NCBI RefSeq assembly: GCF_000426705.1
Contig: NZ_AUFW01000012.1
Location: forward strand, 62,001 to 126,000
Length of the DNA: 64,000 nucleotides
Direction of reading: 5' to 3'
From: Spirochaeta cellobiosiphila DSM 17781
GTDB taxonomy: Bacteria; Spirochaetota; Spirochaetia; DSM-17781
The notes below the pieces were generated by a model. It was not told where the DNA came from and ran no database searches. It saw only the letters and a list, made by a program, of their open reading frames with translations. Below, piece after piece: positions 1-64,000 of the stretch (within the stretch, counting starts at the first letter, position 1; the number at the start of each line of letters is the position of its first letter). Position numbers and translations under genes: made by a program.

Positions 1-186
1 ACAAAAGAACATAAAAGATGTATTTTAGAAGCATCATTTTTCTTTCATGAAGTAAGAAATTTTATATATGAATTTCAAAATGATCAAAATCTAGAAGAAA
101 CTGATAGCCTTAAAGTAAAAAAAGTTTTAACTTTTGTGGAACAAGTTCTTGATGACTTTCGACTTAAGGACTTAAAACCTGTATAA
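1..186 (+). CDS. C-terminal end of an unrecognised protein (truncated by the window edge)
   Basis: An open frame runs from base 1 to a TAA at 184-186, giving 61 residues of a protein that begins outside the window. The fragment is charged and probably helical (for example FFFHEVRNFIYEF, then VLTFVEQVLDDF) and ends KDLKPV. No cysteine pairs, membrane segment or catalytic motif is visible. It stops 19 bp before trxA on the same strand, so the two may share a transcript. I do not recognise the family. Confidence 0.55.
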   Translation, partial: TKEHKRCILEASFFFHEVRNFIYEFQNDQNLEETDSLKVKKVLTFVEQVLDDFRLKDLKPV

Positions 187-205
187 AACATATGGAGGAT
201 TTGCT

Positions 206-526
206 GTGAGCGAACTAACCCTTACGAATGATAATTTTGAATCTGAAGTAATACAGTCCAATATTCCTGTATTAATTGATTTTTGGGCAGAATGGTGTAT
301 GCCTTGCCGAACTATTTCTCCCCTTGTAGAAGAAATCGCAAAAGATTATGAAGGCAAACTGAAAGTTGGTAAAATCAATGTTGATGAAAACCCCGAGCTT
401 GCCGGACGTTTTAACATTATTAGTATTCCTACCTTGATGGTTGTCAAAGGTGGGGAAGTAGTAAACCAACAAGCTGGAGCCGGATCTAAAGCTGCTATAG
501 AAGCTTTATTCAAAGATCAGTTATAA
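206..526 (+). CDS. trxA: thioredoxin
   Basis: This is a cytoplasmic thiol-disulfide reductase of 106 residues, the usual length for the family. The redox site is WCMPC (about residues 31-35), with Met in place of the common Gly of WCGPC. The preceding IDFWAEW strand and the cis-Pro segment SIPTL are canonical. The start is GTG at 206, preceded by GGAGG at 194-198. The gene follows an unknown gene on the same strand and its 3' end overlaps the convergent lipoprotein gene by 10 bp. The Met in the active site may change the redox potential, but that is an inference. Confidence 0.95.
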   Translation: MSELTLTNDNFESEVIQSNIPVLIDFWAEWCMPCRTISPLVEEIAKDYEGKLKVGKINVDENPELAGRFNIISIPTLMVVKGGEVVNQQAGAGSKAAIEALFKDQL

Positions 527-1512
527 GAATCATCTGTGTTCTTATAACCAAAAGTGGATCCCCTTGTGGGAACGATATGCCAATCCCCAGTGCCATTGGT
601 ATCAATAAAATCCGATGAACGGCAAATACTTCTTGTACTTGTGCTGTTTGTTGATCTGATACCATAGTCTGGGGAGAGACTATCGAATTCCCATTGTTCG
701 TTTTTATAGAGTATATTTGCTTGTTCAAGGGTTTTCTTGCTGCCAAAACCTGAATACTTATCCATATTTTCACTTGATCTATTAGTGTAGTAGACACCAT
801 CAAGGATATTGCCATTGGGGTTGTTATATAATGCTAATATGCCATTATTTGCAGATAATCCTGTAGCTTCATCAACCCATAAATCCCAAGCAGTGTCACA
901 ATGATCGATTCCAATGGACTCGGATTGACTAGTGTATTCATTTATTTCTCCTTCAATCCCTTCCGGTTTTAGATGAAGAAGAATATAATCTCCTGCTTTC
1001 ACCTCTAATGAAGGAAAAATATAACGGTTTGTATAGTTTGATTTAACTCCAATATAAAATGTTAGACTTTCAATGTTACCAGATGTCAAACAATAAAACT
1101 CAACCATATCAGGATGAGTTTTTGAACCTTTTGTTGTGAACTCGTTAATGATTATATTCGGCAAATTGGGATTTGAATAATAAAAAGGAAGGATGAAGAA
1201 AGTCTCATTATCATTTTGATCGTTAACAGTACCTGTTAATTTATCTGCTCCTCTATTGCCCGGGAGTGTTAAAGTTATGGTGTCTCCCTCTATCTCCATA
1301 GAATCAACTTTTAATTGATCTAAATTAAAGTCTCCTTGACTAATGGCTTCATCAAAGCTCAGCATCATCTTCCTATCCTTAAGATTCCATGTTAATAATT
1401 CGGCTGGTTTTGTATCCCAATTCATTAGTGCTGTTGCACTAGGTAAGGGGATGCAGGATGTGATGAATAGTAATAATATAGGAAATGGTTTAAATAAGTG
1501 ATTTAACTTCAT
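517..1512 (-). CDS. lipoprotein with a lamin-tail-like domain
   Basis: The 331-residue product has a signal peptide ending in the lipobox FITSC (Cys near residue 20), so it should be a membrane-anchored lipoprotein. Residues about 25-90 resemble a bacterial Ig-like module. From about residue 118 there is a pattern typical of lamin-tail (LTD) domains: IIINEF, MVEFYCLTSG, then GDYILLHLKPEG and a later GILALYNNPNGNILDGVYY. LTD proteins are often secreted and linked to cell-surface or nucleic-acid processing roles, but no catalytic domain is present here. GGAGG lies 7-8 nt before the ATG. The 3' end overlaps trxA convergently. Confidence 0.75.
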   Translation of the reverse strand: MKLNHLFKPFPILLLFITSCIPLPSATALMNWDTKPAELLTWNLKDRKMMLSFDEAISQGDFNLDQLKVDSMEIEGDTITLTLPGNRGADKLTGTVNDQNDNETFFILPFYYSNPNLPNIIINEFTTKGSKTHPDMVEFYCLTSGNIESLTFYIGVKSNYTNRYIFPSLEVKAGDYILLHLKPEGIEGEINEYTSQSESIGIDHCDTAWDLWVDEATGLSANNGILALYNNPNGNILDGVYYTNRSSENMDKYSGFGSKKTLEQANILYKNEQWEFDSLSPDYGIRSTNSTSTRSICRSSDFIDTNGTGDWHIVPTRGSTFGYKNTDDSYN

Positions 1513-1550
1513 ATATGACCTCCGACTTTTATACAGATATCATGTAAGTA

Positions 1551-1580
1551 TTGATTCAAGATCTTTAATAAAGTTATTAT
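1551..1580 (+). promoter_or_regulatory. promoter of the first chemoreceptor gene, leaderless geometry
   Basis: TTGATT (1551-1556), an 18 bp spacer and TATTAT (1575-1580) lie with the -10 ending 6 nt before the ATG at 1587. No Shine-Dalgarno is present between them, so the mRNA is predicted to start at the A of the start codon. Confidence 0.6.
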
Positions 1581-1586
1581 TATGCT

Positions 1587-3455
1587 ATGTCATATAGATC
1601 ACGATTTCATTTCACTATTAATATTTTAATAGTATTATTCTCCTTAATAGCTTTTGGGTTGGGTAGGAGTGTAGTGAATTTAAATTATAATGCACTCTTT
1701 TTAGGTCTCTCTATTCCATTAATCGGAACAATCATTCTTGCCAATGTTTTTTTTCTCCCTTTGTCTAAGCTAGTAAAAGTTTCGGACTGGGATATGGATA
1801 ACCAAATATTTTTAAAGCGATTTAAATCCTTGGGTGCGGCCCCTCTTCGTTCCCTGCTAATGCTATTGATCCTGTTAATTGGTTTTTTAATGGTCTATAC
1901 ACATTTAGCATTTTCTGATTCAGGGGATCTGCAAGTTTTACTATTCCCTTTCCGAATGGTTTTAGTGGGCTGTGGAATGGTAAGTGGTAGTTTTGTCTAT
2001 GTGCTTTTAGATAGATTAGTCTTATCATTTCTCTATGAAAATCAATTAAAGAGATTTCCAGATAAATTTAACACAAAACGACAACGAAGCAAGGGCATTA
2101 TTATCCCATCATTCATAACTATCATGTCTCTTATCTTTTCTGTCTTTTTAACCTATCTTCAATTGATTAAAGCTATTAATTTAAATGTCGAATCTCAAAA
2201 TGTTTTAGGATTCATACTAGAATCCACTTTCCCTTATTTGATAGCTTTCCTTTTTGTGATTATCCCCTTAATTGTCATCTCTGCGAATAATACTTCAACT
2301 TTGTACAACCTACTTAATCAGCGTTTAGAGGAAATGATTTCTGGAGAGAAAGATATGACAAAGAGAATTACGATTTGCTCTGTTGATGAAATCTCCATGA
2401 TGAGTCATCGGGTGAATTTATTTAGTGAGATAATTTCTAATCACTTGAAAGTAACAAATGGGATGGTTAGAAAACTAACGGAATTTCAACGGCAATTGGT
2501 GGACAATGTGAATTTGTCTTCCGAGGATGTGGTCGCCTTAACCCTGGACATAACAGGTTTATATACTATTATTGAAGAAGAGCACCTCATGGCTAAGGAA
2601 TCAATGATTACTAGTCAAGAATTAATTGGCAATATAGAAAATTCTGTAATACAGGTAGAAAAACAAACGACTTCTATGAGCCAATCCTCAAGTAGTATTG
2701 AACAAATGATAAGATCTATATCTGATACTACAGAACAAATAAATAAAGTGAGAAAACACACTTCAGACATCAAAGAAGTCTTCACAGCAGGACAAGAAAA
2801 AGTAGATAAGACAATTGATTCTGTTGGACGTGTAGCGAATTACTCTGATAGCTTAATTGAAATTAATGACATTATTTCCGGAATTGCCTCGCAAACTAAT
2901 TTATTAGCTATGAACGCTGCCATTGAAGCGGCTCATGCTGGCGAGGCTGGGAAAGGGTTTTCAGTAGTGGCAGATGAGATTCGTAAATTAGCAGAGGATA
3001 CGGCAATTCATACGCAAACCAGTTCTCATAACTTGATTCGGATCCGGGATGAAATTGATGCCTCATTAGTTGCCGCCAGAGAAGCAGGAGATACTTTTAG
3101 TGAAATGAATAAGGGGATTATTCTCATTGACAAAGAAACTCAGAATATTGATACGGCAATGGTAGAACATGATCAGGCTAACAAAGTTGTTCTAGAACAA
3201 TTAAATGTTACACAAAAGGCAACAAATGAATTGAAAACATCCATAAATGAAATCAGCTCTGAAGGTTCTAGTTTACTAGATGCCATGAAAAAGTTATCAG
3301 ATTTTTCCAAAGCAACAATAGATACTTGTCAGAACATGTTAAAACGAAATGAAAGTGTTGATAAAAAAATAAAGGATCTAATAAAAATCACTCAAAATAC
3401 TGGAAAGTTAAGTGAGGTAACATTAAAAAAGATAGATGTCTTCAAACTAGATTGA
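1587..3455 (+). CDS. methyl-accepting chemotaxis protein with a multi-helix membrane domain
   Basis: The 622-residue protein has about six hydrophobic segments in its first 235 residues (near 8-28, 34-56, 84-106, 115-146, 172-193 and 208-231) and no obvious periplasmic ligand domain. A linker follows, then a long coiled coil with the signalling hairpin near residues 430-470 ([19 protein letters not shown], then [17 protein letters not shown]). This tip normally binds CheA and CheW. The membrane region suggests sensing of a signal within the membrane rather than a soluble ligand. The start codon lacks a Shine-Dalgarno and fits the leaderless promoter. ptsP follows with its own promoter. Confidence 0.92.
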
Positions 3456-3461
3456 TTTAGT

Positions 3462-3490
3462 TTGACCATCATCTTCTCCCTTATTACAAT
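3462..3490 (+). promoter_or_regulatory. promoter of ptsP, leaderless geometry
   Basis: TTGACC (3462-3467), 17 bp and TACAAT (3485-3490) are followed by 6 nt and then the ATG at 3497. There is no Shine-Dalgarno. The near-consensus elements and spacing make this one of the clearest examples of the pattern in the window. Confidence 0.7.
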
Positions 3491-3496
3491 TATGGC

Positions 3497-5731
3497 ATGT
3501 CACAAAGCTACTCTCAGATATTAGAATCTATATCAAAACGGATATATCTCTTTGAGTCCATCCATGAGGTGGATGATTTCTTAAAAGATGCCTTATCTCT
3601 TTTAGTAAAAAAAGCAGGTGCTGTTTTAGCTACGATTTTTGTAAGAGATGAGGAAGCAGATCAGCTTGTTTTTAGAGTAGGCTTTGATGAATCAGGATGG
3701 TGGGATAATCAGCGATGCAATAATACTGTACCCATAAGGTTTTCCATAACCGGTAATGATATGGCAGATACCTTTAATAATGACAGGGTTCGATTTGTCA
3801 CTTACTCGCCAGATGATAAAGCTCATCCCTTTGGTTCTAAGATATTTGTACCCATTAAAAGAGGCCCTAACCGATTAGGCGTACTAATAATGGCTCACAA
3901 GGAAATTAACGGCTTTGATAAAGTTAATAAAGAAGATTTACTGGAAGCGGCATCCCGTCTAGGAGATATGTTGCGAGATTCTATGATATTTGTAAATCAC
4001 AAAAATTCTGGTTTTCCTAAAGTTAAGGTAGAAAGATCTAGTATAAAAGGATTAAAAACTTCTGATGGTGTAGCCTTTGGTCACGCCTTACCCATATGGG
4101 CAGATATTAATTCTCTTATGGAAGATTTAGACTCTAAAGGTTCAGTTGAAGAAGAATTGAATCTATTCAATAAGTCATTAACAACATCTCTTGAACAACT
4201 TGAAGAGATTCAATCTTCAAGAGTTTCCATTGATACAGAAATGATTTCATTAATCTTTACAGCACAATACTATATGCTCAAAGATAAAAGTCTGGTCGAA
4301 CGTATCAAGAATCATATTCTGGATGGCGTATCTGCTCCTGAAGCTGTAAAGATTGTTATTGATGAATATGCTAATAGATTCGCTAGAATGAGTGAAGAAC
4401 GTTTGGCTGAAAAGGCTCAGGATGTTAGGGATTTAGGGTTCCGACTCATATCAAATATGAAATCAAACTCTGGTGAAGGTTTTTCCTATAAAGGGAAAAT
4501 AGTTCTCTCTCGACATATCTACCCAACAGATTTATTCCGGTTAGCCGTAGAAAAAGTAGGAGGATTAGTCCTAAGAGGAACAGGAGTTACAGCTCATATT
4601 TCCATATTGGCTAGATCTTTGAATTTACCAGTACTAATCACTGATGATAAGAGTTTACTCTCTATAGAGGAAGGAACTGCTCTGTTATTAGATGCTACAG
4701 GAAGTACTCTCTATATTAATCCAGATCAAAATTTACGGGAACAATACCTTTATAAGTCAAATAGTGCTGTTGGTGAACGGGAATATTATACTCTTAAAGG
4801 TCAAACAAAGGATGGAGTGCGAGTTCAAGTATTGGCAAATGTCAATCTTTATTCTGATGCAAGGATGGCTAACTCACAGGGTGCTGAAGGGATAGGACTT
4901 TATCGTAGCGAATTCCCTTTCATTCTTAAGAAAGATTTTCTCTCGGAAGAGCAGCAATACAGAATCTATCTTGAGATTATAAAGTCCCAGGGAACAAAGC
5001 CTGTCATAATGCGTACGACTGATATTGGTGGTGATAAATTATTACAGGGGAGAACAACGTCAGAGTCAAATCCTTTTCTTGGAGTAAGAGGTATAAGATT
5101 TTCATTGGCCAATAGAGAAATGTTTAGAGATCAGTTACGGGCTATGCTGCGAGCAGGAGCTGGTAAAGATCTAGGAATTATGCTTCCTATGGTGACTGAT
5201 GTGGAGGAAGTCCTTACAGTTAAAGAAGAATTAAAACTTTGTATCCATCAGTTAGAAGAAAGAGGCGCCTTATATAATAAACATCCAAAAATCGGTGCCA
5301 TGGTCGAATTACCCTCGGCTGCCATGTCTGTGGAAGAGATCGCCAAGGAAACAGATTTCTTGTCCATAGGTTCCAACGATTTGACGATGTATTTATTGGC
5401 TGTAGACCGGACTAATGAAAATTTAAGTCACTTGTATCGTTCTCATCATCCTATTGTTTTAAAAGTCTTTGCAGATATTGCTAAAGGATCGGGTGAGCTC
5501 TTATCTGAGCTATCAGTTTGTGGTGATGTTGCTTCGGATCCATTATTAATTCCCTTTTTCATAGGACTAGGTATCAGAAAATTATCAGTAACTCCAGCTA
5601 AAGTTGAAAGCGTAAAACAAATACTAAGTAGTTACACTATAAGAGAAGCAGAGGAACTGGCCAATAAGATCTTATCAATCAAAAGAGTCAAAGAAATGGA
5701 ACAGTTCATAAAGAGTTATTCAAAACTTTAG
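3497..5731 (+). CDS. ptsP: phosphoenolpyruvate-protein phosphotransferase, EI-Ntr type
   Basis: The 744-residue protein joins an N-terminal GAF domain (about 1-170) to a complete enzyme I module. The phospho-histidine site is in GVTAHISILAR (about residues 364-374). The PEP-binding barrel shows GAEGIGLYRSEF, RTTDIGGDK, GIMLPMV, GSNDLTMY and CGDVASDP. The enzyme takes phosphate from PEP and passes it to an HPr or NPr protein. GAF-linked forms serve regulatory phosphorelays rather than sugar uptake. No HPr gene is in the window. It probably has its own leaderless transcript. Confidence 0.93.
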   Translation: MSQSYSQILESISKRIYLFESIHEVDDFLKDALSLLVKKAGAVLATIFVRDEEADQLVFRVGFDESGWWDNQRCNNTVPIRFSITGNDMADTFNNDRVRFVTYSPDDKAHPFGSKIFVPIKRGPNRLGVLIMAHKEINGFDKVNKEDLLEAASRLGDMLRDSMIFVNHKNSGFPKVKVERSSIKGLKTSDGVAFGHALPIWADINSLMEDLDSKGSVEEELNLFNKSLTTSLEQLEEIQSSRVSIDTEMISLIFTAQYYMLKDKSLVERIKNHILDGVSAPEAVKIVIDEYANRFARMSEERLAEKAQDVRDLGFRLISNMKSNSGEGFSYKGKIVLSRHIYPTDLFRLAVEKVGGLVLRGTGVTAHISILARSLNLPVLITDDKSLLSIEEGTALLLDATGSTLYINPDQNLREQYLYKSNSAVGEREYYTLKGQTKDGVRVQVLANVNLYSDARMANSQGAEGIGLYRSEFPFILKKDFLSEEQQYRIYLEIIKSQGTKPVIMRTTDIGGDKLLQGRTTSESNPFLGVRGIRFSLANREMFRDQLRAMLRAGAGKDLGIMLPMVTDVEEVLTVKEELKLCIHQLEERGALYNKHPKIGAMVELPSAAMSVEEIAKETDFLSIGSNDLTMYLLAVDRTNENLSHLYRSHHPIVLKVFADIAKGSGELLSELSVCGDVASDPLLIPFFIGLGIRKLSVTPAKVESVKQILSSYTIREAEELANKILSIKRVKEMEQFIKSYSKL

Positions 5732-5749
5732 TAAGACCTTCCTGTCTCC

Positions 5750-5755
5750 GATAAT
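5750..5755 (+). promoter_or_regulatory. -10 element of the VWA gene, leaderless geometry
   Basis: GATAAT at 5750-5755 is followed by 6 nt and the ATG at 5762. A weak -35 (TTTAGT, 5727-5732) sits 17 bp upstream, overlapping the ptsP stop. No Shine-Dalgarno is present. Confidence 0.45.
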
Positions 5756-5761
5756 TGACTT

Positions 5762-6889
5762 ATGAAGAAGGTACTGGTTTTTTGTTTAATCTTATTATCC
5801 ACTATATATTCTTTTGCCCAGGATCTCACTTTGAGTGCAGAAGATCTCTATATGGAAGCTTCCATAGAAGGTGGTTATCATCTGTATATTCGTAAGAAAC
5901 CGGATATCAATTCTGTAATGTTAACAAATACTTCAAAAGACCCTAACCTTAAGGTCCCCTCCTTTGCCTTAAGAAGTAGTGAATATAATCCTATCAATGG
6001 AGATGAAAAAAGGATGCTTGATGGTATCTTCTTACCTGATGGCCACAATTCACTTATAGACTCAACTGTTGAAGATAATGAACGTTTTGGAGAAGCCTTC
6101 CATATTTTTATTCCCTACATAAGTCTCTATGGTAATACCTGGAATGCTTATGGGATAAATGGTTCTCTGTATACCTATGATGGCTCCTGGATAGGTATTA
6201 GGACTTTTACAACGCCCTATGCTGATTATAGAGGACAATATGCTGATAATCCCTTTATTATGCATATGACCCAGGCGCCTCCCAAAGATATTCCTGCTGG
6301 AACAGTAGCAGTACATAAAGATGTGGAAAAAACATTTCCCGTGTTAGCAGAGGAATCGGGTGGTGAGACTTTATATAGCAACGGTGGGGAAGATCTTGTT
6401 GATGAAATAGATAGAATTATATCAGACATTGATGCTGACACATTAGATCTGGTCATTGCTCTGGATACTACATCCAGCATGGAAGATGACATTGCGTTTA
6501 TTAAGAATAGGCTTATCCCAATTATTAAAAATGAAGTTAACAAGTTTAAGATATTTCGTCTTGGATTTGTCTACTATCGTGATTACTTTGCTGAATATTT
6601 GACTAAAACCGTTCCCTTTAGAGAAGATTTAGACTCATTGCAAACAGACCTCGAGCGTTTAACAGTAGGTGGGGGACGGGATCTTCCCGAAGCCGTTTAT
6701 GAAGGGATAGATGCGGGAATACATAACTTTGACTGGATAGCCCAGGCACGTCATATCATTCTGATTGGTGATGCTCCTCCCCACCCTGTCCCAAGGGGAA
6801 AGACTAAGATAGTAACAGAACAAACAGTCATTAAGGATGCCAGAGAATTGGGTATCCAAATTACAACTATCATGCTACCCAGTAATTAA
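5762..6889 (+). CDS. secreted von Willebrand factor A domain protein
   Basis: The 375-residue product has a cleavable signal peptide (about residues 1-19, ending SFAQ), so it is exported. A C-terminal VWA domain begins near residue 230 with LDLVIALDTTSSM, a MIDAS metal site of the DxTxS kind, and continues with GFVYYRD and the late strand HIILIGDAPPHP. VWA domains bind protein partners through a divalent metal. The N-terminal 200 residues are not recognised. It is divided from ptsP by 30 bp and appears to have its own promoter. Surface or periplasmic adhesion or scaffolding is likely but not shown. Confidence 0.8.
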   Translation: MKKVLVFCLILLSTIYSFAQDLTLSAEDLYMEASIEGGYHLYIRKKPDINSVMLTNTSKDPNLKVPSFALRSSEYNPINGDEKRMLDGIFLPDGHNSLIDSTVEDNERFGEAFHIFIPYISLYGNTWNAYGINGSLYTYDGSWIGIRTFTTPYADYRGQYADNPFIMHMTQAPPKDIPAGTVAVHKDVEKTFPVLAEESGGETLYSNGGEDLVDEIDRIISDIDADTLDLVIALDTTSSMEDDIAFIKNRLIPIIKNEVNKFKIFRLGFVYYRDYFAEYLTKTVPFREDLDSLQTDLERLTVGGGRDLPEAVYEGIDAGIHNFDWIAQARHIILIGDAPPHPVPRGKTKIVTEQTVIKDARELGIQITTIMLPSN

Positions 6890-6952
6890 ATTTGATAAAA
6901 CATTCAACTTCTGTCATATTTTAGGACACTATTTAAGATAGGAGTTGTTAAC

Positions 6953-7609
6953 ATGAAAAAGATAGTCGCCATATTATTCATAATGGCTATCATCAGTGGA
7001 TCATCTTTATATGCCATAGATGTGGATGATCTTAATTATATTCTATTCGATAATACAACCGACAACGATATTGAATATATATTTATCTCACCTGCTGATA
7101 GTGATTATTGGGGACCCGAAGTATTAGGTAGTGAATGGGTTCTCTCCGCAGGGGGGCAGTTAGGATATTTTATATTGTATCCACATGAATCAGACGACTT
7201 TGATATAATGGTTATTGATTCTGAACAAAATGTGCATATTGCCTGGGACTTTACTATAAGTGATGATGAAGAGGCTAGCTTGGTCTTAACATCTGTCAAC
7301 ATGAATGATGATCCTGTCAATCTATCCACTTTAGAAGTAAATATCATTAATGACGTCAATGATATTTACTATCTCTTTATCAGTCCATCTGATAGTGAGA
7401 TGTGGGGTGTCGATTTCCTTGATGAAAATACCATTCTTGAAACGGAGAATAAAGTGTCCTTTGTTTTTCCACTTCAGGATGCTACCGTCGGGTATGATCT
7501 ACTTGCGATTGATGAAGAAGGAAATGCATATCAGTTATATTTTGAAGTTGATGAGACCAGTACAGACATGGAATTTCATATAGCCAAGGAAAATTTGATG
7601 ATAGAATAG
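6953..7609 (+). CDS. exported protein with two tandem homologous domains
   Basis: The 218-residue product starts with a signal peptide (about 1-21). It then carries two copies of a roughly 95-residue acidic domain. Shared landmarks are YIFISPADSDYWGPEVLG in the first and YLFISPSDSEMWGVDFLD in the second, each followed by a strand ending in a D-x-x-x-ID-x-E-x-N element (DIMVIDSEQN; DLLAIDEEGN). I do not know a function for this repeat. AGGAG precedes the ATG, so it is conventionally initiated, and a strong terminator follows. Strong acidity suggests a soluble, possibly metal-binding periplasmic protein; that is inference. Confidence 0.7.
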   Translation: MKKIVAILFIMAIISGSSLYAIDVDDLNYILFDNTTDNDIEYIFISPADSDYWGPEVLGSEWVLSAGGQLGYFILYPHESDDFDIMVIDSEQNVHIAWDFTISDDEEASLVLTSVNMNDDPVNLSTLEVNIINDVNDIYYLFISPSDSEMWGVDFLDENTILETENKVSFVFPLQDATVGYDLLAIDEEGNAYQLYFEVDETSTDMEFHIAKENLMIE

Positions 7610-7639
7610 AATTTTTATTAAGTCATTCCCTGTAGAAAG

Positions 7640-7669
7640 AAAGAGCTGTGGTAACAGCTCTTTTTTTTT
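7640..7669 (+). terminator. rho-independent terminator after the two-repeat gene
   Basis: AGAGCTGT (7642-7649), a 4 nt loop and ACAGCTCT (7654-7661) form a stem that extends through A-T pairs and runs into nine T residues. It ends transcription 30 bp after the stop at 7609. The rest of 7670-7782 holds only the putative promoter and the Shine-Dalgarno of the next gene. Confidence 0.9.
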
Positions 7670-7782
7670 ATTCTGTACAAAAAGGGGAGCTCCGAGTTAT
7701 GTTTTAATTAGATCAATAAGTTTGTAGCACACATCGTTTTATCTAATAGCAACCCATATCAAAATGACATAAGGAGAGAAAA

Positions 7783-9096
7783 ATGACAGAGGTAAAAAAG
7801 CTAACAAATCTTTTAGCTTTATGTATGGTAGTGATGCTTGTAGGGTGTCAGGCCGTAAAGACTACCACTAATCCAGATGTGAACACTATCACTATAGGTG
7901 CTCTCGTAGATCAAACAGGTGCTAGTACTTCCCCGCTTTATAAAGAAGCTGTTGTATTGGCTGGAAAGCAGATGAATCAAGCCCTACGTGAAGTGCAGAG
8001 TCCAGTGTTTATGAATATTGCCTTTGGTGATACACAAAGCACTGCTAGTCTTGCAAGTCAGGAAGCTATTCGACTAGTGAATGAAGAATCAGCTGTGGCA
8101 TTGATCACAGCCACCAGTGGTGAGTCCATAGCGGTGAACATGCTGAACTATGCCCCTAATACTCCCTTTATTCAAAAAGTTCCTTTAGCTTGTTATATGA
8201 GTTCTTCAGGATATATCAATAATCCCGAAGCTAAAGATGAGAATCCAGTTAGGCAAAAGGCCTTAAGAGATCATCAAGGATGGCTCCATCGTGTATTTTA
8301 TATCGCTGACAATGAAGCTGATGTGGTAATCAAGATTGCTTTGACTAAGAAAACAACAGCTAAATCTTTCAAAGTAAGTATTTATGCAGACTCTTTTCAT
8401 CAATCATTAGCTTCTTCCATTGCAGAAAAACTTCCAGCGTATGATCCAACGGCCACAGCAGATATTAAGATCATTCAAGAGTCCTCTCAAATCAAAGAAG
8501 ATTGGAAGAGTATTGTCAATACAAAACCTGATGTAGTGATCGTTGCCATGATGCCACAGTCGGCAACGGAAGCTGTTAGAACATATATGAAGTCTGGCTA
8601 TGAAATTCCCATATTGTCTAATAATAGTTTTAGACGTAATTACATATTAGCTTCTGTCGGACATGATGCTGATGGCCTTGAGGGAAGTTCTGTACAATTG
8701 GCTGATCACAATGAATCTGGTGATGAGTTTATTAAAGCTTTTACTGATTATACTGGATCTATCCCGGAAATGACCTGCTCAGGCGCTTATGATGGTACTA
8801 TAGCGATGATGCTCGCTTCTTTAGTGGCGTATTACGATTCCGGAAAGAGTTATGTATCAGGACAGGATGTACTGGTGGGGTTAACGAAAATAAATAATAA
8901 AGAGAGCGCAATTATACGTCCGAATATACAAGACTTTCAGAAGGCTATTAAACTTATCGCTGCTGGTGAAAAGATTAATTATGAAGGGGCTTATGATTCA
9001 TTAGATTGGGATAAATTGGGCAATATTAAACCTGCTTTAGTTCACTGGAAAGTGGAAAATGCAAAATTCGTTGAGTATGAACAATATAAGCCATAG
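7783..9096 (+). CDS. solute-binding lipoprotein, branched-chain amino acid type
   Basis: The 437-residue product has a lipobox LVGCQ (Cys about residue 22) and the fold pattern of periplasmic binding proteins of the LivJ type: ITIGALVDQTGAS at the first strand, IRLVNEESAVALITATSG, then VSIYADSFHQSLASS and PDVVIVAMMPQSATEAVRTY. It should bind a small ligand, usually an amino acid, outside the membrane. No LivHMFG permease or ATPase genes lie nearby, so it may serve a distant transporter or a sensor. AAGGAGAG lies 5 nt before the ATG. The 3' end is 6 bp from the convergent RNase D-like gene. Confidence 0.88.
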   Translation: MTEVKKLTNLLALCMVVMLVGCQAVKTTTNPDVNTITIGALVDQTGASTSPLYKEAVVLAGKQMNQALREVQSPVFMNIAFGDTQSTASLASQEAIRLVNEESAVALITATSGESIAVNMLNYAPNTPFIQKVPLACYMSSSGYINNPEAKDENPVRQKALRDHQGWLHRVFYIADNEADVVIKIALTKKTTAKSFKVSIYADSFHQSLASSIAEKLPAYDPTATADIKIIQESSQIKEDWKSIVNTKPDVVIVAMMPQSATEAVRTYMKSGYEIPILSNNSFRRNYILASVGHDADGLEGSSVQLADHNESGDEFIKAFTDYTGSIPEMTCSGAYDGTIAMMLASLVAYYDSGKSYVSGQDVLVGLTKINNKESAIIRPNIQDFQKAIKLIAAGEKINYEGAYDSLDWDKLGNIKPALVHWKVENAKFVEYEQYKP

Positions 9097-9102
9097 TCCT
9101 AT

Positions 9103-9951
9103 TTAATCGATTTTTTCAATGTCCTCTTTGATTCCTGAGATCATATTTCTTGGTATTTTATTGTTAAAGTTGTAATTACCAATAAAAGTTCTATGAATAG
9201 CAAGGGAGAAAATCTCAGGGTTGGGGAGGACATTATGAGGTGGCCAATTTAGTTCTTTGGCATACCTGTCACGAACTCTGTATATCTTGTCATATCGCAG
9301 TTGAGCATTTTTAGACAAGTTTTTATATTCCCTTTTCTTTTTATATCCAGGTTGTGGACTAGGGTTAAATTTAATACGACTGGAGACAAAACCTTCTAAC
9401 ACTTCAGATAATTTATTTTCTGATGTAAGTTTATCTGAGAGTACTCTATATAATTCAAAAAGGTATGCTACATCATTTAACGCATATTCAACGGCTGTTT
9501 CATTGATGGGGCGAATTGTCCAATTGTATTTTTGATATTTCTTTTTATTTACACTAGGTTCAACATTCAAATAGGTCTGTAAAACATAATCTAGTCCCAA
9601 TTTGGGAGAGTCTAGTGCTTGGACTAAAATTTGCAGATCCAACACACTGATCATTTGAATATTATATTGTTTGAACACTAGTTGATAGTCAGACTCTGCT
9701 CCATAAAATAATTTAACTATTCTTTGATACTCAAGGAGTTCTTTAATATATTCAGTGCTTATCTTAAAAGGATCCCAGAGATAAAAAATATCACCATCAT
9801 ATATTTGTATAAGACAAAGAGTCTCTCCATATTGATGGAGATTATATTCCCCTTCAAAATCAATGGCTAAGTGTGTAACTTTCTTTGAAACTAAGGATTG
9901 TATAAAACGCTTAGCTTTTGGATCGGAATCAATTAATTTGTAATTACGCAA
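9103..9951 (-). CDS. RNase D-like 3'-5' exonuclease
   Basis: The 282-residue protein has a DEDDy exonuclease domain: HLAIDFEGE holds the first Asp-Glu pair, the second Asp falls in SVLDLQILVQ, and YALNDVAYLFELY supplies the final Tyr and Asp. A C-terminal HRDC-like helical module is seen near residues 210-265 (YRVRDRYAKELNWPP then VLPNPEI). The family trims RNA 3' ends such as tRNA precursors. The apparent start is TTG at 9951, with no good Shine-Dalgarno. It is transcribed in the same direction as the small lipoprotein upstream, which ends in a hairpin. Confidence 0.85.
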   Translation of the reverse strand: MRNYKLIDSDPKAKRFIQSLVSKKVTHLAIDFEGEYNLHQYGETLCLIQIYDGDIFYLWDPFKISTEYIKELLEYQRIVKLFYGAESDYQLVFKQYNIQMISVLDLQILVQALDSPKLGLDYVLQTYLNVEPSVNKKKYQKYNWTIRPINETAVEYALNDVAYLFELYRVLSDKLTSENKLSEVLEGFVSSRIKFNPSPQPGYKKKREYKNLSKNAQLRYDKIYRVRDRYAKELNWPPHNVLPNPEIFSLAIHRTFIGNYNFNNKIPRNMISGIKEDIEKID

Positions 9952-9977
9952 TGAATAACTCGCTTGTGTAGGAAATG

Positions 9978-9999
9978 GGGACTGGCAACTGCCAGTCCC
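9978..9999 (-). terminator. strong hairpin between two minus-strand genes
   Basis: GGGACTGGCA (9978-9987) and TGCCAGTCCC (9990-9999) form a perfect 10 bp stem. It follows the stop of the lipoprotein gene at 10008 on the minus strand. The tract after it is only weakly T-rich, so it may attenuate or protect the 3' end rather than fully terminate. Confidence 0.6.
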
Positions 10000-10007
10000 T
10001 CTCTATT

Positions 10008-10412
10008 TTATTGATTTTGTTGATTAGCAGTAAATTCCTTTTCTTGTATCTCGTTGATGAGCTTTTCACTCAACTGTTTTGGCCAAGAAGGATAGGGGGC
10101 TATTGGATTCTCTTTGTACTCATCCAATATTGCCTGGAATTTCTCTTTGGCTTCTGTTAGTTGGCCTCTTTTATAGGAGATAAAAGCTATCTCATAACGA
10201 GCCATAATCCCATTAGCCTGATCATCAGGAAAATCCTGTAAAAAATGTTCATAGTAAAATAAGGCATTGTCATAATACCCTGAGTCATAAGCTTCCTGTG
10301 CTCTTTGAAAATAGATTTCTCTGTTCATTCCTTCATCTATGACCGGCTCCGGTGTTTTACAGGATACCAGTATTAAAGCGAGCAAAAGAACATAAGTAAA
10401 ATATTTGGTCAT
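10008..10412 (-). CDS. small TPR-like lipoprotein
   Basis: The 134-residue protein has a lipobox LVSCK (Cys about residue 18) followed by helical pairs with the spacing of tetratricopeptide repeats (YFQRAQEAYDSGYYDNALFYYEHFL, interrupted later by MARYEIAFISYKRGQ). Its architecture recalls BamD/YfiO-type outer-membrane lipoproteins but it is much shorter (BamD has about five repeats). Its ATG overlaps the stop of the upstream 115-residue gene by 4 bp, so the two are translationally coupled. A role in envelope assembly is possible but unproven. Confidence 0.75.
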   Translation of the reverse strand: MTKYFTYVLLLALILVSCKTPEPVIDEGMNREIYFQRAQEAYDSGYYDNALFYYEHFLQDFPDDQANGIMARYEIAFISYKRGQLTEAKEKFQAILDEYKENPIAPYPSWPKQLSEKLINEIQEKEFTANQQNQ

Positions 10413-10756
10413 TCTTTATCCCAACCTGCTGTTGACGAGTAGATTTCATCCTTAATTGGTAAGTTGTTTTTTAGATCCTTAATGAATTCTTTTGAATCGC
10501 CCATCGGTTCATAGGAATCGCAACTAAGCATACTTCTCCTAGCGACAGTGAAGTATTTATAGTATTTCTCATCTCCAAGCTTCTTTCGCCATTTACCAGC
10601 TGCGCAACGCACACGTAGCTGATACTGACTGCCATTTCCAACAGCGATCTTAACTACTTTGCAGTTAGAACAATTAGCACAATAAACCTTATCCTGGGCC
10701 GAAACTGTTTCTTCATTTTCTATCATAGCTTCGGGAGTCTCCAGACTTTCGACCAT
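10409..10756 (-). CDS. small cysteine-rich protein of unknown function
   Basis: The 115-residue product has cysteines at 26, 29, 32, 51 and 79 (CANCSNC, then RVRC and LSCDSYEP). This is a pattern suited to zinc or an Fe-S cluster, though neither is shown. It contains no signal peptide or membrane helix. It has a near-consensus promoter and GAGGAGG before the ATG, and it overlaps the following lipoprotein gene. I do not recognise a family. The set of cysteines resembles that of the small protein at 24306 in style but not in sequence. Confidence 0.65.
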   Translation of the reverse strand: MVESLETPEAMIENEETVSAQDKVYCANCSNCKVVKIAVGNGSQYQLRVRCAAGKWRKKLGDEKYYKYFTVARRSMLSCDSYEPMGDSKEFIKDLKNNLPIKDEIYSSTAGWDKE

Positions 10757-10783
10757 GGTGACCTCCTCATTTTATATAATTTT

Positions 10784-10813
10784 ATAATATCATGATCGAC
10801 TTTTTGGGGTCAA
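10784..10813 (-). promoter_or_regulatory. promoter of the cysteine-rich protein/lipoprotein operon
   Basis: Read on the minus strand: TTGACC (10808-10813), 18 bp, TATTAT (10784-10789). The predicted transcript has a leader of about 20 nt containing GAGGAGG, so this operon uses conventional initiation, unlike the leaderless genes. Confidence 0.65.
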
Positions 10814-10897
10814 CAATTTAGTTATATGACCCACACTAGACAATTATAACACTTATAAGACCAAAAAAACGGTAAAAATGGAGTATTCCCGAGTTAT

Positions 10898-12223
10898 TTA
10901 ACTGATAGTTTCCGGATGTTCGTCAACAATACTAATACAAATGGTATTGGCTAAGGTAACATCAGAGGCATTTATTAATGCAATAGCTTTGGTAACATCT
11001 TCCTCTTTAGCCAAATGAGTCGTCATAACTAAGGGCACGGCATATTCTTGTTTAGAAGTTTCTGTTAATTCCTTTTGAAGTGCACTTGATATGCTAATAC
11101 CATTATTGCCTAGAATTGTTGTAATCTGAGCTACTGCACCGACTTTATCCGCAATATTGAATCTAAGGTAGTATCGACTCTTAATCTCTGAATTGGGTAA
11201 CTGTACGGCTTTATCTGTCAGATCAGGCCAAAAGTTATATTGATTAAATACAATATCAGAAACTCCACTGGCTACAGAAACAATATCAGAGGCTACAGCA
11301 CTGGCCGTAGGTGAAGCTCCTGCTCCACGACCATAGTACAATGTATGACCTACAGAGCTACCATAGACACTTACAGCATTGAAAGGTCCCTTTATCCAGG
11401 CAAGGGGATGATTTTTACCAATAAAAGCAGGTCTAACTCTAAAACTGATACCATTTTCCATTCGCTGTGCTACAGCAATGAGCTTCATGATATAACCAAG
11501 TTCAGTTCCCACTTTAAGATCTAGTAGATCTAAATTATCTATACCTTCCACAGGTATTTGATCTAGTTCTACACTTCCTGCAAAGGATAACGCTCCCATT
11601 ATGGCTATCTTATGAGCGGAATCCATTCCAGAAACATCTAATGTGGGATCAGCTTCTGCCAGGCCCAGTTCTTGAGCTTCTTTCAAAGCCTCTTCATAGG
11701 ATTGGCCTTTTTGAGTCATTTCAGAGAGGATAAAATTACATGTTCCGTTAACGATACCAAAGAGTGCATCTATTCTATTAGCTATCAACCCTTCTGTAAG
11801 GGCTTTGATGATAGGTATGCCACCAGCACAACTAGCTTCAAATCCGATAGTTACATCGTTAGCTCTGGCTAAAGCGAATAGTTCTTTTCCATAAATGGCT
11901 AACAAAGCTTTATTGGCAGTTACTACATGTTTACCTGATTTTAAAGCTTGTTCAACAAAGCTCTTTGCTATGGTTGTGCCTCCCACTAATTCAACAACAA
12001 TCTTAACGAGAGGATCTTTTAAAACCTTTTGATAATCTGTTTCGAATAAATTTGAGGGTATTCCAATTGATTCAGCATGACTAAAGTTAACATCAACAAC
12101 ATAGGAAAGTTCAAGATCTAAACCTGATCTCTTACATATGCTTTCTATGTCCTGAGTTAGGATTTTTGCTGTGCCCCCGCCTACGGTTCCGCATCCTAGT
12201 AGGGCTATTCCAATTTTACTCAT
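10898..12223 (-). CDS. hom: homoserine dehydrogenase with ACT domain
   Basis: The 441-residue enzyme reduces aspartate semialdehyde to homoserine with NAD(P)H, the branch point to threonine and methionine. The Rossmann motif GIALLGCGTVGGGTAKIL is at the N-terminus, the catalytic core includes ANKALLAIYG, GIVNGTCNFILSEM and GLAEADPTLDVSGMDSAHK, and the C-terminal 90 residues form an ACT domain (YYLRFNIADKVGAVAQI) expected to bind threonine for feedback control. The length and order match the family. AGGAGG lies just before the ATG. A hairpin at 12254-12280 separates it from the LysM gene upstream. Confidence 0.95.
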   Translation of the reverse strand: MSKIGIALLGCGTVGGGTAKILTQDIESICKRSGLDLELSYVVDVNFSHAESIGIPSNLFETDYQKVLKDPLVKIVVELVGGTTIAKSFVEQALKSGKHVVTANKALLAIYGKELFALARANDVTIGFEASCAGGIPIIKALTEGLIANRIDALFGIVNGTCNFILSEMTQKGQSYEEALKEAQELGLAEADPTLDVSGMDSAHKIAIMGALSFAGSVELDQIPVEGIDNLDLLDLKVGTELGYIMKLIAVAQRMENGISFRVRPAFIGKNHPLAWIKGPFNAVSVYGSSVGHTLYYGRGAGASPTASAVASDIVSVASGVSDIVFNQYNFWPDLTDKAVQLPNSEIKSRYYLRFNIADKVGAVAQITTILGNNGISISSALQKELTETSKQEYAVPLVMTTHLAKEEDVTKAIALINASDVTLANTICISIVDEHPETIS

Positions 12224-12253
12224 GGTGATCCTCCTGAATCACCATCCTAGACA

Positions 12254-12280
12254 GGCCTTTCTAATCTGTCAAGAAAGGCC
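12254..12280 (-). other. intergenic hairpin between the LysM gene and hom
   Basis: GGCCTTTCT (12254-12262) and AGAAAGGCC (12272-12280) form a 9 bp stem with a 9 nt loop. No T tract follows on either strand. It could stabilise the 3' end of the lipoprotein message or partially terminate ahead of hom. Confidence 0.5.
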
Positions 12281-12290
12281 ATGATAAAAC

Positions 12291-13664
12291 TTACTTGGGA
12301 GGGATAATTAAATTCCATCCTGGATAGATAAGATCAGGATTCTGGATCAATTTTTTATTACGTCTCCAGATTTTTGGCCAAAGGTAAGGATTGTTATATA
12401 CGTCTTTTCTTTCGGCGATTCGCCATAAACAATCCCTTAGTTCAGGGTTGTATTTGACGGTATAGAAAGCATTAACGGCTTTATCTTGATATAAACGAAT
12501 ATAAGATTGGGCTTGGCCAAAATATTGATTAGCAATGGCCATATTTCCAGCATTCTTTTCTTTAACTCCTGACAACCAGAGTTCCTGTGCTTTATTAAGG
12601 TAAGAATAGACATCTTCATCCCCTAGTACAGCTACCTCTCCATTTGCGGGTAGTAGTATAGCTTGAGGCTTTGAAGCTTCTTCCTTAGTAGGTTCTTCAG
12701 ACTCCTGTTCTCCCTCTGTAGAATAAGTTGAATCAAGAAGGTTTTCTCCCTGCCACGGTGCTGGAGTCACTATCTCATCATCATCAGAAACAACAGTCAT
12801 TTGACTTGCGTTCTCGATTTCCTTCATAACTTCCATCATAAAGTCTTCAGTTTCTTTCTGGGCTTTTCGTTCTTTAGCTGCTTTTCCTGCTTCTAAAGCA
12901 TAGTACTTAGCTTGGGAAAGTGATTCCTCACCTTGACCAAGATTGTAATTACGATAAGCATTCAACCCTGTAAAATAATAATCATTCGCTTTATCCAATT
13001 CTTCAGAAGCCCAGATATAAGCTTCAGCTTTCTCTGCGTCAGACAGGTAATTTTCTGTATCTCTTTGAAGGATTTTTACCCAACGTATCTTTTCATCCAA
13101 CTTGTTGTAGGTTGTTGTGATATCCTGCAGTAAAGACTCGCTTTTAGTCTTTCCCTCCTGGAATGATGTATCAAAAGCAAGTTCAATGTTGGTAGCTCTT
13201 TGAGCCAATGCTCCATATTCTTCAGGACTGAACTTATCAGCCTCCAAGTTTTTGAGTTTTTCCATCATTGTGTTGATACGACTTATTAAATCTTGTTCAC
13301 TTTTCTCTGACGCGATTTCATAAGCCTTATTGGCCCAATCCATTGCAATATTAAGAGATTCTTGTGCTTTATCTCCTTCACTGGATTCAGCAGCTTCCAG
13401 TGCTTCTTTTGCATTATTTAATTCCTCAGGAGCGTAATCTGTGGCTCCTGCTTCTTCGGCTCTAACTATAGCCAATCTGACCTGTTCAAAATCTTCGTCA
13501 GTTAATTGAGCTGCTTCTGGCTTTTGTGTTCCAGATTCTGGTTCTACAGCTGTATCTGGGGGGGGCTGTGTAGCTGCTGGCTCTTCTTCCGGTGTGGAAG
13601 CACAACCTACTAATATTAGAGCAACTACCGTTAATGTAAGAATCGAAAATATAAACTTTTTCAT
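12291..13664 (-). CDS. LysM-domain lipoprotein with a long helical middle
   Basis: The 457-residue product has a lipobox LVGCAS (Cys about residue 21), an acidic Pro/Glu-rich linker, then a long region of helices rich in Ala, Glu and Lys (about 55-280), and a C-terminal LysM-like module (last 60 residues: YTVKYNPELRDCLWRIAE, then PYLWPKIWRRNKKL and PDLIYPGWNLIIPP). LysM binds peptidoglycan, so the protein likely tethers the membrane to the wall. GGAGG precedes the ATG. Its promoter is divergent from the FecR-domain gene and a perfect palindrome lies between them. Confidence 0.88.
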   Translation of the reverse strand: MKKFIFSILTLTVVALILVGCASTPEEEPAATQPPPDTAVEPESGTQKPEAAQLTDEDFEQVRLAIVRAEEAGATDYAPEELNNAKEALEAAESSEGDKAQESLNIAMDWANKAYEIASEKSEQDLISRINTMMEKLKNLEADKFSPEEYGALAQRATNIELAFDTSFQEGKTKSESLLQDITTTYNKLDEKIRWVKILQRDTENYLSDAEKAEAYIWASEELDKANDYYFTGLNAYRNYNLGQGEESLSQAKYYALEAGKAAKERKAQKETEDFMMEVMKEIENASQMTVVSDDDEIVTPAPWQGENLLDSTYSTEGEQESEEPTKEEASKPQAILLPANGEVAVLGDEDVYSYLNKAQELWLSGVKEKNAGNMAIANQYFGQAQSYIRLYQDKAVNAFYTVKYNPELRDCLWRIAERKDVYNNPYLWPKIWRRNKKLIQNPDLIYPGWNLIIPPK

Positions 13665-13681
13665 CGGTTCCTCCGTTCATG

Positions 13682-13710
13682 AGTCTATCACCAAGTACTT
13701 TAACCGTCAA
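13682..13710 (-). promoter_or_regulatory. promoter of the LysM lipoprotein gene
   Basis: On the minus strand TTGACG (13705-13710), 17 bp and TAGACT (13682-13687) predict a start near 13675, leaving a short leader with CGGAGGAA before the ATG. Confidence 0.6.
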
Positions 13711-13728
13711 CTTTTCCACTGGATTTAA

Positions 13729-13752
13729 AATGTATCACAGATGTGATACATT
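13729..13752. promoter_or_regulatory. 24 bp palindromic operator between LysM and FecR genes
   Basis: The arms AATGTATCACA (13729-13739) and TGTGATACATT (13742-13752) are exact inverted repeats around GA. The 2 nt gap is too short for an RNA hairpin, which favours a dimeric DNA-binding protein. It is centred about 65 bp upstream of the predicted LysM start point and overlaps the likely FecR promoter region (TAAAAT at 13726-13731), so it could activate one gene and repress the other. Confidence 0.6.
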
Positions 13753-13772
13753 TCTTGTATGAGGAGTAGGTA

Positions 13773-14882
13773 ATGAGAATAAAAGTTCTATTTTTGCTAT
13801 TATCTTTTACAATATTACCCTTGTTCGCCCAAGTGGGGGAGATTAGTTATCTTATTGACGATGTTGAATTGATTCGTGATGGGGAAACATACACGGATAG
13901 GGATATCTCTTTTGGGGATCCAGTAGAAGACCTGGATTTTTTTAGAACTGGTCCAACAGGTGAATTAGATATCTCTCTCTATGGAAGCACAGGGATCGAA
14001 TCTGAAGTACATCTAACTCCCAATTCTACTTTTTACCTAGAAATTTCTGATCAGAAAAAAGAACAGAAAGGTGTTATTCAAGTACTGGCTGGATCTGTCG
14101 CTTTTAAAGTAAAGAAGCTAACAGGTAACAACAGGTTTAATGTACAGACAGAAACAGCATTAATGGGGGTAAGAGGTACTAGTTTTGAGGTCTCAACGAC
14201 AGTGGAAGGAGATATCCTTATCACTTGTGAAGAAGGATTAGTGGCCTGTACAGACTCTGATGGTAATACTCTCTATGCCAGACCAGGTACTGCTGTGGAA
14301 AAGTCCGGTGATTCTATTTTTAGGCGAATCCCCATTGCTGTTAGTTCATTAAAATCGTTTAGAGATGAATGGCAAATGGAAAAATCAAGAGCCTTAGAAG
14401 CAAATGCTCCCAGGGCTATCAAAAACTATGCTGCCAGATATGAAAAATTGAAGCGTGAGTTTGATCTCGCTTATTCTACACTAATGTCTTCTGAAGATGT
14501 TATCCGTCGTTGGGATATGGAACATAAGCAGGGTATTATCGGATCAGGAAGCCAGTTACTACGGGACAAGAAAGAACTATACAGAGGATTAGTTGCCTTG
14601 CGTAAAAATTTATTCTTGTTTGAAAGAGTTTATTTTAGGCTTATTGAATTAGAGGACTATTATAACAGTAATAAATATAAAGGTAATTTGAGAACTGGTT
14701 ATACTTACCAGGATTTCTTTAAAGATTTCAATAAGGACAAAGATGCTTTGATGCGCAAGATGGCTTATGTTCGCTATATTAATAAGCTATATGCCATGCG
14801 TAATGAAGGGAGTCTACCTTTTGATTCAACACTAGACTCGGATTCTAACTTTTTATCACCTAACAGCGAATTCTTCAATTAA
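13773..14882 (+). CDS. exported FecR-domain protein
   Basis: The 369-residue protein has a signal peptide (about 1-19, ending LFAQ) and then a FecR-like domain (about 25-190): an EISYLIDDVELIRDG strand, GSTGIESEVHLTPNSTFYLE, GVIQVLAGSVAFKVKKL, and the typical VQTETALMGVRGTSFEV. FecR domains here are probably periplasmic binding modules rather than sigma-factor regulators, because no sigma-factor gene or membrane segment accompanies it. The second half is helical. GAGGAG lies 7 nt before the ATG. The gene ends just before a terminator serving the convergent ABC gene. Confidence 0.85.
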   Translation: MRIKVLFLLLSFTILPLFAQVGEISYLIDDVELIRDGETYTDRDISFGDPVEDLDFFRTGPTGELDISLYGSTGIESEVHLTPNSTFYLEISDQKKEQKGVIQVLAGSVAFKVKKLTGNNRFNVQTETALMGVRGTSFEVSTTVEGDILITCEEGLVACTDSDGNTLYARPGTAVEKSGDSIFRRIPIAVSSLKSFRDEWQMEKSRALEANAPRAIKNYAARYEKLKREFDLAYSTLMSSEDVIRRWDMEHKQGIIGSGSQLLRDKKELYRGLVALRKNLFLFERVYFRLIELEDYYNSNKYKGNLRTGYTYQDFFKDFNKDKDALMRKMAYVRYINKLYAMRNEGSLPFDSTLDSDSNFLSPNSEFFN

Positions 14883-14910
14883 TAAAAAAACTGCCCTATC
14901 AAGGGCAGTT
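14883..14910 (-). terminator. rho-independent terminator of the ABC ATPase gene
   Basis: AACTGCCCT (14889-14897) pairs with AGGGCAGTT (14902-14910). Read on the minus strand the stem is followed by a run of seven T, so it terminates the gene ending at 14940. On the plus strand there is no T run, so it serves the FecR gene poorly. Confidence 0.85.
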
Positions 14911-14939
14911 CTATAATCAAGTCAAAGTAATCTTAGTGT

Positions 14940-16040
14940 TTAGTCAAACTGAATAGTAATTTCTGTTTCCATATCAAAGAAAAGAACTCTATTAAGGTCA
15001 GCAGTAAAATTAACTTCATCTCCAACACTTGGAAGTACATCTGGCTCTACTCTAGTAATCATCTGATGTGATTCAGTGCTTACATAAAGGTGTGTTTCAT
15101 TACCTAATGGTTCGATAACTTCAACAGTAGCTTTGATGTTATTCTTAGCTGCTGGGGTTGCTTGATATTTGAATTCTTCTGGTCGAATACCAAATAAGAT
15201 CTGCTTACCAACATATTCTTTTAGTTTAGCAGACTGCTTTTCAGTAGTTTCGATTTTGAAAGTACCTTCGTTAACAACAACCTTGCCGTTTTCTTCAAGT
15301 ACTTCACCAGAAAGAATGTTCATAGGAGGAGAACCAATAAATCCAGCAACAAATCTATTATATGGTTGGTTGTATAATCCTAATGGTGTACCGATTTGCT
15401 GAATTAAACCGTCTTTCATAACGACGATCTTATCACCCATGGTCATCGCTTCAGTCTGGTCGTGTGTTACGTAGATCATTGTTGCTTGAAGTCTAGTGTG
15501 AAGACCAGAGATTTCCGCTCTCATCTGTACACGAAGTTTTGCATCCAAGTTGGAAAGTGGTTCGTCAAAAAGGAAAACTTTTGGCTTACGAACGATAGCT
15601 CGTCCTACAGCAACACGTTGTCTTTGACCACCGGAAAGGGCTTTTGGCTTTCTTTCAAGAAGTTGTTCGATATCAAGAATCTGAGCAGCTTCTTTTACAC
15701 GACTATCAATCTCTTCTTTTGCGTATTTTCTGATTCTCAGTCCAAATGCCATGTTGTCATATACACTCATGTGAGGATATAACGCATAGTTTTGGAATAC
15801 CATTGCGATGTCACGATCTTTAGGCGCAACTTCGTTCATTCTTTTACCATCAATGGTCAATTCACCATCTGTGATGTCTTCAAGTCCAGCTACCATACGA
15901 AGTGTAGTTGTTTTACCACATCCAGAAGGTCCTACGAGTACAACGAATTCTTCATCATTGATATGGATATTTGCCTTATCAACTGCTTTGACTCCGCCAT
16001 CGTAGACTTTAGTTATGTCATTAAGAATAACTTCTGCCAC
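14940..16040 (-). CDS. ABC transporter ATPase of the MalK/UgpC/MsmK type
   Basis: The 366-residue ATPase has Walker A GPSGCGKTT, the signature LSGGQRQRVAVGRA, Walker B VFLFDEP with the D-loop SNLDAKLR, the switch His in THDQTEAMTMGD, and a C-terminal OB-fold (TOBE) regulatory domain (about 240-366). Such proteins power sugar or glycerol-phosphate importers and one copy often serves several permeases. There are no permease genes nearby; only a solute-binding lipoprotein gene lies upstream. The start is GTG with GGAGG about 6 nt before it. The neighbouring gene is 65 bp away and may be separately transcribed. Confidence 0.93.
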   Translation of the reverse strand: MAEVILNDITKVYDGGVKAVDKANIHINDEEFVVLVGPSGCGKTTTLRMVAGLEDITDGELTIDGKRMNEVAPKDRDIAMVFQNYALYPHMSVYDNMAFGLRIRKYAKEEIDSRVKEAAQILDIEQLLERKPKALSGGQRQRVAVGRAIVRKPKVFLFDEPLSNLDAKLRVQMRAEISGLHTRLQATMIYVTHDQTEAMTMGDKIVVMKDGLIQQIGTPLGLYNQPYNRFVAGFIGSPPMNILSGEVLEENGKVVVNEGTFKIETTEKQSAKLKEYVGKQILFGIRPEEFKYQATPAAKNNIKATVEVIEPLGNETHLYVSTESHQMITRVEPDVLPSVGDEVNFTADLNRVLFFDMETEITIQFD

Positions 16041-16105
16041 AAGGGGCCTCCATCAAGTTTATTTTATGAAGGCAATTTTAATATGACATCTTATATCTGT
16101 CAACT

Positions 16106-17275
16106 TTATTCCTGCAAAGATGAGCGATGCCAGTTCTCAACCATCTGGGAGAAGTTTTCCTCATTCTTTTCAATCCGGGGATTTTCAAACCAGGGAATTA
16201 ATCCTGTTTCTACAAAGTCATCCCAGTGTTCCGGGATGTGATGATATAATTCAAAGTCCTCGGAACGGGGAAACCTGTGGGCTAATTGTTTATATAGACT
16301 GCTCAGATATTCATTGCTTGCTTTTATCGTTGATAAGCCGCCATAGGCCCCTTTGATCAAATCTTTTGACTCTAAACGACTATCGATAATCCTTTTTTGA
16401 TTATTGCTATCCAAAAGCCAATTTACCATTTCCAAGGGTGTTTTCTTCTTGAGCCCTTCTGGAGTCAATCCAATGCTTAGATACTGGGGAAGGCTTTCAA
16501 GTTTTGAATCTGTATTAAAAAAGTAGAAATTGGTTTCGCTTCTAATATTTTCAGGCATTTCCAGCCACTCTTCAAAGGTGACAAGCCAAAATTTAATACG
16601 TCCTGAAGTTAATAAATTATAAGGATGTTCAATAAAATATTTCTTACGAAATCCATTATCGTAATCTATGAAAGTCGTTAATTTTGTAATAGCTTCCTTC
16701 ATCACGGAACTATCCCAACTGATGAAATCAGAGCCCAGTTGGATGTTAGTATCATATGATAGAAGTAAAGTATCCAAAAACTTTGGCTGCCATAAAGGAT
16801 TATAGCCTCTTCGAGCAGAAGTTGAAGTACTTATAACATTATATTGTATAGCCTGATCTGTAAGTGTCCCCATATCTATGGACAAGGGAAAAACATTAGG
16901 AGCTTGAGATTTATCAATGAGAACAAGGGGTACATCAAAGGCTAAAGGGATTATCTTGTTCTCATTGTCTAGTATGACCGTTTGTGCAGATTCGATAAAT
17001 TTATCTATGTTCATATCTGTCAGCCAGTCTTTGGGGTACTCGTCCAGTAATTCCAAATGACCTGGATTGTTGAGGTTATTGCCAATGTAAATATCAACCG
17101 TTTCCTGAGAATGTGTTGGCAGAATGGTAATATTTATATCCGGATTATCCTGATTATATAATTCAATAGCCTTAAGCATTGCTACTGAATCAGTCCTGAT
17201 ATTAATATCCATTCCTTTTGAAGAACAGGAGAATAGTATGAGAGATAGTAAGACAATAATAATGTATGGCTTCAT
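16106..17275 (-). CDS. solute-binding-like lipoprotein
   Basis: The 389-residue product has a lipobox LFSCS (Cys about residue 17). The sequence has the look of an ABC extracellular binding protein for sugars (ELYNQDNPDINITILP near the start, later FISWDSSVMKEAITKLTTFIDYDN and TSGRIKFWLVTFEEW) but is divergent. Placement just upstream of a MalK-type ATPase on the same strand suggests a link to transport, though no permeases are present. The promoter is leaderless in geometry and there is no Shine-Dalgarno before the ATG. Confidence 0.75.
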   Translation of the reverse strand: MKPYIIIVLLSLILFSCSSKGMDINIRTDSVAMLKAIELYNQDNPDINITILPTHSQETVDIYIGNNLNNPGHLELLDEYPKDWLTDMNIDKFIESAQTVILDNENKIIPLAFDVPLVLIDKSQAPNVFPLSIDMGTLTDQAIQYNVISTSTSARRGYNPLWQPKFLDTLLLSYDTNIQLGSDFISWDSSVMKEAITKLTTFIDYDNGFRKKYFIEHPYNLLTSGRIKFWLVTFEEWLEMPENIRSETNFYFFNTDSKLESLPQYLSIGLTPEGLKKKTPLEMVNWLLDSNNQKRIIDSRLESKDLIKGAYGGLSTIKASNEYLSSLYKQLAHRFPRSEDFELYHHIPEHWDDFVETGLIPWFENPRIEKNEENFSQMVENWHRSSLQE

Positions 17276-17281
17276 AAAAGG

Positions 17282-17310
17282 AATCTAGGCCAAACTAAGG
17301 GTATTGTCAA
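17282..17310 (-). promoter_or_regulatory. promoter of the solute-binding lipoprotein gene, leaderless geometry
   Basis: On the minus strand TTGACA (17305-17310), 17 bp and TAGATT (17282-17287) are followed by 6 nt and the ATG (17275-17273). The -35 lies in the 14 bp palindrome TGTCAACGTTGACA at 17305-17318, which could be an operator. Confidence 0.7.
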
Positions 17311-17324
17311 CGTTGACATGTCTA

Positions 17325-17353
17325 TTGTCATTACCATCTTCATTAATCATAAT
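17325..17353 (+). promoter_or_regulatory. promoter of the radical SAM gene, leaderless geometry
   Basis: TTGTCA (17325-17330), 17 bp and CATAAT (17348-17353) end 6 nt before an ATG at 17360. This supports 17360 as the start rather than an in-frame ATG at 17318, which would sit upstream of the promoter. Confidence 0.65.
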
Positions 17354-17359
17354 ACAACC

Positions 17360-18292
17360 ATGGATGCACCCATTGTTTTTAATAATTATAGCCGGTACTT
17401 AAAAAAGAAATACAATAAACCAGCCTACAGACTTGGTCTGGATGGGGGGTTTTCCTGCCCTAATCGAGGCAAAGATCGTACTAAAGAGGGATGCTCCTAT
17501 TGTGATGCCTATGGGGCGAGAGCTCCTTATTTGACTGGAGCACATAGTCTCACTGATCAAATTCGTCAAAGTCTTGGTTTTTTAAGACAAAGATACGGCG
17601 CAGAAATCTTTTTGTTATATTTCCAGGCCTATACCAGTACCTGGGCTCCTCTGGATAGGTTGAAAGCCCTTTATGATAGTGCCTTGTCTGAGGCGGATTT
17701 TCGGGAACTCATCGTCTCCACTAGACCTGATTGTTTTGGTGATAAAGTGGCTGATCTTCTAAGCTCTTATCGAACAGAAGAACGAGAAGTGTGGGCTGAG
17801 TTTGGGCTTCAGAGCGCAAAGGATATAACTCTAAAACGAATAAACAGAGGGCATGGAGTCAAGCAATACATCGAATCGGTTAAGAGAGCTCAAGATAGGG
17901 ATATAAAAATTGTAACACACCTAATATTCGGGTTGCCCGGGGAAACTGAACGGGATATATTGGATTCTGTAGACTTTGTTGTTGATCAGGGAGTCCAGGG
18001 GATTAAGATTCATAATCTGCATATTCCTCAGCACTCACCTTTATACAAAGACTATATTTCCGGTGAGATAACCCTTCCAAGTATGGAACGGCATATGGAT
18101 TATTGCCAAAAGGCTTTGGAACGGATACCTGAGGATATTGTAATATTACGTTTGACCAATGATACTATGAAGGATGGTACCTTGTTACCTGGTGTGATGT
18201 GGGACAAAACATTCTTCTATGATCGCCTAAGACGTAGAATGGGGGAAGCCGGAAGTTTTCAGGGCTGTAAGTATAAAAGAAGGGTGGAATGA
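17360..18292 (+). CDS. radical SAM protein, YhcC-like family
   Basis: The protein (310 residues from the start at 17360) shows the radical SAM [4Fe-4S] cysteine cluster in GGFSCPNRGKDRTKEGCSYC, a long-spaced variant typical of the YhcC/TIGR01212 family. A GLPGE motif and NRGHGVKQY follow as in other members. It is a cytoplasmic SAM enzyme; the exact substrate is not established for this family. An in-frame ATG at 17318 would add 14 residues not seen in relatives. The small gene at 18299 follows by 6 bp and is probably in the same operon. Confidence 0.88.
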   Translation: MDAPIVFNNYSRYLKKKYNKPAYRLGLDGGFSCPNRGKDRTKEGCSYCDAYGARAPYLTGAHSLTDQIRQSLGFLRQRYGAEIFLLYFQAYTSTWAPLDRLKALYDSALSEADFRELIVSTRPDCFGDKVADLLSSYRTEEREVWAEFGLQSAKDITLKRINRGHGVKQYIESVKRAQDRDIKIVTHLIFGLPGETERDILDSVDFVVDQGVQGIKIHNLHIPQHSPLYKDYISGEITLPSMERHMDYCQKALERIPEDIVILRLTNDTMKDGTLLPGVMWDKTFFYDRLRRRMGEAGSFQGCKYKRRVE

Positions 18293-18298
18293 ATACTT

Positions 18299-18811
18299 AT
18301 GCAGATTAAAGATACTGCAGTTTTTAATGCTATTGATGATCTAAGCGATCACTATCTTAATAATATCTATAATAGATTTCTTCGCAAAGTTGTGATGACT
18401 GTCTCTCTTGATTCGGCTCAGTGGAGTATGATCGAAAAGCTTACAGAACGATCTGGTGAATACCGTTATCAAGGGTATTACTATACAGAGATGTATGAAA
18501 TGATCCTGGCTCTTAGTGTTTTTGTATACAAGACCAGACAGGAAATCCAACCTAATTTAAGGCATATGCTCAACCAGGCTGGTTCAGATACAGCTTTACG
18601 AGGGGGAGTCAATCGTATGGATAACTCAAAAGTCTTCCGGGACATGGCTGTCAATAATTTTAAATCTAATTTGAATATTCTGTCAGACAAGATTAACAAT
18701 CTTTATATGCTAATCATTAACCTCGATAAAAATGAAAATGGTCAAGGTAGAGAAGAGTTCCGCAAGAATCCGGATTTGAACTTTATCGGCAAGTATCTTG
18801 TTCAAGATTAA
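18299..18811 (+). CDS. conserved-looking protein of unknown function
   Basis: The 170-residue protein is mainly helical with no signal peptide, membrane helix or cysteine motif. Features include YYYTEMYEMILALSVFVYKTRQE and a late segment KSNLNILSDKINNLYMLI that may form a coiled coil. It starts 6 bp after the radical SAM gene, which suggests translational coupling, since no clear Shine-Dalgarno is present. I do not recognise the family. The codon use is like that of its neighbours. Confidence 0.6.
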   Translation: MQIKDTAVFNAIDDLSDHYLNNIYNRFLRKVVMTVSLDSAQWSMIEKLTERSGEYRYQGYYYTEMYEMILALSVFVYKTRQEIQPNLRHMLNQAGSDTALRGGVNRMDNSKVFRDMAVNNFKSNLNILSDKINNLYMLIINLDKNENGQGREEFRKNPDLNFIGKYLVQD

Positions 18812-18820
18812 ATGATCATA

Positions 18821-18846
18821 GAAGCCATCAGATTACTGATGGCTTC
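18821..18846. terminator. hairpin between convergent genes
   Basis: GAAGCCATCAG (18821-18831) and CTGATGGCTTC (18836-18846) form a perfect 11 bp stem with a 4 nt loop, between the stops at 18811 (plus) and 18863 (minus). T tracts are weak on both sides, so efficiency is uncertain. Confidence 0.65.
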
Positions 18847-18862
18847 ACTAATATCCAAGGAA

Positions 18863-20158
18863 TTAACCAAATAACTTATCTGAAGCCTCAAAGACCGCAT
18901 TATATAAGTCCTTAAGGTCCCTTTTATCTACTGCAGCATAGGCAATTCGTAAGTATTTTGTTCCAATAGCAATGGTTCCAATACCTTCTTCTTTGAGCAA
19001 GTGAATTCTTAAATCCTCTGCACTGCCTTTTTTAAGTTGGAAGGACATAAAGTAACCAGAGTTAAAAGGAACTACTTCCAGGTTAAGTCCTGTTTTTCGT
19101 TCTTCAACAATCTTTTTAACTTCTTTGTAGCGATCTTCTAACAGGTGGTAATACTTAATCTTTACACCATGATAGATCAAGCTTGACAATTCTTTATGTA
19201 AAATAGTCTGACCGGCTCTGCTGGAGTTACTTATTGTTCCTCTCAAGGCTCCTGTCAGTTTTTCTTCCAGTGCAAAATAATGATCAGAAGTAAGGCCTTT
19301 TCCTCCAAAAGTAACGAAACCGATTCGAAAACCCCATACAAAGTCTTCCTTTGTTGCTCCATCAACTTTTACAGCAAGAATATTATCATGAGCTCTTGAA
19401 AAGAGACTGAACATTGACTCTCTATAGATATCGCCTTCATAAAACAAGCCAAAATAAGCATCATCGGATATCACAAGGAGGTGTGTACCTTCCTCGGCAA
19501 TTTTATAAATACCTTCATTTATTGCTTCCGCTTCCTCCTTTGTAGGGCTATAGCCTGTAGGATTGTTGGGGAAGTTAAGAAGGACAATCGCTTTTTTGTT
19601 TATTTGTTTTTCTTTAATTGTGGATAATAATCCTTCCACATTAAAAGTACTCTTATCGTTAAAGAAGGGAAATGTGCAAATCTCAGCTTCTCGTCTGACT
19701 TCAAAGATAAGGTTGTAGTTGCCCCAATACATATCAGGCATGATGACAACATCACCAGCATTGACAAATAGATCTGCAGTCTGACTAATTCCGTTAGTCA
19801 AGCCAGGCACAACCATAGGTTGACTAACCTTATCTTCATCAATACCTGGATTTTTCCGGATCATCTCCTCTTTCCATACCTTACGCAACCTTTCCTCACC
19901 AGGGGTGGGAGCATAAGAGACTGACTCAGTGGGACTAAGACGGGGTAAATTATCCTGTACTGTAGGCAGGATCATCGGTTCCCCTTCATTAACAGCCATA
20001 CCTGTGGTTGCATTGTAACGGGTAGCTTTTCGATTCGCTTCACCCGCTTGTCGAGCTATTCCCTTTGGGAAATACATCCGTTGTCCTAAGTCTGATAGTA
20101 AGGCACCTGCACTTGTACCTTCTAGTTTTTTATTCAGTTCGACTGCAAGTTTATTCAT
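18863..20158 (-). CDS. PLP-dependent aminotransferase, class I/II
   Basis: The 431-residue enzyme transfers amino groups between amino and keto acids using pyridoxal phosphate. Motifs include VVPGLTNGISQTADLF, LLNFPNNPTGYSP and VISDDAYFGLFYEG, with the Schiff-base lysine near the segment KVDGATKEDFVWGFRIGF, followed by the conserved Arg. The length is usual. The substrate cannot be read from the sequence. It has a near-consensus leaderless promoter and lacks a Shine-Dalgarno. The response regulator gene is immediately upstream on the same strand and ends at the edge of this promoter. Confidence 0.92.
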   Translation of the reverse strand: MNKLAVELNKKLEGTSAGALLSDLGQRMYFPKGIARQAGEANRKATRYNATTGMAVNEGEPMILPTVQDNLPRLSPTESVSYAPTPGEERLRKVWKEEMIRKNPGIDEDKVSQPMVVPGLTNGISQTADLFVNAGDVVIMPDMYWGNYNLIFEVRREAEICTFPFFNDKSTFNVEGLLSTIKEKQINKKAIVLLNFPNNPTGYSPTKEEAEAINEGIYKIAEEGTHLLVISDDAYFGLFYEGDIYRESMFSLFSRAHDNILAVKVDGATKEDFVWGFRIGFVTFGGKGLTSDHYFALEEKLTGALRGTISNSSRAGQTILHKELSSLIYHGVKIKYYHLLEDRYKEVKKIVEERKTGLNLEVVPFNSGYFMSFQLKKGSAEDLRIHLLKEEGIGTIAIGTKYLRIAYAAVDKRDLKDLYNAVFEASDKLFG

Positions 20159-20165
20159 GTTCTTG

Positions 20166-20194
20166 AGAATACTATTTGTCTAAAGTTTGGTCAA
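20166..20194 (-). promoter_or_regulatory. promoter of the aminotransferase gene, leaderless geometry
   Basis: On the minus strand TTGACC (20189-20194), 17 bp and TATTCT (20166-20171) end 7 nt before the ATG. The -35 abuts the stop codon of the upstream response regulator gene at 20195. Confidence 0.65.
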
Positions 20195-20587
20195 TTAAAG
20201 GAGATTACGATTCTTAAGTTCTTGAAAAAGTTTATCTTTTTCTATGGGTTTGACAAGATAGGCATCACAACGTTCTCCAAATGCCTTCATAACATTAGCT
20301 GCATCTGACAAAGCTGTTATCATAAACACATGAGCCCTATCGATGACGGGAATATCCTTGTCTTCTTCCAAGGTTCTAATAGTTTGAAGCGTCTCCTGAC
20401 CGTCTAAGGAGGGCATCATAATATCCATACAGATAAGTTTGTATGGTTTGCCTTCCTCCATTGATCTTTTGACGGCCTCAATAGCCTCTTCTCCATTGGA
20501 TGCTGAATCACAATCTCCAACTTCAAAAAGGAGGGAGGTGAGTACTTTTCTTGTAACCGAGTCATCATCAACGATTAGTATTCGCAT
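20195..20587 (-). CDS. stand-alone response regulator receiver protein
   Basis: The 130-residue protein is a bare receiver domain: IVDDDSVTRKVL near the N-terminus holds the acidic pocket, the phosphorylation Asp is in LICMDIMMPSLDGQET, the Thr switch is in VFMITAL, and the Lys is in YLVKPIEK. There is no output domain, as in CheY-type or phosphorelay intermediates. No kinase gene is adjacent. The translation start is ATG at 20587 with a weak upstream signal (TAGGAG is about 17 nt away). Confidence 0.9.
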   Translation of the reverse strand: MRILIVDDDSVTRKVLTSLLFEVGDCDSASNGEEAIEAVKRSMEEGKPYKLICMDIMMPSLDGQETLQTIRTLEEDKDIPVIDRAHVFMITALSDAANVMKAFGERCDAYLVKPIEKDKLFQELKNRNLL

Positions 20588-20692
20588 GATATGGGTATCT
20601 AACGCTCCTATTTATACGTGAGCCAATTGTAATACATCGAACAAAAGAAGTAAAATTTTTTTTCACACCCCCTTTTGCTATATAGGTTCTCA

Positions 20693-22267
20693 TTGACACC
20701 TAGACAGAAAAAACATAAAGTTTTAACCATAAAAAAAAGCGCTCCTACTGACAACTTTATCACAAAAATACTAAGTATGATGATGGGGGGAGCAGATCCA
20801 GAGCGTGAAAAGAAAAGACAATTAAAGAATCTGAAAAAAAATATAAACCGTTCAAAAGGCAGATTTTATAAAACCTCTGGTGATCTGGCTCAACCAAGCT
20901 TAGCCAAATTCTTTTATGAAATATACAAAATCATCGGTTCCGCTCAGGTTTTTCTGGAAGTCGCAGATTCTTCTGAGGCTCTCAAGAACATTATAATAGA
21001 GTCTTCTTTTACAGACATTCAGGCAGATATAGCTCAAAAAGTGACAGAGGATGCTCTCCGTCAACGAGCTAATGAAGTGGAAATCAAAGTCCTGGCCAAT
21101 GAGGTAAAGGAAGAACTTGTAGAGTTCTTTTCTGGCTTTGATATCAATAAAGTTAAAGAGATAAATTACAATTACAACAAAATCCGTTACCTGGTGGACT
21201 TTGTCCGCTATGATTATTATTTCATTTTGAAGAAATTTGATTCCAGTCTCCCTGAAAGGGATTTTACCTATAATCCCCGTTTTGACAGTATCAGTGGTGA
21301 ATATATATCCGAGGATATAAAGGACTTTTTGTCTGTAATACCCCAAATGGATACAGATCCTGCATGGGAAAAGGTCCTGGATGTTCTCAAGGAATATAAA
21401 GGAATAGAGGTCATTAATAGACAGGATTGGGCGAAAATGCTTAGGGGGCTGTCTGCTGTCAAAAAATCAAGCCAATTGTTGATGGTGGCTCAATACATTG
21501 ATAAAGACCCGTACTACGTACCGTATAGCGAAATCTACGATGAACATATTGTCGAAAATTACCTTCAAACTGTTAAAACCAAAACAGAAAAGGTTATTCA
21601 AAATCTTATACGTGAGCAAAAAAACGCCAAGAAGGACCAGTTACTAATGGGAATCTTTGGCACTACGATAATTACAAGAACAAAGTATTATACTGAAAAG
21701 AATAACATGGCTTTCTCTAAAAAGGGTTCTGGTGGATTTAGCTATATAGAACCTATGAATTATCTAAAAGCTTTCCTGTTGGATATCCTTAAAAGGGACG
21801 TAAAAGAACTGGTAGATTTACTTCTGATTAGGGGAAAGTGGAGCACTAACCTCATGAGCCAGCAATTATCAGAAGCTTTCTATAAGTGTTTAGATATTAG
21901 TCAGAACTTGATTGAATTTGATGAATCGTTGGCAGATGAAGGTCCTGTAGGCAATAAGCTAAAACAAGCAGCTTTCAGAGCTGAAAGGGATAAAGCCGCA
22001 GCCCATGTACTAACTTCTACCATGAATGATGTTAATGAGAAAGCCAAAGAGCTCATTAATAATTCTGCTCAGAATCTTATCAATATAGGTAAAGGGCTGA
22101 AGATGGTCATTGAAGATTATAACAAAGCCAAGAAAGAGCTGATCATTAACTGGAAAGAAATAGAAGGTGCCTCAGAAAAAGAGATGCTTCCCTGGATGAC
22201 TGAAACCTACAAACGTATGTTTTACTTTATTCAGCTGCTTCAAAGCTATATGAAGAAGATGGATTAG
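20693..22267 (+). CDS. large protein of unknown function
   Basis: About 524 residues, lysine-rich, helical and without a signal peptide. Notable segments are ADPEREKKRQLKNLKKNI near the start and long amphipathic helices after residue 120. The start is unclear. TTG at 20693 lies 8 nt after TATATA (20679-20684) and would be leaderless, while an earlier TTG at 20675 is open in frame. No ATG is available before the conserved-looking region. The 3' end overlaps the convergent pgeF gene by 41 bp. I do not recognise a family. Confidence 0.6.
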   Translation: MTPRQKKHKVLTIKKSAPTDNFITKILSMMMGGADPEREKKRQLKNLKKNINRSKGRFYKTSGDLAQPSLAKFFYEIYKIIGSAQVFLEVADSSEALKNIIIESSFTDIQADIAQKVTEDALRQRANEVEIKVLANEVKEELVEFFSGFDINKVKEINYNYNKIRYLVDFVRYDYYFILKKFDSSLPERDFTYNPRFDSISGEYISEDIKDFLSVIPQMDTDPAWEKVLDVLKEYKGIEVINRQDWAKMLRGLSAVKKSSQLLMVAQYIDKDPYYVPYSEIYDEHIVENYLQTVKTKTEKVIQNLIREQKNAKKDQLLMGIFGTTIITRTKYYTEKNNMAFSKKGSGGFSYIEPMNYLKAFLLDILKRDVKELVDLLLIRGKWSTNLMSQQLSEAFYKCLDISQNLIEFDESLADEGPVGNKLKQAAFRAERDKAAAHVLTSTMNDVNEKAKELINNSAQNLINIGKGLKMVIEDYNKAKKELIINWKEIEGASEKEMLPWMTETYKRMFYFIQLLQSYMKKMD

Positions 22268-22922
22268 ATAGCCATATGAGGCTAGCCATTCGACCGGTTT
22301 TTCCCTCTCTGCGATAGCTATAAAAACGAACAGAATCCTCATAAGTACATAGATTCTCATTGTATATCTGATCAACTCCCAGAGTGTGTAGAATGCTGGT
22401 AGCGGCCTTGGTCAGACTCAAATAGTAATGACCTTCCTTCTCAGAAGGATGAAAAGCCTTATCTGTGGATGGATATCTATCAAGGAAGGCTTTTCGCACT
22501 TCTGGACCTATTTCATAATTATCTTGACCAATAGCTGGTCCCAAATAAACCTTGATCTGTGATAAGGGCGAGTGAAAATAGCCAAGACCATTATCAATAA
22601 TACCCCCTGCTAAGCCTCGCCATCCCCCATGTAAAGCTGCGATCTCTGTTCCTTCTTCATTCGTAAGAAGGAGTGGGAGGCAATCAGCTGTTACTATGCC
22701 GATAACATCATTTACCTTGTCTGTGTATACACCATCTGCTTGATCCGGGCTTTGATTTGTCCGGATCACTCTGGCAGAATGACACTGATTAACTAAGAAT
22801 GGTCTAGAAGGTAATTCTGCATCTTTATGCAATGAATCTATTTCTGGAGTGTAAGGTTTCGTTGTTATTATGTAGTTAACAGAATGGGGTGTTTCCCAAG
22901 TCTTGGATAGTTTAAAAGTCAA
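22227..22922 (-). CDS. pgeF: PgeF/YfiH-type purine nucleoside phosphorylase (laccase-domain protein)
   Basis: The protein of about 231 residues has the conserved His and Cys ligands of the YfiH fold: NQCHSARV, ADGVYTD, VTADCLPLLL and ALHGGWRGLAGGI. The family acts on peptidoglycan precursors (UDP-MurNAc editing) and on purine nucleosides, and binds zinc or copper. The likely start is TTG at 22922, which follows GGAG by about 10 nt within the hflX 3' end and overlaps that gene by 11 bp. A TTG at 22949 is an alternative. It is in an operon with hflX. Confidence 0.85.
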   Translation of the reverse strand: MTFKLSKTWETPHSVNYIITTKPYTPEIDSLHKDAELPSRPFLVNQCHSARVIRTNQSPDQADGVYTDKVNDVIGIVTADCLPLLLTNEEGTEIAALHGGWRGLAGGIIDNGLGYFHSPLSQIKVYLGPAIGQDNYEIGPEVRKAFLDRYPSTDKAFHPSEKEGHYYLSLTKAATSILHTLGVDQIYNENLCTYEDSVRFYSYRREGKTGRMASLIWLSNPSSSYSFEAAE

Positions 22923-24216
22923 AAGTATAGTTCTCCAATTTGGCGGCAAGATGAATGGGGACTTTGGCTATGACCTTTGTTCCTGCCTCCAGGTATTCCG
23001 TTTCCAGTATCTGAGCTTCTCTATGGAGAAGGCTAACCAGATCATGTCTAGTATGGGGAAATAAATATTCCTCTGTCTGAAAGGTGTGGGATAACTTTTG
23101 CTCTAGGGCCTTAACCAGTTCTTCTAACCCTAAACGTTCATGGAGGGATATGAACAAAGCGTCCGGAAACTCATTCTGAAGCATCTGCTTGTGAATCAGA
23201 TCATCCTGAAACTTATCAAGCTTATTAAACACTGTTATCGTAGGTTTATCATTAACCCCCAGCTCTCCCAACACAGCCATAGTGGCTTTGTAATGATCTA
23301 AAACTTCCGGGTTAGAGCCATCGAGAACATGAACAAGGAAGTCAGCCATGACCGTCTCTTCCAAGGTAGATTTAAAGGCTTCTACCAAGCTATGGGGAAG
23401 CTTACGGATAAACCCTACTGTGTCCGTCACCAGCAGTTCCTGACCTAAAGGAAGCTTAACTTTTCTTGTGGTAGGATCCAATGTAGCAAAAAGCTTATCC
23501 TCTGCCAAAACCTCTGAATCGGTTAAGGTATTTAGTAAACTGGATTTTCCCGCATTGGTATATCCCACGATACTGGCCGTGGGGACTGGACGGGCCTTTC
23601 GTTTTTTTCGCTGGATAGCTCTACTGCTTTGAACTTTGATTAATTCTTTCTTCAGGGCATCCATCTTACGAAGAACGATACGTCTATCGATTTCTAGTTG
23701 AGTCTCTCCTTCCCCTCTGGTTCCTTTTGTTCCACCCCGTTGACGGGATAAGTGTGTCCAGGCTCTGGTTAATCTGGGGAGTGAGTATTCCATCCGGGCC
23801 AGGGCGACCTGGAGGACTGCTTCTCTGGTTTGCGCTCTATCGGCAAAGATATCCAGGATAACTTCCTGTCTATCGATAACGGTTACCTGACTATTACGTT
23901 CCCAGTTTCTCTGTTGGCTAGGACTTAGATCATCATTAAATATGATGAGATCAGCTTCGACTTCCTTAGCTTCTTCAAGGATTTCTTCTACCTTTCCCGT
24001 TCCAATAAGGTATTTAGGCTGGGGATTCCGTAATTTGACAAGGGAATGCCCAATAGGTTCTATGCCCATAGTATGAACGAGACTGTATAATTCTGTAATA
24101 TGCTCTTCAGCTTCTTCTTCCTTCATATCCGGATACTGAATACCCACAAGGAAGGCCCGTTCACATTTCTCGCTTAAAATATCTTGTTCTTCTGATTGAA
24201 GATTTATATCACTCAT
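22912..24216 (-). CDS. hflX: ribosome-associated GTPase HflX
   Basis: The 434-residue GTPase has an N-terminal HflX domain (NDDLSPSQQRNWE, GTKGTRGEGETQLEIDRR) and a C-terminal G domain with G1 GYTNAGKSSLL, G3 DTVGFIRKLPHSLV and G4 NKLDK. HflX splits or rescues stalled 70S ribosomes under stress. Its promoter is leaderless in geometry, with no Shine-Dalgarno, and its 3' end overlaps pgeF. The gene is divergent from the small cysteine protein gene at 24306. Confidence 0.96.
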   Translation of the reverse strand: MSDINLQSEEQDILSEKCERAFLVGIQYPDMKEEEAEEHITELYSLVHTMGIEPIGHSLVKLRNPQPKYLIGTGKVEEILEEAKEVEADLIIFNDDLSPSQQRNWERNSQVTVIDRQEVILDIFADRAQTREAVLQVALARMEYSLPRLTRAWTHLSRQRGGTKGTRGEGETQLEIDRRIVLRKMDALKKELIKVQSSRAIQRKKRKARPVPTASIVGYTNAGKSSLLNTLTDSEVLAEDKLFATLDPTTRKVKLPLGQELLVTDTVGFIRKLPHSLVEAFKSTLEETVMADFLVHVLDGSNPEVLDHYKATMAVLGELGVNDKPTITVFNKLDKFQDDLIHKQMLQNEFPDALFISLHERLGLEELVKALEQKLSHTFQTEEYLFPHTRHDLVSLLHREAQILETEYLEAGTKVIAKVPIHLAAKLENYTFDF

Positions 24217-24224
24217 GGTTTAAA

Positions 24225-24253
24225 TTCATACTTCAGGGGAGGTCTGTGGTCAA
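24225..24253 (-). promoter_or_regulatory. promoter of hflX, leaderless geometry
   Basis: On the minus strand TTGACC (24248-24253), 17 bp and TATGAA (24225-24230) end 8 nt before the hflX ATG. There is no Shine-Dalgarno. Confidence 0.65.
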
Positions 24254-24270
24254 GTGAATAGGAACCTTTA

Positions 24271-24299
24271 TTGAAAGAAAAGAGCTTCCTCGACATAAT
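24271..24299 (+). promoter_or_regulatory. promoter of the 54-residue cysteine protein gene, leaderless geometry
   Basis: TTGAAA (24271-24276), 17 bp and CATAAT (24294-24299) end 6 nt before the ATG at 24306. No Shine-Dalgarno is present. It lies back to back with the hflX promoter. Confidence 0.65.
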
Positions 24300-24305
24300 G
24301 AATCC

Positions 24306-24470
24306 ATGGAAGCTCCTAAATGTCTGCTATGCCGGTATTATTATGTAACCTACGATATTAGATTTCCTAGAGGATGCCGTAAGTTCGGTATCAAGAGTTA
24401 TCATCTACCCTCTTTGGAGATCTATCGTGCCAATAAGGCCCATTGTCCCAGTTTTACCCCGAAGAAATAA
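24306..24470 (+). CDS. small four-cysteine protein
   Basis: This 54-residue frame begins with ATG at 24306 and ends with TAA at 24468-24470. Cysteines at 6, 9, 24 and 47 (CLLC, RGC, HCPSF) suit a zinc or Fe-S site. The pattern CxxCxYYYVTYDxxFPxGC then LPSLxIY and CPSFTPK is familiar from a widespread family of 50-60 residue bacterial proteins, often left unannotated. Its function is not known to me. A near-consensus promoter stands just before it. It ends 7 bp before the convergent malic enzyme gene. Confidence 0.75.
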   Translation: MEAPKCLLCRYYYVTYDIRFPRGCRKFGIKSYHLPSLEIYRANKAHCPSFTPKK

Positions 24471-24477
24471 TGACTCC

Positions 24478-25755
24478 TTATAATGTCTTAGATAATTCTT
24501 CCAGGTGTTTGCGGTACCCCGCCCAATCTTTAATTGGCTTTTGAGCAATACCTTCCTCACAGGCGGCTTTTGCTACGGCTAAGGATTCTTCAATAAAAAC
24601 CCTCTTATCAAATGGTTTAGGAACGATATAGTTTGGGCCGAAGGAGAAATCCTCTCCCCCATAAGCTTTTATCACGTCCTCAGGGACAGGTTCTTTAGCT
24701 AAAGCGGCAAGGGCTTTAGCTGCTGCCATCTTCATATTCTCTGTTATGGAGGTAGCCCGCACATCCAGTGCTCCCCGGAAGATAAAGGGAAATCCCAACA
24801 CATTATTTATCTGGTTGGGATAGTCACTACGACCTGTCGCCATGATAATATCCGGGCGTGTTTCTTTGGCTAAGGGGTAGGTGATTTCCGGATCAGGATT
24901 GGCCATGGCAAAGACAATAGGCTGTGGAGCCATAGATTTGAGCATAGCTGGAGTGAGAATGTTAGGGGCTGATAAGCCAAAGAAAACATCCGCACCAAGG
25001 ATAGCTTCCTCCATAGTTCGGGCCGGGCTGTCTGAAGCCCATTGGGCCTTCTCCGGGAACATTTCCTCTGTACGTCCTTTGTAGACGACTCCGATTATGT
25101 CACACATGATGATATTCTCTTTGGGCACACCCAACGTTGCGAGCATTTTGACACAACTAAGACCTGCCGCCCCTGCACCGGAAAAGACGATCTTCACTTG
25201 ATCCAGTTTTTTCCCAGTAACCTCCAGGGCGTTTAAAAAGCCCGCTGCGGATATGATAGCTGTCCCATGTTGGTCATCATGGAAGACGGGTATGTTCATG
25301 ATTTCCTTCAGCTTTGTCTCTATTTCAAAACATTCTGGCGCTTTGATATCTTCCAGATTGATGCCACCAAAAGTTGGCTCCATCAGGCTAACCGCTTGAA
25401 TAAAAGCCTGTGGGTCTGTTGTATCCAATTCTATATCGAACACGTCAATTCCGGCAAACTTCTTAAATAAGACCCCCTTACCCTCCATAACAGGCTTGGA
25501 CGCTGCAGCCCCTCTATTGCCCAGACCAAGAATGGCGGTTCCATTGGAGATCACTCCTACCAGGTTGCCCTTCGCCGTATAGTTATAGATTTGATTTTCC
25601 TCTTCTGCTATAGCCAGAACAGGTTGGGCTACCCCGGGAGAGTAGGCCAGGGCTAGATCTTCAGCACTGGAACATTCCTTTGTCGGTACGACCGATATTT
25701 TGCCAGGTGTTGGATACCTGTGATAATCTAAAGCATTTTTATCTGAAGCCATCAT
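24478..25755 (-). CDS. NAD(P)-dependent malic enzyme
   Basis: The enzyme (425 residues from the start chosen here) decarboxylates malate to pyruvate. It has malic motifs [42 protein letters not shown] and HDDQHGTAI, and a Rossmann motif [17 protein letters not shown]. It matches the bacterial short form without the C-terminal phosphotransacetylase domain. I start it at ATG 25755 (or the ATG at 25752) because -10 ATTAAT (25762-25767) ends 6 nt before it; an upstream TTG at 25770 is open but lies inside that promoter. The enzyme links to the fermentative pyruvate genes nearby. Confidence 0.93.
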
Positions 25756-25897
25756 ATCCCCATTAATCAATAAGTATTCCTTACTCTACAAATCTTGGAT
25801 ATAAATTTAAAGTCCCATGTTGTAAGGTCTAGGCTTTTCTTAGTGGGTATTATTGGTTATACTTTCCAGCGAAAATATTAGAATACAAGGAAATAAA

Positions 25898-27007
25898 ATG
25901 GGATTAAATTGTGGTATTGTAGGACTTCCTAATGTAGGTAAGTCAACAATCTTCTCAGCCTTAACTTCTGCTCCTGCAGAAGCGGCCAACTATCCTTTCT
26001 GCACTATTGACCCCAATGTAGGAATAGTTAATGTCCCTGATGAAAGACTTAATAAGATATCAGAACTCATTCCTCCTCAGAAACTCATACCTGCAGTGGT
26101 AGAGTTTGTAGACATTGCGGGACTCGTTAAAGGGGCCAGTAAGGGCGAAGGCCTTGGTAATAAATTCCTGGCCAATATCAGAGAGACCGATGCTATCCTT
26201 CATGTTGTCCGATGTTTTGAGAACGAAGACATCACACATGTCGATGGAAGTATCGATCCACTCAGGGATATTGAAACCATTAACATTGAGTTAGCCTTAG
26301 CTGATTTGGAAACTGTTGATAAAAGAAAAGAACGGGCTTCCAAAGAATTAAGAGCCGCTGGCTCTGAGAAGGCAAAAGAAGCCGCTCAGATTATGCCTAT
26401 CCTGGACAAACTTCAAGCGCAATTAGGAGAGGGTAAGCCGGCTCGTGGTATCGAGTGGAGTGATGATCAAAGAATACTCTTAAAACAATTGCACCTCATT
26501 ACTCTTAAGAAGACCATGTATGTATGTAATGTGGATGAAAACGGTCTTGATGAAGACAATGATTATGTCAAGAAAGTCAAAGCCCTGGCTGAGGAAGAAA
26601 AGGCTGAAGTTGTTGTCATCTGTGGTCAGTTAGAAGCGGATATTGCCAGCTTGGAAACGGAAGAAGAAAAACAAATGTTTCTAGATGAAGCAGGCATGAC
26701 TGAATCAGGATTATCCCGTTTAATCCACAAGAGTTATAACATGCTTGGATTACGAACTTATTTTACAGCTGGTGAACAGGAAGTCCGGGCCTGGACCTTT
26801 CATGAAGGAGATAAGGCACCTCAAGCGGCTGGGGTTATCCATACAGACTTTGAAAAGGGTTTTATCAAGGCTGAAGTCTACCATTGTACAGATCTATTTG
26901 AGTTTAAAAGCGAAAGTGCTCTCAAATCTGGTGGTAAACTCCGTATTGAAGGAAAGGAATACGTTGTCAAAGATGGAGACGTAATGCATTTCCGATTTAA
27001 TGTGTAG
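25898..27007 (+). CDS. ychF: Obg-family GTPase/ATPase YchF
   Basis: The 369-residue P-loop protein begins [19 protein letters not shown], the usual N-terminus of YchF, with AAGGAAAT 5 nt upstream. The G3 element [21 protein letters not shown] and the C-terminal TGS-like domain are typical. Family members hydrolyse ATP preferentially and act in translation quality control and stress. An upstream in-frame TTG at 25853 adds 15 residues not seen in relatives and is rejected. corA follows after a long leader. Confidence 0.96.
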
Positions 27008-27026
27008 AGTACGTTTTAATAATAGC

Positions 27027-27055
27027 TTGTCATACCATATACTTTTGGATAGTAT
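27027..27055 (+). promoter_or_regulatory. promoter of corA
   Basis: TTGTCA (27027-27032), 17 bp and TAGTAT (27050-27055) predict a start near 27062, leaving a leader of about 210 nt before corA. This is unlike the leaderless genes of the window. Confidence 0.6.
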
Positions 27056-27061
27056 GAAGCG

Positions 27062-27275
27062 AATAATATTCCCCTTTCCTCTAAGGAAAGGGAGCTTAAT
27101 AGTGAGGTGAAGGAAGTTATGTCTGATTCCGACGGCAGTTTATGCCTACATGACTTTATCCACCGGGGTGATCAATCACTCAGAGTGGGCAGCTCTCCTA
27201 TTTAAGCATAAGAGACCATCCCCTTCTTGTGATTGTGTTTATCCCAAAACGAACTAAGAAGGTAGGAGGCCCTCC
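27062..27275 (+). ncRNA. structured 5' leader of corA, candidate cis-regulatory RNA
   Basis: The leader opens with a perfect 9 bp hairpin, CCCTTTCCT (27072-27080) and AGGAAAGGG (27084-27092). Two further hairpins follow: GTTATGT/ACATGAC (27116-27122 with 27147-27153) enclosing GGCA/TGCC, and CCAC/GTGG enclosing GGTGAT/ATCACT (27160-27188). GGGAGCT near 27090 can pair with AGCTCTCC near 27191 to close a three-way junction. A 28-codon frame (27119-27205) overlaps it. I could not assign it to M-box, ydaO or another named family, so a magnesium role is only inferred from corA. Confidence 0.4.
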
Positions 27276-28205
27276 ATGATATCTATCTGGAAGACAACTG
27301 ACAAAAAGATGGTCAAATCCATTGTTCTGGAACGAAATAGCTGGGTGGAAGTTGCCAATCCCAGTGAAAGCGAAATCGAATTCCTAAATGTAGAACACCA
27401 GATTCCTGAAGATCTCATTCTGGATATACTCGATGAAGACGAACGCTCTCGAATAGAAATTACCAATTACTATACCTGCTTAATAACTCGTGTTCCCGTG
27501 TATGATGAAACGAGAGAAGTACGGTATTTTACAGTCCCTTTAGGGATTATCATCTCTAATGGATTAGTGTTCACCATCTGTTCACGTCCCTCAGCCATAC
27601 TTGATGCTGTGGCTAAGAAAATTGGCTCTGTGGCAGATAGTAATGTCTATACTTTTATGTTAGAGATATTGAACAAATCCATTACCAATTATCTGCAATA
27701 CCTTAAGCAAATCAACAAACTTACTAGCCGTATAGAAGAGGATTTGCAGAATGCTGTTAAAAATACAGAATTACTTCAACTTCTGCGTTTGGAGAAATCT
27801 CTCCTCTTCTTTACCACTTCTTTGAAAGGTAATGAAATGTTATTGGAACGTTTTGAGAAGCTCTTTGATTCCAAGTTATCCAGTTCGCAAAGAGAAGCTT
27901 TGGAAGATCTGAGGATTGAAGTAAGACAAGCTCAGGAGATGACCTCTATCTATTCGAATATCCTCAGTGGAATGATGGATATTCTCGCCTCTGTTATCTC
28001 TAACAATCTGAATGTTGTTATGAAACGATTGACTCAGATATCCATAGTATTAATGATCCCAACATTTATCGCCAGCTTATATGGTATGAATGTATCCCAT
28101 CTTCCTTTTCATGATAAAAGCTGGGCCTTCCCGGCTATATTGGGTGTTTCTACTGCATTGGCTCTCATCAGTGCCATGTTTGTATCCAGGCAGAAGAAGT
28201 TTTGA
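27276..28205 (+). CDS. corA: CorA-family divalent metal transporter
   Basis: The 309-residue protein has a large cytoplasmic N-terminal domain and two C-terminal membrane helices (about 250-270 and 282-302). The conserved filter motif is YGMN (about residues 268-271, in IASLYGMNVSHLPF). CorA pentamers conduct Mg2+ and sometimes Co2+ or Ni2+ inward. The start is ATG at 27276 with GGAGG just before it. A promoter and a long structured leader stand upstream, which would suit a metal-responsive control. Confidence 0.92.
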   Translation: MISIWKTTDKKMVKSIVLERNSWVEVANPSESEIEFLNVEHQIPEDLILDILDEDERSRIEITNYYTCLITRVPVYDETREVRYFTVPLGIIISNGLVFTICSRPSAILDAVAKKIGSVADSNVYTFMLEILNKSITNYLQYLKQINKLTSRIEEDLQNAVKNTELLQLLRLEKSLLFFTTSLKGNEMLLERFEKLFDSKLSSSQREALEDLRIEVRQAQEMTSIYSNILSGMMDILASVISNNLNVVMKRLTQISIVLMIPTFIASLYGMNVSHLPFHDKSWAFPAILGVSTALALISAMFVSRQKKF

Positions 28206-28222
28206 TTACTGGGTTTTATAAT

Positions 28223-28304
28223 TTTGCTTATTGAAAACATTTAGAATCCAATAAGCAAATAGGTGGTTTGCTTATTGAAAACAGATGATTTTCAATGGGC
28301 AAAC
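28223..28304. repeat. two tandem hairpins built on a direct repeat
   Basis: TTTGCTTATTGAAAACA occurs at 28223-28239 and 28267-28283 (period 44). Each copy starts an inverted repeat: TTTGCTTATTG pairs with CAATAAGCAAA at 28249-28259, and GTTTGCTTATTGAAAA (28266-28281) pairs with 28289-28304 apart from mismatch/wobble positions. It lies between convergent corA and ldh, so a bidirectional terminator or a small repeat element is likely. Confidence 0.65.
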
Positions 28305-28307
28305 AGC

Positions 28308-29348
28308 CTAAAAGCAACGGCCTGTTGAGTCTTTGGCACATTCAGGACTGGAACATCGGTAGCACACTTCGTTTACTAACTTCTCTCCGGCAAGGTAGGC
28401 TTTGACATTATCCAGGGATGTTTCGGCTATATTATTGAGAGCTTCATGTGTCAGGAAGGCCTGATGAGAAGTGATCAATACATTTGGGAAGGAGAGTAGT
28501 CTGGCTAAGGTGTCATCAGTAATTCCTTCAATGCTCATATCTTCAAAGAAATAATCTCCCTCTTCTTCATATACATCAAGACCGGCTGCTCCAATTTTGC
28601 GATTCTTTAATCCATCAACAAGGGCTTTAGAATCAATCAAACCACCACGTCCTGTGTTGATAATGATAACGCCTTGTTTCATCTGGCTAATAGCATGAGC
28701 TCCAATAATGTATTGAGTCTCAGGAGTTAATGGACAATGAAGGCTTATAATATCAGCTGATTGAAAGAGCTCATCCAGGCTCTTATAGGTAAATCCTAAT
28801 TCTTGGGAGGCCTGTTCATTGGGGTAGGGATCATAGGCGACAATATTCATTCCAAAACCTTTTAATAAACCAATCATCACCTGTCCAATCTTCCCGGTTC
28901 CAATGATACCCATGGTTTTGCCATGCATATCGAAGCCCGTTAAACCACGCAAAGTAAAGTTGCTTTCTTTGGTTCGGATATAAGCTTTATGGGTCTTTCG
29001 ATTCACGGTCATGATGAGGGCCAAGGCATGTTCTGCCACAGCATAGGGACTATAAGCGGGAACCCGGAGAACATGGATTCGCTTGTGTGCTGATTTAAGA
29101 TCCACATTATTATAACCGGCACAGCGCATGATCAGAACTTTTGTTCCCTGTTGTTCCAGTATATCCAGAACTTGATTGTCCAGGGTGTCATTTACAAAGG
29201 CGCATACCGCTTCATATCCCTTGGCTAAGAGGGCCGTATCAGGATTAAGTTTGGGTTCAAAGAACTTAAGAGTGTATCCATAAGCCTCATTCTTATTAAT
29301 AAAGGACTCTACATCATAGGGCTTTGAGTCGAAAAAAGCTATTTTCAT
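28308..29348 (-). CDS. ldhA: D-lactate dehydrogenase (2-hydroxyacid dehydrogenase family)
   Basis: The 346-residue NAD-dependent enzyme reduces pyruvate to D-lactate. It has the Rossmann motif MGIIGTGKIGQVMIG, a conserved Arg-containing segment INTGRGGLIDSKAL, the catalytic Glu in YEEEGDYF, and the His in LITSHQAFLT. It matches LdhA-type enzymes in length apart from an unusual Cys-rich tail (C329, C332, C337, C345). The start is ATG with AGGAGA upstream. Lactate production would help reoxidise NADH alongside the hydrogenase. Confidence 0.92.
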   Translation of the reverse strand: MKIAFFDSKPYDVESFINKNEAYGYTLKFFEPKLNPDTALLAKGYEAVCAFVNDTLDNQVLDILEQQGTKVLIMRCAGYNNVDLKSAHKRIHVLRVPAYSPYAVAEHALALIMTVNRKTHKAYIRTKESNFTLRGLTGFDMHGKTMGIIGTGKIGQVMIGLLKGFGMNIVAYDPYPNEQASQELGFTYKSLDELFQSADIISLHCPLTPETQYIIGAHAISQMKQGVIIINTGRGGLIDSKALVDGLKNRKIGAAGLDVYEEEGDYFFEDMSIEGITDDTLARLLSFPNVLITSHQAFLTHEALNNIAETSLDNVKAYLAGEKLVNEVCYRCSSPECAKDSTGRCF

Positions 29349-29560
29349 GGTCTTCTCCTAAATCTATTGTTTACTATCATAATAAGGATAGATTCTTTTA
29401 CATAAATAGTGAAGAATCGGTCTAATGACAAGAGTCTTTACAAAATAAGGTCAAAAAGAGATAAAAATAATCGATATAAAAGGATCTTTTGAGTTCAGTG
29501 GTATAAAGTATTCTTTGAAAAAATGCGATATATGCATATCTTGTAAGAGGAGATAGCCAA

Positions 29561-30061
29561 ATGAAAAAATACGCAATCATCAGTATACTGATTGGTCTTG
29601 CCTCAATGGTAGGAGCCCAATCCTTTAATGCATCCTTTGGTGCTGATTTTACATCAAAGCGTGCTTATGTTAACTTTGGTGGCGCCTTTGTGACCTTGGT
29701 CAGTACAAACACAGAATTCGAAATAGGTTCAGCTGTTGGTATCCAAACAGAACAGAATGATGGCAATACTGAAGCAAATTTTATTGTGCCTGTTAATATA
29801 GGACTTAACTTTGTATTCCCTTTTCAACCTACTTTTGATGGACTGGTAGGTATAGGTTTAGAACCTACTTTTCTCTTTCCCGGTGAAGATGATGAAGATG
29901 TTAACTTTCTTCTGGGACCATCAATTAAGTTAGGAACCAGGGTAAAGATTCATGATAATCTTAAATGGTATGTGGAAGCTAAAGAATCTATGCTAATCGG
30001 ACCTCCCGATTGGATTAATCTTAAGACTACCGTATCAACAGGGTTTAATTTTAGTTTATAG
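29561..30061 (+). CDS. exported beta-rich protein, probably outer-membrane
   Basis: The 166-residue product has a signal peptide (about 1-19, ending VGAQ) and strand-rich sequence with alternating hydrophobic residues (SFNASFGADF, FIVPVNIGLNFVFPF, FLLGPSIKLGTRVKI, TVSTGFNFSL). The last residue pair is Ser-Leu after an aromatic, compatible with a small outer-membrane barrel. The function is unknown. GAGGAGA lies 8 nt before the ATG. The 212 bp upstream contain a palindrome ATATGCATAT in the promoter region but no gene. Confidence 0.65.
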   Translation: MKKYAIISILIGLASMVGAQSFNASFGADFTSKRAYVNFGGAFVTLVSTNTEFEIGSAVGIQTEQNDGNTEANFIVPVNIGLNFVFPFQPTFDGLVGIGLEPTFLFPGEDDEDVNFLLGPSIKLGTRVKIHDNLKWYVEAKESMLIGPPDWINLKTTVSTGFNFSL

Positions 30062-30069
30062 GTCGTTTC

Positions 30070-30699
30070 ATGATTGAATATGTCAATTATCATGATCCTG
30101 ATGACAGGATCATTAAAAGGGCGGTACATATACTAACTGAGGGTGGGCTTATCGCCTACCCTACAGATTCGAGCTGGGCTATTGGATGTTCAAGCGAATC
30201 CAGCAAAGGTATTGATGCCTTAACAAAGCTAAGGGATAAGAAGAAAAATAAATTATCTCTTATCTGTTCCTCTATTAGTGAAATGAGTAGTGTGGCTCAT
30301 GTAGATAATCAAAGTTTCCGTCTCATTAAACATTATACTCCCGGGCCGTATGTCTTTATCCTTGAAACGATTCAAAAGATAGAGAAAAAGATAGGAATCA
30401 AACGTCCGGAGATAGGGTTACGTATTCCTGATCATAGGGTCCCTATTTGTCTTGTGGAGGCATTAGGTGTTCCCCTTTTTTCCATAACCGCCGGTAAGGA
30501 CTTGATAGATCAGGATGTAGATGTGGAATATCCAGAGGATAATTTATTAGAATGTGGTTGGGAATTAGAATCCATTAATGGAATTGATCTTATCATCGAT
30601 TCCGGTGAACCTTTGGAAAAATCCCTATCTACAGTGGTTAAACTGGAAAGGGGTGAGGCTCAGATTATTAGGCAAGGCAAAGGGCCTTGGGAACAATAA
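30070..30699 (+). CDS. YrdC/Sua5 superfamily protein, YciO-like
   Basis: The 209-residue protein has the YrdC fold signature GGLIAYPTDSSWAIGC and a nucleotide-binding segment with DKKKNKLSLIC in place of the KRPxxKPL pattern typical of TsaC. It more closely resembles YciO than TsaC, with later GPYVFIL and IGLRIPDH. Members bind ATP and threonine or related acids and take part in tRNA t6A synthesis (TsaC) or unknown chemistry (YciO). It starts 8 bp after the barrel-like gene. No second TsaC gene is in the window to compare. Confidence 0.82.
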   Translation: MIEYVNYHDPDDRIIKRAVHILTEGGLIAYPTDSSWAIGCSSESSKGIDALTKLRDKKKNKLSLICSSISEMSSVAHVDNQSFRLIKHYTPGPYVFILETIQKIEKKIGIKRPEIGLRIPDHRVPICLVEALGVPLFSITAGKDLIDQDVDVEYPEDNLLECGWELESINGIDLIIDSGEPLEKSLSTVVKLERGEAQIIRQGKGPWEQ

Positions 30700-30761
30700 C
30701 CACACAATTACAATACAAAATATCAAGATCCATATATACTAAGTGGGGAGGTTAGCTTTCG

Positions 30762-31469
30762 ATGTTCAAATCCCTTTTATCTAAACTCTACATGATGAGA
30801 GTCTATTCTATGTCTATTAGGCAAATCCATTGGACTAAAATATATCCAATATTCACCAAAGCGTATAAGTTTGGTCATTTGTCTTTAAGCCAAATGAACC
30901 GTTTGCTTTTTATGAGTATCAAGAAGAATGAGTTATCTATGAGTGAAAAAATCATTCATAGTATTGAAGCTATTGAGGCCAAAAATGAAAAGCAGATCCG
31001 GGAAAGGAGAAATGCCCAAGTTTATAAAGCTTTGTGGTTATGGAAGCTTGATGATATTCAAGCTTCCTGGGCCATTTTAAAGGACCTTCATAATCAAGGT
31101 TTTCGTAATACTGTATTTTATGGCTGTCTAGGCTTCATAGCCTCATTAGCTCTCAAGAAGGAAGAGGCTCTGGTTATCTGTCAGGAGGCCTATGATTATG
31201 ACCATACGGATAGTGTCATTCTGGACAATCTTGGTTCCATATTGATTGATTTAGGCCGAACAGTGGAGGCCTCTGAAATCTACGGTCAGCTTATATCTTC
31301 CAATCCTCAGTTTGTAGAAGCCTGGTATAACTATGGACGTCTTTTATTAGTCCAGGATAAATCAGATGAAGCAAAAGAAGCTGTTTACAAAGCTAAGACC
31401 TTTGAATTAACTGGTGTTACGACTATTAAAGCTTCTGATTTGGAAGAATTGGAAAAGAAAGTAGGTTAG
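30762..31469 (+). CDS. TPR-repeat protein
   Basis: The 235-residue protein contains tetratricopeptide-like helical pairs (residues about 85-205, for example SVILDNLGSILIDLGRTVEASEIYGQLI, then EAWYNYGRLLLVQDKSDEAKEAVYKA). The N-terminus is basic and hydrophobic but lacks a clear cleavage site. TPRs mediate protein contacts. GGGGAGG lies 11 nt before the ATG. It leads a tight run of three genes (ending at 32582) with short gaps, so they probably act together. The partner is unknown. Confidence 0.75.
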   Translation: MFKSLLSKLYMMRVYSMSIRQIHWTKIYPIFTKAYKFGHLSLSQMNRLLFMSIKKNELSMSEKIIHSIEAIEAKNEKQIRERRNAQVYKALWLWKLDDIQASWAILKDLHNQGFRNTVFYGCLGFIASLALKKEEALVICQEAYDYDHTDSVILDNLGSILIDLGRTVEASEIYGQLISSNPQFVEAWYNYGRLLLVQDKSDEAKEAVYKAKTFELTGVTTIKASDLEELEKKVG

Positions 31470-31478
31470 GAGTTTATT

Positions 31479-32063
31479 TTGGCAGATCAAGATCTGATTA
31501 ATGTTCTTGATTTTATATTAAATAGGGCTGACTCTCCTTCTATAGAAGCAATCGAAGAAGCCCTTAAAAGAAGAAAATCCAACTTAACCCGTATTGGTTC
31601 TATAGGAGTTAGTCCTCAGAAAGCGGCAAAACAGCTGGCGGGACAACTGGAATCTTCTTTGAATCAAACACGTAATATGCTCGAGTCTTCTGTCAAACGA
31701 ATGGCCATTGATGTTATTCGCAAGGAGGCTCCCGAATTAACAGATGAACAGATATCCATGCTGCTTGAAGAGTGGATTCCTAATGAAGATCAGAGACAGA
31801 AAAGAGATTCCAAAGCTATGGAAGCCAAGGTCTCTTTGAATCCTGATATGTTTAAGAAGATGATTAGTGATTTTCTGAGCTTCTCTACAGGTAAGATGAG
31901 TGCTTCCTATCGTATAGAACTGGAAAATCAGATCCCTGGATGGACTGATGTCTATTGGCAGAAATTCCCTTTACGGGTTCGTAAACTGATACGTTTATAT
32001 CTGGATGGATCCATTGATGCTGACAGCTTTTGGGCAGAAGTTGCCCAGTCTCTAGGAGAATAG
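31479..32063 (+). CDS. protein of unknown function in the TPR operon
   Basis: The 194-residue product starts at TTG 31479 with TAGGAG 6 nt before it. It is polar and helical. Features include AAKQLAGQLESSLNQTRN and a C-terminal module with IELENQIPGWTDVYWQKFPLRVRKLIRLYLDG. There is no signal or membrane segment. It sits between two TPR proteins with gaps of 9 and 3 bp, suggesting a shared complex. I do not recognise the family. Confidence 0.6.
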   Translation: MADQDLINVLDFILNRADSPSIEAIEEALKRRKSNLTRIGSIGVSPQKAAKQLAGQLESSLNQTRNMLESSVKRMAIDVIRKEAPELTDEQISMLLEEWIPNEDQRQKRDSKAMEAKVSLNPDMFKKMISDFLSFSTGKMSASYRIELENQIPGWTDVYWQKFPLRVRKLIRLYLDGSIDADSFWAEVAQSLGE

Positions 32064-32066
32064 TTC

Positions 32067-32582
32067 TTGGGTAAATTAGAACAAATGATGCATGAAGCAT
32101 CCTATTTAGTACAGCAAGGTGATTTTAGAAAGGCCCTTAAAAGTTTACAGAAAGCCCAATCAGAATGGCCTATGGAGCCTTTGGTATATTTTAACCAGGG
32201 AATGGTTTATTACTTTAAGAAGAAATATAAAATGGCTCTTAAGAAGTTTAATGAGTCTATATCTTTGGGTGGTGCTGATCCGGATCTGTTTAATCAGTGG
32301 GGCTTGTGCTTGGATCATCTAAACCGCAGAAAAGAAGCTCGTGAAGCTTACCTAACAGCTCTGTCCCTTGATGAACAGTACTGGAAAGCCCTTAATAATC
32401 TGGGTGTTTTGGCCTTTCTTGAGGAAGACTATCCACAAGCTATTGAGTATTTTAATCAGACCCTTTCTCTCAATCCCTCTAATGGAGATACCTGGTATAA
32501 CCTGAGAGATTCCTATCGGGAAGTGGGGGACCACGTCGCTGCGGATTATGCAGATCAAAGATACCAAGAGTTGTGCCCCTAA
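32067..32582 (+). CDS. TPR-repeat protein
   Basis: The 171-residue protein starts at TTG 32067, with AGGAGA in the tail of the previous gene 6 nt before it. It consists of about four TPR units (for example YFNQGMVYYFKKKYKMALKKFNESI and WKALNNLGVLAFLEEDYPQAIEYFNQTL). No signal peptide is present, so it is cytoplasmic. It is the last gene of the TPR run. It is followed by a phosphatase gene with a separate upstream signal. Confidence 0.8.
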   Translation: MGKLEQMMHEASYLVQQGDFRKALKSLQKAQSEWPMEPLVYFNQGMVYYFKKKYKMALKKFNESISLGGADPDLFNQWGLCLDHLNRRKEAREAYLTALSLDEQYWKALNNLGVLAFLEEDYPQAIEYFNQTLSLNPSNGDTWYNLRDSYREVGDHVAADYADQRYQELCP

Positions 32583-32620
32583 TACTTGCTCTTATCGTAA
32601 ATATTTAGCATTTTGTAATA

Positions 32621-33433
32621 ATGAAATACAGAATGCTATTAACAGATATGGATGATACTCTTCTTAATGATAATTGGGAGATCTCCCAGGATAACTTATT
32701 CGCTATGAAGCGCTTGGCCCAAAGTGGTGTGCAAGTGGTTCTCTGCTCCGGTAGACCTACGGCCAGTATGGCAAAATATGCCCATCAATTATTTCCTGAT
32801 AGTAAGGATAATCAATATTTTATCTCCTTCAACGGAGCTTCTATTAACGATATTGCTACAGGAAAGGAAATCTTCCGTAAAGGAGTTCCTGTCGATTTGG
32901 CTAAAGAGGTAGCTGCTCTGGCGACTGAGGAAGGCGTTACTATTCAGTCCTACAAGGGGCAAAAGTTTTATGTCAATGAGTCAAATGACAGAGCCGAATT
33001 ATACTCACGTGCATCAGGAATGGAGTATGAAGCCGTAGGTTCGTTAGTGGATTATATCGATGATGAGCCTCTAAAATTATTGATTAATGCGCCAGAGGAG
33101 GATCTGGACCGTATCTATCCTAAGGCAAAAGCTATTGCAGAGGGGCGTCTTTATATGAGTTATTCCAAACCTATATATTTGGAGTTTTTGAATAAAGAAG
33201 TGAATAAAGGTTTTGCAATGCTCGAATTAGCTAAGATGCTTAACATAAGTAAAGAGGAGATTGTGGCAGTCGGCGATAGTTTTAACGACCGTGAGATGAT
33301 CGAAGCGGCTGGTATGGGGGTTGCTGTGGCAAATGCCCGGGATGCGGTTAAGGATATTGCTGATTATGTGACAACAAGATCCCACTCTGAATCAGCTCTG
33401 GCTGAGGTGATTCAAAGGTTTTGGGATCTATAA
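32621..33433 (+). CDS. HAD-superfamily phosphatase, Cof type
   Basis: The 270-residue enzyme has the four HAD motifs: I LLTDMDDTLLND, II VLCSGRP, III the Lys in a downstream segment (ELAKMLNI is between), and IV VAVGDSFNDREMIEAAGMGVAV. A cap of type IIB sits between residues about 85 and 190. Cof-like enzymes dephosphorylate sugar phosphates or other small phosphates; the substrate here is unknown. The ATG has no Shine-Dalgarno, with a TTGCTC/CATTTT pair in weak promoter positions upstream. It converges on the XRE-cupin gene. Confidence 0.92.
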   Translation: MKYRMLLTDMDDTLLNDNWEISQDNLFAMKRLAQSGVQVVLCSGRPTASMAKYAHQLFPDSKDNQYFISFNGASINDIATGKEIFRKGVPVDLAKEVAALATEEGVTIQSYKGQKFYVNESNDRAELYSRASGMEYEAVGSLVDYIDDEPLKLLINAPEEDLDRIYPKAKAIAEGRLYMSYSKPIYLEFLNKEVNKGFAMLELAKMLNISKEEIVAVGDSFNDREMIEAAGMGVAVANARDAVKDIADYVTTRSHSESALAEVIQRFWDL

Positions 33434-33437
33434 TAGA

Positions 33438-34040
33438 TTAGACTTCAGAGGATTCTTCTGTTTGATTATAGAAGAGGATCTTAGGGGGGGTGATCACCCA
33501 TAAAGCTTTAAGGGTCTCCTCTCCTGTATTACGTATAATATGGGGCAGGTCACTTGAGAAAGAGACACTGTCCCCTTCTTCGAAAGGAAATACTTCCTTG
33601 CCGTATTGAAGCTCACCTGTTCCACTCATAATAAATCCAAGTTCTTTACCTGTGTGTCCGAACTCTTCATGTCCCTTAGAGATTCCTGGTGGAATTTCTA
33701 AAATAAAAGCTTCAATAGCATACTTATCTGTTGAACCTGGCAATACTGTTAATTGATGGTAGTTGATTCCTTCTAATAGAACAGATGGCCTTTTTGCTTT
33801 TTTTACAATGGTTACTTTTCTTTGTCTTTGTAGATCTGCGAATAAATAATCCAGTTCAATCTGCAGTGCATCGGCGATGGCAAATAGTGTATCTATGGAA
33901 GGGCTGACTTTGTTTCGTTCAATCTGCGAAATGAGACTTTCAGAAACACCGGCTATTTCGGCAACAGCTTTAAGGGTGATTCCTTTCTTTTCTCTCAGAT
34001 TTCTTAACTTCTCTCCAAATCGATACTTTAATTTTTTCAC
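33438..34040 (-). CDS. XRE-family regulator with a cupin domain
   Basis: The 200-residue protein has an N-terminal helix-turn-helix (about 10-65: RNLREKKGITLKAVAEIAGVSESLISQIERNKVSPS) and a C-terminal cupin (about 110-190: IPPGISKGHEEFGHTGKELGFIMSGTGE, later EEGDSVSFSSDLPHIIRN). This arrangement is typical of regulators such as PuuR or those of amino acid and polyamine metabolism. The start is GTG at 34040. GGTTATCTAAACC at 34041-34053 overlaps its likely -10 and could be an autoregulatory site. The thioesterase gene is divergent. Confidence 0.9.
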   Translation of the reverse strand: MKKLKYRFGEKLRNLREKKGITLKAVAEIAGVSESLISQIERNKVSPSIDTLFAIADALQIELDYLFADLQRQRKVTIVKKAKRPSVLLEGINYHQLTVLPGSTDKYAIEAFILEIPPGISKGHEEFGHTGKELGFIMSGTGELQYGKEVFPFEEGDSVSFSSDLPHIIRNTGEETLKALWVITPPKILFYNQTEESSEV

Positions 34041-34180
34041 GGTTATCTAAACCCTCCAGAATGAAAACTAAGGTTTTAAATCCCTTTTGTCAATAAAAGC
34101 TCAAAGGTTGAGACCTATCAGTTGAATCAAATAAGCACTATAATGACGTATTCATATGACAAGGAGTTAATAACAAGTAT

Positions 34181-34912
34181 ATGGATAATGTAATTTTTGA
34201 AGATAATTATCGAGTGACTTTTGTAGACTGTAATGCAAAGGGAGTCATTAAAGCGTCTGCTATTATGGATGTTCTCCAGGAGGTCGCCGGAGCTCATAGT
34301 GGGGCTATTGGCTACTCTTGGGAAAAACTTCATGATTTGGGATTTGTTTTTCTTTTGTCCCGCATTGGATTTGAGATGCATCAATATCCAGGTAATGGAG
34401 ATATTATTAAGATCCTTACATGGACAACAGAGGCTAGGGGATTTGTAGGTGAGAGGCATTACCAGTTACGAAATGCTTCTAATGAGCTTGTCTGTGAAGC
34501 TCAAACGACTTGGATTTTATTTGATTTAAAGAAAGGTCGTCCTGCTCGTCCGGGTAATCTTCTGGAAGAATTTCCTGTCCGAAAGGATTATAGCTCTCCC
34601 ATTAATGCGGTTAAGCTAGAGGCTGTGAGTAATCCTTCTTCCTTTACTGATTGGTCTGTTCGCTACTCTGATTTGGATATGAATCAGCATGTTAATAATT
34701 CACGATACCTGCATTGGCTTCTTGATACTTACGATATGGACCACCATACAGGACATGTTCTTAGTGAGGTCCAGGGGAATTTTCTGAATGAAGTTCATTA
34801 TGGTGATCCTCTTCAATTTTATAAGGACTCTAAGGGGAACAGTGATCTAATATCAGGTCGAAGTGGTGATAAAGAATTATTCCGTTTTAGATTGAATTGG
34901 CGCGCTCATTAA
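34181..34912 (+). CDS. acyl-ACP thioesterase
   Basis: The 243-residue protein is two hot-dog domains typical of bacterial FatA/FatB-like acyl-ACP thioesterases: N-terminal NYRVTFVDCNAKGVIKAS and GAHSGAIGYSWEKL, WTTEARGFVGERHY, and C-terminal VRYSDLDMNQHVNNSRYLHWLLD with the catalytic Asn/His-type residues. It hydrolyses acyl-ACP to end fatty acid synthesis. AAGGAG lies about 14 nt before the ATG, and TATAAT (34139-34144) stands upstream. It overlaps the convergent regulator gene by 36 bp. Confidence 0.88.
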   Translation: MDNVIFEDNYRVTFVDCNAKGVIKASAIMDVLQEVAGAHSGAIGYSWEKLHDLGFVFLLSRIGFEMHQYPGNGDIIKILTWTTEARGFVGERHYQLRNASNELVCEAQTTWILFDLKKGRPARPGNLLEEFPVRKDYSSPINAVKLEAVSNPSSFTDWSVRYSDLDMNQHVNNSRYLHWLLDTYDMDHHTGHVLSEVQGNFLNEVHYGDPLQFYKDSKGNSDLISGRSGDKELFRFRLNWRAH

Positions 34913-35779
34913 TCTTAGGAGCTTTTCTACGCCTCCGAATAGGTCTTCTGATGTATAAACCCTTATTTTTCCCAGTTCTGGGATACTTGATGTTTTGCTG
35001 AGACCGGATCCCCCTATCATTATCATCTTTAATTCAGAGCAATACTCTTCAATGGTTTTAAGATTCTGTTGTAAAGATGGTAATGATTTTTCCTGAGTTA
35101 TGGATAAGACCAAGGCATCGGGATTGATTTGATTGATCCACTGACATGTTTCTTCCAAAGGTAATTTTTGACCAATGAAAAAGGTTTTTACTCCCTCCTG
35201 TTCTAACAAATCACAAAAAATTCTTAAAGGGATAATGTGTTCTTCTCCTGTAGGCAAAAAGCCTATTACTGTTTTTCCAAGGGTAGGTTTCTTTGGTAGC
35301 TTTTCTCCTAATATGCTGAGTATTTTCATGATTTGGCCGCTGATATAGTGTTCTTGGGCTATTTTTATATGTCCTTCAGACCAGGCCTGGCCGGTCTTCC
35401 AGAGAGCAGACAATATGAGATATTTGTATATTTGATGTGAAGTCGCACCGTACAATAGATTATTATAGACAATAGAAAGGGCTTTCTGCTCATCCCCTTG
35501 TAGAAGTTTTTGGTAGAAAGCCTGGCCCGATTCTATGACTTGTTCGTCCTTAAGGACGCCATAGTAGCCTATACCTGTTCCTAAAAGCTCATCCAGTGAG
35601 CTTTCCAGGGTTTGAGCAAATTTGATTAAAGTTTGTTCATCAGGAAAGCGTTGCCCTTTCTCGTAGTTAGCTATGGCTGACTGTTTGAGACCTACTTTGA
35701 TAGCTAACTGTTCTTGTGTTAGATGCTTTCTTTTTCTGAGGATCTTTAATTGTTGACCAAATGGAGTCATAATTATCAC
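34877..35779 (-). CDS. XRE-type helix-turn-helix fused to a CarH-like B12-binding photosensor domain
   Basis: The 300-residue protein has an XRE helix-turn-helix at residues 8-65 (LRKRKHLTQEQLAIKVGLKQ, then SAIANYEKGQRFPDEQTL). It is followed by a helical bundle (about 85-165) with the W-x9-EH motif at W133, E143 and H144, and a B12 domain (about 168-290) with GEEH and the presumed axial His181, then VLSITQ and GGSGL. W-x9-EH is the hallmark of light-sensing AdoCbl domains of CarH/LitR proteins, which use a MerR-type helix-turn-helix. The GTG at 35779 (or ATG 35770) starts it. It probably regulates the divergent efflux operon. Confidence 0.85.
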   Translation of the reverse strand: MIIMTPFGQQLKILRKRKHLTQEQLAIKVGLKQSAIANYEKGQRFPDEQTLIKFAQTLESSLDELLGTGIGYYGVLKDEQVIESGQAFYQKLLQGDEQKALSIVYNNLLYGATSHQIYKYLILSALWKTGQAWSEGHIKIAQEHYISGQIMKILSILGEKLPKKPTLGKTVIGFLPTGEEHIIPLRIFCDLLEQEGVKTFFIGQKLPLEETCQWINQINPDALVLSITQEKSLPSLQQNLKTIEEYCSELKMIMIGGSGLSKTSSIPELGKIRVYTSEDLFGGVEKLLRLMSAPIQSKTE

Positions 35780-35791
35780 AATCCGTTATAT

Positions 35792-35823
35792 TTTGATTAT
35801 ATTAATATAAGTGATTTGATTAT
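35792..35823. promoter_or_regulatory. candidate operator between the B12 regulator and efflux operon
   Basis: TTTGATTAT occurs at 35792-35800 and 35815-35823 (23 bp apart, about two helical turns) and the perfect palindrome TTATATTAATATAA lies at 35797-35810. Both are in the divergent promoter region and would suit a dimeric or tetrameric XRE-type regulator. Confidence 0.5.
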
Positions 35824-35848
35824 GAACGTAAATAGAAGGAGTCCCTCT

Positions 35849-36889
35849 ATGGCTAAAGTTCTGTATCTATTATTTTCTCTGGTCTTGTTGTCTTGTTCCC
35901 AGGATGACAAATCCAATTCCTCTCTTGAAGTGAAGGAGCTTCCCACTCCCAAGGTCAATGTTGTTCATCCTGTTAAAGGGAATCTTCAACAATCTTTTCG
36001 TTTGAGTGCTTCTCTCATGGGGGGCAACGAAGCCTGGATCATCAGTCAAACGGAAGGAGTGATTATCAAAGTGCTTGTTAATTTGGGGCAACATGTTGAA
36101 GCTGACCAGGTGTTGACCGGTATTACAGATACAGTAGCCAAGCTGAATTATCAACAAGCGCAAGTAAGTTTTGAAAATGCTAAGCTCGAATATAGTACGA
36201 CTCAAGATTTATATTCCCAGGGTGCTAGTTCTTCTTCCTTACTAAAGTCTGCTTTGAGCAAACTAAGCGGTGCTGAAGCTCAGTTAGTTAATGCCCGGGA
36301 AATTCTAAATAATACCCATATTAAGGCTCCTTTTACAGGAACAATCGCAGAGTGGCCTCAAGAAATATCTGTAGGTAATTACCTAAAAAGAGGGCAAAAG
36401 GTAGCTCGTATAGTTGATCTGGACCATCTCAAGGCAGAAGTTTACCTGGGAGAAGAAGCTATCAAGTCTTTATCTCTTGATAGTAAGGTGCAAGTTCGCC
36501 TACAGGGACAGAATTCCTGGACAGCTGCTGTGATCAAGGCTATTGCTGCCGGAGCTAATGGTAATACAGGAAGTTATGCGATTATTATCAATTGGGATAA
36601 TACCTGGGGGGATGTGGTACGTTCTGGTATGACTATTGATGTTGAAATATTTCCCGATGGTCAGCAGGATCTAATTGTCCCTATTTCTGCCCTATACCAG
36701 AGAGGAAGTTCTCAAGGTATCTATCTGCTAGTTGATTCTCATCCTGTATATAAAGCCATAGAGTCTCCTAGATTTTTTGGAGATAATCTGTCTGTATCAG
36801 GGATAGCCAGCTTTGAAGATCTGGTTATAGTCACTCCTGCCGATTCCCTGGAGGGAGAGGCAAGCTTCGACTACCAGTTGGTACAGTAG
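35849..36889 (+). CDS. RND efflux membrane-fusion lipoprotein
   Basis: The protein has about 346 residues. A lipobox LLSCS places Cys about 16 residues after the chosen start. It has the lipoyl/barrel-sandwich pattern of periplasmic adaptors: SLMGGNEAWIISQTEGVIIKVLVNLGQHVEADQVL, a hairpin region, then IKAPFTGTIAEWPQEISVGNYLKRG and a beta-barrel domain. The ATG at 35849 has AAGGAG upstream, and 33 residues of in-frame sequence before it are rejected because they would precede the signal. It is followed by the RND pump gene (9 bp gap). Confidence 0.92.
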   Translation: MAKVLYLLFSLVLLSCSQDDKSNSSLEVKELPTPKVNVVHPVKGNLQQSFRLSASLMGGNEAWIISQTEGVIIKVLVNLGQHVEADQVLTGITDTVAKLNYQQAQVSFENAKLEYSTTQDLYSQGASSSSLLKSALSKLSGAEAQLVNAREILNNTHIKAPFTGTIAEWPQEISVGNYLKRGQKVARIVDLDHLKAEVYLGEEAIKSLSLDSKVQVRLQGQNSWTAAVIKAIAAGANGNTGSYAIIINWDNTWGDVVRSGMTIDVEIFPDGQQDLIVPISALYQRGSSQGIYLLVDSHPVYKAIESPRFFGDNLSVSGIASFEDLVIVTPADSLEGEASFDYQLVQ

Positions 36890-36898
36890 GAGCAGGGT

Positions 36899-39800
36899 AT
36901 GAGTTTTGGTAAATTTAGTGTTAAAAATCCAGTTTTTATCAACATACTTATGGTGTGCCTGCTCATTCTAGGGGGGCTTAGTCTTGTGAATCTTCCTAGA
37001 CAACAATATGCAGATGTTCCTTTTTACTGGGTAAATATTACTGTTCCTTATCCTGGTGTGGCGGCTGAGGATGTAGAACGAAGCGTCACTATCCCCATTG
37101 AAAACGCTTTTAATAATATGAAAAAAGTGGATGAAGTTGAGTCCGCTACTTCTGAAGGCTTCAGCCTTGTGAGGGTTAAGATGGAGAATGGGATCTCCAA
37201 AGCTGAGTTTGAACGTTTATATCAAGAAGTTCAGACCAGATTTAATAAGGTTAATCTACCCTCGGGAGTTCTTGAAGGAGAGTTGAGTGACTTTTCCACA
37301 AGCGACTTCCTTCCCGTTATTGAAGTCATGATTCTAGGACAAACAGAGCTTCGGAATCTAAATGTTGCCTCAGAGGAATTAAAAGAAAAGATAGAACAAA
37401 TTCAAGGTGTCTCGGATGTAACCGCTGTTGGTCTGGGAGATAAGGAGATTCAGATTGACTTAGATTTGAATCGAATGGAAGCTTTGAAGATTCCCTTATC
37501 TTCTGTGGTAACAGGCCTGGAAGGGTATAATATGAGTATTCCTGGTGGGAGTGTTATTTCTGATAGCAGGGAGTATCTTCTTCGTACTATTGGCGAGCTT
37601 AATGAGAGAGATGACTTTGGTGATATTGTGATTCGCCGATCAGAAGTAGGTCGTCTTACCTTACGGGATATTGCCAGTATTCGGGAAGGTTACAGTCCCG
37701 ATGCTCCCCGTGTTCACTTCAATGGCATTCCGGGGATTGCCCTTAAGGTTGCTAAAAGGGAAGACGCTAATAGTATTGATTTGGTAAAGCAAATTAAGCT
37801 GGTGTCTTCACAGTATGAAAAACAGTTAGCCCCTCCTTTATCTATTACCTATATTAATGATTCGACTATTCCTATTAGGGATAGTTTGAATGTTCTCTTG
37901 TCCAATTCCCTTTTTGGTTTTATCTTGCTGATCGTCATTCTTTATATTTTCATTGGCTTTAGAAATGCCCTCATTACAGGTTTGGGTATTCCCTTGACTT
38001 TTGCTGTAACTTTTCTGGTACTGGATATGCTTGGGGAGACTCTTAATTCCAATACTTTGTTTGGTCTGGTATTAGTATTAGGTATGATAGTCGATCATGC
38101 TATTGTTATTATTGAAAACTCCTATCGTCTTAGGCAACAAGGCTTAACGTCCTCCGCTGCTGCTATTAAGGGGACTGATCAGGTTGTTATTCCGGTTATA
38201 GCCGCATCAGCAACAACGATTGCTGCGTTTCTTCCTCTTATGCTTTTACCAGGAGTCATTGGTAAGTTCTTGAGGGTCATCCCATTGGTGGTAACAATAG
38301 CTTTGATTGTGTCCACTGGGGAAGCTCTTATCTTTCTGCCCTCTCATTTTGCCGAGTGGTCAAGTAAACCCAAACCAGACGGTAAAATCTTTCAAAAGGT
38401 TCAGGAGGGACTTTCGCGATTCCTTGATTATTTATATGGCCACAAAAAGATATTCCTATCAATTATTGTAGGGATCTCCATAGCTATTTTTTCCTGTGTC
38501 CCCTTTCTTAAACAGGATTTATTTAGTGCTGAAGATTTTACATTATTCTATATTGATGTAGAAATGCCTGCGGGAACGACTATGAACGGAACTTCTGATG
38601 TTGTCAGGAAAATGGAAAAGCTTATTATTCCCCGTATTGGTAACGGGGAGGTCCTTTCTGTAACATCATTCATTGGTTATCGTTCAGGCAGTTCTGAAAA
38701 CATTAGTCAAAGCAATATTGCTCAAATCATGGTAGATCTCTCTGAGAGAAAAGAAGGACGTAAGAGATCTATTACCCAAATCATGACCGATGTTAAGAAT
38801 GATTTGTTGTCTATTCCTGGCCCTTCGCAGCTTATTGTACGCAAAGCTCAAAATGGCCCCCCTGTAGATCCACCTTTAGCCTTCCGTCTGAGAGGAAATA
38901 GTTTTGAACAGTTGCAGGAGTTGACCCAGGACATTAAATCGGTACTCTGGCAGAATGACAATTTATATAATGTTAAGGATTCTTTGAATGGAGGAACCCC
39001 TGAATTACAAATAAGACTTAAAAAGGACCAGGCTGCCTTGTATGGATTATCTCCTATCACTGTAGGGCGTTATTTGAATGGTATATATGGAGGGACAAAG
39101 GTTACAGAGTTCTTTAGGGACAATGAAGAGGTTGATGTTATCCTAAGTTATGACACTTCCTTTCGTAATAGACCAGAAGACTTGCTGACCTTAGGTATCC
39201 CCCTGGGGAATGGTTCTTCTATTCCCTTGTCTTCCATTGCTGTGATTGAGGAAGACAGAGGCATTGGCACTATAGATCGTGTTGATGGCAGCCGGGAGGT
39301 TGTTATTGATAGTCAAGCTTATGAGGAAAGTCTAGTGCCTTCGGTTAATAAAGAGATTCTGGATATGTGGGAAAGTAAATGGAAATCTGAATATCCGGAT
39401 GTAAATCTAATACAGGGAGGGGAGTTTGCTCAGTTCTCAACTTTATTATACGATATCTTGAGGATATTTCTTGTGGGAATATTCCTTATCTACCTGATAT
39501 TGGGTTCTCAGTTCAATTCTTACTTTCAACCATTTATGATTTTATTAACGATTCCCTTTGCTTTCGCTGGAGTTATTCTGTACTTGATTGTATCAGGAAC
39601 ACCCTTTAGTACTACCGTTCTGTATGCAGGAGTCGCACTGGCAGGGATAGCTGTTAATGATTCTATTGTTCTCATATCTTTTATTAATGATCTGAGGTCT
39701 CAAGGACACGCTGTGGCCTTTGCTGTGAAGGAAGCTGTATCTATCCGTTTAAGACCTATTCTCCTCACTTCTATAACCACTATAGCCGGATTACTCCCTA

Positions 39801-39958
39801 CGGCTTTAGGTTTAGGAGGTCGTTCTGTTGTCTGGAGTCCTATGGCCAGTACCATTATTTTTGGTTTAATTTTCTCAACTTTTACAGCTCTTGTAATCAT
39901 TCCTCTTAGTTATGGTTTATTTAATGAAAAGAAGTTAACCACAAAGGATATTAAATGA
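36899..39958 (+). CDS. RND-family efflux pump permease
   Basis: The 1019-residue protein has the RND layout: TM1 near 12-29, a large periplasmic loop, TM2-6 (about 335-470), a second loop, and TM8-12 (about 860-1005). Conserved features are the N-terminal INILMVCLLILGGLSLVNLPRQ, the TM4 segment LVLGMIVDHAIVIIEN, and TM10 AGVALAGIAVNDSIVLI. The two Asp of TM4 in AcrB are D399 and H400 here (one replaced by His). It exports drugs or other amphiphiles using the proton or sodium gradient. It is in an operon with the adaptor; the next gene overlaps it by 4 bp. Confidence 0.95.
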   Translation: MSFGKFSVKNPVFINILMVCLLILGGLSLVNLPRQQYADVPFYWVNITVPYPGVAAEDVERSVTIPIENAFNNMKKVDEVESATSEGFSLVRVKMENGISKAEFERLYQEVQTRFNKVNLPSGVLEGELSDFSTSDFLPVIEVMILGQTELRNLNVASEELKEKIEQIQGVSDVTAVGLGDKEIQIDLDLNRMEALKIPLSSVVTGLEGYNMSIPGGSVISDSREYLLRTIGELNERDDFGDIVIRRSEVGRLTLRDIASIREGYSPDAPRVHFNGIPGIALKVAKREDANSIDLVKQIKLVSSQYEKQLAPPLSITYINDSTIPIRDSLNVLLSNSLFGFILLIVILYIFIGFRNALITGLGIPLTFAVTFLVLDMLGETLNSNTLFGLVLVLGMIVDHAIVIIENSYRLRQQGLTSSAAAIKGTDQVVIPVIAASATTIAAFLPLMLLPGVIGKFLRVIPLVVTIALIVSTGEALIFLPSHFAEWSSKPKPDGKIFQKVQEGLSRFLDYLYGHKKIFLSIIVGISIAIFSCVPFLKQDLFSAEDFTLFYIDVEMPAGTTMNGTSDVVRKMEKLIIPRIGNGEVLSVTSFIGYRSGSSENISQSNIAQIMVDLSERKEGRKRSITQIMTDVKNDLLSIPGPSQLIVRKAQNGPPVDPPLAFRLRGNSFEQLQELTQDIKSVLWQNDNLYNVKDSLNGGTPELQIRLKKDQAALYGLSPITVGRYLNGIYGGTKVTEFFRDNEEVDVILSYDTSFRNRPEDLLTLGIPLGNGSSIPLSSIAVIEEDRGIGTIDRVDGSREVVIDSQAYEESLVPSVNKEILDMWESKWKSEYPDVNLIQGGEFAQFSTLLYDILRIFLVGIFLIYLILGSQFNSYFQPFMILLTIPFAFAGVILYLIVSGTPFSTTVLYAGVALAGIAVNDSIVLISFINDLRSQGHAVAFAVKEAVSIRLRPILLTSITTIAGLLPTALGLGGRSVVWSPMASTIIFGLIFSTFTALVIIPLSYGLFNEKKLTTKDIK

Positions 39959-40623
39959 AGCCATTTTTATTGTTTGCCATTGGACTTATTCCCCTTATGA
40001 GTTTTGCTGAACCTTTTGACTATAACTTTGAAGACCTTGTATATGATGTTGATTCGCAAGAATATAAAAAGGTATTAAATAGCTACATTGACCAGACTAG
40101 TAAGGAAGACGATAAGTACTATGCCTATTATCTTCTTGGTATGGGGGCTGTCTATCGAGGCGATGAAGACACTGGTGTTGCTTTTTATAACAAGGTCATT
40201 AACCATACGAGTCTTCAATCTAGCTATCAAGGTAGAGGATTGATTATTATGTCCCGCAGTCAGCTTTTGATATTAGGGGGCTTTAAGGCTATGTTAAGAG
40301 AAGGCCGTGATTTGGCCCAAGATATTGAAAACTATTGGAAGGAAGATCCTTCTAATCCTATGGCCACTCTTATGTTTTCTCATAGTATAATGAATATGCC
40401 CAAATTTATGGGTGGTGATCCGGATAGGGCTATTAAACTTTTGTTGGCCAATAAAGCTGCCTTTCCTCAATCTAAAGTTTGGAAGTTTGAAGTTAACTTA
40501 GCTCTGTCCAAGGGGTATGATAAAATAAAGGAAGAGGATAAATCCATGGAATATTTACAAAAGGCCAAGGCTTTATATCCTCATAATCCCAAGCTTATCA
40601 GATGGGAAAAAGATAGGAAATGA
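39955..40623 (+). CDS. exported TPR-like protein in the RND operon
   Basis: The 222-residue product has a signal peptide (about 1-18, ending SFAE) and helical repeats resembling TPR (YYAYYLLGMGAVYRGDEDTGVAFYNKVI and MSRSQLLILGGFKAM). The C-terminal pair (KGYDKIKEEDKSMEYLQKAKALYPHNPKL) is typical TPR. Its ATG overlaps the pump gene by 4 bp, so it is translationally coupled and likely periplasmic, perhaps helping the pump assembly. No outer-membrane TolC gene accompanies it. The function is unknown. Confidence 0.7.
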   Translation: MKPFLLFAIGLIPLMSFAEPFDYNFEDLVYDVDSQEYKKVLNSYIDQTSKEDDKYYAYYLLGMGAVYRGDEDTGVAFYNKVINHTSLQSSYQGRGLIIMSRSQLLILGGFKAMLREGRDLAQDIENYWKEDPSNPMATLMFSHSIMNMPKFMGGDPDRAIKLLLANKAAFPQSKVWKFEVNLALSKGYDKIKEEDKSMEYLQKAKALYPHNPKLIRWEKDRK

Positions 40624-40928
40624 CAGAGGACATTAAAGATAATATTATTACGATCATCAAGAATATACCAAAGGGCTATGTTACTAGCTATGGGAGGATT
40701 GCTTCCATGGCTGGTATTCCCCGATCAGCCCGGTATATCGTTTATATTCTGAAAACTGAGACCTCCCATCATAATTTACCTTGGCATCGGGTTGTTAATA
40801 GTAGACTTCAGATAGCCATAAAAAATCCCATTGGGCAGAATGAACAGATGCAGTTACTCAGATCAGAAGGGATTCCTGTAGATCAGGAAGGAAAAATTAC
40901 AAAAGAATATTTGTGGATGCCCTATTAA
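40620..40928 (+). CDS. alkyltransferase-like DNA-binding protein
   Basis: The 102-residue protein has the DNA-binding helices of methylguanine methyltransferases (GYVTSYGRIASMAGIPRSARYI) but the active cysteine is replaced: PWHRV rather than PCHRV. This is the signature of alkyltransferase-like (ATL) proteins, which bind O6-alkylguanine and pass it to nucleotide excision repair. It overlaps the upstream gene by 4 bp (ATGA), so it belongs to the efflux operon. A true Ogt with PCHRV is encoded at 49135. Confidence 0.92.
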   Translation: MTEDIKDNIITIIKNIPKGYVTSYGRIASMAGIPRSARYIVYILKTETSHHNLPWHRVVNSRLQIAIKNPIGQNEQMQLLRSEGIPVDQEGKITKEYLWMPY

Positions 40929-40962
40929 TGGATATAATTATCATCTAGGAGGTTTAATAACA

Positions 40963-41274
40963 ATGAGAAGAACAAGTCCTCTTGATATTAGATTAGATAC
41001 TACACTACCCCAGAATAAAATAGTTATTCATCCCAATGAAGGTTTTGATTTGGGTCTTATGAAGGATTCCTATTCTATTCATATATTTACCAATATGAAG
41101 CTTCAGGATTTTATTGATGCTGAAAAGGACTGTGCTGAGGGATCTATTGATCTTCTTAATGAGTGTCCCCATGAAACGGTTCGTGTCGGATCAAAATTGT
41201 ACAATCAGATGAATCAACCAGATAGGGCTTTACTCGTTCTACAGGATGAGAAAATTCTTATAGCTACTGTCTAA
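40963..41274 (+). CDS. small protein of unknown function
   Basis: The 103-residue acidic protein has no membrane segment. Notable motifs are IVIHPNEGFDLGLMKDSYSIHIF and NECPHETVRVGSKLYNQM. TAGGAGG lies about 9 nt before the ATG, so translation is conventional. It overlaps the 3' end of the convergent Nudix gene by 4 bp. I do not recognise the family. The gene is downstream of the efflux operon by 34 bp and could be cotranscribed with it. Confidence 0.6.
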   Translation: MRRTSPLDIRLDTTLPQNKIVIHPNEGFDLGLMKDSYSIHIFTNMKLQDFIDAEKDCAEGSIDLLNECPHETVRVGSKLYNQMNQPDRALLVLQDEKILIATV

Positions 41275-41708
41275 TTATTAGACAGTAGGGATAATGCTTC
41301 TTCTGCTATTTGTTTGATGTTGTCTACTAATGGTAAATCAGAGAGTTCTTCCCTGCTTACCCATATCCATGAGTTGGCTTCCCCTGGACCTGGATTGATA
41401 TTCCATTCTTGAGCATGAGCAAAATAACAAAGATCAATATGGTAATGTTCTTCTCCCACCTCTATTAATAAAACATGTCTAGGTTTTGGCAAGACAATGG
41501 CATCAGAACAGTTTAGGCTGTCCTCTTCATAGAGCGTGACCTCTAGGCCTGTTTCTTCTTTTACCTCACGAAGGGCTCCTTCATGGGGAAGTTCGTTATC
41601 TTCCAGATGCCCACCTGGAGGGAGTAATTTCCCTGTCTTTATGTGCCTATGAAGGAGGGTTTTGTTCTGGTTCACTATAAATGTGGTAACTGTAAAATGC
41701 TTTTTCAT
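41271..41708 (-). CDS. Nudix hydrolase
   Basis: The 145-residue protein carries the Nudix box in GHLEDNELPHEGALREVKEE followed by TGLEV, matching G-x5-E-x7-RE-x2-EE-xG. The family hydrolyses nucleoside diphosphate derivatives with Mg2+, often in damage clearing. I start it at ATG 41708, which overlaps the stop of the upstream permease gene (TAATG), rather than at an in-frame ATG at 41738 that adds a 10-residue tail. The gene is coupled to the permease gene. The substrate cannot be read. Confidence 0.9.
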   Translation of the reverse strand: MKKHFTVTTFIVNQNKTLLHRHIKTGKLLPPGGHLEDNELPHEGALREVKEETGLEVTLYEEDSLNCSDAIVLPKPRHVLLIEVGEEHYHIDLCYFAHAQEWNINPGPGEANSWIWVSREELSDLPLVDNIKQIAEEALSLLSNN

Positions 41709-42574
41709 TACTTCTTCTTCTGTACAATAAAAATCCATAGGGCTGCAAAGACTATAATAATACCTCCTATGATGGAATAAGTATCAGGTACTTCCTGCCA
41801 AAGAATAAAGCCAAAAAGCGCTGAGAATACAATATTTGAATAGGAATAAATGGATACTTTAGATGCTTCAGCAAATTTATAGGATATGGTTAGGAAGTAC
41901 TGTCCTCCAGCAGCAAATACTCCTATGAGCAAAAGGGATATAAGTTCTGAACTATCAGGAACTCTAAATCCTTTGATCATCATTAGGCCTGATAGTAATA
42001 AGGATACTAAGGAGAAATAGAACAAAATAACTGTTGAACGTTCGTTTCTGTTATGAAGACCTCTGATTATGGTATAGGCCACACCCGCCAGAAGTCCTGA
42101 AGTAAAACCTGATAAAGCCGGGAGCATGGAATAATTCCAAGTAGGTTTAATAATGAAGAGGGCTCCTGTAAAGGCTAAAACCAAGGCCACGACTTCTTTC
42201 TTTGTGATTTTTTCTTTAAGAAACAATCCTGCGAAGAAGGTGACAAAGAAGGGGCTGAGTTTGTTGAGTACTGAAGAATCAGCCAAGTTCATTTGACTGA
42301 TAGCATAGAAATATCCTAAGACACCTAAAAAACCAAAGAGGGATCTGAGTAATAATAATCCGCGGTTTCCTTTTCGCCCCCATAAACTATAATTGGGTTT
42401 ACTGATCCATGAGGCAAGGGGAATGATGAGAACCACCAGGTTGCGGAAAAAGACCCTTTCCATTAAGGGGAGAGAATTGGATCCTTTGACAAAGAGAGCC
42501 ATAAGCGCAAAGGCTAAACCTGATAATATCATAAAGATGACGGCCAAAGGATATTGATTGTTTTGTGATTTCAT
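41708..42574 (-). CDS. DMT-superfamily membrane transporter (EamA type)
   Basis: The 288-residue protein has about ten membrane helices in two similar halves, with EamA hallmarks such as PLMERVFFRNL, NKLSPFFVTFFAGLFLKEKITKKE and VALVLAFTGALFI in the first half and FSALFGFILWQEVPDTYSIIGGIIIV in the second. Family members export metabolites or amino acids; the substrate is unknown. The promoter (42581-42609) has leaderless geometry, and no Shine-Dalgarno is seen. It is followed by the Nudix gene in an operon. Confidence 0.9.
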   Translation of the reverse strand: MKSQNNQYPLAVIFMILSGLAFALMALFVKGSNSLPLMERVFFRNLVVLIIPLASWISKPNYSLWGRKGNRGLLLLRSLFGFLGVLGYFYAISQMNLADSSVLNKLSPFFVTFFAGLFLKEKITKKEVVALVLAFTGALFIIKPTWNYSMLPALSGFTSGLLAGVAYTIIRGLHNRNERSTVILFYFSLVSLLLSGLMMIKGFRVPDSSELISLLLIGVFAAGGQYFLTISYKFAEASKVSIYSYSNIVFSALFGFILWQEVPDTYSIIGGIIIVFAALWIFIVQKKK

Positions 42575-42580
42575 TTTGTT

Positions 42581-42609
42581 ATCATATCGGTAAACTCCTT
42601 GCTAGTCGA
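42581..42609 (-). promoter_or_regulatory. promoter of the DMT transporter gene, leaderless geometry
   Basis: On the minus strand TCGACT (42604-42609), 17 bp and TATGAT (42581-42586) end 6 nt before the ATG. No Shine-Dalgarno is present. Confidence 0.55.
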
Positions 42610-42635
42610 TTCCCTCCCGGTTTATTATGGCTTTT

Positions 42636-43442
42636 GTGAATAAAGTACCTACTCCTTTAAAATTGACAGCTATTGATTTAGAAAATACTGGCCTCAACCC
42701 TTTTGCTGATCGTATTGTAGAGATTGGCTTGGTTCATTTTGACTTGTCTGGCGAGCAGTCTCGATGGAATGTCCTTATTAATCCTGAGCGAGATATTCCT
42801 CCCAATGTACAAGATATCCATGGTATATCTGAAGATGATGTAAAAGATTGTCCTCCTATTGAGAACGTCTTTTCTCCCTTTCTGGATCAAGTCAGAGGAC
42901 GAGTATTAGTTGTTCATAATGTTTTAGCTGATTTGCCTTTTCTTGAAATGGAATCTTACCGATTAGGCACTAAGCTAGACAGCTTTTGGACTATTGATAC
43001 ATTAAAGTTAAGCCGTAAAGTATATCCGGAAGCTCCGAATCATCAGTTAAGCAGTTTGTGTCAATTTTTAAACCTGGAAATATCACCACACAGAGCTTTG
43101 GAAGATGCTTGGGGGGCTATGCAGATATTCCTTCATGCTATTAGGGATATGAAACTATCTCCTGACGAAATTGTTCCCGAATTAAAGCGTAATAAAATTC
43201 TGACAAAGAGTGGGTATATCACGAAGGTTCAGGGGCGAACGATTCATGACCTATGGATAAAACAGGGGGCCCGCTACCATTTGCTTTATTCTAACAGTAA
43301 AGGGGAAGATACAGACCGTTGGATTAGGGTTATTCAAATATACCTTAAAGGACGCCAAGTGTGTATTGAAGCCTTTTGTGAAACGAAGCAGGAGATTAGA
43401 ATGTTTTTTGTTAAAAACATCAAAGAGATCACTAGTGAATAA
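42636..43442 (+). CDS. DEDDh 3'-5' exonuclease domain protein
   Basis: The protein (about 268 residues) has the four acidic positions and His of DnaQ-type exonucleases: AIDLENTGLNP (Asp, Glu), the second Asp in VVHNVLADLPFLEME, and HRALEDAWGAMQIF. The N-terminal 170 residues are the nuclease; the rest may bind DNA. I place the start at GTG 42636. TTGCTA (42599-42604) and TATTAT (42623-42628) end 7 nt before it, and an ATG at 42627 lies inside that -10. It overlaps the MarR gene by 8 bp. Confidence 0.85.
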   Translation: MNKVPTPLKLTAIDLENTGLNPFADRIVEIGLVHFDLSGEQSRWNVLINPERDIPPNVQDIHGISEDDVKDCPPIENVFSPFLDQVRGRVLVVHNVLADLPFLEMESYRLGTKLDSFWTIDTLKLSRKVYPEAPNHQLSSLCQFLNLEISPHRALEDAWGAMQIFLHAIRDMKLSPDEIVPELKRNKILTKSGYITKVQGRTIHDLWIKQGARYHLLYSNSKGEDTDRWIRVIQIYLKGRQVCIEAFCETKQEIRMFFVKNIKEITSE

Positions 43443-43884
43443 TTCTCCAGATCATAATATTAGTGTTTTGTACCGTTATAGGCATATTTTTCTTAAGCAT
43501 AAGTTAGAAGAAGATGGCTTGGGTCCAGGACAGGTAATCATCCTGCTCGCTGTTTTTGATAATCAGGGAGCTACCCAAGATGATTTGGTTCATTATCTTA
43601 AGATGGATAAGGGGGCAATCTCTACGGGAATAAAAAAACTAATTTCCCAGGGATGGCTCTATAAAAAGGATGATCTTCATGACAAGAGGTCTCACCTCCT
43701 TTATTTAACCAATAAATCAGAGACACGTATTGCCTACTGGGAGGAGTGTCTTCAAGAATGGAGTGATATCTTAATGTCTGGTATTGAAGATCAGAATAAG
43801 GATGTTCTTCTAGAAGGTCTGGATAAGATGTCACGTAATGCCCACACTTATTTATTAAAGGAGAGAGCTCGTAATGGCAGATAG
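43435..43884 (+). CDS. MarR-family transcriptional regulator
   Basis: The 149-residue protein starts at GTG 43435, whose frame overlaps the stop of the exonuclease gene (GTGAATAA). It has a winged helix-turn-helix: LGPGQVIILLAVFDNQGATQDDLVHYLKMDKGAISTGIKKLISQGWLYKKDD, with the recognition wing DLHDKRSHLLYLT. An upstream in-frame ATG at 43366 lies inside the exonuclease gene and is rejected. MarR proteins respond to small aromatic ligands or oxidants. The short-chain dehydrogenase gene overlaps its 3' end and may be its operon partner. Confidence 0.88.
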   Translation: MNNSPDHNISVLYRYRHIFLKHKLEEDGLGPGQVIILLAVFDNQGATQDDLVHYLKMDKGAISTGIKKLISQGWLYKKDDLHDKRSHLLYLTNKSETRIAYWEECLQEWSDILMSGIEDQNKDVLLEGLDKMSRNAHTYLLKERARNGR

Positions 43885-44656
43885 TAGACCCATCGCTATT
43901 ATTACAGGTGCCACTAGTGGAATTGGTGCTGCCTATGGGGATAAGTTGGCTAGTCAAGGTTATGACCTGGTTCTGACAGGAAGAAGGATGGATGTTTTAT
44001 CCCAGAGAGCTCATGACCTGGAACTGAAGCATCATGTCAATATCTATACTGAGTATCTTGAACTGGGAGATGAAGCCTCCTTAGATGATTTTATTAATAA
44101 GTATAAGGATAATCCCAGGATAAGTTTTCTTGTTAATAATGCTGGTTATGGTAATCGAAAAAGATTTCTTGATGATAATATTGATAGACAATTAGAGATG
44201 GTTGATGTCCATAACAAATCTGTTGCAAAAATTGTTCATGCTTTTTATCCAACTCTTAACAAGCAGGAATCAGCTTCCCTGGTTAATGTTAGTTCCATGA
44301 TGGGGTTCTATGCCTTACCAGGAACTTCTATGTATTCGGCAACGAAGGCTTTTCTTATTCTGTTTACCAAAGCTGTAGCATTAGAAAACACCAATCCTCA
44401 TTTGAGAATTCAAGTATTATGTCCCGGTTTGACCAGGACGGATTTTCATATTAATGCTCCTTTGGCTGATAAAAATATGAAGAATAGATTCATCGTAAGA
44501 TGGATGAAACCCGACCAAGTTGTCAAAATATCCTGGAAAGCTTTAAGACGGGGACAAATTCAATGTATACCCGGTTTTTTTAATAAATTAACCGTTCTTC
44601 TCCTTAAACTTGTACCAGATGGGCTATTTAACTGGATAGCGAAAAAAATTGTCTAA
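43874..44656 (+). CDS. short-chain dehydrogenase/reductase
   Basis: The 260-residue enzyme has the classical SDR features: TGATSGIGAAYGDKL for NAD(P) binding, NNAGYG, Ser in VNVSSMMGFYALPGTSMYSATKAF, with the Tyr-x3-Lys pair. The Arg-Arg at GRRMD suggests NADP preference. The substrate is unknown. Overlap with the MarR gene (11 bp) shows they are coupled, so the regulator may sense the substrate. Confidence 0.9.
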   Translation: MADSRPIAIITGATSGIGAAYGDKLASQGYDLVLTGRRMDVLSQRAHDLELKHHVNIYTEYLELGDEASLDDFINKYKDNPRISFLVNNAGYGNRKRFLDDNIDRQLEMVDVHNKSVAKIVHAFYPTLNKQESASLVNVSSMMGFYALPGTSMYSATKAFLILFTKAVALENTNPHLRIQVLCPGLTRTDFHINAPLADKNMKNRFIVRWMKPDQVVKISWKALRRGQIQCIPGFFNKLTVLLLKLVPDGLFNWIAKKIV

Positions 44657-44721
44657 GTAATTATGGAATAAAAGTTTATTTAATTTGATTTTCTTCTTTT
44701 GGTTAAGTAATCTTATAACGA

Positions 44722-44880
44722 GGTTGACCCTCTAAAAAGAGGGAAAACCACATTAACATAGGGGAACAAGGAGTTTGAAGCTTAGATCAGTAAGCAAAGC
44801 TTTAAGCCTGAGGGTTTTCTCCGTCCCTTAACGCTTTCTGATTGTCTTGTCTTGTTCCCCCCTATACTATCATGGTTTGT
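44722..44880 (+). ncRNA. candidate structured RNA, rod-shaped and 6S-like in outline
   Basis: A hairpin CCCTCT/AGAGGG (44728-44743) extended by GGTT/AACC comes first. A rod then pairs AAACCA (44745-44750) with TGGTTT (44873-44878), then ATAGGGGAACAAG (44758-44770) with CTTGTTCCCCCCTAT (44851-44865), ATCAG with CTGAT, and an inner stem near AAAGC. Internal loops interrupt the rod. The outline resembles 6S RNA, but no conserved 6S sequence was recognised and no T-run follows. It is not simply the leader of the next gene, which has its own promoter at 44963. Confidence 0.35.
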
Positions 44881-44962
44881 TTGTGGAGGAAACAATTTTC
44901 TAACATGAGCAAGTTTTCCTGTCCATTGTAAGGAAATCGTAGCCAAAGTTTTTATTTGTTCC

Positions 44963-44968
44963 TATAAT
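44963..44968 (+). promoter_or_regulatory. -10 element of the cyclic-nucleotide-domain gene, leaderless geometry
   Basis: A perfect TATAAT at 44963-44968 ends 7 nt before the ATG at 44976. No Shine-Dalgarno is present and the -35 is weak. Confidence 0.6.
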
Positions 44969-44975
44969 AAAATTA

Positions 44976-47453
44976 ATGGAAGTATTTGATCTCAACCAGA
45001 GGGTAGCCAATAAAAAAGTTGAAGCTGGGACAATTTTGATCCTTCAAGGTCAAAGTGAGAAAGCTATTACTATGGTTCATTCAGGAATGGCTGAATTGTT
45101 ATCCTGTGAATCTGATATTGAAGGAATGTCTCCTGATGAAGTTATTAAGAGCAGTGTCCGTGTCGGATTAATTAAAGGGGAATCTGTCTGTGGGGTCGTT
45201 GGCTTAAGAAGTCCTAGACCTAGCTATACTTCTGTATTGACCGTGACTGATTGTATTATTACCAATCTTCCTGTAAGTGTAGAAAATCTTATTCAATCCT
45301 TACAGTCTCGTATTCGTTTAAATTTAAGAGTTCTCAGAGCTTTGGTACAACGTATTGAATCGGCTGTTTTTCTCTTCAAGAATTATAAATACTTATGGCA
45401 TAAATTAGCTTCCATTCAGGATAGTATCGCTTTAGCTACTACTACCCATGAAGCGTTTGAAATAAAAAGTGATCAAACTCGTTATAATATGTCTTTGAGT
45501 CAGTATTCTGAATATTTGAGAAAATTGGGGTCTGATAAAAATCTCCCTCTTTCTGAGCCATGGGATCATAATTTATTCTTGGGAAGACTACAGCAGGATC
45601 TGGGACTGTACAATGAAGAGGATTTACTAAGACCTGAAGCTGTGATTGATTATCAGCAGTTTGTTTTTTTTAAAAGGCTGGTGAAGAAGTCTGATAAAAT
45701 ATTAGCCAATCTATTCTATCAGGATGAACCTTCTAATTATTATACCTTTCAATTTCTTGGTAAGGCCATGGAACAGTTGTTGGATCTCAATAAGTCTATG
45801 GTTCTTAATATCAAAAGCTTGATGGGAATACTGTATTCGGCTGGGGGATGGGTTGAGCAAATCCTGGCTTTGGATGGTGATGACGAAAATAAAAAGAATA
45901 TCTTCGATCACTTTATGGCCAAATTTACCTGGCATTGTCGTAAAGACATCCAACAATTGCTGGGTTATGATCCTGCAGAACAATTCGATATATACAAAGA
46001 TCTGGTAAAGCTCAAAAGCGCACCTGTAGTAACAGAAGCAAAAGCTTCCAAAGATGTTCCTGTCGTTAAAACAGATCAAGCTTTAGGTCAAGGTTTGGCC
46101 AAGTATAAAAACTTGTTAAAACGAATACTGGATTTTGCTGAAGTCAGTGATGAGTTCCGGGAGACCTTTACAGAACTTACTTATAAGATAAAAGCATTGA
46201 AAGATCGTTATTCCATGGATAAAGAACCTATAGAGCTTAGAAAAGAATTCAGTGCTATGTATTGGGAACTGTATGAGATATGTTTTTTCAAAGTCTTAGG
46301 ATCAGATCTGAAGAGCTTTATACCTGGTATCATGTTGCATTTTGGTCTTATTGATGAGGATTTTTTAACCAAAGAGGACCTCGAATTCTTGGATCAGGCC
46401 TATAGTAAGGAATTGTTTGTAGATCATGACATTCCTGTAATGACACTCCCGTACTTCTTGGAAAAGGTTTACAAAGATGAAGTTATGCCTTCAATGGATG
46501 ACATGGGTGACTCCTTTAGGGATAGGCTCAAACGTCAGGAACGGTTCACTAAGAAGGAAACCGAGGCTGAAATCATTTATAGAAATACAGCAGAAGATAA
46601 AGTTCGCTATGAGATAGAGAAAATTGTAGCCAATGTACAGCCCTTGTTGTTTGGTAATAGACGGCGCTCTCTTCCTATCTTGTGCAGCCAGGGATTTTTA
46701 GGTAAGTCAGAACGTTTATTTCAGGAACCAGAAGAGGTAAGCCAACGTTTTAACGAAGTGAGAACAAGGGATTTTTCTGTATTTTTCAGGGAAGTTGTGG
46801 CCCATTCCAAGTTTGGATCTGATGTTATCAAGATGGAAGTCCTTCCCAATATTGTTCTGTATCCCACCATTGGTGAACGAATGATGATGTGGCAGGAATT
46901 AGATGGGCGTAAGCGTTCTACCCAGGGCCGATTCTTTTTACCTCTCTATTTTAATGGTAAACTGGAATCTTCGATCCTTGAACTGTTGGGAGCTTTCCGT
47001 TGGGAGATGAGTAAAACTATTGCCGGTGCTAAGTGGACTGATCCTGTTGAGGGCGGCTTAGTAGGATATTACTATGATTATATTAACTTTTATCAAAAGC
47101 ATCCTAAATTATCTTTAACTGTCAAGGAAGAGATCAAAGCATTAGTGAAGAAGACTCGTTCTGATAAAGAACGATTTATCAAAGATTATCAAACCTGGAT
47201 TGAAAATGAATATGAAGGCCGGGTTAAACTTAATGCTGCTAATAGAGAGATCTTTTATAAGTTCTGTCCTTTCCCTAAGGAAGTTAGGGAAGTATTAGCT
47301 AAAAAGCCATTGTATACGAGCTTGGAGAATCGGTATGTGAATAATACTCGTAAGGCTATGTTACGTATGGATAGTAAACGTAAGAGGTTTGAGAAAGCAG
47401 GTATCCCACTTCCTGAAGATCTTGAATTATACATCAAGTACCTAGAGCAATAA
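44976..47453 (+). CDS. large protein with an N-terminal cyclic-nucleotide-binding-like domain
   Basis: The 825-residue protein begins with a cNMP-like beta-barrel (residues about 10-110: GTILILQGQSEKAITMVHSG, SVRVGLIKGESVCGVVGLRS) but I see no clear phosphate-binding cassette. The remaining 700 residues are helical and unrecognised. They include VRYEIEKIVANVQPLL and a region rich in Phe and Trp at 610-690. There is no membrane helix or signal peptide. The gene is monocistronic with a leaderless promoter and converges on the PHP gene (2 bp between the stops). A regulatory role is possible but not established. Confidence 0.7.
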   Translation: MEVFDLNQRVANKKVEAGTILILQGQSEKAITMVHSGMAELLSCESDIEGMSPDEVIKSSVRVGLIKGESVCGVVGLRSPRPSYTSVLTVTDCIITNLPVSVENLIQSLQSRIRLNLRVLRALVQRIESAVFLFKNYKYLWHKLASIQDSIALATTTHEAFEIKSDQTRYNMSLSQYSEYLRKLGSDKNLPLSEPWDHNLFLGRLQQDLGLYNEEDLLRPEAVIDYQQFVFFKRLVKKSDKILANLFYQDEPSNYYTFQFLGKAMEQLLDLNKSMVLNIKSLMGILYSAGGWVEQILALDGDDENKKNIFDHFMAKFTWHCRKDIQQLLGYDPAEQFDIYKDLVKLKSAPVVTEAKASKDVPVVKTDQALGQGLAKYKNLLKRILDFAEVSDEFRETFTELTYKIKALKDRYSMDKEPIELRKEFSAMYWELYEICFFKVLGSDLKSFIPGIMLHFGLIDEDFLTKEDLEFLDQAYSKELFVDHDIPVMTLPYFLEKVYKDEVMPSMDDMGDSFRDRLKRQERFTKKETEAEIIYRNTAEDKVRYEIEKIVANVQPLLFGNRRRSLPILCSQGFLGKSERLFQEPEEVSQRFNEVRTRDFSVFFREVVAHSKFGSDVIKMEVLPNIVLYPTIGERMMMWQELDGRKRSTQGRFFLPLYFNGKLESSILELLGAFRWEMSKTIAGAKWTDPVEGGLVGYYYDYINFYQKHPKLSLTVKEEIKALVKKTRSDKERFIKDYQTWIENEYEGRVKLNAANREIFYKFCPFPKEVREVLAKKPLYTSLENRYVNNTRKAMLRMDSKRKRFEKAGIPLPEDLELYIKYLEQ

Positions 47454-47455
47454 GT

Positions 47456-48163
47456 CTACATGAATATTTGATAATGTCCTTGTGAAAGAGCTTCTGTGAA
47501 GGATTTGAAGCTTAAATCTCCCATTTCATAGATACTTTTACGAGTTCCCATCGAATGAAGAAAATGGGCATCTGAGTTAGTTATCAGTTTGTTGTCATAA
47601 TAATCAGGGTGTGTGTCAGGTTTTGTTATTTCAAGGGCATGATAAAACTCATTTGGAATAAAGCCTAGTTGGCTGATTAAGCTGAAGACTGGTTTATCCA
47701 CATGAGCAGGAATAAACAAACCCTTGTCCTCTATGGTTCTCTGCCTTACTTGATCAATGGTCCATGACACAGCGTTAGTTAAGTGATGTTCCACTTCTCC
47801 TTCAATCATATCGTCCTTGTCAACGTAAACTTGATCTCCTAATTTATCAGAATCATTCTTTATAGCAGGAAGAACCCGGTAGAGTTCCTTGCTTAAATCC
47901 ATGGCCTGTTCTACTGTTTGAAACAAACAGAGGAGGTGAGCCTCCTCGAAGCTGGTTACTTCGATTCCAAACAGAGGTAATATTCCCTGTTGTTGACAGT
48001 GGAATTCGAAAGCCGGTGTGTTTAGAGCGCTATTGTGATCTGTAAGGGCTAGCATCCTAATTCCTAATTCTTTTGCTTTCATTACCATTGCAGAAGGACT
48101 CATCTCCAAATCGCCACAGGGACTGAGACAACTATGATTATGCAGATCTGCTGTTACAAGCAT
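47456..48163 (-). CDS. PHP-domain phosphoesterase
   Basis: The 235-residue protein has the PHP metal motif HNHSCLSPCGD and LALTDHNSALNT, with later NAVSWTIDQVR, HVDKPVFSL and TNSDAHFLH. PHP enzymes hydrolyse phosphates with a trinuclear metal site; examples are histidinol phosphatase and TrpH-like enzymes. It is coupled to the DRTGG gene (1 bp overlap). In clostridia and thermotogae, PHP and DRTGG genes sit next to [FeFe] hydrogenase genes, and here the hydrogenase is 8 kb downstream. A role in hydrogenase control is inference. Confidence 0.88.
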   Translation of the reverse strand: MLVTADLHNHSCLSPCGDLEMSPSAMVMKAKELGIRMLALTDHNSALNTPAFEFHCQQQGILPLFGIEVTSFEEAHLLCLFQTVEQAMDLSKELYRVLPAIKNDSDKLGDQVYVDKDDMIEGEVEHHLTNAVSWTIDQVRQRTIEDKGLFIPAHVDKPVFSLISQLGFIPNEFYHALEITKPDTHPDYYDNKLITNSDAHFLHSMGTRKSIYEMGDLSFKSFTEALSQGHYQIFM

Positions 48164-48492
48164 TAAGCAAGCAATTGGCCGATCTTACAGGATGCGGTAA
48201 ATTGGTTGTCCTGGGTTTGAAAGATCGCAATTTCTTCCTCTTTAGCCGCTTGGATCATATCTTCCGGTATCTGCCGATTTCCACAGATTACAATGGCCGA
48301 AACTCCGGCTAATGTGGCTACAGCAATGGTATTTTTATGAGCCTGAATGGTTATGAATACCGAATCAGCTGGTGCATTCCCCATGACATCGCTTAATAAA
48401 TCGGATGTATAGCCTGAATCAGCTTCTCGATCTTCAAAATCTTTTGTTATTATCTTGTATCCTAAATCTGATTCTAACTGACTGATTTTCAT
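48163..48492 (-). CDS. DRTGG-domain protein
   Basis: The 109-residue protein has the DRTGG-type fold pattern: MKISQLESDLGYKIIT, YTSDLLSDVMGNAPADSVFITIQAH, and VATLAGVSAIVICGNRQIPEDMI. The domain binds nucleotides in regulatory proteins. A second DRTGG protein is at 55768, in the hydrogenase region. GAGGGAAT lies close to the ATG. It is coupled to the PHP gene that follows. Confidence 0.8.
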   Translation of the reverse strand: MKISQLESDLGYKIITKDFEDREADSGYTSDLLSDVMGNAPADSVFITIQAHKNTIAVATLAGVSAIVICGNRQIPEDMIQAAKEEEIAIFQTQDNQFTASCKIGQLLA

Positions 48493-48607
48493 TATTCCCT
48501 CACTAATCGTTATTTAATTATCTATATTAATCTAGGATAAGCAAGTAAACAAGGGAAAAGTGTAAGACCTTTTGCAAAGATATTTTTAGTGTTAGACTTA
48601 TGCGCAT

Positions 48608-49138
48608 ATGATAATACGAGAAGTAAAACCAAAGGATGCCAGTATCCTTTCTGAATTTTATGTGAACAACCATGACCATTTGGCTCCCTGGGAACCTGCT
48701 AGAGATAAGGAATATCATAGTATAGCGTCCTGGTCTGTTCGTTTATTGCAATGGGAACAACAACGTAATTTGGGTGGCTTATTTAGTTTTGTTGCTTTGT
48801 CAGATGAAGAAGACCAGATTTGGGGACACTGTACTTTATCCGGTATCTCTGGGGGTGTTTTTCAAGCTTGTTTCATGGGGTATGGCGTTGATAAGAATCA
48901 TGAAGGTAAGGGGGTTATGACTTCCCTATGTCATTTTGTTCTTAAATTTGCTTTTGGTGATCTCAAATTAAATAGAGTTATGGCTAATTATATGCCCTCT
49001 AATAAGAGATCAGCCCATCTTCTCAAGAAGTTAGGTTTTGAGACAGAAGGATATGCAAAAAAATACTTGATGATTAATGGCCAATGGGAAGATCATGTCT
49101 TAACAGCCTTATTGAATGAGGATTATAATAGATTGTGA
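48608..49138 (+). CDS. GNAT acetyltransferase, RimJ/RimL type
   Basis: The 176-residue protein has the GNAT pattern of ribosomal-protein or alanine N-acetyltransferases: EFYVNNHDHLAPWEPARD, GYGVDKNHEGKGVMTSLCHFVLKFAF with the acetyl-CoA P-loop, and NRVMANYMPSNKRSAHLLKKLGF. TTGCAA (48572-48577) and TAGACT (48593-48598) stand just before the ATG, leaving a leader of a few nt and no Shine-Dalgarno. It overlaps the ogt gene by 4 bp (GTGA). The substrate is unknown. Confidence 0.9.
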   Translation: MIIREVKPKDASILSEFYVNNHDHLAPWEPARDKEYHSIASWSVRLLQWEQQRNLGGLFSFVALSDEEDQIWGHCTLSGISGGVFQACFMGYGVDKNHEGKGVMTSLCHFVLKFAFGDLKLNRVMANYMPSNKRSAHLLKKLGFETEGYAKKYLMINGQWEDHVLTALLNEDYNRL

Positions 49139-49677
49139 ACCAATTTATCAGCACTTATATATACCATTCCCCCTATGGAGATATGCTAATGGGCTCCTTT
49201 CAGGAAGAATTAGTTTTAGCTGATTGGTTTTATCGTAAAAAAAGGGACTTGATTGATAAGCGTATTAAAGATCGATTACATGCCGAGTATCGTGAAGAAG
49301 CTAGTCCTGTCATTGACAAGGCCATCGCCCAGCTTAGGGAGTACTTTGAGGGTGAGAGACAAGAATTTGATTTGCCCTTAGGACTTGTGGGAAGCCCTTT
49401 TCAGGTTAAAGTGTGGAATTATTTGATAACTATTCCATTCGGCACAGTTGTTAGTTACAAAAAGCAATCACAGGATATGGATTTTGTTACAGGGCTAAGA
49501 GCGATTGCTTCTGCTAATGGTGCGAATGCTTTGTCCATTATTGTTCCATGTCATAGAGTCGTTGGTAGTGATGGAGCCTTGACCGGATATGCTGGTGGGC
49601 TTCGTGTTAAGGAAAAGCTTCTTCATCGGGAAGGAGTTCGAGAGGAGAGCAAACAGCTTAACCTGTTTAACAGTTAA
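49135..49677 (+). CDS. ogt: methylated-DNA-protein cysteine methyltransferase
   Basis: The 180-residue protein has the active-site motif PCHRV within IIVPCHRVVGSDGALTGYAGG and the DNA-binding segment GLRAIASANGANALS. It removes alkyl groups from O6-alkylguanine by suicide transfer. The start is GTG at 49135, overlapping the GNAT gene. Together with the ATL protein at 40620 it gives two O6-alkylguanine systems in one window. The next gene starts right after its stop. Confidence 0.95.
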   Translation: MNQFISTYIYHSPYGDMLMGSFQEELVLADWFYRKKRDLIDKRIKDRLHAEYREEASPVIDKAIAQLREYFEGERQEFDLPLGLVGSPFQVKVWNYLITIPFGTVVSYKKQSQDMDFVTGLRAIASANGANALSIIVPCHRVVGSDGALTGYAGGLRVKEKLLHREGVREESKQLNLFNS

Positions 49678-49678
49678 A

Positions 49679-50734
49679 ATGCAGGAACCTTATCATATCG
49701 ATTATATCCAATCTTTGATCATTGAATATCCTCCTCGCTATAAAACTTCATTTAGATATGTATCTGAACCTGTGGGTGGTAGAGGCAAATATTACATACT
49801 TATTAATAGAAGCCCCTATAAATATCTACTTCTTTTTGGTAATTATTGGCAGAGGAATGAGAAGTCTATTGGTGGACAAATTGAAATATCCGAGCTTGTC
49901 TCTTCAAGCTTTATTCAGGACAGCTTTACAGGTATAGAGCAATCTTATCCTTTTGAATCCTGGATTCTCGATGGCGTCGTGCTTCCTGGTACTTTAGTTG
50001 AACTTAGTACCTCTCATTTAAATAGTGAGTGGAGAGATATTTTTATTGAACACACAGGTCCTGTTTATTTTCATACACTCAAATGGGATGCTAAGGTTTA
50101 TGAAGCACAAGCTTCCCTGGGTATGATTGCTATTTCTAGTGAACTATCGGGTAAAATACATATGCTTCCCGAGCTTCAGGAATCCTATGCTGTCCTGGAT
50201 TGGGTTAATTTACATGTTGATTCGAAGAGTCATAAGATTATTAAACGTATTGATGAAGGTTTAAGCCCTTATATTTTAAAGGTTTATTCTGATCCATTAA
50301 AAGTTTTGTATCATCTTCAAAATGTTTGGAAAGAAAAAAGTTGGCTCAGAAGACCTTATCGAAGATTAATGATGGAGTTAGCCCTTAATCGTCATTTGTA
50401 CAAGCTTAAATTATGGGGTGTGACATTAGAGAATTCGATGACTCATGAGGTCATTGCTGGTGAGCTAGGTTATACATTGGGCAGGACTTATACTAGTTTG
50501 ACAGGTTTTTTCTACCGACATAATTCGGCATGGAATAATTTGGGTAAAGTACAACTTATTCTGTTAGCTCAATTATTAAAAGAAAAAGGAATCTCTTTCT
50601 GGAATCTCGGTCATCCTTACATGTCATATAAGACAAAATTAGGAGCACAAATCTTGTCTCGTCAAGACTTCCTACGACGTTGGGATGATAAGGTTCAAGC
50701 TGATACTATTGATATCGATAGTTCTTTTGACTAA
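49679..50734 (+). CDS. protein with a C-terminal leucyl/phenylalanyl-tRNA transferase-like domain
   Basis: The 351-residue protein has a C-terminal segment (EVIAGELGYTLGRTYTSLTGFF, then NNLGKVQLILLAQLLKEKGISFWNLG and KTKLGAQILSRQDFLRRW) that matches the pattern of Aat transferases, including the late LGA and FLRR features. The N-terminal 220 residues are not recognised. Classical Aat enzymes are about 230 residues, so this could be a divergent or fused version; I am moderately sure. The start ATG 49679 follows the ogt stop with no Shine-Dalgarno, suggesting translational coupling. An upstream in-frame start at 49589 lies in ogt. Confidence 0.7.
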   Translation: MQEPYHIDYIQSLIIEYPPRYKTSFRYVSEPVGGRGKYYILINRSPYKYLLLFGNYWQRNEKSIGGQIEISELVSSSFIQDSFTGIEQSYPFESWILDGVVLPGTLVELSTSHLNSEWRDIFIEHTGPVYFHTLKWDAKVYEAQASLGMIAISSELSGKIHMLPELQESYAVLDWVNLHVDSKSHKIIKRIDEGLSPYILKVYSDPLKVLYHLQNVWKEKSWLRRPYRRLMMELALNRHLYKLKLWGVTLENSMTHEVIAGELGYTLGRTYTSLTGFFYRHNSAWNNLGKVQLILLAQLLKEKGISFWNLGHPYMSYKTKLGAQILSRQDFLRRWDDKVQADTIDIDSSFD

Positions 50735-50792
50735 ATGATATAGTTCCGATAGACTGCTTTCTTCATTCGTCTCAAAGTTAGGGAGTAAGTCA

Positions 50793-52400
50793 TTGATTAA
50801 TCTGTCCAATATTAAAATGTCCTTTGGTGATAGAACTTTATACAAAAACGCCACCTTTTTGGTTAGACCTGGCGATCGTATTGGGTTGGTAGGCCCTAAT
50901 GGTTCCGGAAAATCTACCTTATTCAAAATAATGACGGGTGTCGAAACTCCTGATGAAGGTTCTGTCTCTGTAGATGCAGGTGTTGTGATTGGTTATTTTT
51001 CACAAGATGTAGGGGAGATGACCGGTTCTTCTGTATTAGAGGAAGTATTATCCGGAGCTGGTGAGGTCTTTGAAATTGGTAGAAAGCTAACTGATCTTGA
51101 GCATCGGATGGCCTCTGAAGAAGGGTTAAATGATAAAGAGATGGATCTTTATGGCGAACTACAAATGGCCTTCGTTAATAGAGACGGTTATGAACTAGAT
51201 AATAAAGCAGAAACCATTCTTGAGGGTTTGGGGTTTGATAAAATAGCTCGATCAAGAAGTGTTGATACCTTCTCTGGAGGATGGAAGATGAGAATAGCCT
51301 TAGCTAAAATTCTTCTCCTTAATCCAGATTTATTGTTAATGGATGAACCTACTAATCATTTGGATATGGAATCAATTGTATGGTTGGAAGAATGGTTAAA
51401 AAACTTTGAAGGTTCTCTTGTTATGACAAGTCATGATCGCCAATTTATGACCAGGTTGTGTAATAGAACAATCGAGGTCGCTGGAGAAACAATTACTATG
51501 TATTCCGGAGATTATGATTTTTATTTGCAGGAACGTCATATTCGTAGGGAGCAACTAATCGCTGCTTACAATAAGCAACAAGCTTCCATTGCGAAGGATG
51601 AAGAATTCATAGCTCGATTCAAAGCAAGGGCTTCTCATGCGGCTCAAGTTCAATCCCGTGTGAAAATGCTGGAAAAACTGGAACGGATTGTCATCCCTCC
51701 AGAACCTAAGGTTATGAAATTTGAGTTTGCTCAAGTCAGAAGAAGTGGGGATCGAGTTATTAACTTTGATAATCTAAGTAAGGTATGGACAGATGAGGAA
51801 AGGGGAAATGTCAAGGTTTTTGAAGGACTCTGCGGTGACATTAATAGAGGTGATAAGATTGCTGTCACCGGGGTAAATGGCGCCGGTAAATCTACCTTAT
51901 TAAAGATTATGTGCCAGCAAGTTCCTCAAACTTCCGGTACTATTCAAATAGGTAGTTCTGTGGATCTAGGATATTTCAGTCAATACTCATCGGACCTTCT
52001 TCATGACGAACGAACTATCTTTGAAGAAATAACACATCGCTTACCTGATTCTACTATTGGATATAGAAAGACCCTTTTAGGAGCCTTCCAATTTTCTGGA
52101 GATGATGTGGACAAGAATATTGGTCTGTTATCTGGAGGAGAAAAGAGTCGTGTTGTGTTAGCTTCTATTTTGGCTAATCCCGTAAATTGTTTGATATTAG
52201 ATGAACCCACAAATCACTTAGACATTACATCTCGGGAAGTTTTGCTAGAGGCTCTTAAGTGTTTTGAAGGAACTCTCATTATTGTAAGTCATGATAGGTA
52301 TTTTTTAACTCAGTTGGTTAATAGGGTGTTTGAAATTGATCATGGCAAATTAAATGTGTATGAAGGTGATTATCCTTACTATTTATCTAAGAAGGCATAA
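50793..52400 (+). CDS. ABC-F family ATPase
   Basis: The 535-residue protein has two ABC domains: GPNGSGKSTLFKIM, SGGWKMRIALAKILLLNPDLLLMDEPTNHLDM in the first, and GVNGAGKSTLLKIM, LSGGEKSRVVLASILANPVNCLILDEPTNHLDI in the second. It has no membrane helices, so it belongs to the translation-linked ABC-F group (EttA, Uup and YdiF are relatives), which act on the ribosomal E site. The start is TTG at 50793 with AGGGAG 7 nt before it. Confidence 0.94.
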   Translation: MINLSNIKMSFGDRTLYKNATFLVRPGDRIGLVGPNGSGKSTLFKIMTGVETPDEGSVSVDAGVVIGYFSQDVGEMTGSSVLEEVLSGAGEVFEIGRKLTDLEHRMASEEGLNDKEMDLYGELQMAFVNRDGYELDNKAETILEGLGFDKIARSRSVDTFSGGWKMRIALAKILLLNPDLLLMDEPTNHLDMESIVWLEEWLKNFEGSLVMTSHDRQFMTRLCNRTIEVAGETITMYSGDYDFYLQERHIRREQLIAAYNKQQASIAKDEEFIARFKARASHAAQVQSRVKMLEKLERIVIPPEPKVMKFEFAQVRRSGDRVINFDNLSKVWTDEERGNVKVFEGLCGDINRGDKIAVTGVNGAGKSTLLKIMCQQVPQTSGTIQIGSSVDLGYFSQYSSDLLHDERTIFEEITHRLPDSTIGYRKTLLGAFQFSGDDVDKNIGLLSGGEKSRVVLASILANPVNCLILDEPTNHLDITSREVLLEALKCFEGTLIIVSHDRYFLTQLVNRVFEIDHGKLNVYEGDYPYYLSKKA

Positions 52401-52417
52401 TAAAGTTAAAATAATAT

Positions 52418-52446
52418 TTGGACTCAGTGAATACCCATTCTATAAT
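52418..52446 (+). promoter_or_regulatory. promoter of the second chemoreceptor gene
   Basis: TTGGAC (52418-52423), 17 bp and a perfect TATAAT (52441-52446) lie about 34 bp before the ATG. The leader contains AGGAG, so this promoter is conventional, unlike that of the first chemoreceptor. Confidence 0.8.
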
Positions 52447-52480
52447 GGATAGCATAGCGTGTTAATTATAGGAGTCAGGG

Positions 52481-54349
52481 ATGAGTATTAAGGTCAAAAT
52501 CTTTGGAATATTATCATTATTTATTTTGGCCACTATTTTATCATTCGGGATTTATTCACTATTCGAATTAAAAATAAGAAGAATCAACCAAGATACGGAT
52601 CAACTGGATTTTTATAAGACGGAATTAATAGATGAAAGAGCTATTATTAACGAGTTTCAGTTGAACAACCTGTCTATTTTAAAAAAGAAATATGATGATT
52701 TTAGCAAAAACCGTGTTCCTGCCAATGTTATCGTTCAGGATTTAAAATATCTTAACAATACCAATAGCAGTATCAATGATTCTCTCAATGTCATCTCCAA
52801 ATTAGATTCATTAATGGATAATAGAAGGGATGAGTTTCTTGCCTCTTATAATCAGTTAATGGATATTGTTGAAGATATCATGTACATGACTAATATTTCT
52901 TTAAATCAAATTCTAAAGAATGATCGTATCTATCAAAGTCCTCGATATGAGGAATTTCAAGAGAAACGTTCTGCTTTTGGAGCTGCAACATCAACGGTTG
53001 TTTTTTCTTTGACAACAAGTATAGAGCAATTAGACGAACAAATGGATAATATAAAAATGGAAGTGCAGCTGATAAGGCGTCAGGGGATTATAGCGGCTTT
53101 TATGATCATCATTCCTATCTTTTTGATTGTGTTGCTTTTAACAGGCAGGGTTGTAGGCTCCATTATTAAATCAGTTAAAGCTATGCAAAATAATATTGCT
53201 CAATTTATAAACCATGATTTATCTCAGCAAATTACAGCCAAATCAAAGGATGAACTTGGTAGTCTTAGTAATGACTTAGAAACTTTTCGCTTATCCTTAG
53301 TAGAAACATTTGGTGGCATTAAAAATCATTCTGATGAAAATATTCACACAAAAGACAGTTTGAAATCTTCTGTTAAAGAATCTCACGAATCCTTGGAAAG
53401 TGTTGATCAATCTGTAGGTATGATTAATTCAAGTGCTAGTGAACTCGATACTAGTATGAAAAAAGCTGTGAATGCAGTTAAATCAACTTTTGAATTGGTA
53501 AATAGTCTTAGCCATCAAATATCTAATCAACATGGAATGATTGAAGATACTTCTGCTGCGATTACTGAGGTGATCTCTTCTGTAGAAAGTATTGCCAATA
53601 CAACCGATTCTACCAGGGATCGTATGTCTAATCTTGTTAAGACTAGCCAAGATGGAACAGAAAAATTAGTTGAGACAAAAGAAGCAATTGAAAATATTCA
53701 AGATGTTATAGAGACCATAAAGGGAATGGTTGAAATTATAGAGAATATATCTTCTCAAACTAACCTATTATCCATGAATGCTGCCATTGAAGCTGCCCAT
53801 GCTGGAGATGCGGGAAAAGGATTTGCTGTTGTATCAGAGGAAATAAGAAAACTCGCTGATTCTTCAGGGGACAGCACTCATGAAATGTCTTCTCAAATTA
53901 ATAGAATAGTGGATACTATACAGCGGGCTACAGAATCTAGTGAAGTAACCTTCTCTGCGTTCACTGTCATTAGTAAGGAAGTTGAACAGGCTGATCGAAT
54001 TTTTTCAGAACTACACTCCGCTGTAGATGAACTTCGTCAAGGGGGTATTCAAATCCAGAATAGTACAATTAATTTAAAAGAGTTTTCTGATTCTGTTGAT
54101 CATACTTCCCAAAGTATTTCTGGTAATACTCAGGAGGTGATGACTGAGGTAGAAAAAGTTAACAGAATCGCTCAGGAAGTAACAAAGGAAGGAAGTGATA
54201 TTTCTTCAAATATGGAAGTAATAAAAAATAAGATGGATACTGTGACAGAAGCTTCTATGAATATGGAACAAGGAAGTTTGATTCTTAATAAAATAGTTAA
54301 TCAATTCAAAACAATTGAAATTCAGGAGGATACTTCTAGGATTGAATGA
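52481..54349 (+). CDS. methyl-accepting chemotaxis protein
   Basis: The 622-residue receptor has a TM at about 8-25, a periplasmic helical domain of about 180 residues, a second TM at about 205-225, a HAMP domain (about 230-280: [20 protein letters not shown]) and a cytoplasmic coiled coil with the signalling hairpin [18 protein letters not shown] then [17 protein letters not shown]. The ligand is unknown. It overlaps the flavodoxin-like gene by 14 bp at its 3' end. The length equals the other chemoreceptor (622) but the sensor halves differ. Confidence 0.95.
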
Positions 54350-54827
54350 TATTCCATTGAGCTAATTGCTTTTCTAGATCAGATCGTGAAGCGGTTTTCC
54401 CTGGACTGGCTCCATGAAAGGCTTTTGACCCTTTTACCATTCCCCCTTTTGAGCCAATGACTTTACTTAAGTATCCAAAAACCTTAGGTGCTGTTTTACA
54501 CTGAGGATCAGCCTGTACCGTACATAAATACACTGGTTTCTTATCCAAATCTGCTTGATCTACAAAACTATTTATTATGGGATTACCATTTCCAGCCCAA
54601 ATAGGAGAAGCGATAATTAGAAAATCTGCATCATTTATAAGGTCTGTCGGTATGGTTTCAATAGAAGACCTTTTCTTTTGCATGGCCTTGAAACCTGATA
54701 ATAAAAAATTCCTACTTGGTTTAGCCTCTTTTAATTCATAGCTACAAGTATCCCATTTTTGGCTCATAAGTGACGCTAATAATCGGGTACTACCATCTCT
54801 ACTAAAAAAGACTGTTAAACCGCTTAT
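54336..54827 (-). CDS. flavodoxin-like protein with an apparent AUA start
   Basis: The frame reads [22 protein letters not shown] and then [14 protein letters not shown] and AFHGASPGK, as in flavodoxin-like FMN proteins. The phosphate loop FSRDGSTR would be lost if translation began at the only ATG (54767). AGGAGG at 54834-54839 lies 6 nt before an ATA codon at 54827-54825, with no ATG, GTG or TTG in between. I place the start there. About 163 residues result. The upstream gene stops 2 bp earlier, so coupling is likely. A sequencing or assembly error in the third base is an alternative. Confidence 0.65.
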
Positions 54828-54828
54828 A

Positions 54829-55767
54829 TTATTCCTCCTCTTGTTGGATTGTCAAAAAAATAATGGATTTGGCTGTGGTCCCGTTTTGCAAATCCGAGGC
54901 AATATTAAACTCATCACTTACTCTTCTCACATTGGGCAGTCCCATACCAGCTCCAAAACCTAAACTTCTGATCCAATCATTGGCTGTAGAGTATCCTTCT
55001 TGTAGGGCCAGATTTATATCCGGTATGCCTGGACCAGTATCCACTGCTGTTATTTCGACTCGATCTTCTTCAAAAAGAAATATAATACGTCCACCATCTG
55101 AATGTTTGACTTGATTCATTTCCAACTCATAAGCAGCAACAGCGATTCTCCTAATTGTTTTTCTATCTAATTCTTTGTTTTTAAGGATCTTCTTAATCTC
55201 TGTTGATGCTTTACCTGCATTTTCAAAATCAAATTTTCTTACAATATACTCTCTATGCATATGACTTACAGGAAGAGGTGGGTTTTGTGCTCGTATACGC
55301 TGTTCAAGCTGTTCCATTTCTTTGTTCAGTTCGACTAGTAGAGCAGAAGAGATATCCCGGCTTGTGACGATTCCTACAAGTTTGTTATCCTTATTTAATA
55401 CTGGAAATCTTCCATATTTGTATTTATCAAAATAGGTGATACCGAATGAGAGGGGCATATCATCTTCGAGAACAATAATATTACGACTCATATGATCTTG
55501 GGCTCTATCATCTATATAACCTAGATCAAGAGCATTAATAATATCATCCACAGAAATGATCCCAATTAATCTACCATTATCAACAACAGGAACTCCTGTA
55601 ATAGAGTTTTCCTTCATTATTTTTTGTATGGATCTCATTGTATCAGAGGGTCCTGCTAAATGCAGTTCAGAGGTCATGACATCTTTGATTTTTAATCTAT
55701 AAATGAGCTCAAGTACAACAGTAGGACTGGAATCCGTATTGATGGGAATACCACCTGATGAGGTCAT
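54829..55767 (-). CDS. CBS-pair protein fused to a histidine-kinase-like ATPase
   Basis: The 312-residue protein has two CBS domains (about 30-150: MTSELHLAGPSDTMRSIQKIMKENSITGVPVVDNGRLIGIIS then DISSALL) and a C-terminal GHKL ATPase (about 190-310: AYELEMNQVKHSDGG with the N-box, AVDTGPGIPD and LGFGAGMGLPNVRRV). No histidine phospho-acceptor domain is present, so it resembles anti-sigma or serine kinase modules. CBS domains bind adenosine nucleotides. It lies between the flavodoxin-like and DRTGG genes on the minus strand, next to the hydrogenase operon. Confidence 0.85.
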   Translation of the reverse strand: MTSSGGIPINTDSSPTVVLELIYRLKIKDVMTSELHLAGPSDTMRSIQKIMKENSITGVPVVDNGRLIGIISVDDIINALDLGYIDDRAQDHMSRNIIVLEDDMPLSFGITYFDKYKYGRFPVLNKDNKLVGIVTSRDISSALLVELNKEMEQLEQRIRAQNPPLPVSHMHREYIVRKFDFENAGKASTEIKKILKNKELDRKTIRRIAVAAYELEMNQVKHSDGGRIIFLFEEDRVEITAVDTGPGIPDINLALQEGYSTANDWIRSLGFGAGMGLPNVRRVSDEFNIASDLQNGTTAKSIIFLTIQQEEE

Positions 55768-56112
55768 TTATCGTTCTCCTTTTTGAAGTTGTCCAAGTGC
55801 ATAACAAGCTTCAAAGCAACCCAATGGTGTGGTTAGTATAGGGATCCCGGATTCTTTTGCCAGTTCCTTAAGCTTTGGTTGAGGGGTTTTTCCATTTACT
55901 AACATAATGGCTACAGCGCCCACTATGTCTGATGTCCTGGCTACCTGATCACTAGTAAGGCTCGTAACAAGAAGAAAGTCTTCTTTGTCCACGACTAGCA
56001 CATCACTCATTAAATCACAGGCAATTATATCTTCGAATTCTATATCTTCATATCCATCAACATCAACTGCTATATTAGCCTTTAGTGGAGTCATTACTGA
56101 GGTGACTTTCAT
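55768..56112 (-). CDS. DRTGG-domain protein
   Basis: The 114-residue product (from ATG 56112, with GGAGAG upstream) shows a DRTGG-like pattern: VDGYEDIEFEDIIACDLMSDVLVVDKEDFLLVTSLTSDQVARTSDIVG and VNGKTPQPKLKELAKESGIPILTTP. It shares the fold, not the detailed sequence, with the protein at 48163. It precedes the CBS-ATPase gene (no gap) and is divergent from the hydrogenase operon, which implies joint regulation. Confidence 0.8.
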   Translation of the reverse strand: MKVTSVMTPLKANIAVDVDGYEDIEFEDIIACDLMSDVLVVDKEDFLLVTSLTSDQVARTSDIVGAVAIMLVNGKTPQPKLKELAKESGIPILTTPLGCFEACYALGQLQKGER

Positions 56113-56409
56113 ATATCGAGCTCTCCTTTTACTTACAATACCTTTACCAATGATACTACATTTATAGTGCAAATATCATCCCTTTTCCCTAAGGAAAATA
56201 ATTTAAACATTATCATTATACTATACTATTCCTATATATAATAATGATTTAATTCGTGTTAACAGGTTTTCCCTGCTAAGGTTTTGTTAAAAGATAAAAA
56301 AATGATTCTTTTTCGATACATTTTTATTGATTTGCCAGAAACCATAGCCTATACTGATAAAGCTTCTAGAGAAGCGGACAATAGAAACTTAATTTTTAAG
56401 GAGAAGTGG
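56113..56409. other. 297 bp divergent region between DRTGG and hydrogenase genes
   Basis: AT-rich region with several TATA-like hexamers. Inverted repeats are TTTTCC/GGAAAA (56183-56198) and an imperfect TTAACAGG/CCTGCTAA (56259-56279), either of which could be regulator sites. An in-frame extension of the NuoE-like gene to 56284 is present but lacks conserved sequence and is rejected in favour of the ATG at 56410. No tRNA or small gene was seen. Confidence 0.5.
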
Positions 56410-56892
56410 ATGGCTGTGGACACCCAAGATGAGCTCAAGTTTTCTGATCAACTCGTCGCCTTCATTGAAGAGTGGAGAAACAAATCGGGTAACTTGATAA
56501 TGATTCTGCATAAACTGCAGGAAGAGTTCGGCTATATTCCCCGACAGGGAGCAATAAAGCTATCACAAATGCTGGATGTACCTCTAGCAAAGATCTATGG
56601 GGTGGTGACTTTTTATCACTTTTTTAAATTGACTAAACCTGGTCGACACAAAATCTCTGTATGTATGGGAACTGCTTGCTATCTAAAGGGAGGCCAAGAC
56701 CTTTTGGTAGAATTGGAGAACATATTAGGGGTACCTGTTAATCAAGTAACTGATAATGGAGAATTTAGTGTGGAAGCAGTTCGCTGTATTGGCTGTTGTG
56801 GACTTGCACCTGTTATGACAGTTGGTGACGAGGTATTTGGTAAAGTCAAACCTGATGAACTACCTGGAATCATTGCTAAATATAAGGATTAA
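56410..56892 (+). CDS. hndA: NuoE/HndA-type [2Fe-2S] subunit of the hydrogenase
   Basis: The 160-residue protein has the four cysteines of the NuoE [2Fe-2S] site in VCMGTACYLKGG and CIGCCGLAP, preceded by GYIPRQGAIKLSQML and IYGVVTFYHFF. It passes electrons between the flavin subunit and the rest of the complex. The start is ATG 56410 with AAGGAG upstream (56398-56403), because the preceding 42 codons lack family similarity. It opens the hydrogenase operon. Confidence 0.9.
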   Translation: MAVDTQDELKFSDQLVAFIEEWRNKSGNLIMILHKLQEEFGYIPRQGAIKLSQMLDVPLAKIYGVVTFYHFFKLTKPGRHKISVCMGTACYLKGGQDLLVELENILGVPVNQVTDNGEFSVEAVRCIGCCGLAPVMTVGDEVFGKVKPDELPGIIAKYKD

Positions 56893-56897
56893 AAGGA

Positions 56898-57446
56898 ATG
56901 CATTATTCCCTCTGTGATTTTTTGATGGATGCTGTACAAAATTCCATTGAAGCAGAGGCTTCTCTTGTCAACATACGTTGGGAGGAGAGTGAAAGAGAAT
57001 TATGCATGTCTGTTGTTGATAATGGTTGTGGAATGTCTGAACAGGAGTTAGCTATGGCTCTGGACCCTTTTTGGACAAATGGAAAGAAACATTCTAAACG
57101 TAAGGTTGGATTAGGGCTTCCATTCTTGATGCAAACATTAGATATGACTGGCGGTGTTTTCAAAATTCAGTCCCAATTAAATAAAGGGACGGTTCTGGAA
57201 GCAGTATTTAATAGGGAACATGTTGATACTCCCCCGTTGGGAGATTTCATGGGCGCCTTCTTTTCTTGCCTGACACTCGAAGGGGAGCATGAAATGATAA
57301 TCCAACGCATTTGTGACCATAGGGAGAACAATATTAATTACACCCTGGTTCGCTCAGAATTAAAAGCAATTTTGGGGGACTTAAACGATGCTGCAAATCT
57401 AGGACTTCTGAAAGATTTTATCTGTTCTCAAGAAGAGAATAATTAA
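56898..57446 (+). CDS. GHKL-type ATPase in the hydrogenase operon
   Basis: The 182-residue protein has the N-box DAVQNSIEAEA, G1 VDNGCGMSE, and G2 KVGLGLPFLMQTLDMTGG of histidine-kinase-like ATPases, but no phospho-acceptor His domain or sensor. Similar stand-alone proteins occur beside [FeFe] hydrogenase genes and may act as switches or anti-sigma-type kinases. The C-terminal 80 residues are not recognised. It starts 6 bp after the NuoE-like gene. Confidence 0.85.
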   Translation: MHYSLCDFLMDAVQNSIEAEASLVNIRWEESERELCMSVVDNGCGMSEQELAMALDPFWTNGKKHSKRKVGLGLPFLMQTLDMTGGVFKIQSQLNKGTVLEAVFNREHVDTPPLGDFMGAFFSCLTLEGEHEMIIQRICDHRENNINYTLVRSELKAILGDLNDAANLGLLKDFICSQEENN

Positions 57447-57456
57447 GGAGATCCTA

Positions 57457-57843
57457 ATGGCAAAGATGAGCTTAGCTGATTTAAAAGCCCTTCGTGATCA
57501 GAAACGATCCGAGATGGCTAGAAGAACAAGTGAAGGAAAAATTGTCGATATCATTATTGGAATGGGAACATGTGGAATTGCAGCTGGTGCAAAAGATGTT
57601 CTTAATACATTTGTTGAAGAGATCAATAGTAAACAATTAGAAGGTATCGTAATAAAACAGACAGGTTGTATGGGGCTATGTCACTCTGAACCTACTGTTG
57701 AAGTTCATATGGCAGGAATGCCTGATACAATTTATGGCAATGTTAATTCTGAAGTAGCGCGAAAAATTATAGGTGATCATATTCAAGGTAAAAAACTCGT
57801 TTCCGGTCATGTCTTTGACAAACCTGCTACGGACATTAAGTAA
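57457..57843 (+). CDS. hndB: HndB-type [2Fe-2S] subunit of the hydrogenase
   Basis: The 128-residue protein has a thioredoxin-like [2Fe-2S] fold with cysteines in GTCGIAAGA and TGCMGLCHSEPTV. Such subunits accompany NAD(P)-linked [FeFe] hydrogenases (HndB or HydC-like). The C-terminal tail after about residue 110 is extra. AAGGAG precedes the ATG and the HndC gene follows by 11 bp. Confidence 0.88.
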   Translation: MAKMSLADLKALRDQKRSEMARRTSEGKIVDIIIGMGTCGIAAGAKDVLNTFVEEINSKQLEGIVIKQTGCMGLCHSEPTVEVHMAGMPDTIYGNVNSEVARKIIGDHIQGKKLVSGHVFDKPATDIK

Positions 57844-57854
57844 GGAGAATATAT

Positions 57855-59648
57855 ATGGGAATTAGTAACTATGTTTTAGTTTGTGGTGGGACAGGTTGTG
57901 AATCCACCAAATCCGATACCATCTATAAGAACCTTATGGCTGCTGCAGACAAGGCAGGTATTGGAGAAACCGTTCAGATTGTAAAAACAGGTTGTTTTGG
58001 TTTATGTGAAAAGGGACCTATTGTAAAGTTCCTGCCTGATGAATCATTTTATGTAGAAGTAAAACCTGAAGATACTGATGAACTAGTTAATGAACATCTT
58101 GTAAAGGGTCGTAAAGTTGAAAGACTTCTTTATAAGAATGAAAAGCAAGAAGCTCTTCATAAAGAAGATGATATTCCTTTTTATCAAAAACAAAAACGTA
58201 TTGTTCTTAGAAACTGTGGTGTCATTAACCCTGAAGATATAACTGAATATATTGCTCGTGATGGATATGCGGCATTAGAAAAAGTTTTGTTTGAGATGAC
58301 TCCTGATCAGGTTGTTGAAGAATTAAAAACAGCTGGTTTAAGAGGTCGTGGTGGGGCAGGTTTTCCCACTTGGATGAAATGGAACTTTACCAAATCTGTT
58401 CCTGATGATGGTGGTCCTCGCTATGTAGTATGTAATGCTGATGAAGGTGATCCGGGTGCCTATATGGATAGGTCCACATTGGAAGGTGATCCCCACTCCA
58501 TAATTGAAGCTATGACCATTGCTGGATTTACTACAGGGGCAAATCAAGGTTTTATTTACATTAGAGCTGAATATCCTCTGGCTATTGATCGTTTAAAGAT
58601 TGCCATGGCACAGGCCAAAGAATATGGTCTTCTTGGAGAAAACATTCTAGGATCTGGTTTTAATTTTGATCTGGAGATCCGTCTCGGTGCTGGTGCGTTT
58701 GTTTGTGGTGAAGAAACAGCCCTCTTAGCGTCCATAGAAGGAGAAAGGGGTATGCCAAGACCAAGACCTCCTTTTCCTGCTGTCAAAGGTTTATGGCAAC
58801 GTCCAACAGTGATAAATAACGTAGAGACCTACGCCAATATTCCTGTGATCTTAACGAAAGGTGGAGAGTGGTTTAATAAAATTGGTACCGAAAAATCAAA
58901 AGGAACCAAGGTTTTCGCTCTAACTGGTAAAATTAATAACTCCGGTCTTGTTGAAGTTCCTATGGGGACTACTCTACGTGAGATCATTTATGATGTCGGC
59001 GGTGGTATTCCTAATGGTAAAGCTTTCAAAGCTGTTCAGACAGGAGGACCCTCTGGTGGTGTTATAACTGCAGACTATCTGGATACTCCTATAGATTATG
59101 ACAATCTTATCTCGCTAGGTTCTATGATGGGATCAGGTGGAATGATTGTTATGGATGAAGATGACTGTATTCTGGATGTAACTAAGTTCTACCTTGAATT
59201 TAGTGTAGAAGAATCTTGTGGTAAATGTTCTCCCTGTCGTATTGGAGGAAAGAAGCTACATGGAATTCTTAATCGGATTACAAAAGGGAAGGGTAAGATG
59301 GAAGATCTAGAGACCCTCAAAAAAATAGGAAAGGCTATGCAGAAAGCTTCCCTTTGTGGTCTTGGACAAACTACCCCTAATCCTGTCATGTCAACTATGA
59401 AGTACTTTGCCGATGAGTACCGAGCGCACATTGTGGATAAAAAATGTCCTGCAGGAGTTTGTAAGGATTTAGTTTCCTACTCTATTGATGCAGATAAGTG
59501 TATTGGTTGTACTGTTTGTGCACGCAAATGTCCCGTCAACTGTATTGCTGGAGAGAGAAAATCACCCCACGTCATTGATAAAGATAAGTGTATTAAATGT
59601 GGTGCTTGTTTTGATGCTTGTAAATTCAATGCGGTTATAGTCGGATAG
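57855..59648 (+). CDS. hndC: NuoF/HndC-type flavin subunit of the hydrogenase
   Basis: The 597-residue protein has an N-terminal [2Fe-2S] thioredoxin-like domain (GGTGCESTKSD and TGCFGLCEKGP), the FMN/NADH-binding NuoF core (GLRGRGGAGFPTWMKW, CNADEGDPGAYMDR), the SLBB region, the 4Fe-4S motif ESCGKCSPCRIGG, and a C-terminal double ferredoxin (CIGCTVCARKCP, CIKCGACFDACKF). The protein oxidises or reduces NAD(P)H and is the flavin centre of the bifurcating complex. All expected cysteines are present. Confidence 0.96.
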   Translation: MGISNYVLVCGGTGCESTKSDTIYKNLMAAADKAGIGETVQIVKTGCFGLCEKGPIVKFLPDESFYVEVKPEDTDELVNEHLVKGRKVERLLYKNEKQEALHKEDDIPFYQKQKRIVLRNCGVINPEDITEYIARDGYAALEKVLFEMTPDQVVEELKTAGLRGRGGAGFPTWMKWNFTKSVPDDGGPRYVVCNADEGDPGAYMDRSTLEGDPHSIIEAMTIAGFTTGANQGFIYIRAEYPLAIDRLKIAMAQAKEYGLLGENILGSGFNFDLEIRLGAGAFVCGEETALLASIEGERGMPRPRPPFPAVKGLWQRPTVINNVETYANIPVILTKGGEWFNKIGTEKSKGTKVFALTGKINNSGLVEVPMGTTLREIIYDVGGGIPNGKAFKAVQTGGPSGGVITADYLDTPIDYDNLISLGSMMGSGGMIVMDEDDCILDVTKFYLEFSVEESCGKCSPCRIGGKKLHGILNRITKGKGKMEDLETLKKIGKAMQKASLCGLGQTTPNPVMSTMKYFADEYRAHIVDKKCPAGVCKDLVSYSIDADKCIGCTVCARKCPVNCIAGERKSPHVIDKDKCIKCGACFDACKFNAVIVG

Positions 59649-59662
59649 GAGAAAGATTAGTC

Positions 59663-61405
59663 ATGATTAATGTTAAAATAAACGGTACCCCTGTTCAGGT
59701 AGAATCTGGTACGTCTATTCTAAATGCAGCTAAAGCGGCTGGAGTAAAGATCCCCACTTTGTGTGCTCACCCTGATCTGCCTCCCAATGCTTCCTGCGGA
59801 ATTTGTGTTGTCAAGCAAGAAGGTAGTCCTAAAATGGTTAGGGCTTGTGCAGCTGCTTGTACTGAAGGGGTCAATTATATAACCCATGACCCAGAAATTG
59901 TTGAAGTTAGAAAAAGTGTTGTTGAACTAATATTAGCGAATCATCCTAATGATTGTTTGACTTGTGGAAGAAGTGGTAACTGTGAATTACAGAAAATTAG
60001 TGCTGATTTTGGTATTCGCGAGATTCCTTTTTCACGCGGAACTAAGAAGTTACCCCGTGATACTTCTACCCCTTCTATTGTTTTAAATCCTGAAAAATGT
60101 ATAGGATGCGGCCGTTGTGTAACTGTTTGCCAACAACTTCAAGATGTATGGGCTCTCGAGTTCCTCGATCGTGGAGATGAAACAAAAATGGCTCCAGCAG
60201 CTGGTGTTCTTTTAAATGATTCTCCCTGTATTAAATGTGGCCAATGTTCAGCCCATTGTCCAGTAGGTGCTATATTTGAAAGAGATCAAACACAGGATCT
60301 ATGGGATGCTATCCGTGATCCTGCTAAGCATGTAGCAGTTCAAGTTGCCCCAGCTGTTCGTGTTGCTATCGGTGAAGCTTTTGGTTTAGAGCCTGGAGTT
60401 ATCTCAACAGGTAAGTTATACGCAGCTCTTAGACGTCTCGGTGTAGATGCTGTTTTTGATACAAACTTTGCTGCGGATTTAACCATAATGGAAGAAGGTA
60501 CTGAGTTTGTTGAAAGATTTACGAAAGGTGGTATTCTCCCTCAGATAACTTCTTGTTGTCCTTCATGGGTTGATTATATGGAAAAGTACTATTCTGATAT
60601 GATACCTAATTTTTCTACTGCTAAATCACCTATGATGATGCAAGGAGCAATGACTAAAACTTATTATGCTGAAGTAGGTAAGTTGGATCCTGCTAATATC
60701 TATTCTGTTGCTATTATGCCTTGTACTTCAAAAAAATATGAAATAGATCGTGATGATGCTATGAGATCTTCTGGTTATGCAGATATGGATTTAAGTATCA
60801 CAACTCGTGAGCTTTCACGAATGATTAAACAAGCAGGTATTGATTTTAATTCCTTACCTGATGAGCAAGCAGATAGTCCCATAGGTCAGTATTCTGGAGC
60901 CGGTGTTATTTTTGGGGTTACTGGTGGTGTAATGGAAGCGGCTTTAAGAACTTCCTATCATCTAATCACTAAAGAGGAGCTGGACAAAGTTGAGTTCATG
61001 AATGTTCGTGGTTTAGATGGTGTAAAAACCGCAGAAGTTGATATTAAGGGAACTAAGGTTAGAGTTGCCGTTGCTCATGGTATTGCCAATGTGAAGTCTG
61101 TACTTGATGAAGTAAAGAAGGCTCAAAAAGAGGGTAAAGAATTACCTTATCATTTTATTGAGGTTATGGCATGTCGTGGTGGTTGTATTGCTGGTGGTGG
61201 TCAACCTTATGGAACAACAGATGAAGTAAGAGCTAAACGTATTGCTGGTATTTATCAGGATGATGTCTCTTCAACCAAAAGGTGTTCTCACCTAAACCCG
61301 GATATTGTTAAAATATATGATGAGTATCTAGGAAGTCCTAATAGTGAAAAAGCCCATAAGCTTCTTCACACTCATTATACAGCACGTCCGTTATATACAA
61401 AATAA
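59663..61405 (+). CDS. hndD: [FeFe] hydrogenase catalytic subunit, HndD type
   Basis: The 580-residue enzyme has an N-terminal [2Fe-2S] domain, a His-Cys 4Fe-4S site (HPNDCLTCGRSGNC), a double ferredoxin (CIGCGRCVTVCQQL and CIKCGQCSAHCPVGA), and the H-cluster: L1 TSCCPSWVDYME, L2 MPCTSKKYE, L3 MACRGGCIAGGGQP, followed by the small-subunit-like tail. Departures from the common form are CCPSW for CCPGW and ACRGGC for ACPGGC/ACHGGC. The enzyme exchanges protons and H2. Maturases HydE, HydF and HydG are not in the window. A terminator follows. Confidence 0.96.
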   Translation: MINVKINGTPVQVESGTSILNAAKAAGVKIPTLCAHPDLPPNASCGICVVKQEGSPKMVRACAAACTEGVNYITHDPEIVEVRKSVVELILANHPNDCLTCGRSGNCELQKISADFGIREIPFSRGTKKLPRDTSTPSIVLNPEKCIGCGRCVTVCQQLQDVWALEFLDRGDETKMAPAAGVLLNDSPCIKCGQCSAHCPVGAIFERDQTQDLWDAIRDPAKHVAVQVAPAVRVAIGEAFGLEPGVISTGKLYAALRRLGVDAVFDTNFAADLTIMEEGTEFVERFTKGGILPQITSCCPSWVDYMEKYYSDMIPNFSTAKSPMMMQGAMTKTYYAEVGKLDPANIYSVAIMPCTSKKYEIDRDDAMRSSGYADMDLSITTRELSRMIKQAGIDFNSLPDEQADSPIGQYSGAGVIFGVTGGVMEAALRTSYHLITKEELDKVEFMNVRGLDGVKTAEVDIKGTKVRVAVAHGIANVKSVLDEVKKAQKEGKELPYHFIEVMACRGGCIAGGGQPYGTTDEVRAKRIAGIYQDDVSSTKRCSHLNPDIVKIYDEYLGSPNSEKAHKLLHTHYTARPLYTK

Positions 61406-61412
61406 TATAACT

Positions 61413-61445
61413 ATCCCCTGACTTTAACAGTCAGGGGATGTTTTA
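61413..61445 (+). terminator. rho-independent terminator of the hydrogenase operon
   Basis: ATCCCCTGACT (61413-61423), loop TTAAC and AGTCAGGGGAT (61429-61439) form a perfect 11 bp GC-rich stem followed by GTTTTATT. Confidence 0.92.
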
Positions 61446-61501
61446 TTCTAATATCAAAAATGAACTTGAAATATAAGTACTTAGCCTACCTTGTTCGCTA
61501 C

Positions 61502-61530
61502 TTAATCTACGACAAATATTATGCTATAAC
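61502..61530 (+). promoter_or_regulatory. promoter of the membrane LuxR gene, leaderless geometry
   Basis: TTAATC (61502-61507), 17 bp and TATAAC (61525-61530) end 6 nt before the ATG at 61537. No Shine-Dalgarno is present. Confidence 0.55.
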
Positions 61531-61536
61531 TTCTTT

Positions 61537-63012
61537 ATGAAAAGGTTTATCTTCTTATTTTTTATATTTAATATCATGATATATTCTGTTGTTAGTCAGG
61601 ATTTGCCTCATATAAAAATTGATAAAACATGGGCATATGAAGGTGAGATTTTTGATTTAACTGTCGTGATTCCTGATAATAAATTGAAAACAATACAGGA
61701 TGTTAAATTAAGTCTTGGAAGTGGGGCCTTACGTATTCAGTCAGAAAAATCCGGATCTGGATATTCTTTTGATGTGGTCACGAATATACAGAAGGTCTGG
61801 GAGAACAGAATATTCACTATGTATCCCACATCAAATGACAAGGTAAGTATAAGTGCCTATATTACCTATGATGATGGCAGTGTCTATACTACTCCTTATA
61901 TTTATATCAATGTACTTAAAGTCCCATCCATAACGGAGTTGGGTGCTGTTATTCTTAATATGACTGATAGTGTATATACTGCTAGAATTCCTGGTAGTGC
62001 CATGATTGAGGTCATATCCTATGATTATCTAGCTGAAAGCTATACTTCAATGATTGATAATATAAAAACGGCCTTGGCGGTGGAAGCCTTTTGGTCTTTA
62101 AATAGGTCCCTTATTTATAATAACCAAGAATACAGGATTTTTTCATTCCCACTTTCCCTAGTATTCCAAAACGAGGGTGAATATAAAATACTTCCAGATA
62201 AATTACTTCTCGAATTCAGATCTTCAGAGAGAGAGATCATATATAAAGAATTACCTGTATATCAAAACTCTTTAAATGTTAGAAAAGTAGCATTGGATGA
62301 GAAATATCCTGTTTATGGAGATTATCTATCAATTGAAACAAAGGATTATCCCCAAAAATTAAAGAATGATACTAAGACTGAATTTTATATAAAGTTGGCA
62401 ACAGATGGTTTGTTTACCTTCGAAAGTCTTAGACCTTATATTTCCTTACCTAAATTTTTAGAGGAAGAAGTCTTACGTCAAAAAATAGTATGGAATGATG
62501 ATCATGCTGAAAGGGTTCTAAATTTTAAATATGCGGGACGGGCTGAGTCCTACATAGGATATAATGTTAGTGATCTGATTATTCCTTTTCAGAAAAAAGA
62601 TGGAACTATTGATACTTATGAACTTGGCTTCGCTCCTATTGATGGCAATGTGAATTATATAGCCTTTATCTCTTTCATAGGTGTAATTGCTTTTCTTTTC
62701 ATTGGAGGAATATTTTTCTTCTATCTGTATCTTAAGAAGATTACAAAGAAGAAAAAGATCCAACTTCCAAAAGATGAAATGAATACAGCTCAACTACTCC
62801 TATTTAGTCAAGAATATGAACTCACCAAACGTGAGCAGGATATTCTGAATGTTTTAATTGATGGTAAGTCTACTAAGGAAATTGCACAGGATTTGTATAT
62901 TTCTCCAGAGACAGCAAAAAAACATATTAAGAACATAATGAAGAAGACTAATACTAAATCACGCTTAGAAATATTTGTACTTGTATCCCATTATATTAAG
63001 AAAAAAAGCTAA
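61537..63012 (+). CDS. membrane-anchored transcription regulator with a C-terminal LuxR helix-turn-helix
   Basis: The 491-residue protein begins with a signal peptide (about 1-20, ending VVSQ), continues with a beta-rich periplasmic region of about 350 residues, then has one membrane helix (about 372-396, ending in a KKITKKKKI cytoplasmic anchor), and ends in a LuxR-type helix-turn-helix (about 425-490: LTKREQDILNVLIDGKSTKEIAQDLYISPETAKKHIKNIMKKT). This puts a sensor outside and the DNA-binding domain inside, an architecture seldom described for LuxR proteins. The GC repeats and membrane/lipoprotein genes that follow may be its targets. Confidence 0.88.
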   Translation: MKRFIFLFFIFNIMIYSVVSQDLPHIKIDKTWAYEGEIFDLTVVIPDNKLKTIQDVKLSLGSGALRIQSEKSGSGYSFDVVTNIQKVWENRIFTMYPTSNDKVSISAYITYDDGSVYTTPYIYINVLKVPSITELGAVILNMTDSVYTARIPGSAMIEVISYDYLAESYTSMIDNIKTALAVEAFWSLNRSLIYNNQEYRIFSFPLSLVFQNEGEYKILPDKLLLEFRSSEREIIYKELPVYQNSLNVRKVALDEKYPVYGDYLSIETKDYPQKLKNDTKTEFYIKLATDGLFTFESLRPYISLPKFLEEEVLRQKIVWNDDHAERVLNFKYAGRAESYIGYNVSDLIIPFQKKDGTIDTYELGFAPIDGNVNYIAFISFIGVIAFLFIGGIFFFYLYLKKITKKKKIQLPKDEMNTAQLLLFSQEYELTKREQDILNVLIDGKSTKEIAQDLYISPETAKKHIKNIMKKTNTKSRLEIFVLVSHYIKKKS

Positions 63013-63059
63013 TTACCCCCTAAATACCCCCCAGGGGGGTATGTTTTTACCCCCTAAAT
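63013..63059. repeat. GC-rich repeat cluster upstream of the membrane protein gene
   Basis: TTACCCCCTAAAT occurs at 63013-63025 and 63047-63059 (34 bp apart). Between them is a palindrome ATACCCCCC-A-GGGGGGTAT at 63024-63042. In an AT-rich region these C and G runs stand out. They may be binding sites for the LuxR protein encoded just upstream, or an RNA hairpin ending its transcript. Confidence 0.6.
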
Positions 63060-63121
63060 GTCATTTTTTAATTGCTCATATACCGGTAGCTTTATGTCAT
63101 ATCATAAAGGAGGTTAGTCAG

Positions 63122-63565
63122 ATGGGACTAATTGGTGGAATAGTTTTAATAGTATTGGGAGGTTTATGCCTTCCTAGTTTGGTGGCTCAGAAAAGCCCAA
63201 AAGCAAAGGAGTTTTTAGATAAGATTACTCCATTTCAAGGAACTCTGGGACTTGTTGTTTTCGTATGGGGATTATGGGGCATTATATCTTCCATTCTTTC
63301 TTTAGGAATTATAGGCACTTGGCCAGTGCAATGGGTGAGTTCTCTAGTTGCAAACATTATTAATTTTGCAGGTGGTCTAATATTGGGCTTTGGAATGATT
63401 CAAAAGCTTATGTTGTCTAAACTTCCAGAAGAAGCTCAAGCAAAAGCTGTAATCTTAAGAGACAAACTTGTTGGCTTTCAAACAAAAATTGGAATCGTGG
63501 CTTTAATCTTTGGTGTTTGGGTAATTCTATATAGTGTGTTACTTCGAGGAATAATCCAATTATAA
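63122..63565 (+). CDS. four-helix membrane protein
   Basis: The 147-residue protein has about four hydrophobic segments (about 2-20, 40-60, 70-95 and 120-145) in two similar halves (PFQGTLGLVVFVWGLWGI and GFQTKIGIVALIFGVWVI). It lacks obvious charged catalytic residues in the helices. Its function is unknown. The start ATG 63122 has AAAGGAGG (63107-63114) 7 nt before it. An earlier in-frame start at 62975 is rejected because it lies in the LuxR gene and lacks a ribosome site. It is followed by a lipoprotein gene by 27 bp. Confidence 0.75.
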   Translation: MGLIGGIVLIVLGGLCLPSLVAQKSPKAKEFLDKITPFQGTLGLVVFVWGLWGIISSILSLGIIGTWPVQWVSSLVANIINFAGGLILGFGMIQKLMLSKLPEEAQAKAVILRDKLVGFQTKIGIVALIFGVWVILYSVLLRGIIQL

Positions 63566-63592
63566 AAACATCGGAATAAAGGAATAGATAAA

Positions 63593-64000
63593 ATGAGAAA
63601 TAAAATTGTAATTAGTATATTAACGATCACAACTTTTTTGGCAGTTGGTTGTTCAACAAGTGGATTAACTAGTTCTATTACGAAAGGAGTTGGTCCCTTA
63701 ACTGTACATGCTCCCTATGCTAATATGACCAACTTTTATGGGTATGTTGCTTCTGATGTGAAAGCGGATGGAGAATATAAAGGTAAGGACTCTTACTATC
63801 TTTATTTTTGGGTACCTGCCGTAATAGATGAGGTTGGTGTTGCTATGTATTCCCCTGCTGATCAAGTTCCTAGTGAAGGAGATTATAAATCAGCTATATT
63901 TGATAGTGCGTATGAAAAAGATTCTGAAGCCTTCTTTGATACTTTTATTGCTTTAGAAAAAATGGATATTTTTGATCCAGAAAAAATTAAAGATGGAGGA
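63593..64000 (+). CDS. LipL32-like lipoprotein (cut off by the window edge)
   Basis: The first 136 residues show a signal peptide with lipobox LAVGC (Cys about residue 20). The next region resembles Leptospira LipL32: APYANMTNFYGYV, then KDSYYLYFWVPAVIDEVGVAMYSP, and later EAFFDTFIALEKMDIFDPEKI. In LipL32, the corresponding segments include a YYGYV and a YYLYVWIPAVIAEMGVRM pattern. LipL32 is the major surface lipoprotein of pathogenic Leptospira and binds Ca2+. Related proteins occur in some marine bacteria. The gene follows the membrane protein gene on the same strand. The C-terminus is missing from the window. Confidence 0.8.
   Translation, partial: MRNKIVISILTITTFLAVGCSTSGLTSSITKGVGPLTVHAPYANMTNFYGYVASDVKADGEYKGKDSYYLYFWVPAVIDEVGVAMYSPADQVPSEGDYKSAIFDSAYEKDSEAFFDTFIALEKMDIFDPEKIKDGG

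Follow-up and report, generated by a model that had tools for sequence, protein, structure and literature searches.

The window analyzed here is a stretch of 64,000 nucleotides from Spirochaeta cellobiosiphila DSM 17781, corresponding to positions 62001-126000 of its contig; the source assembly measures 3.95 Mb in 29 contigs, and 16S rRNA was not found in it. An earlier note on the window listed twelve genes, on both strands, in which a -10 hexamer ends 6-8 nt before the start codon and a Shine-Dalgarno (SD) sequence is missing. On inspection of the sequence, the -35 box, spacer, -10 box and gap (the distance from the -10 box to the start codon) were as listed for all twelve, and an SD core (GGAG, GAGG or AGGA) was present at normal distance in none of them (0/12). 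The genes concerned include ordinary conserved ones: PtsI/PtsP-like, MnmL/YtqA radical SAM, aminotransferase, HflX, malic enzyme and MCP.

Promoter-like sites at start codons of the window

As a background for each site, the 90 nt upstream of its gene were dinucleotide-shuffled 2000 times (P values given for individual sites are from these shuffles). Nine of the twelve sites (1587, 3497, 17275, 17360, 20158, 24216, 24306, 42574 and 44976) are significant singly at P<0.03, two are borderline (5762, P=0.053; 61537, P=0.082) and one (25755, P=0.28) is indistinguishable from chance.

The leftmost site, TTGATT-18-TATTAT with a gap of 6 nt (1551..1586, plus strand), precedes the ATG at 1587 of a methyl-accepting chemotaxis protein with an MCP signalling domain (P=0.029). 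TTGACC-17-TACAAT, also at gap 6 (3462..3496, plus strand), precedes the ATG at 3497 of a PtsP/PtsI-like phosphotransferase (P=0.002; P(L)=1.00 in the mixture model described below), and TTTAGT-17-GATAAT, gap 6 (5727..5761, plus strand), that of a von Willebrand A-domain protein at 5762, which is a weak example (P(L)=0.69).

Two divergent genes have a site each: a lipoprotein-like protein with its ATG at 17275 on the minus strand (TTGACA-17-TAGATT, gap 6; 17276..17310; P=0.001), and an MnmL/YtqA-family radical SAM protein with its ATG at 17360 on the plus strand (TTGTCA-17-CATAAT, gap 6; 17325..17359; P=0.002). A perfect palindrome, TTGTCAACGTTGACAA, lies between these starts (17276-17359) and contains the minus-strand -35; it looks like an operator. 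An element resembling TTGTCAATCCCG is kept upstream of relatives of the 17360 gene.

On the minus strand, TTGACC-17-TATTCT at gap 7 (20159..20194) leads to the ATG at 20158 of a class I/II aminotransferase (P=0.011), and TTGACC-17-TATGAA at gap 8 (24217..24253) to the ATG at 24216 of the GTPase HflX (P=0.006). Divergent to hflX, on the plus strand, TTGAAA-17-CATAAT at gap 6 (24271..24305; P<0.0005) stands before the ATG at 24306 of a 54-aa Cys-containing protein; relatives of this protein (24306-24470), which lacks a Pfam match, occur in three further spirochaete genomes (L106, L110 and L299). TTGTAG-18-ATTAAT, gap 6 (25756..25791, minus strand), upstream of the malic enzyme ATG at 25755, is the doubtful example: an in-frame TTG at 25770 is a rival start for this gene, and the gene model favors different starts for 25755, 1587 and 61537.

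The remaining sites belong to an EamA transporter (TCGACT-17-TATGAT, gap 6; 42575..42609, minus strand; ATG at 42574; P=0.011), an 825-aa protein without a family match (TAGCCA-17-TATAAT, gap 7; 44940..44975, plus strand; ATG at 44976; P=0.001; P(L)=1.00) and a LuxR-type regulator, the second borderline case (TTAATC-17-TATAAC, gap 6; 61502..61536, plus strand; ATG at 61537). One extra candidate, absent from the earlier list, is TTGCTC-17-CATTTT at gap 6 (32586..32620, plus strand; P(L)=0.90), upstream of the ATG at 32621 of a HAD hydrolase (Hydrolase_3).

Abundance of the layout in the genome

The frequency of such sites was determined in 864 kb (740 kb of contig C24, 60 kb of the window's contig and the window itself), a sample that holds 596 called genes and represents 22% of the genome. 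A sigma70-like site was defined by at least nine of twelve matches to the E. coli consensus boxes with a spacer of 16-18 nt; the reference start of each gene was its 5'-most in-frame ATG, chosen blind to promoters. Sigma70-like sites were found 28 times at gap 6-7 (18 at gap 6 and 10 at gap 7), compared to a background of 8.8 per two positions at gaps 10-40. The shuffled control named in the earlier note was run, and did not reproduce the enrichment: the expectation for the two gaps together is 5.4 +/- 2.4, with a maximum of 12 in 100 shuffles. The peak spans one to two nucleotides. Internal in-frame ATGs have none (mean of about 1.5 per position), and second or third ATGs do not show it either. 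A genome-wide count that is independent of the gene caller gave 176 instances of TTGACA-N27-30-ATG vs 128 with a control spacing of N39-42, matched to it in reading-frame residues (P=0.0035). For exact TATAAT before any ATG of the whole genome the difference was not significant (216 vs 192, P=0.13), a count that is too noisy because every ATG of an AT-rich genome enters it.

In the mixture model both the start of each gene and its class (promoter, SD or none) are latent, and the boxes are learned unsupervised. The model recovered TATAAT and TTGACt de novo, with a 17-nt spacer (weight 0.63) and gaps of 6 (0.57), 7 (0.32) and 8 nt (0.09). Decoys, seven in number, were obtained by retraining the same model at shifted positions. 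The log-likelihood at the true position is 19305 vs 19219-19258 for the retrained decoys; genes at P>0.9 number 43 of 596 at the true position vs 5-14 in six of the decoys and 22 in the seventh, whose shift (24) falls on the -35 itself. Roughly 30-40 of the 596 genes (5-8%) clear background, a value nearer a lower bound because degenerate promoters are missed; at most, about a fifth of genes do so. The raw class fraction (about 22% of genes) was set aside as inflated, non-retrained decoys giving about 77 genes at P>0.5 vs 124 real ones. Decoys trained on the real position were dropped as well – they overfit small genomes and produce a false excess even without any -10 motif – and the retrained decoys were substituted.

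The earlier note had spoken of a systematic use of leaderless mRNA next to normal SD genes. A class above the controls exists, but it comprises only a minority of genes; a strong SD is the main mode and is used by most. An SD is present in 1.5% of the modelled promoter class vs 85% of the SD class, a difference that arises partly by selection. ATG is the start codon of 66 of 68 genes in the promoter class vs 272 of 333 SD genes (P=0.0007), a bias that is partly circular because the model learns start codons. Among high-scoring genes, 48% have a divergent upstream neighbor, vs 22% (P=0.0003), an excess of promoter-proximal genes. The pyrimidine that a transcription start would be expected to have at -1 shows no enrichment (57% vs 48%, P=0.18), and a transcription start exactly on the A of the ATG is therefore predicted from spacing alone.

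Conservation in orthologues and in other genomes

For three window genes, upstream regions of orthologues from other families were searched for a sigma70-like site at gap 6-8 and compared to 500 shuffles; the nearest genomes compared share only the class with S. cellobiosiphila, with no close relative among them. The layout was present in 13 of 29 orthologues of the aminotransferase (20158; shuffle mean 0.28, maximum 3 in 500), 7 of 28 of hflX (24216; mean 0.22, maximum 2 in 500) and 3 of 24 of the radical SAM gene (17360; mean 0.10, maximum 2 in 500). TTGACA is kept at a fixed distance in orthologues, GC-rich genomes included. The aminotransferase orthologues, at about 50% identity, align from residue 1 in almost all cases, and the start is therefore fixed independently of the promoter; the 825-aa protein (44976) has the same start in four full-length relatives, again aligned from residue 1.

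Of the 30 aminotransferase genes analyzed, the promoter layout (with a gap of up to 9) accounts for 16 and an SD for 8, which leaves 6 without either. On the aminotransferase protein tree the layout needs 3 changes vs 7.0 for shuffled labels (0 of 500 as low), and it is common to at least 10 families. The aminotransferase layout is inherited, with occasional switches to SD. On the hflX tree the layout labels are not clustered.

The TANNNT test was calibrated on 200 kb of E. coli K-12 and on 200 kb of Deinococcus deserti plasmid 1. There is no peak in the 200 kb of E. coli (1 site vs 5.1 expected); the D. deserti plasmid has 8 sites vs 1.4 expected, at the same gap. Since leaderless mRNAs of D. 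deserti are known from RNA-seq, the shared gap supports the view that gap 6-7 marks leaderless genes. The strongest signal among the sampled spirochaetes is that of genome G026 (3,285,855 bp, GC 56%; L189-L198), with 22 TANNNT sites vs 3.7 and 39 of 138 genes at P>0.9. A clear excess over retrained decoys was not seen in samples of 150-200 kb from G007, G024, G025, G023, G018 and G078.

Probable leaderless transcription and its alternatives

Leaderless transcription is very probably the best explanation of the layout, given the spacing, a -35 placed 17 nt from the -10, the absence of an SD, start codons that are almost always ATG and the conservation in orthologues; 5' ends, sigma factor and translation route are predicted. 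A minority of genes, mostly single or first in their unit, would have a promoter fused to the start codon and would be transcribed by the housekeeping sigma70 RNA polymerase. With a -10 box that ends 6-8 nt before the ATG, transcription would start at the A or within about 1 nt of it, and the mRNA would have neither a 5' leader nor an SD. The 5'-terminal AUG would be translated presumably as in other bacteria, with direct initiation by 70S ribosomes or with the assistance of initiator tRNA. The majority of the remaining genes, above all those within operons, rely on a strong SD.

It could be argued that the hexamers are not promoters but an AT-rich, weakly structured initiation context (ribosomal protein S1 sites, for example) on mRNAs that do have leaders: the genome itself is rich in AT, and non-SD genes commonly have an AT-rich stretch ahead of the start codon (PMC5397173). 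This is very improbable, however, because a -35 with a 17-nt spacer was learned jointly with the -10, because the distance of TTGACA is conserved in orthologues, also in GC-rich genomes, and because the peak is so narrow and is absent in E. coli. Still less probable is a general misassignment of start codons, with the real starts lying downstream behind an SD and the promoters giving rise to ordinary leaders. The rival start of 25755 and the other starts that the gene model prefers for 25755, 1587 and 61537 fit such an error, but aminotransferase orthologues align from the first residue at the same start, the 825-aa protein agrees with its four full-length relatives, and the peak is missing at second, third and internal ATGs. 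That the sites are chance near-matches, picked from many in an AT-rich genome, is hardly credible: three of them (25755, 5762 and 61537) are not significant singly, but chance is contradicted by all the controls (shuffles, decoys, E. coli and orthologues). Further promoters upstream of these genes may add a leader to some transcripts.

Leaderless transcription in Mycobacterium tuberculosis was reportedly described by Cortes in 2013. In that species, in D. deserti and in others the distance from the end of the -10 to the start codon is likewise 6-7 nt, but the leaderless share is larger than the approximately 5-8% detected in S. cellobiosiphila. Leaderless genes are already known in bacteria, including spirochaetes (PMC5243855, PMC3160421); leaderless transcription is attributed to 21.6% of bacterial species by GeneMarkS-2 (Lomsadze 2018, as cited in PMC9581028), and for D. 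deserti the RNA-seq evidence is that of de Groot 2014 (as cited in PMC5243855). In Leptospira interrogans, of the same phylum, leaderless and SD genes likewise stand side by side: dRNA-seq gave 430-450 genes with a primary TSS no more than 10 nt from the start codon, 184 of these with the TSS exactly on the start codon at 30 C, with no sigma70-type motif upstream of TSSs (PMC5243855). The leaderless mRNAs of L. interrogans are thus experimental, whereas those of S. cellobiosiphila are ones that we infer, but with canonical -35 and -10 boxes in plain view. Among 18 spirochaete genomes, Zheng et al. 2011 predicted TA-led genes in 6, at a mean of 3.9% of genes (range 1.8-6.9%; PMC3160421); such genes are defined by a -10-like TANNNT some 10-12 nt upstream of the start codon. 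Their survey covered the genomes of 2010, with this lineage outside its coverage, and used -10 signals only; the -35, the decoys and orthologue conservation are added here.

The per-gene conservation of the layout across spirochaete families is new: we did not find a description of it in the open-access literature. Leaderless transcription, known from Leptospira, would also occur in a deep lineage of the class Spirochaetia. Single genes hold on to a promoter fused to the start codon across family-level distances, while their relatives change to SD. Gene starts and promoters could be annotated jointly in these genomes; start predictors that assume an SD will misplace leaderless starts.

A second family has the -35 in place and lacks a canonical -10. 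In 200 kb of genome G140 (family f60; L222-L231), TTGNC begins 33-37 nt upstream of a start codon in 22 cases vs 3.5 expected (P=4e-11), and the number of TANNNT sites at gap 6-7 in the same 200 kb matches background (3 vs 2.8). Over the whole genomes of G140, G171, G185, G209 and G225, TTGACA at the leaderless distance was found 676 times vs 409, and TATAAT 168 times vs 163, which is no excess. In sequence this looks like the leaderless layout with a -35 but no canonical -10. One tentative idea, which we hold to be somewhat doubtful, is that the leaderless layout is ancient in the phylum and became fixed one gene at a time, and that in f60 it depends on promoters with a strong -35 (-33 to -35 from the start) and without a canonical -10. 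If true, this would account for the many leaderless mRNAs of L. interrogans without a recognized sigma70 motif, and would define a distinct promoter type. The Lepto_longest family, a Leptospira-type marker, was found in f60 relatives of G140.

A separate observation concerns the right edge of the window, where a LipL32-family lipoprotein gene (PF12103, E=5e-63), here outside Leptospira, starts (63704-64000) and continues beyond it (125704-126222 of the contig in all).
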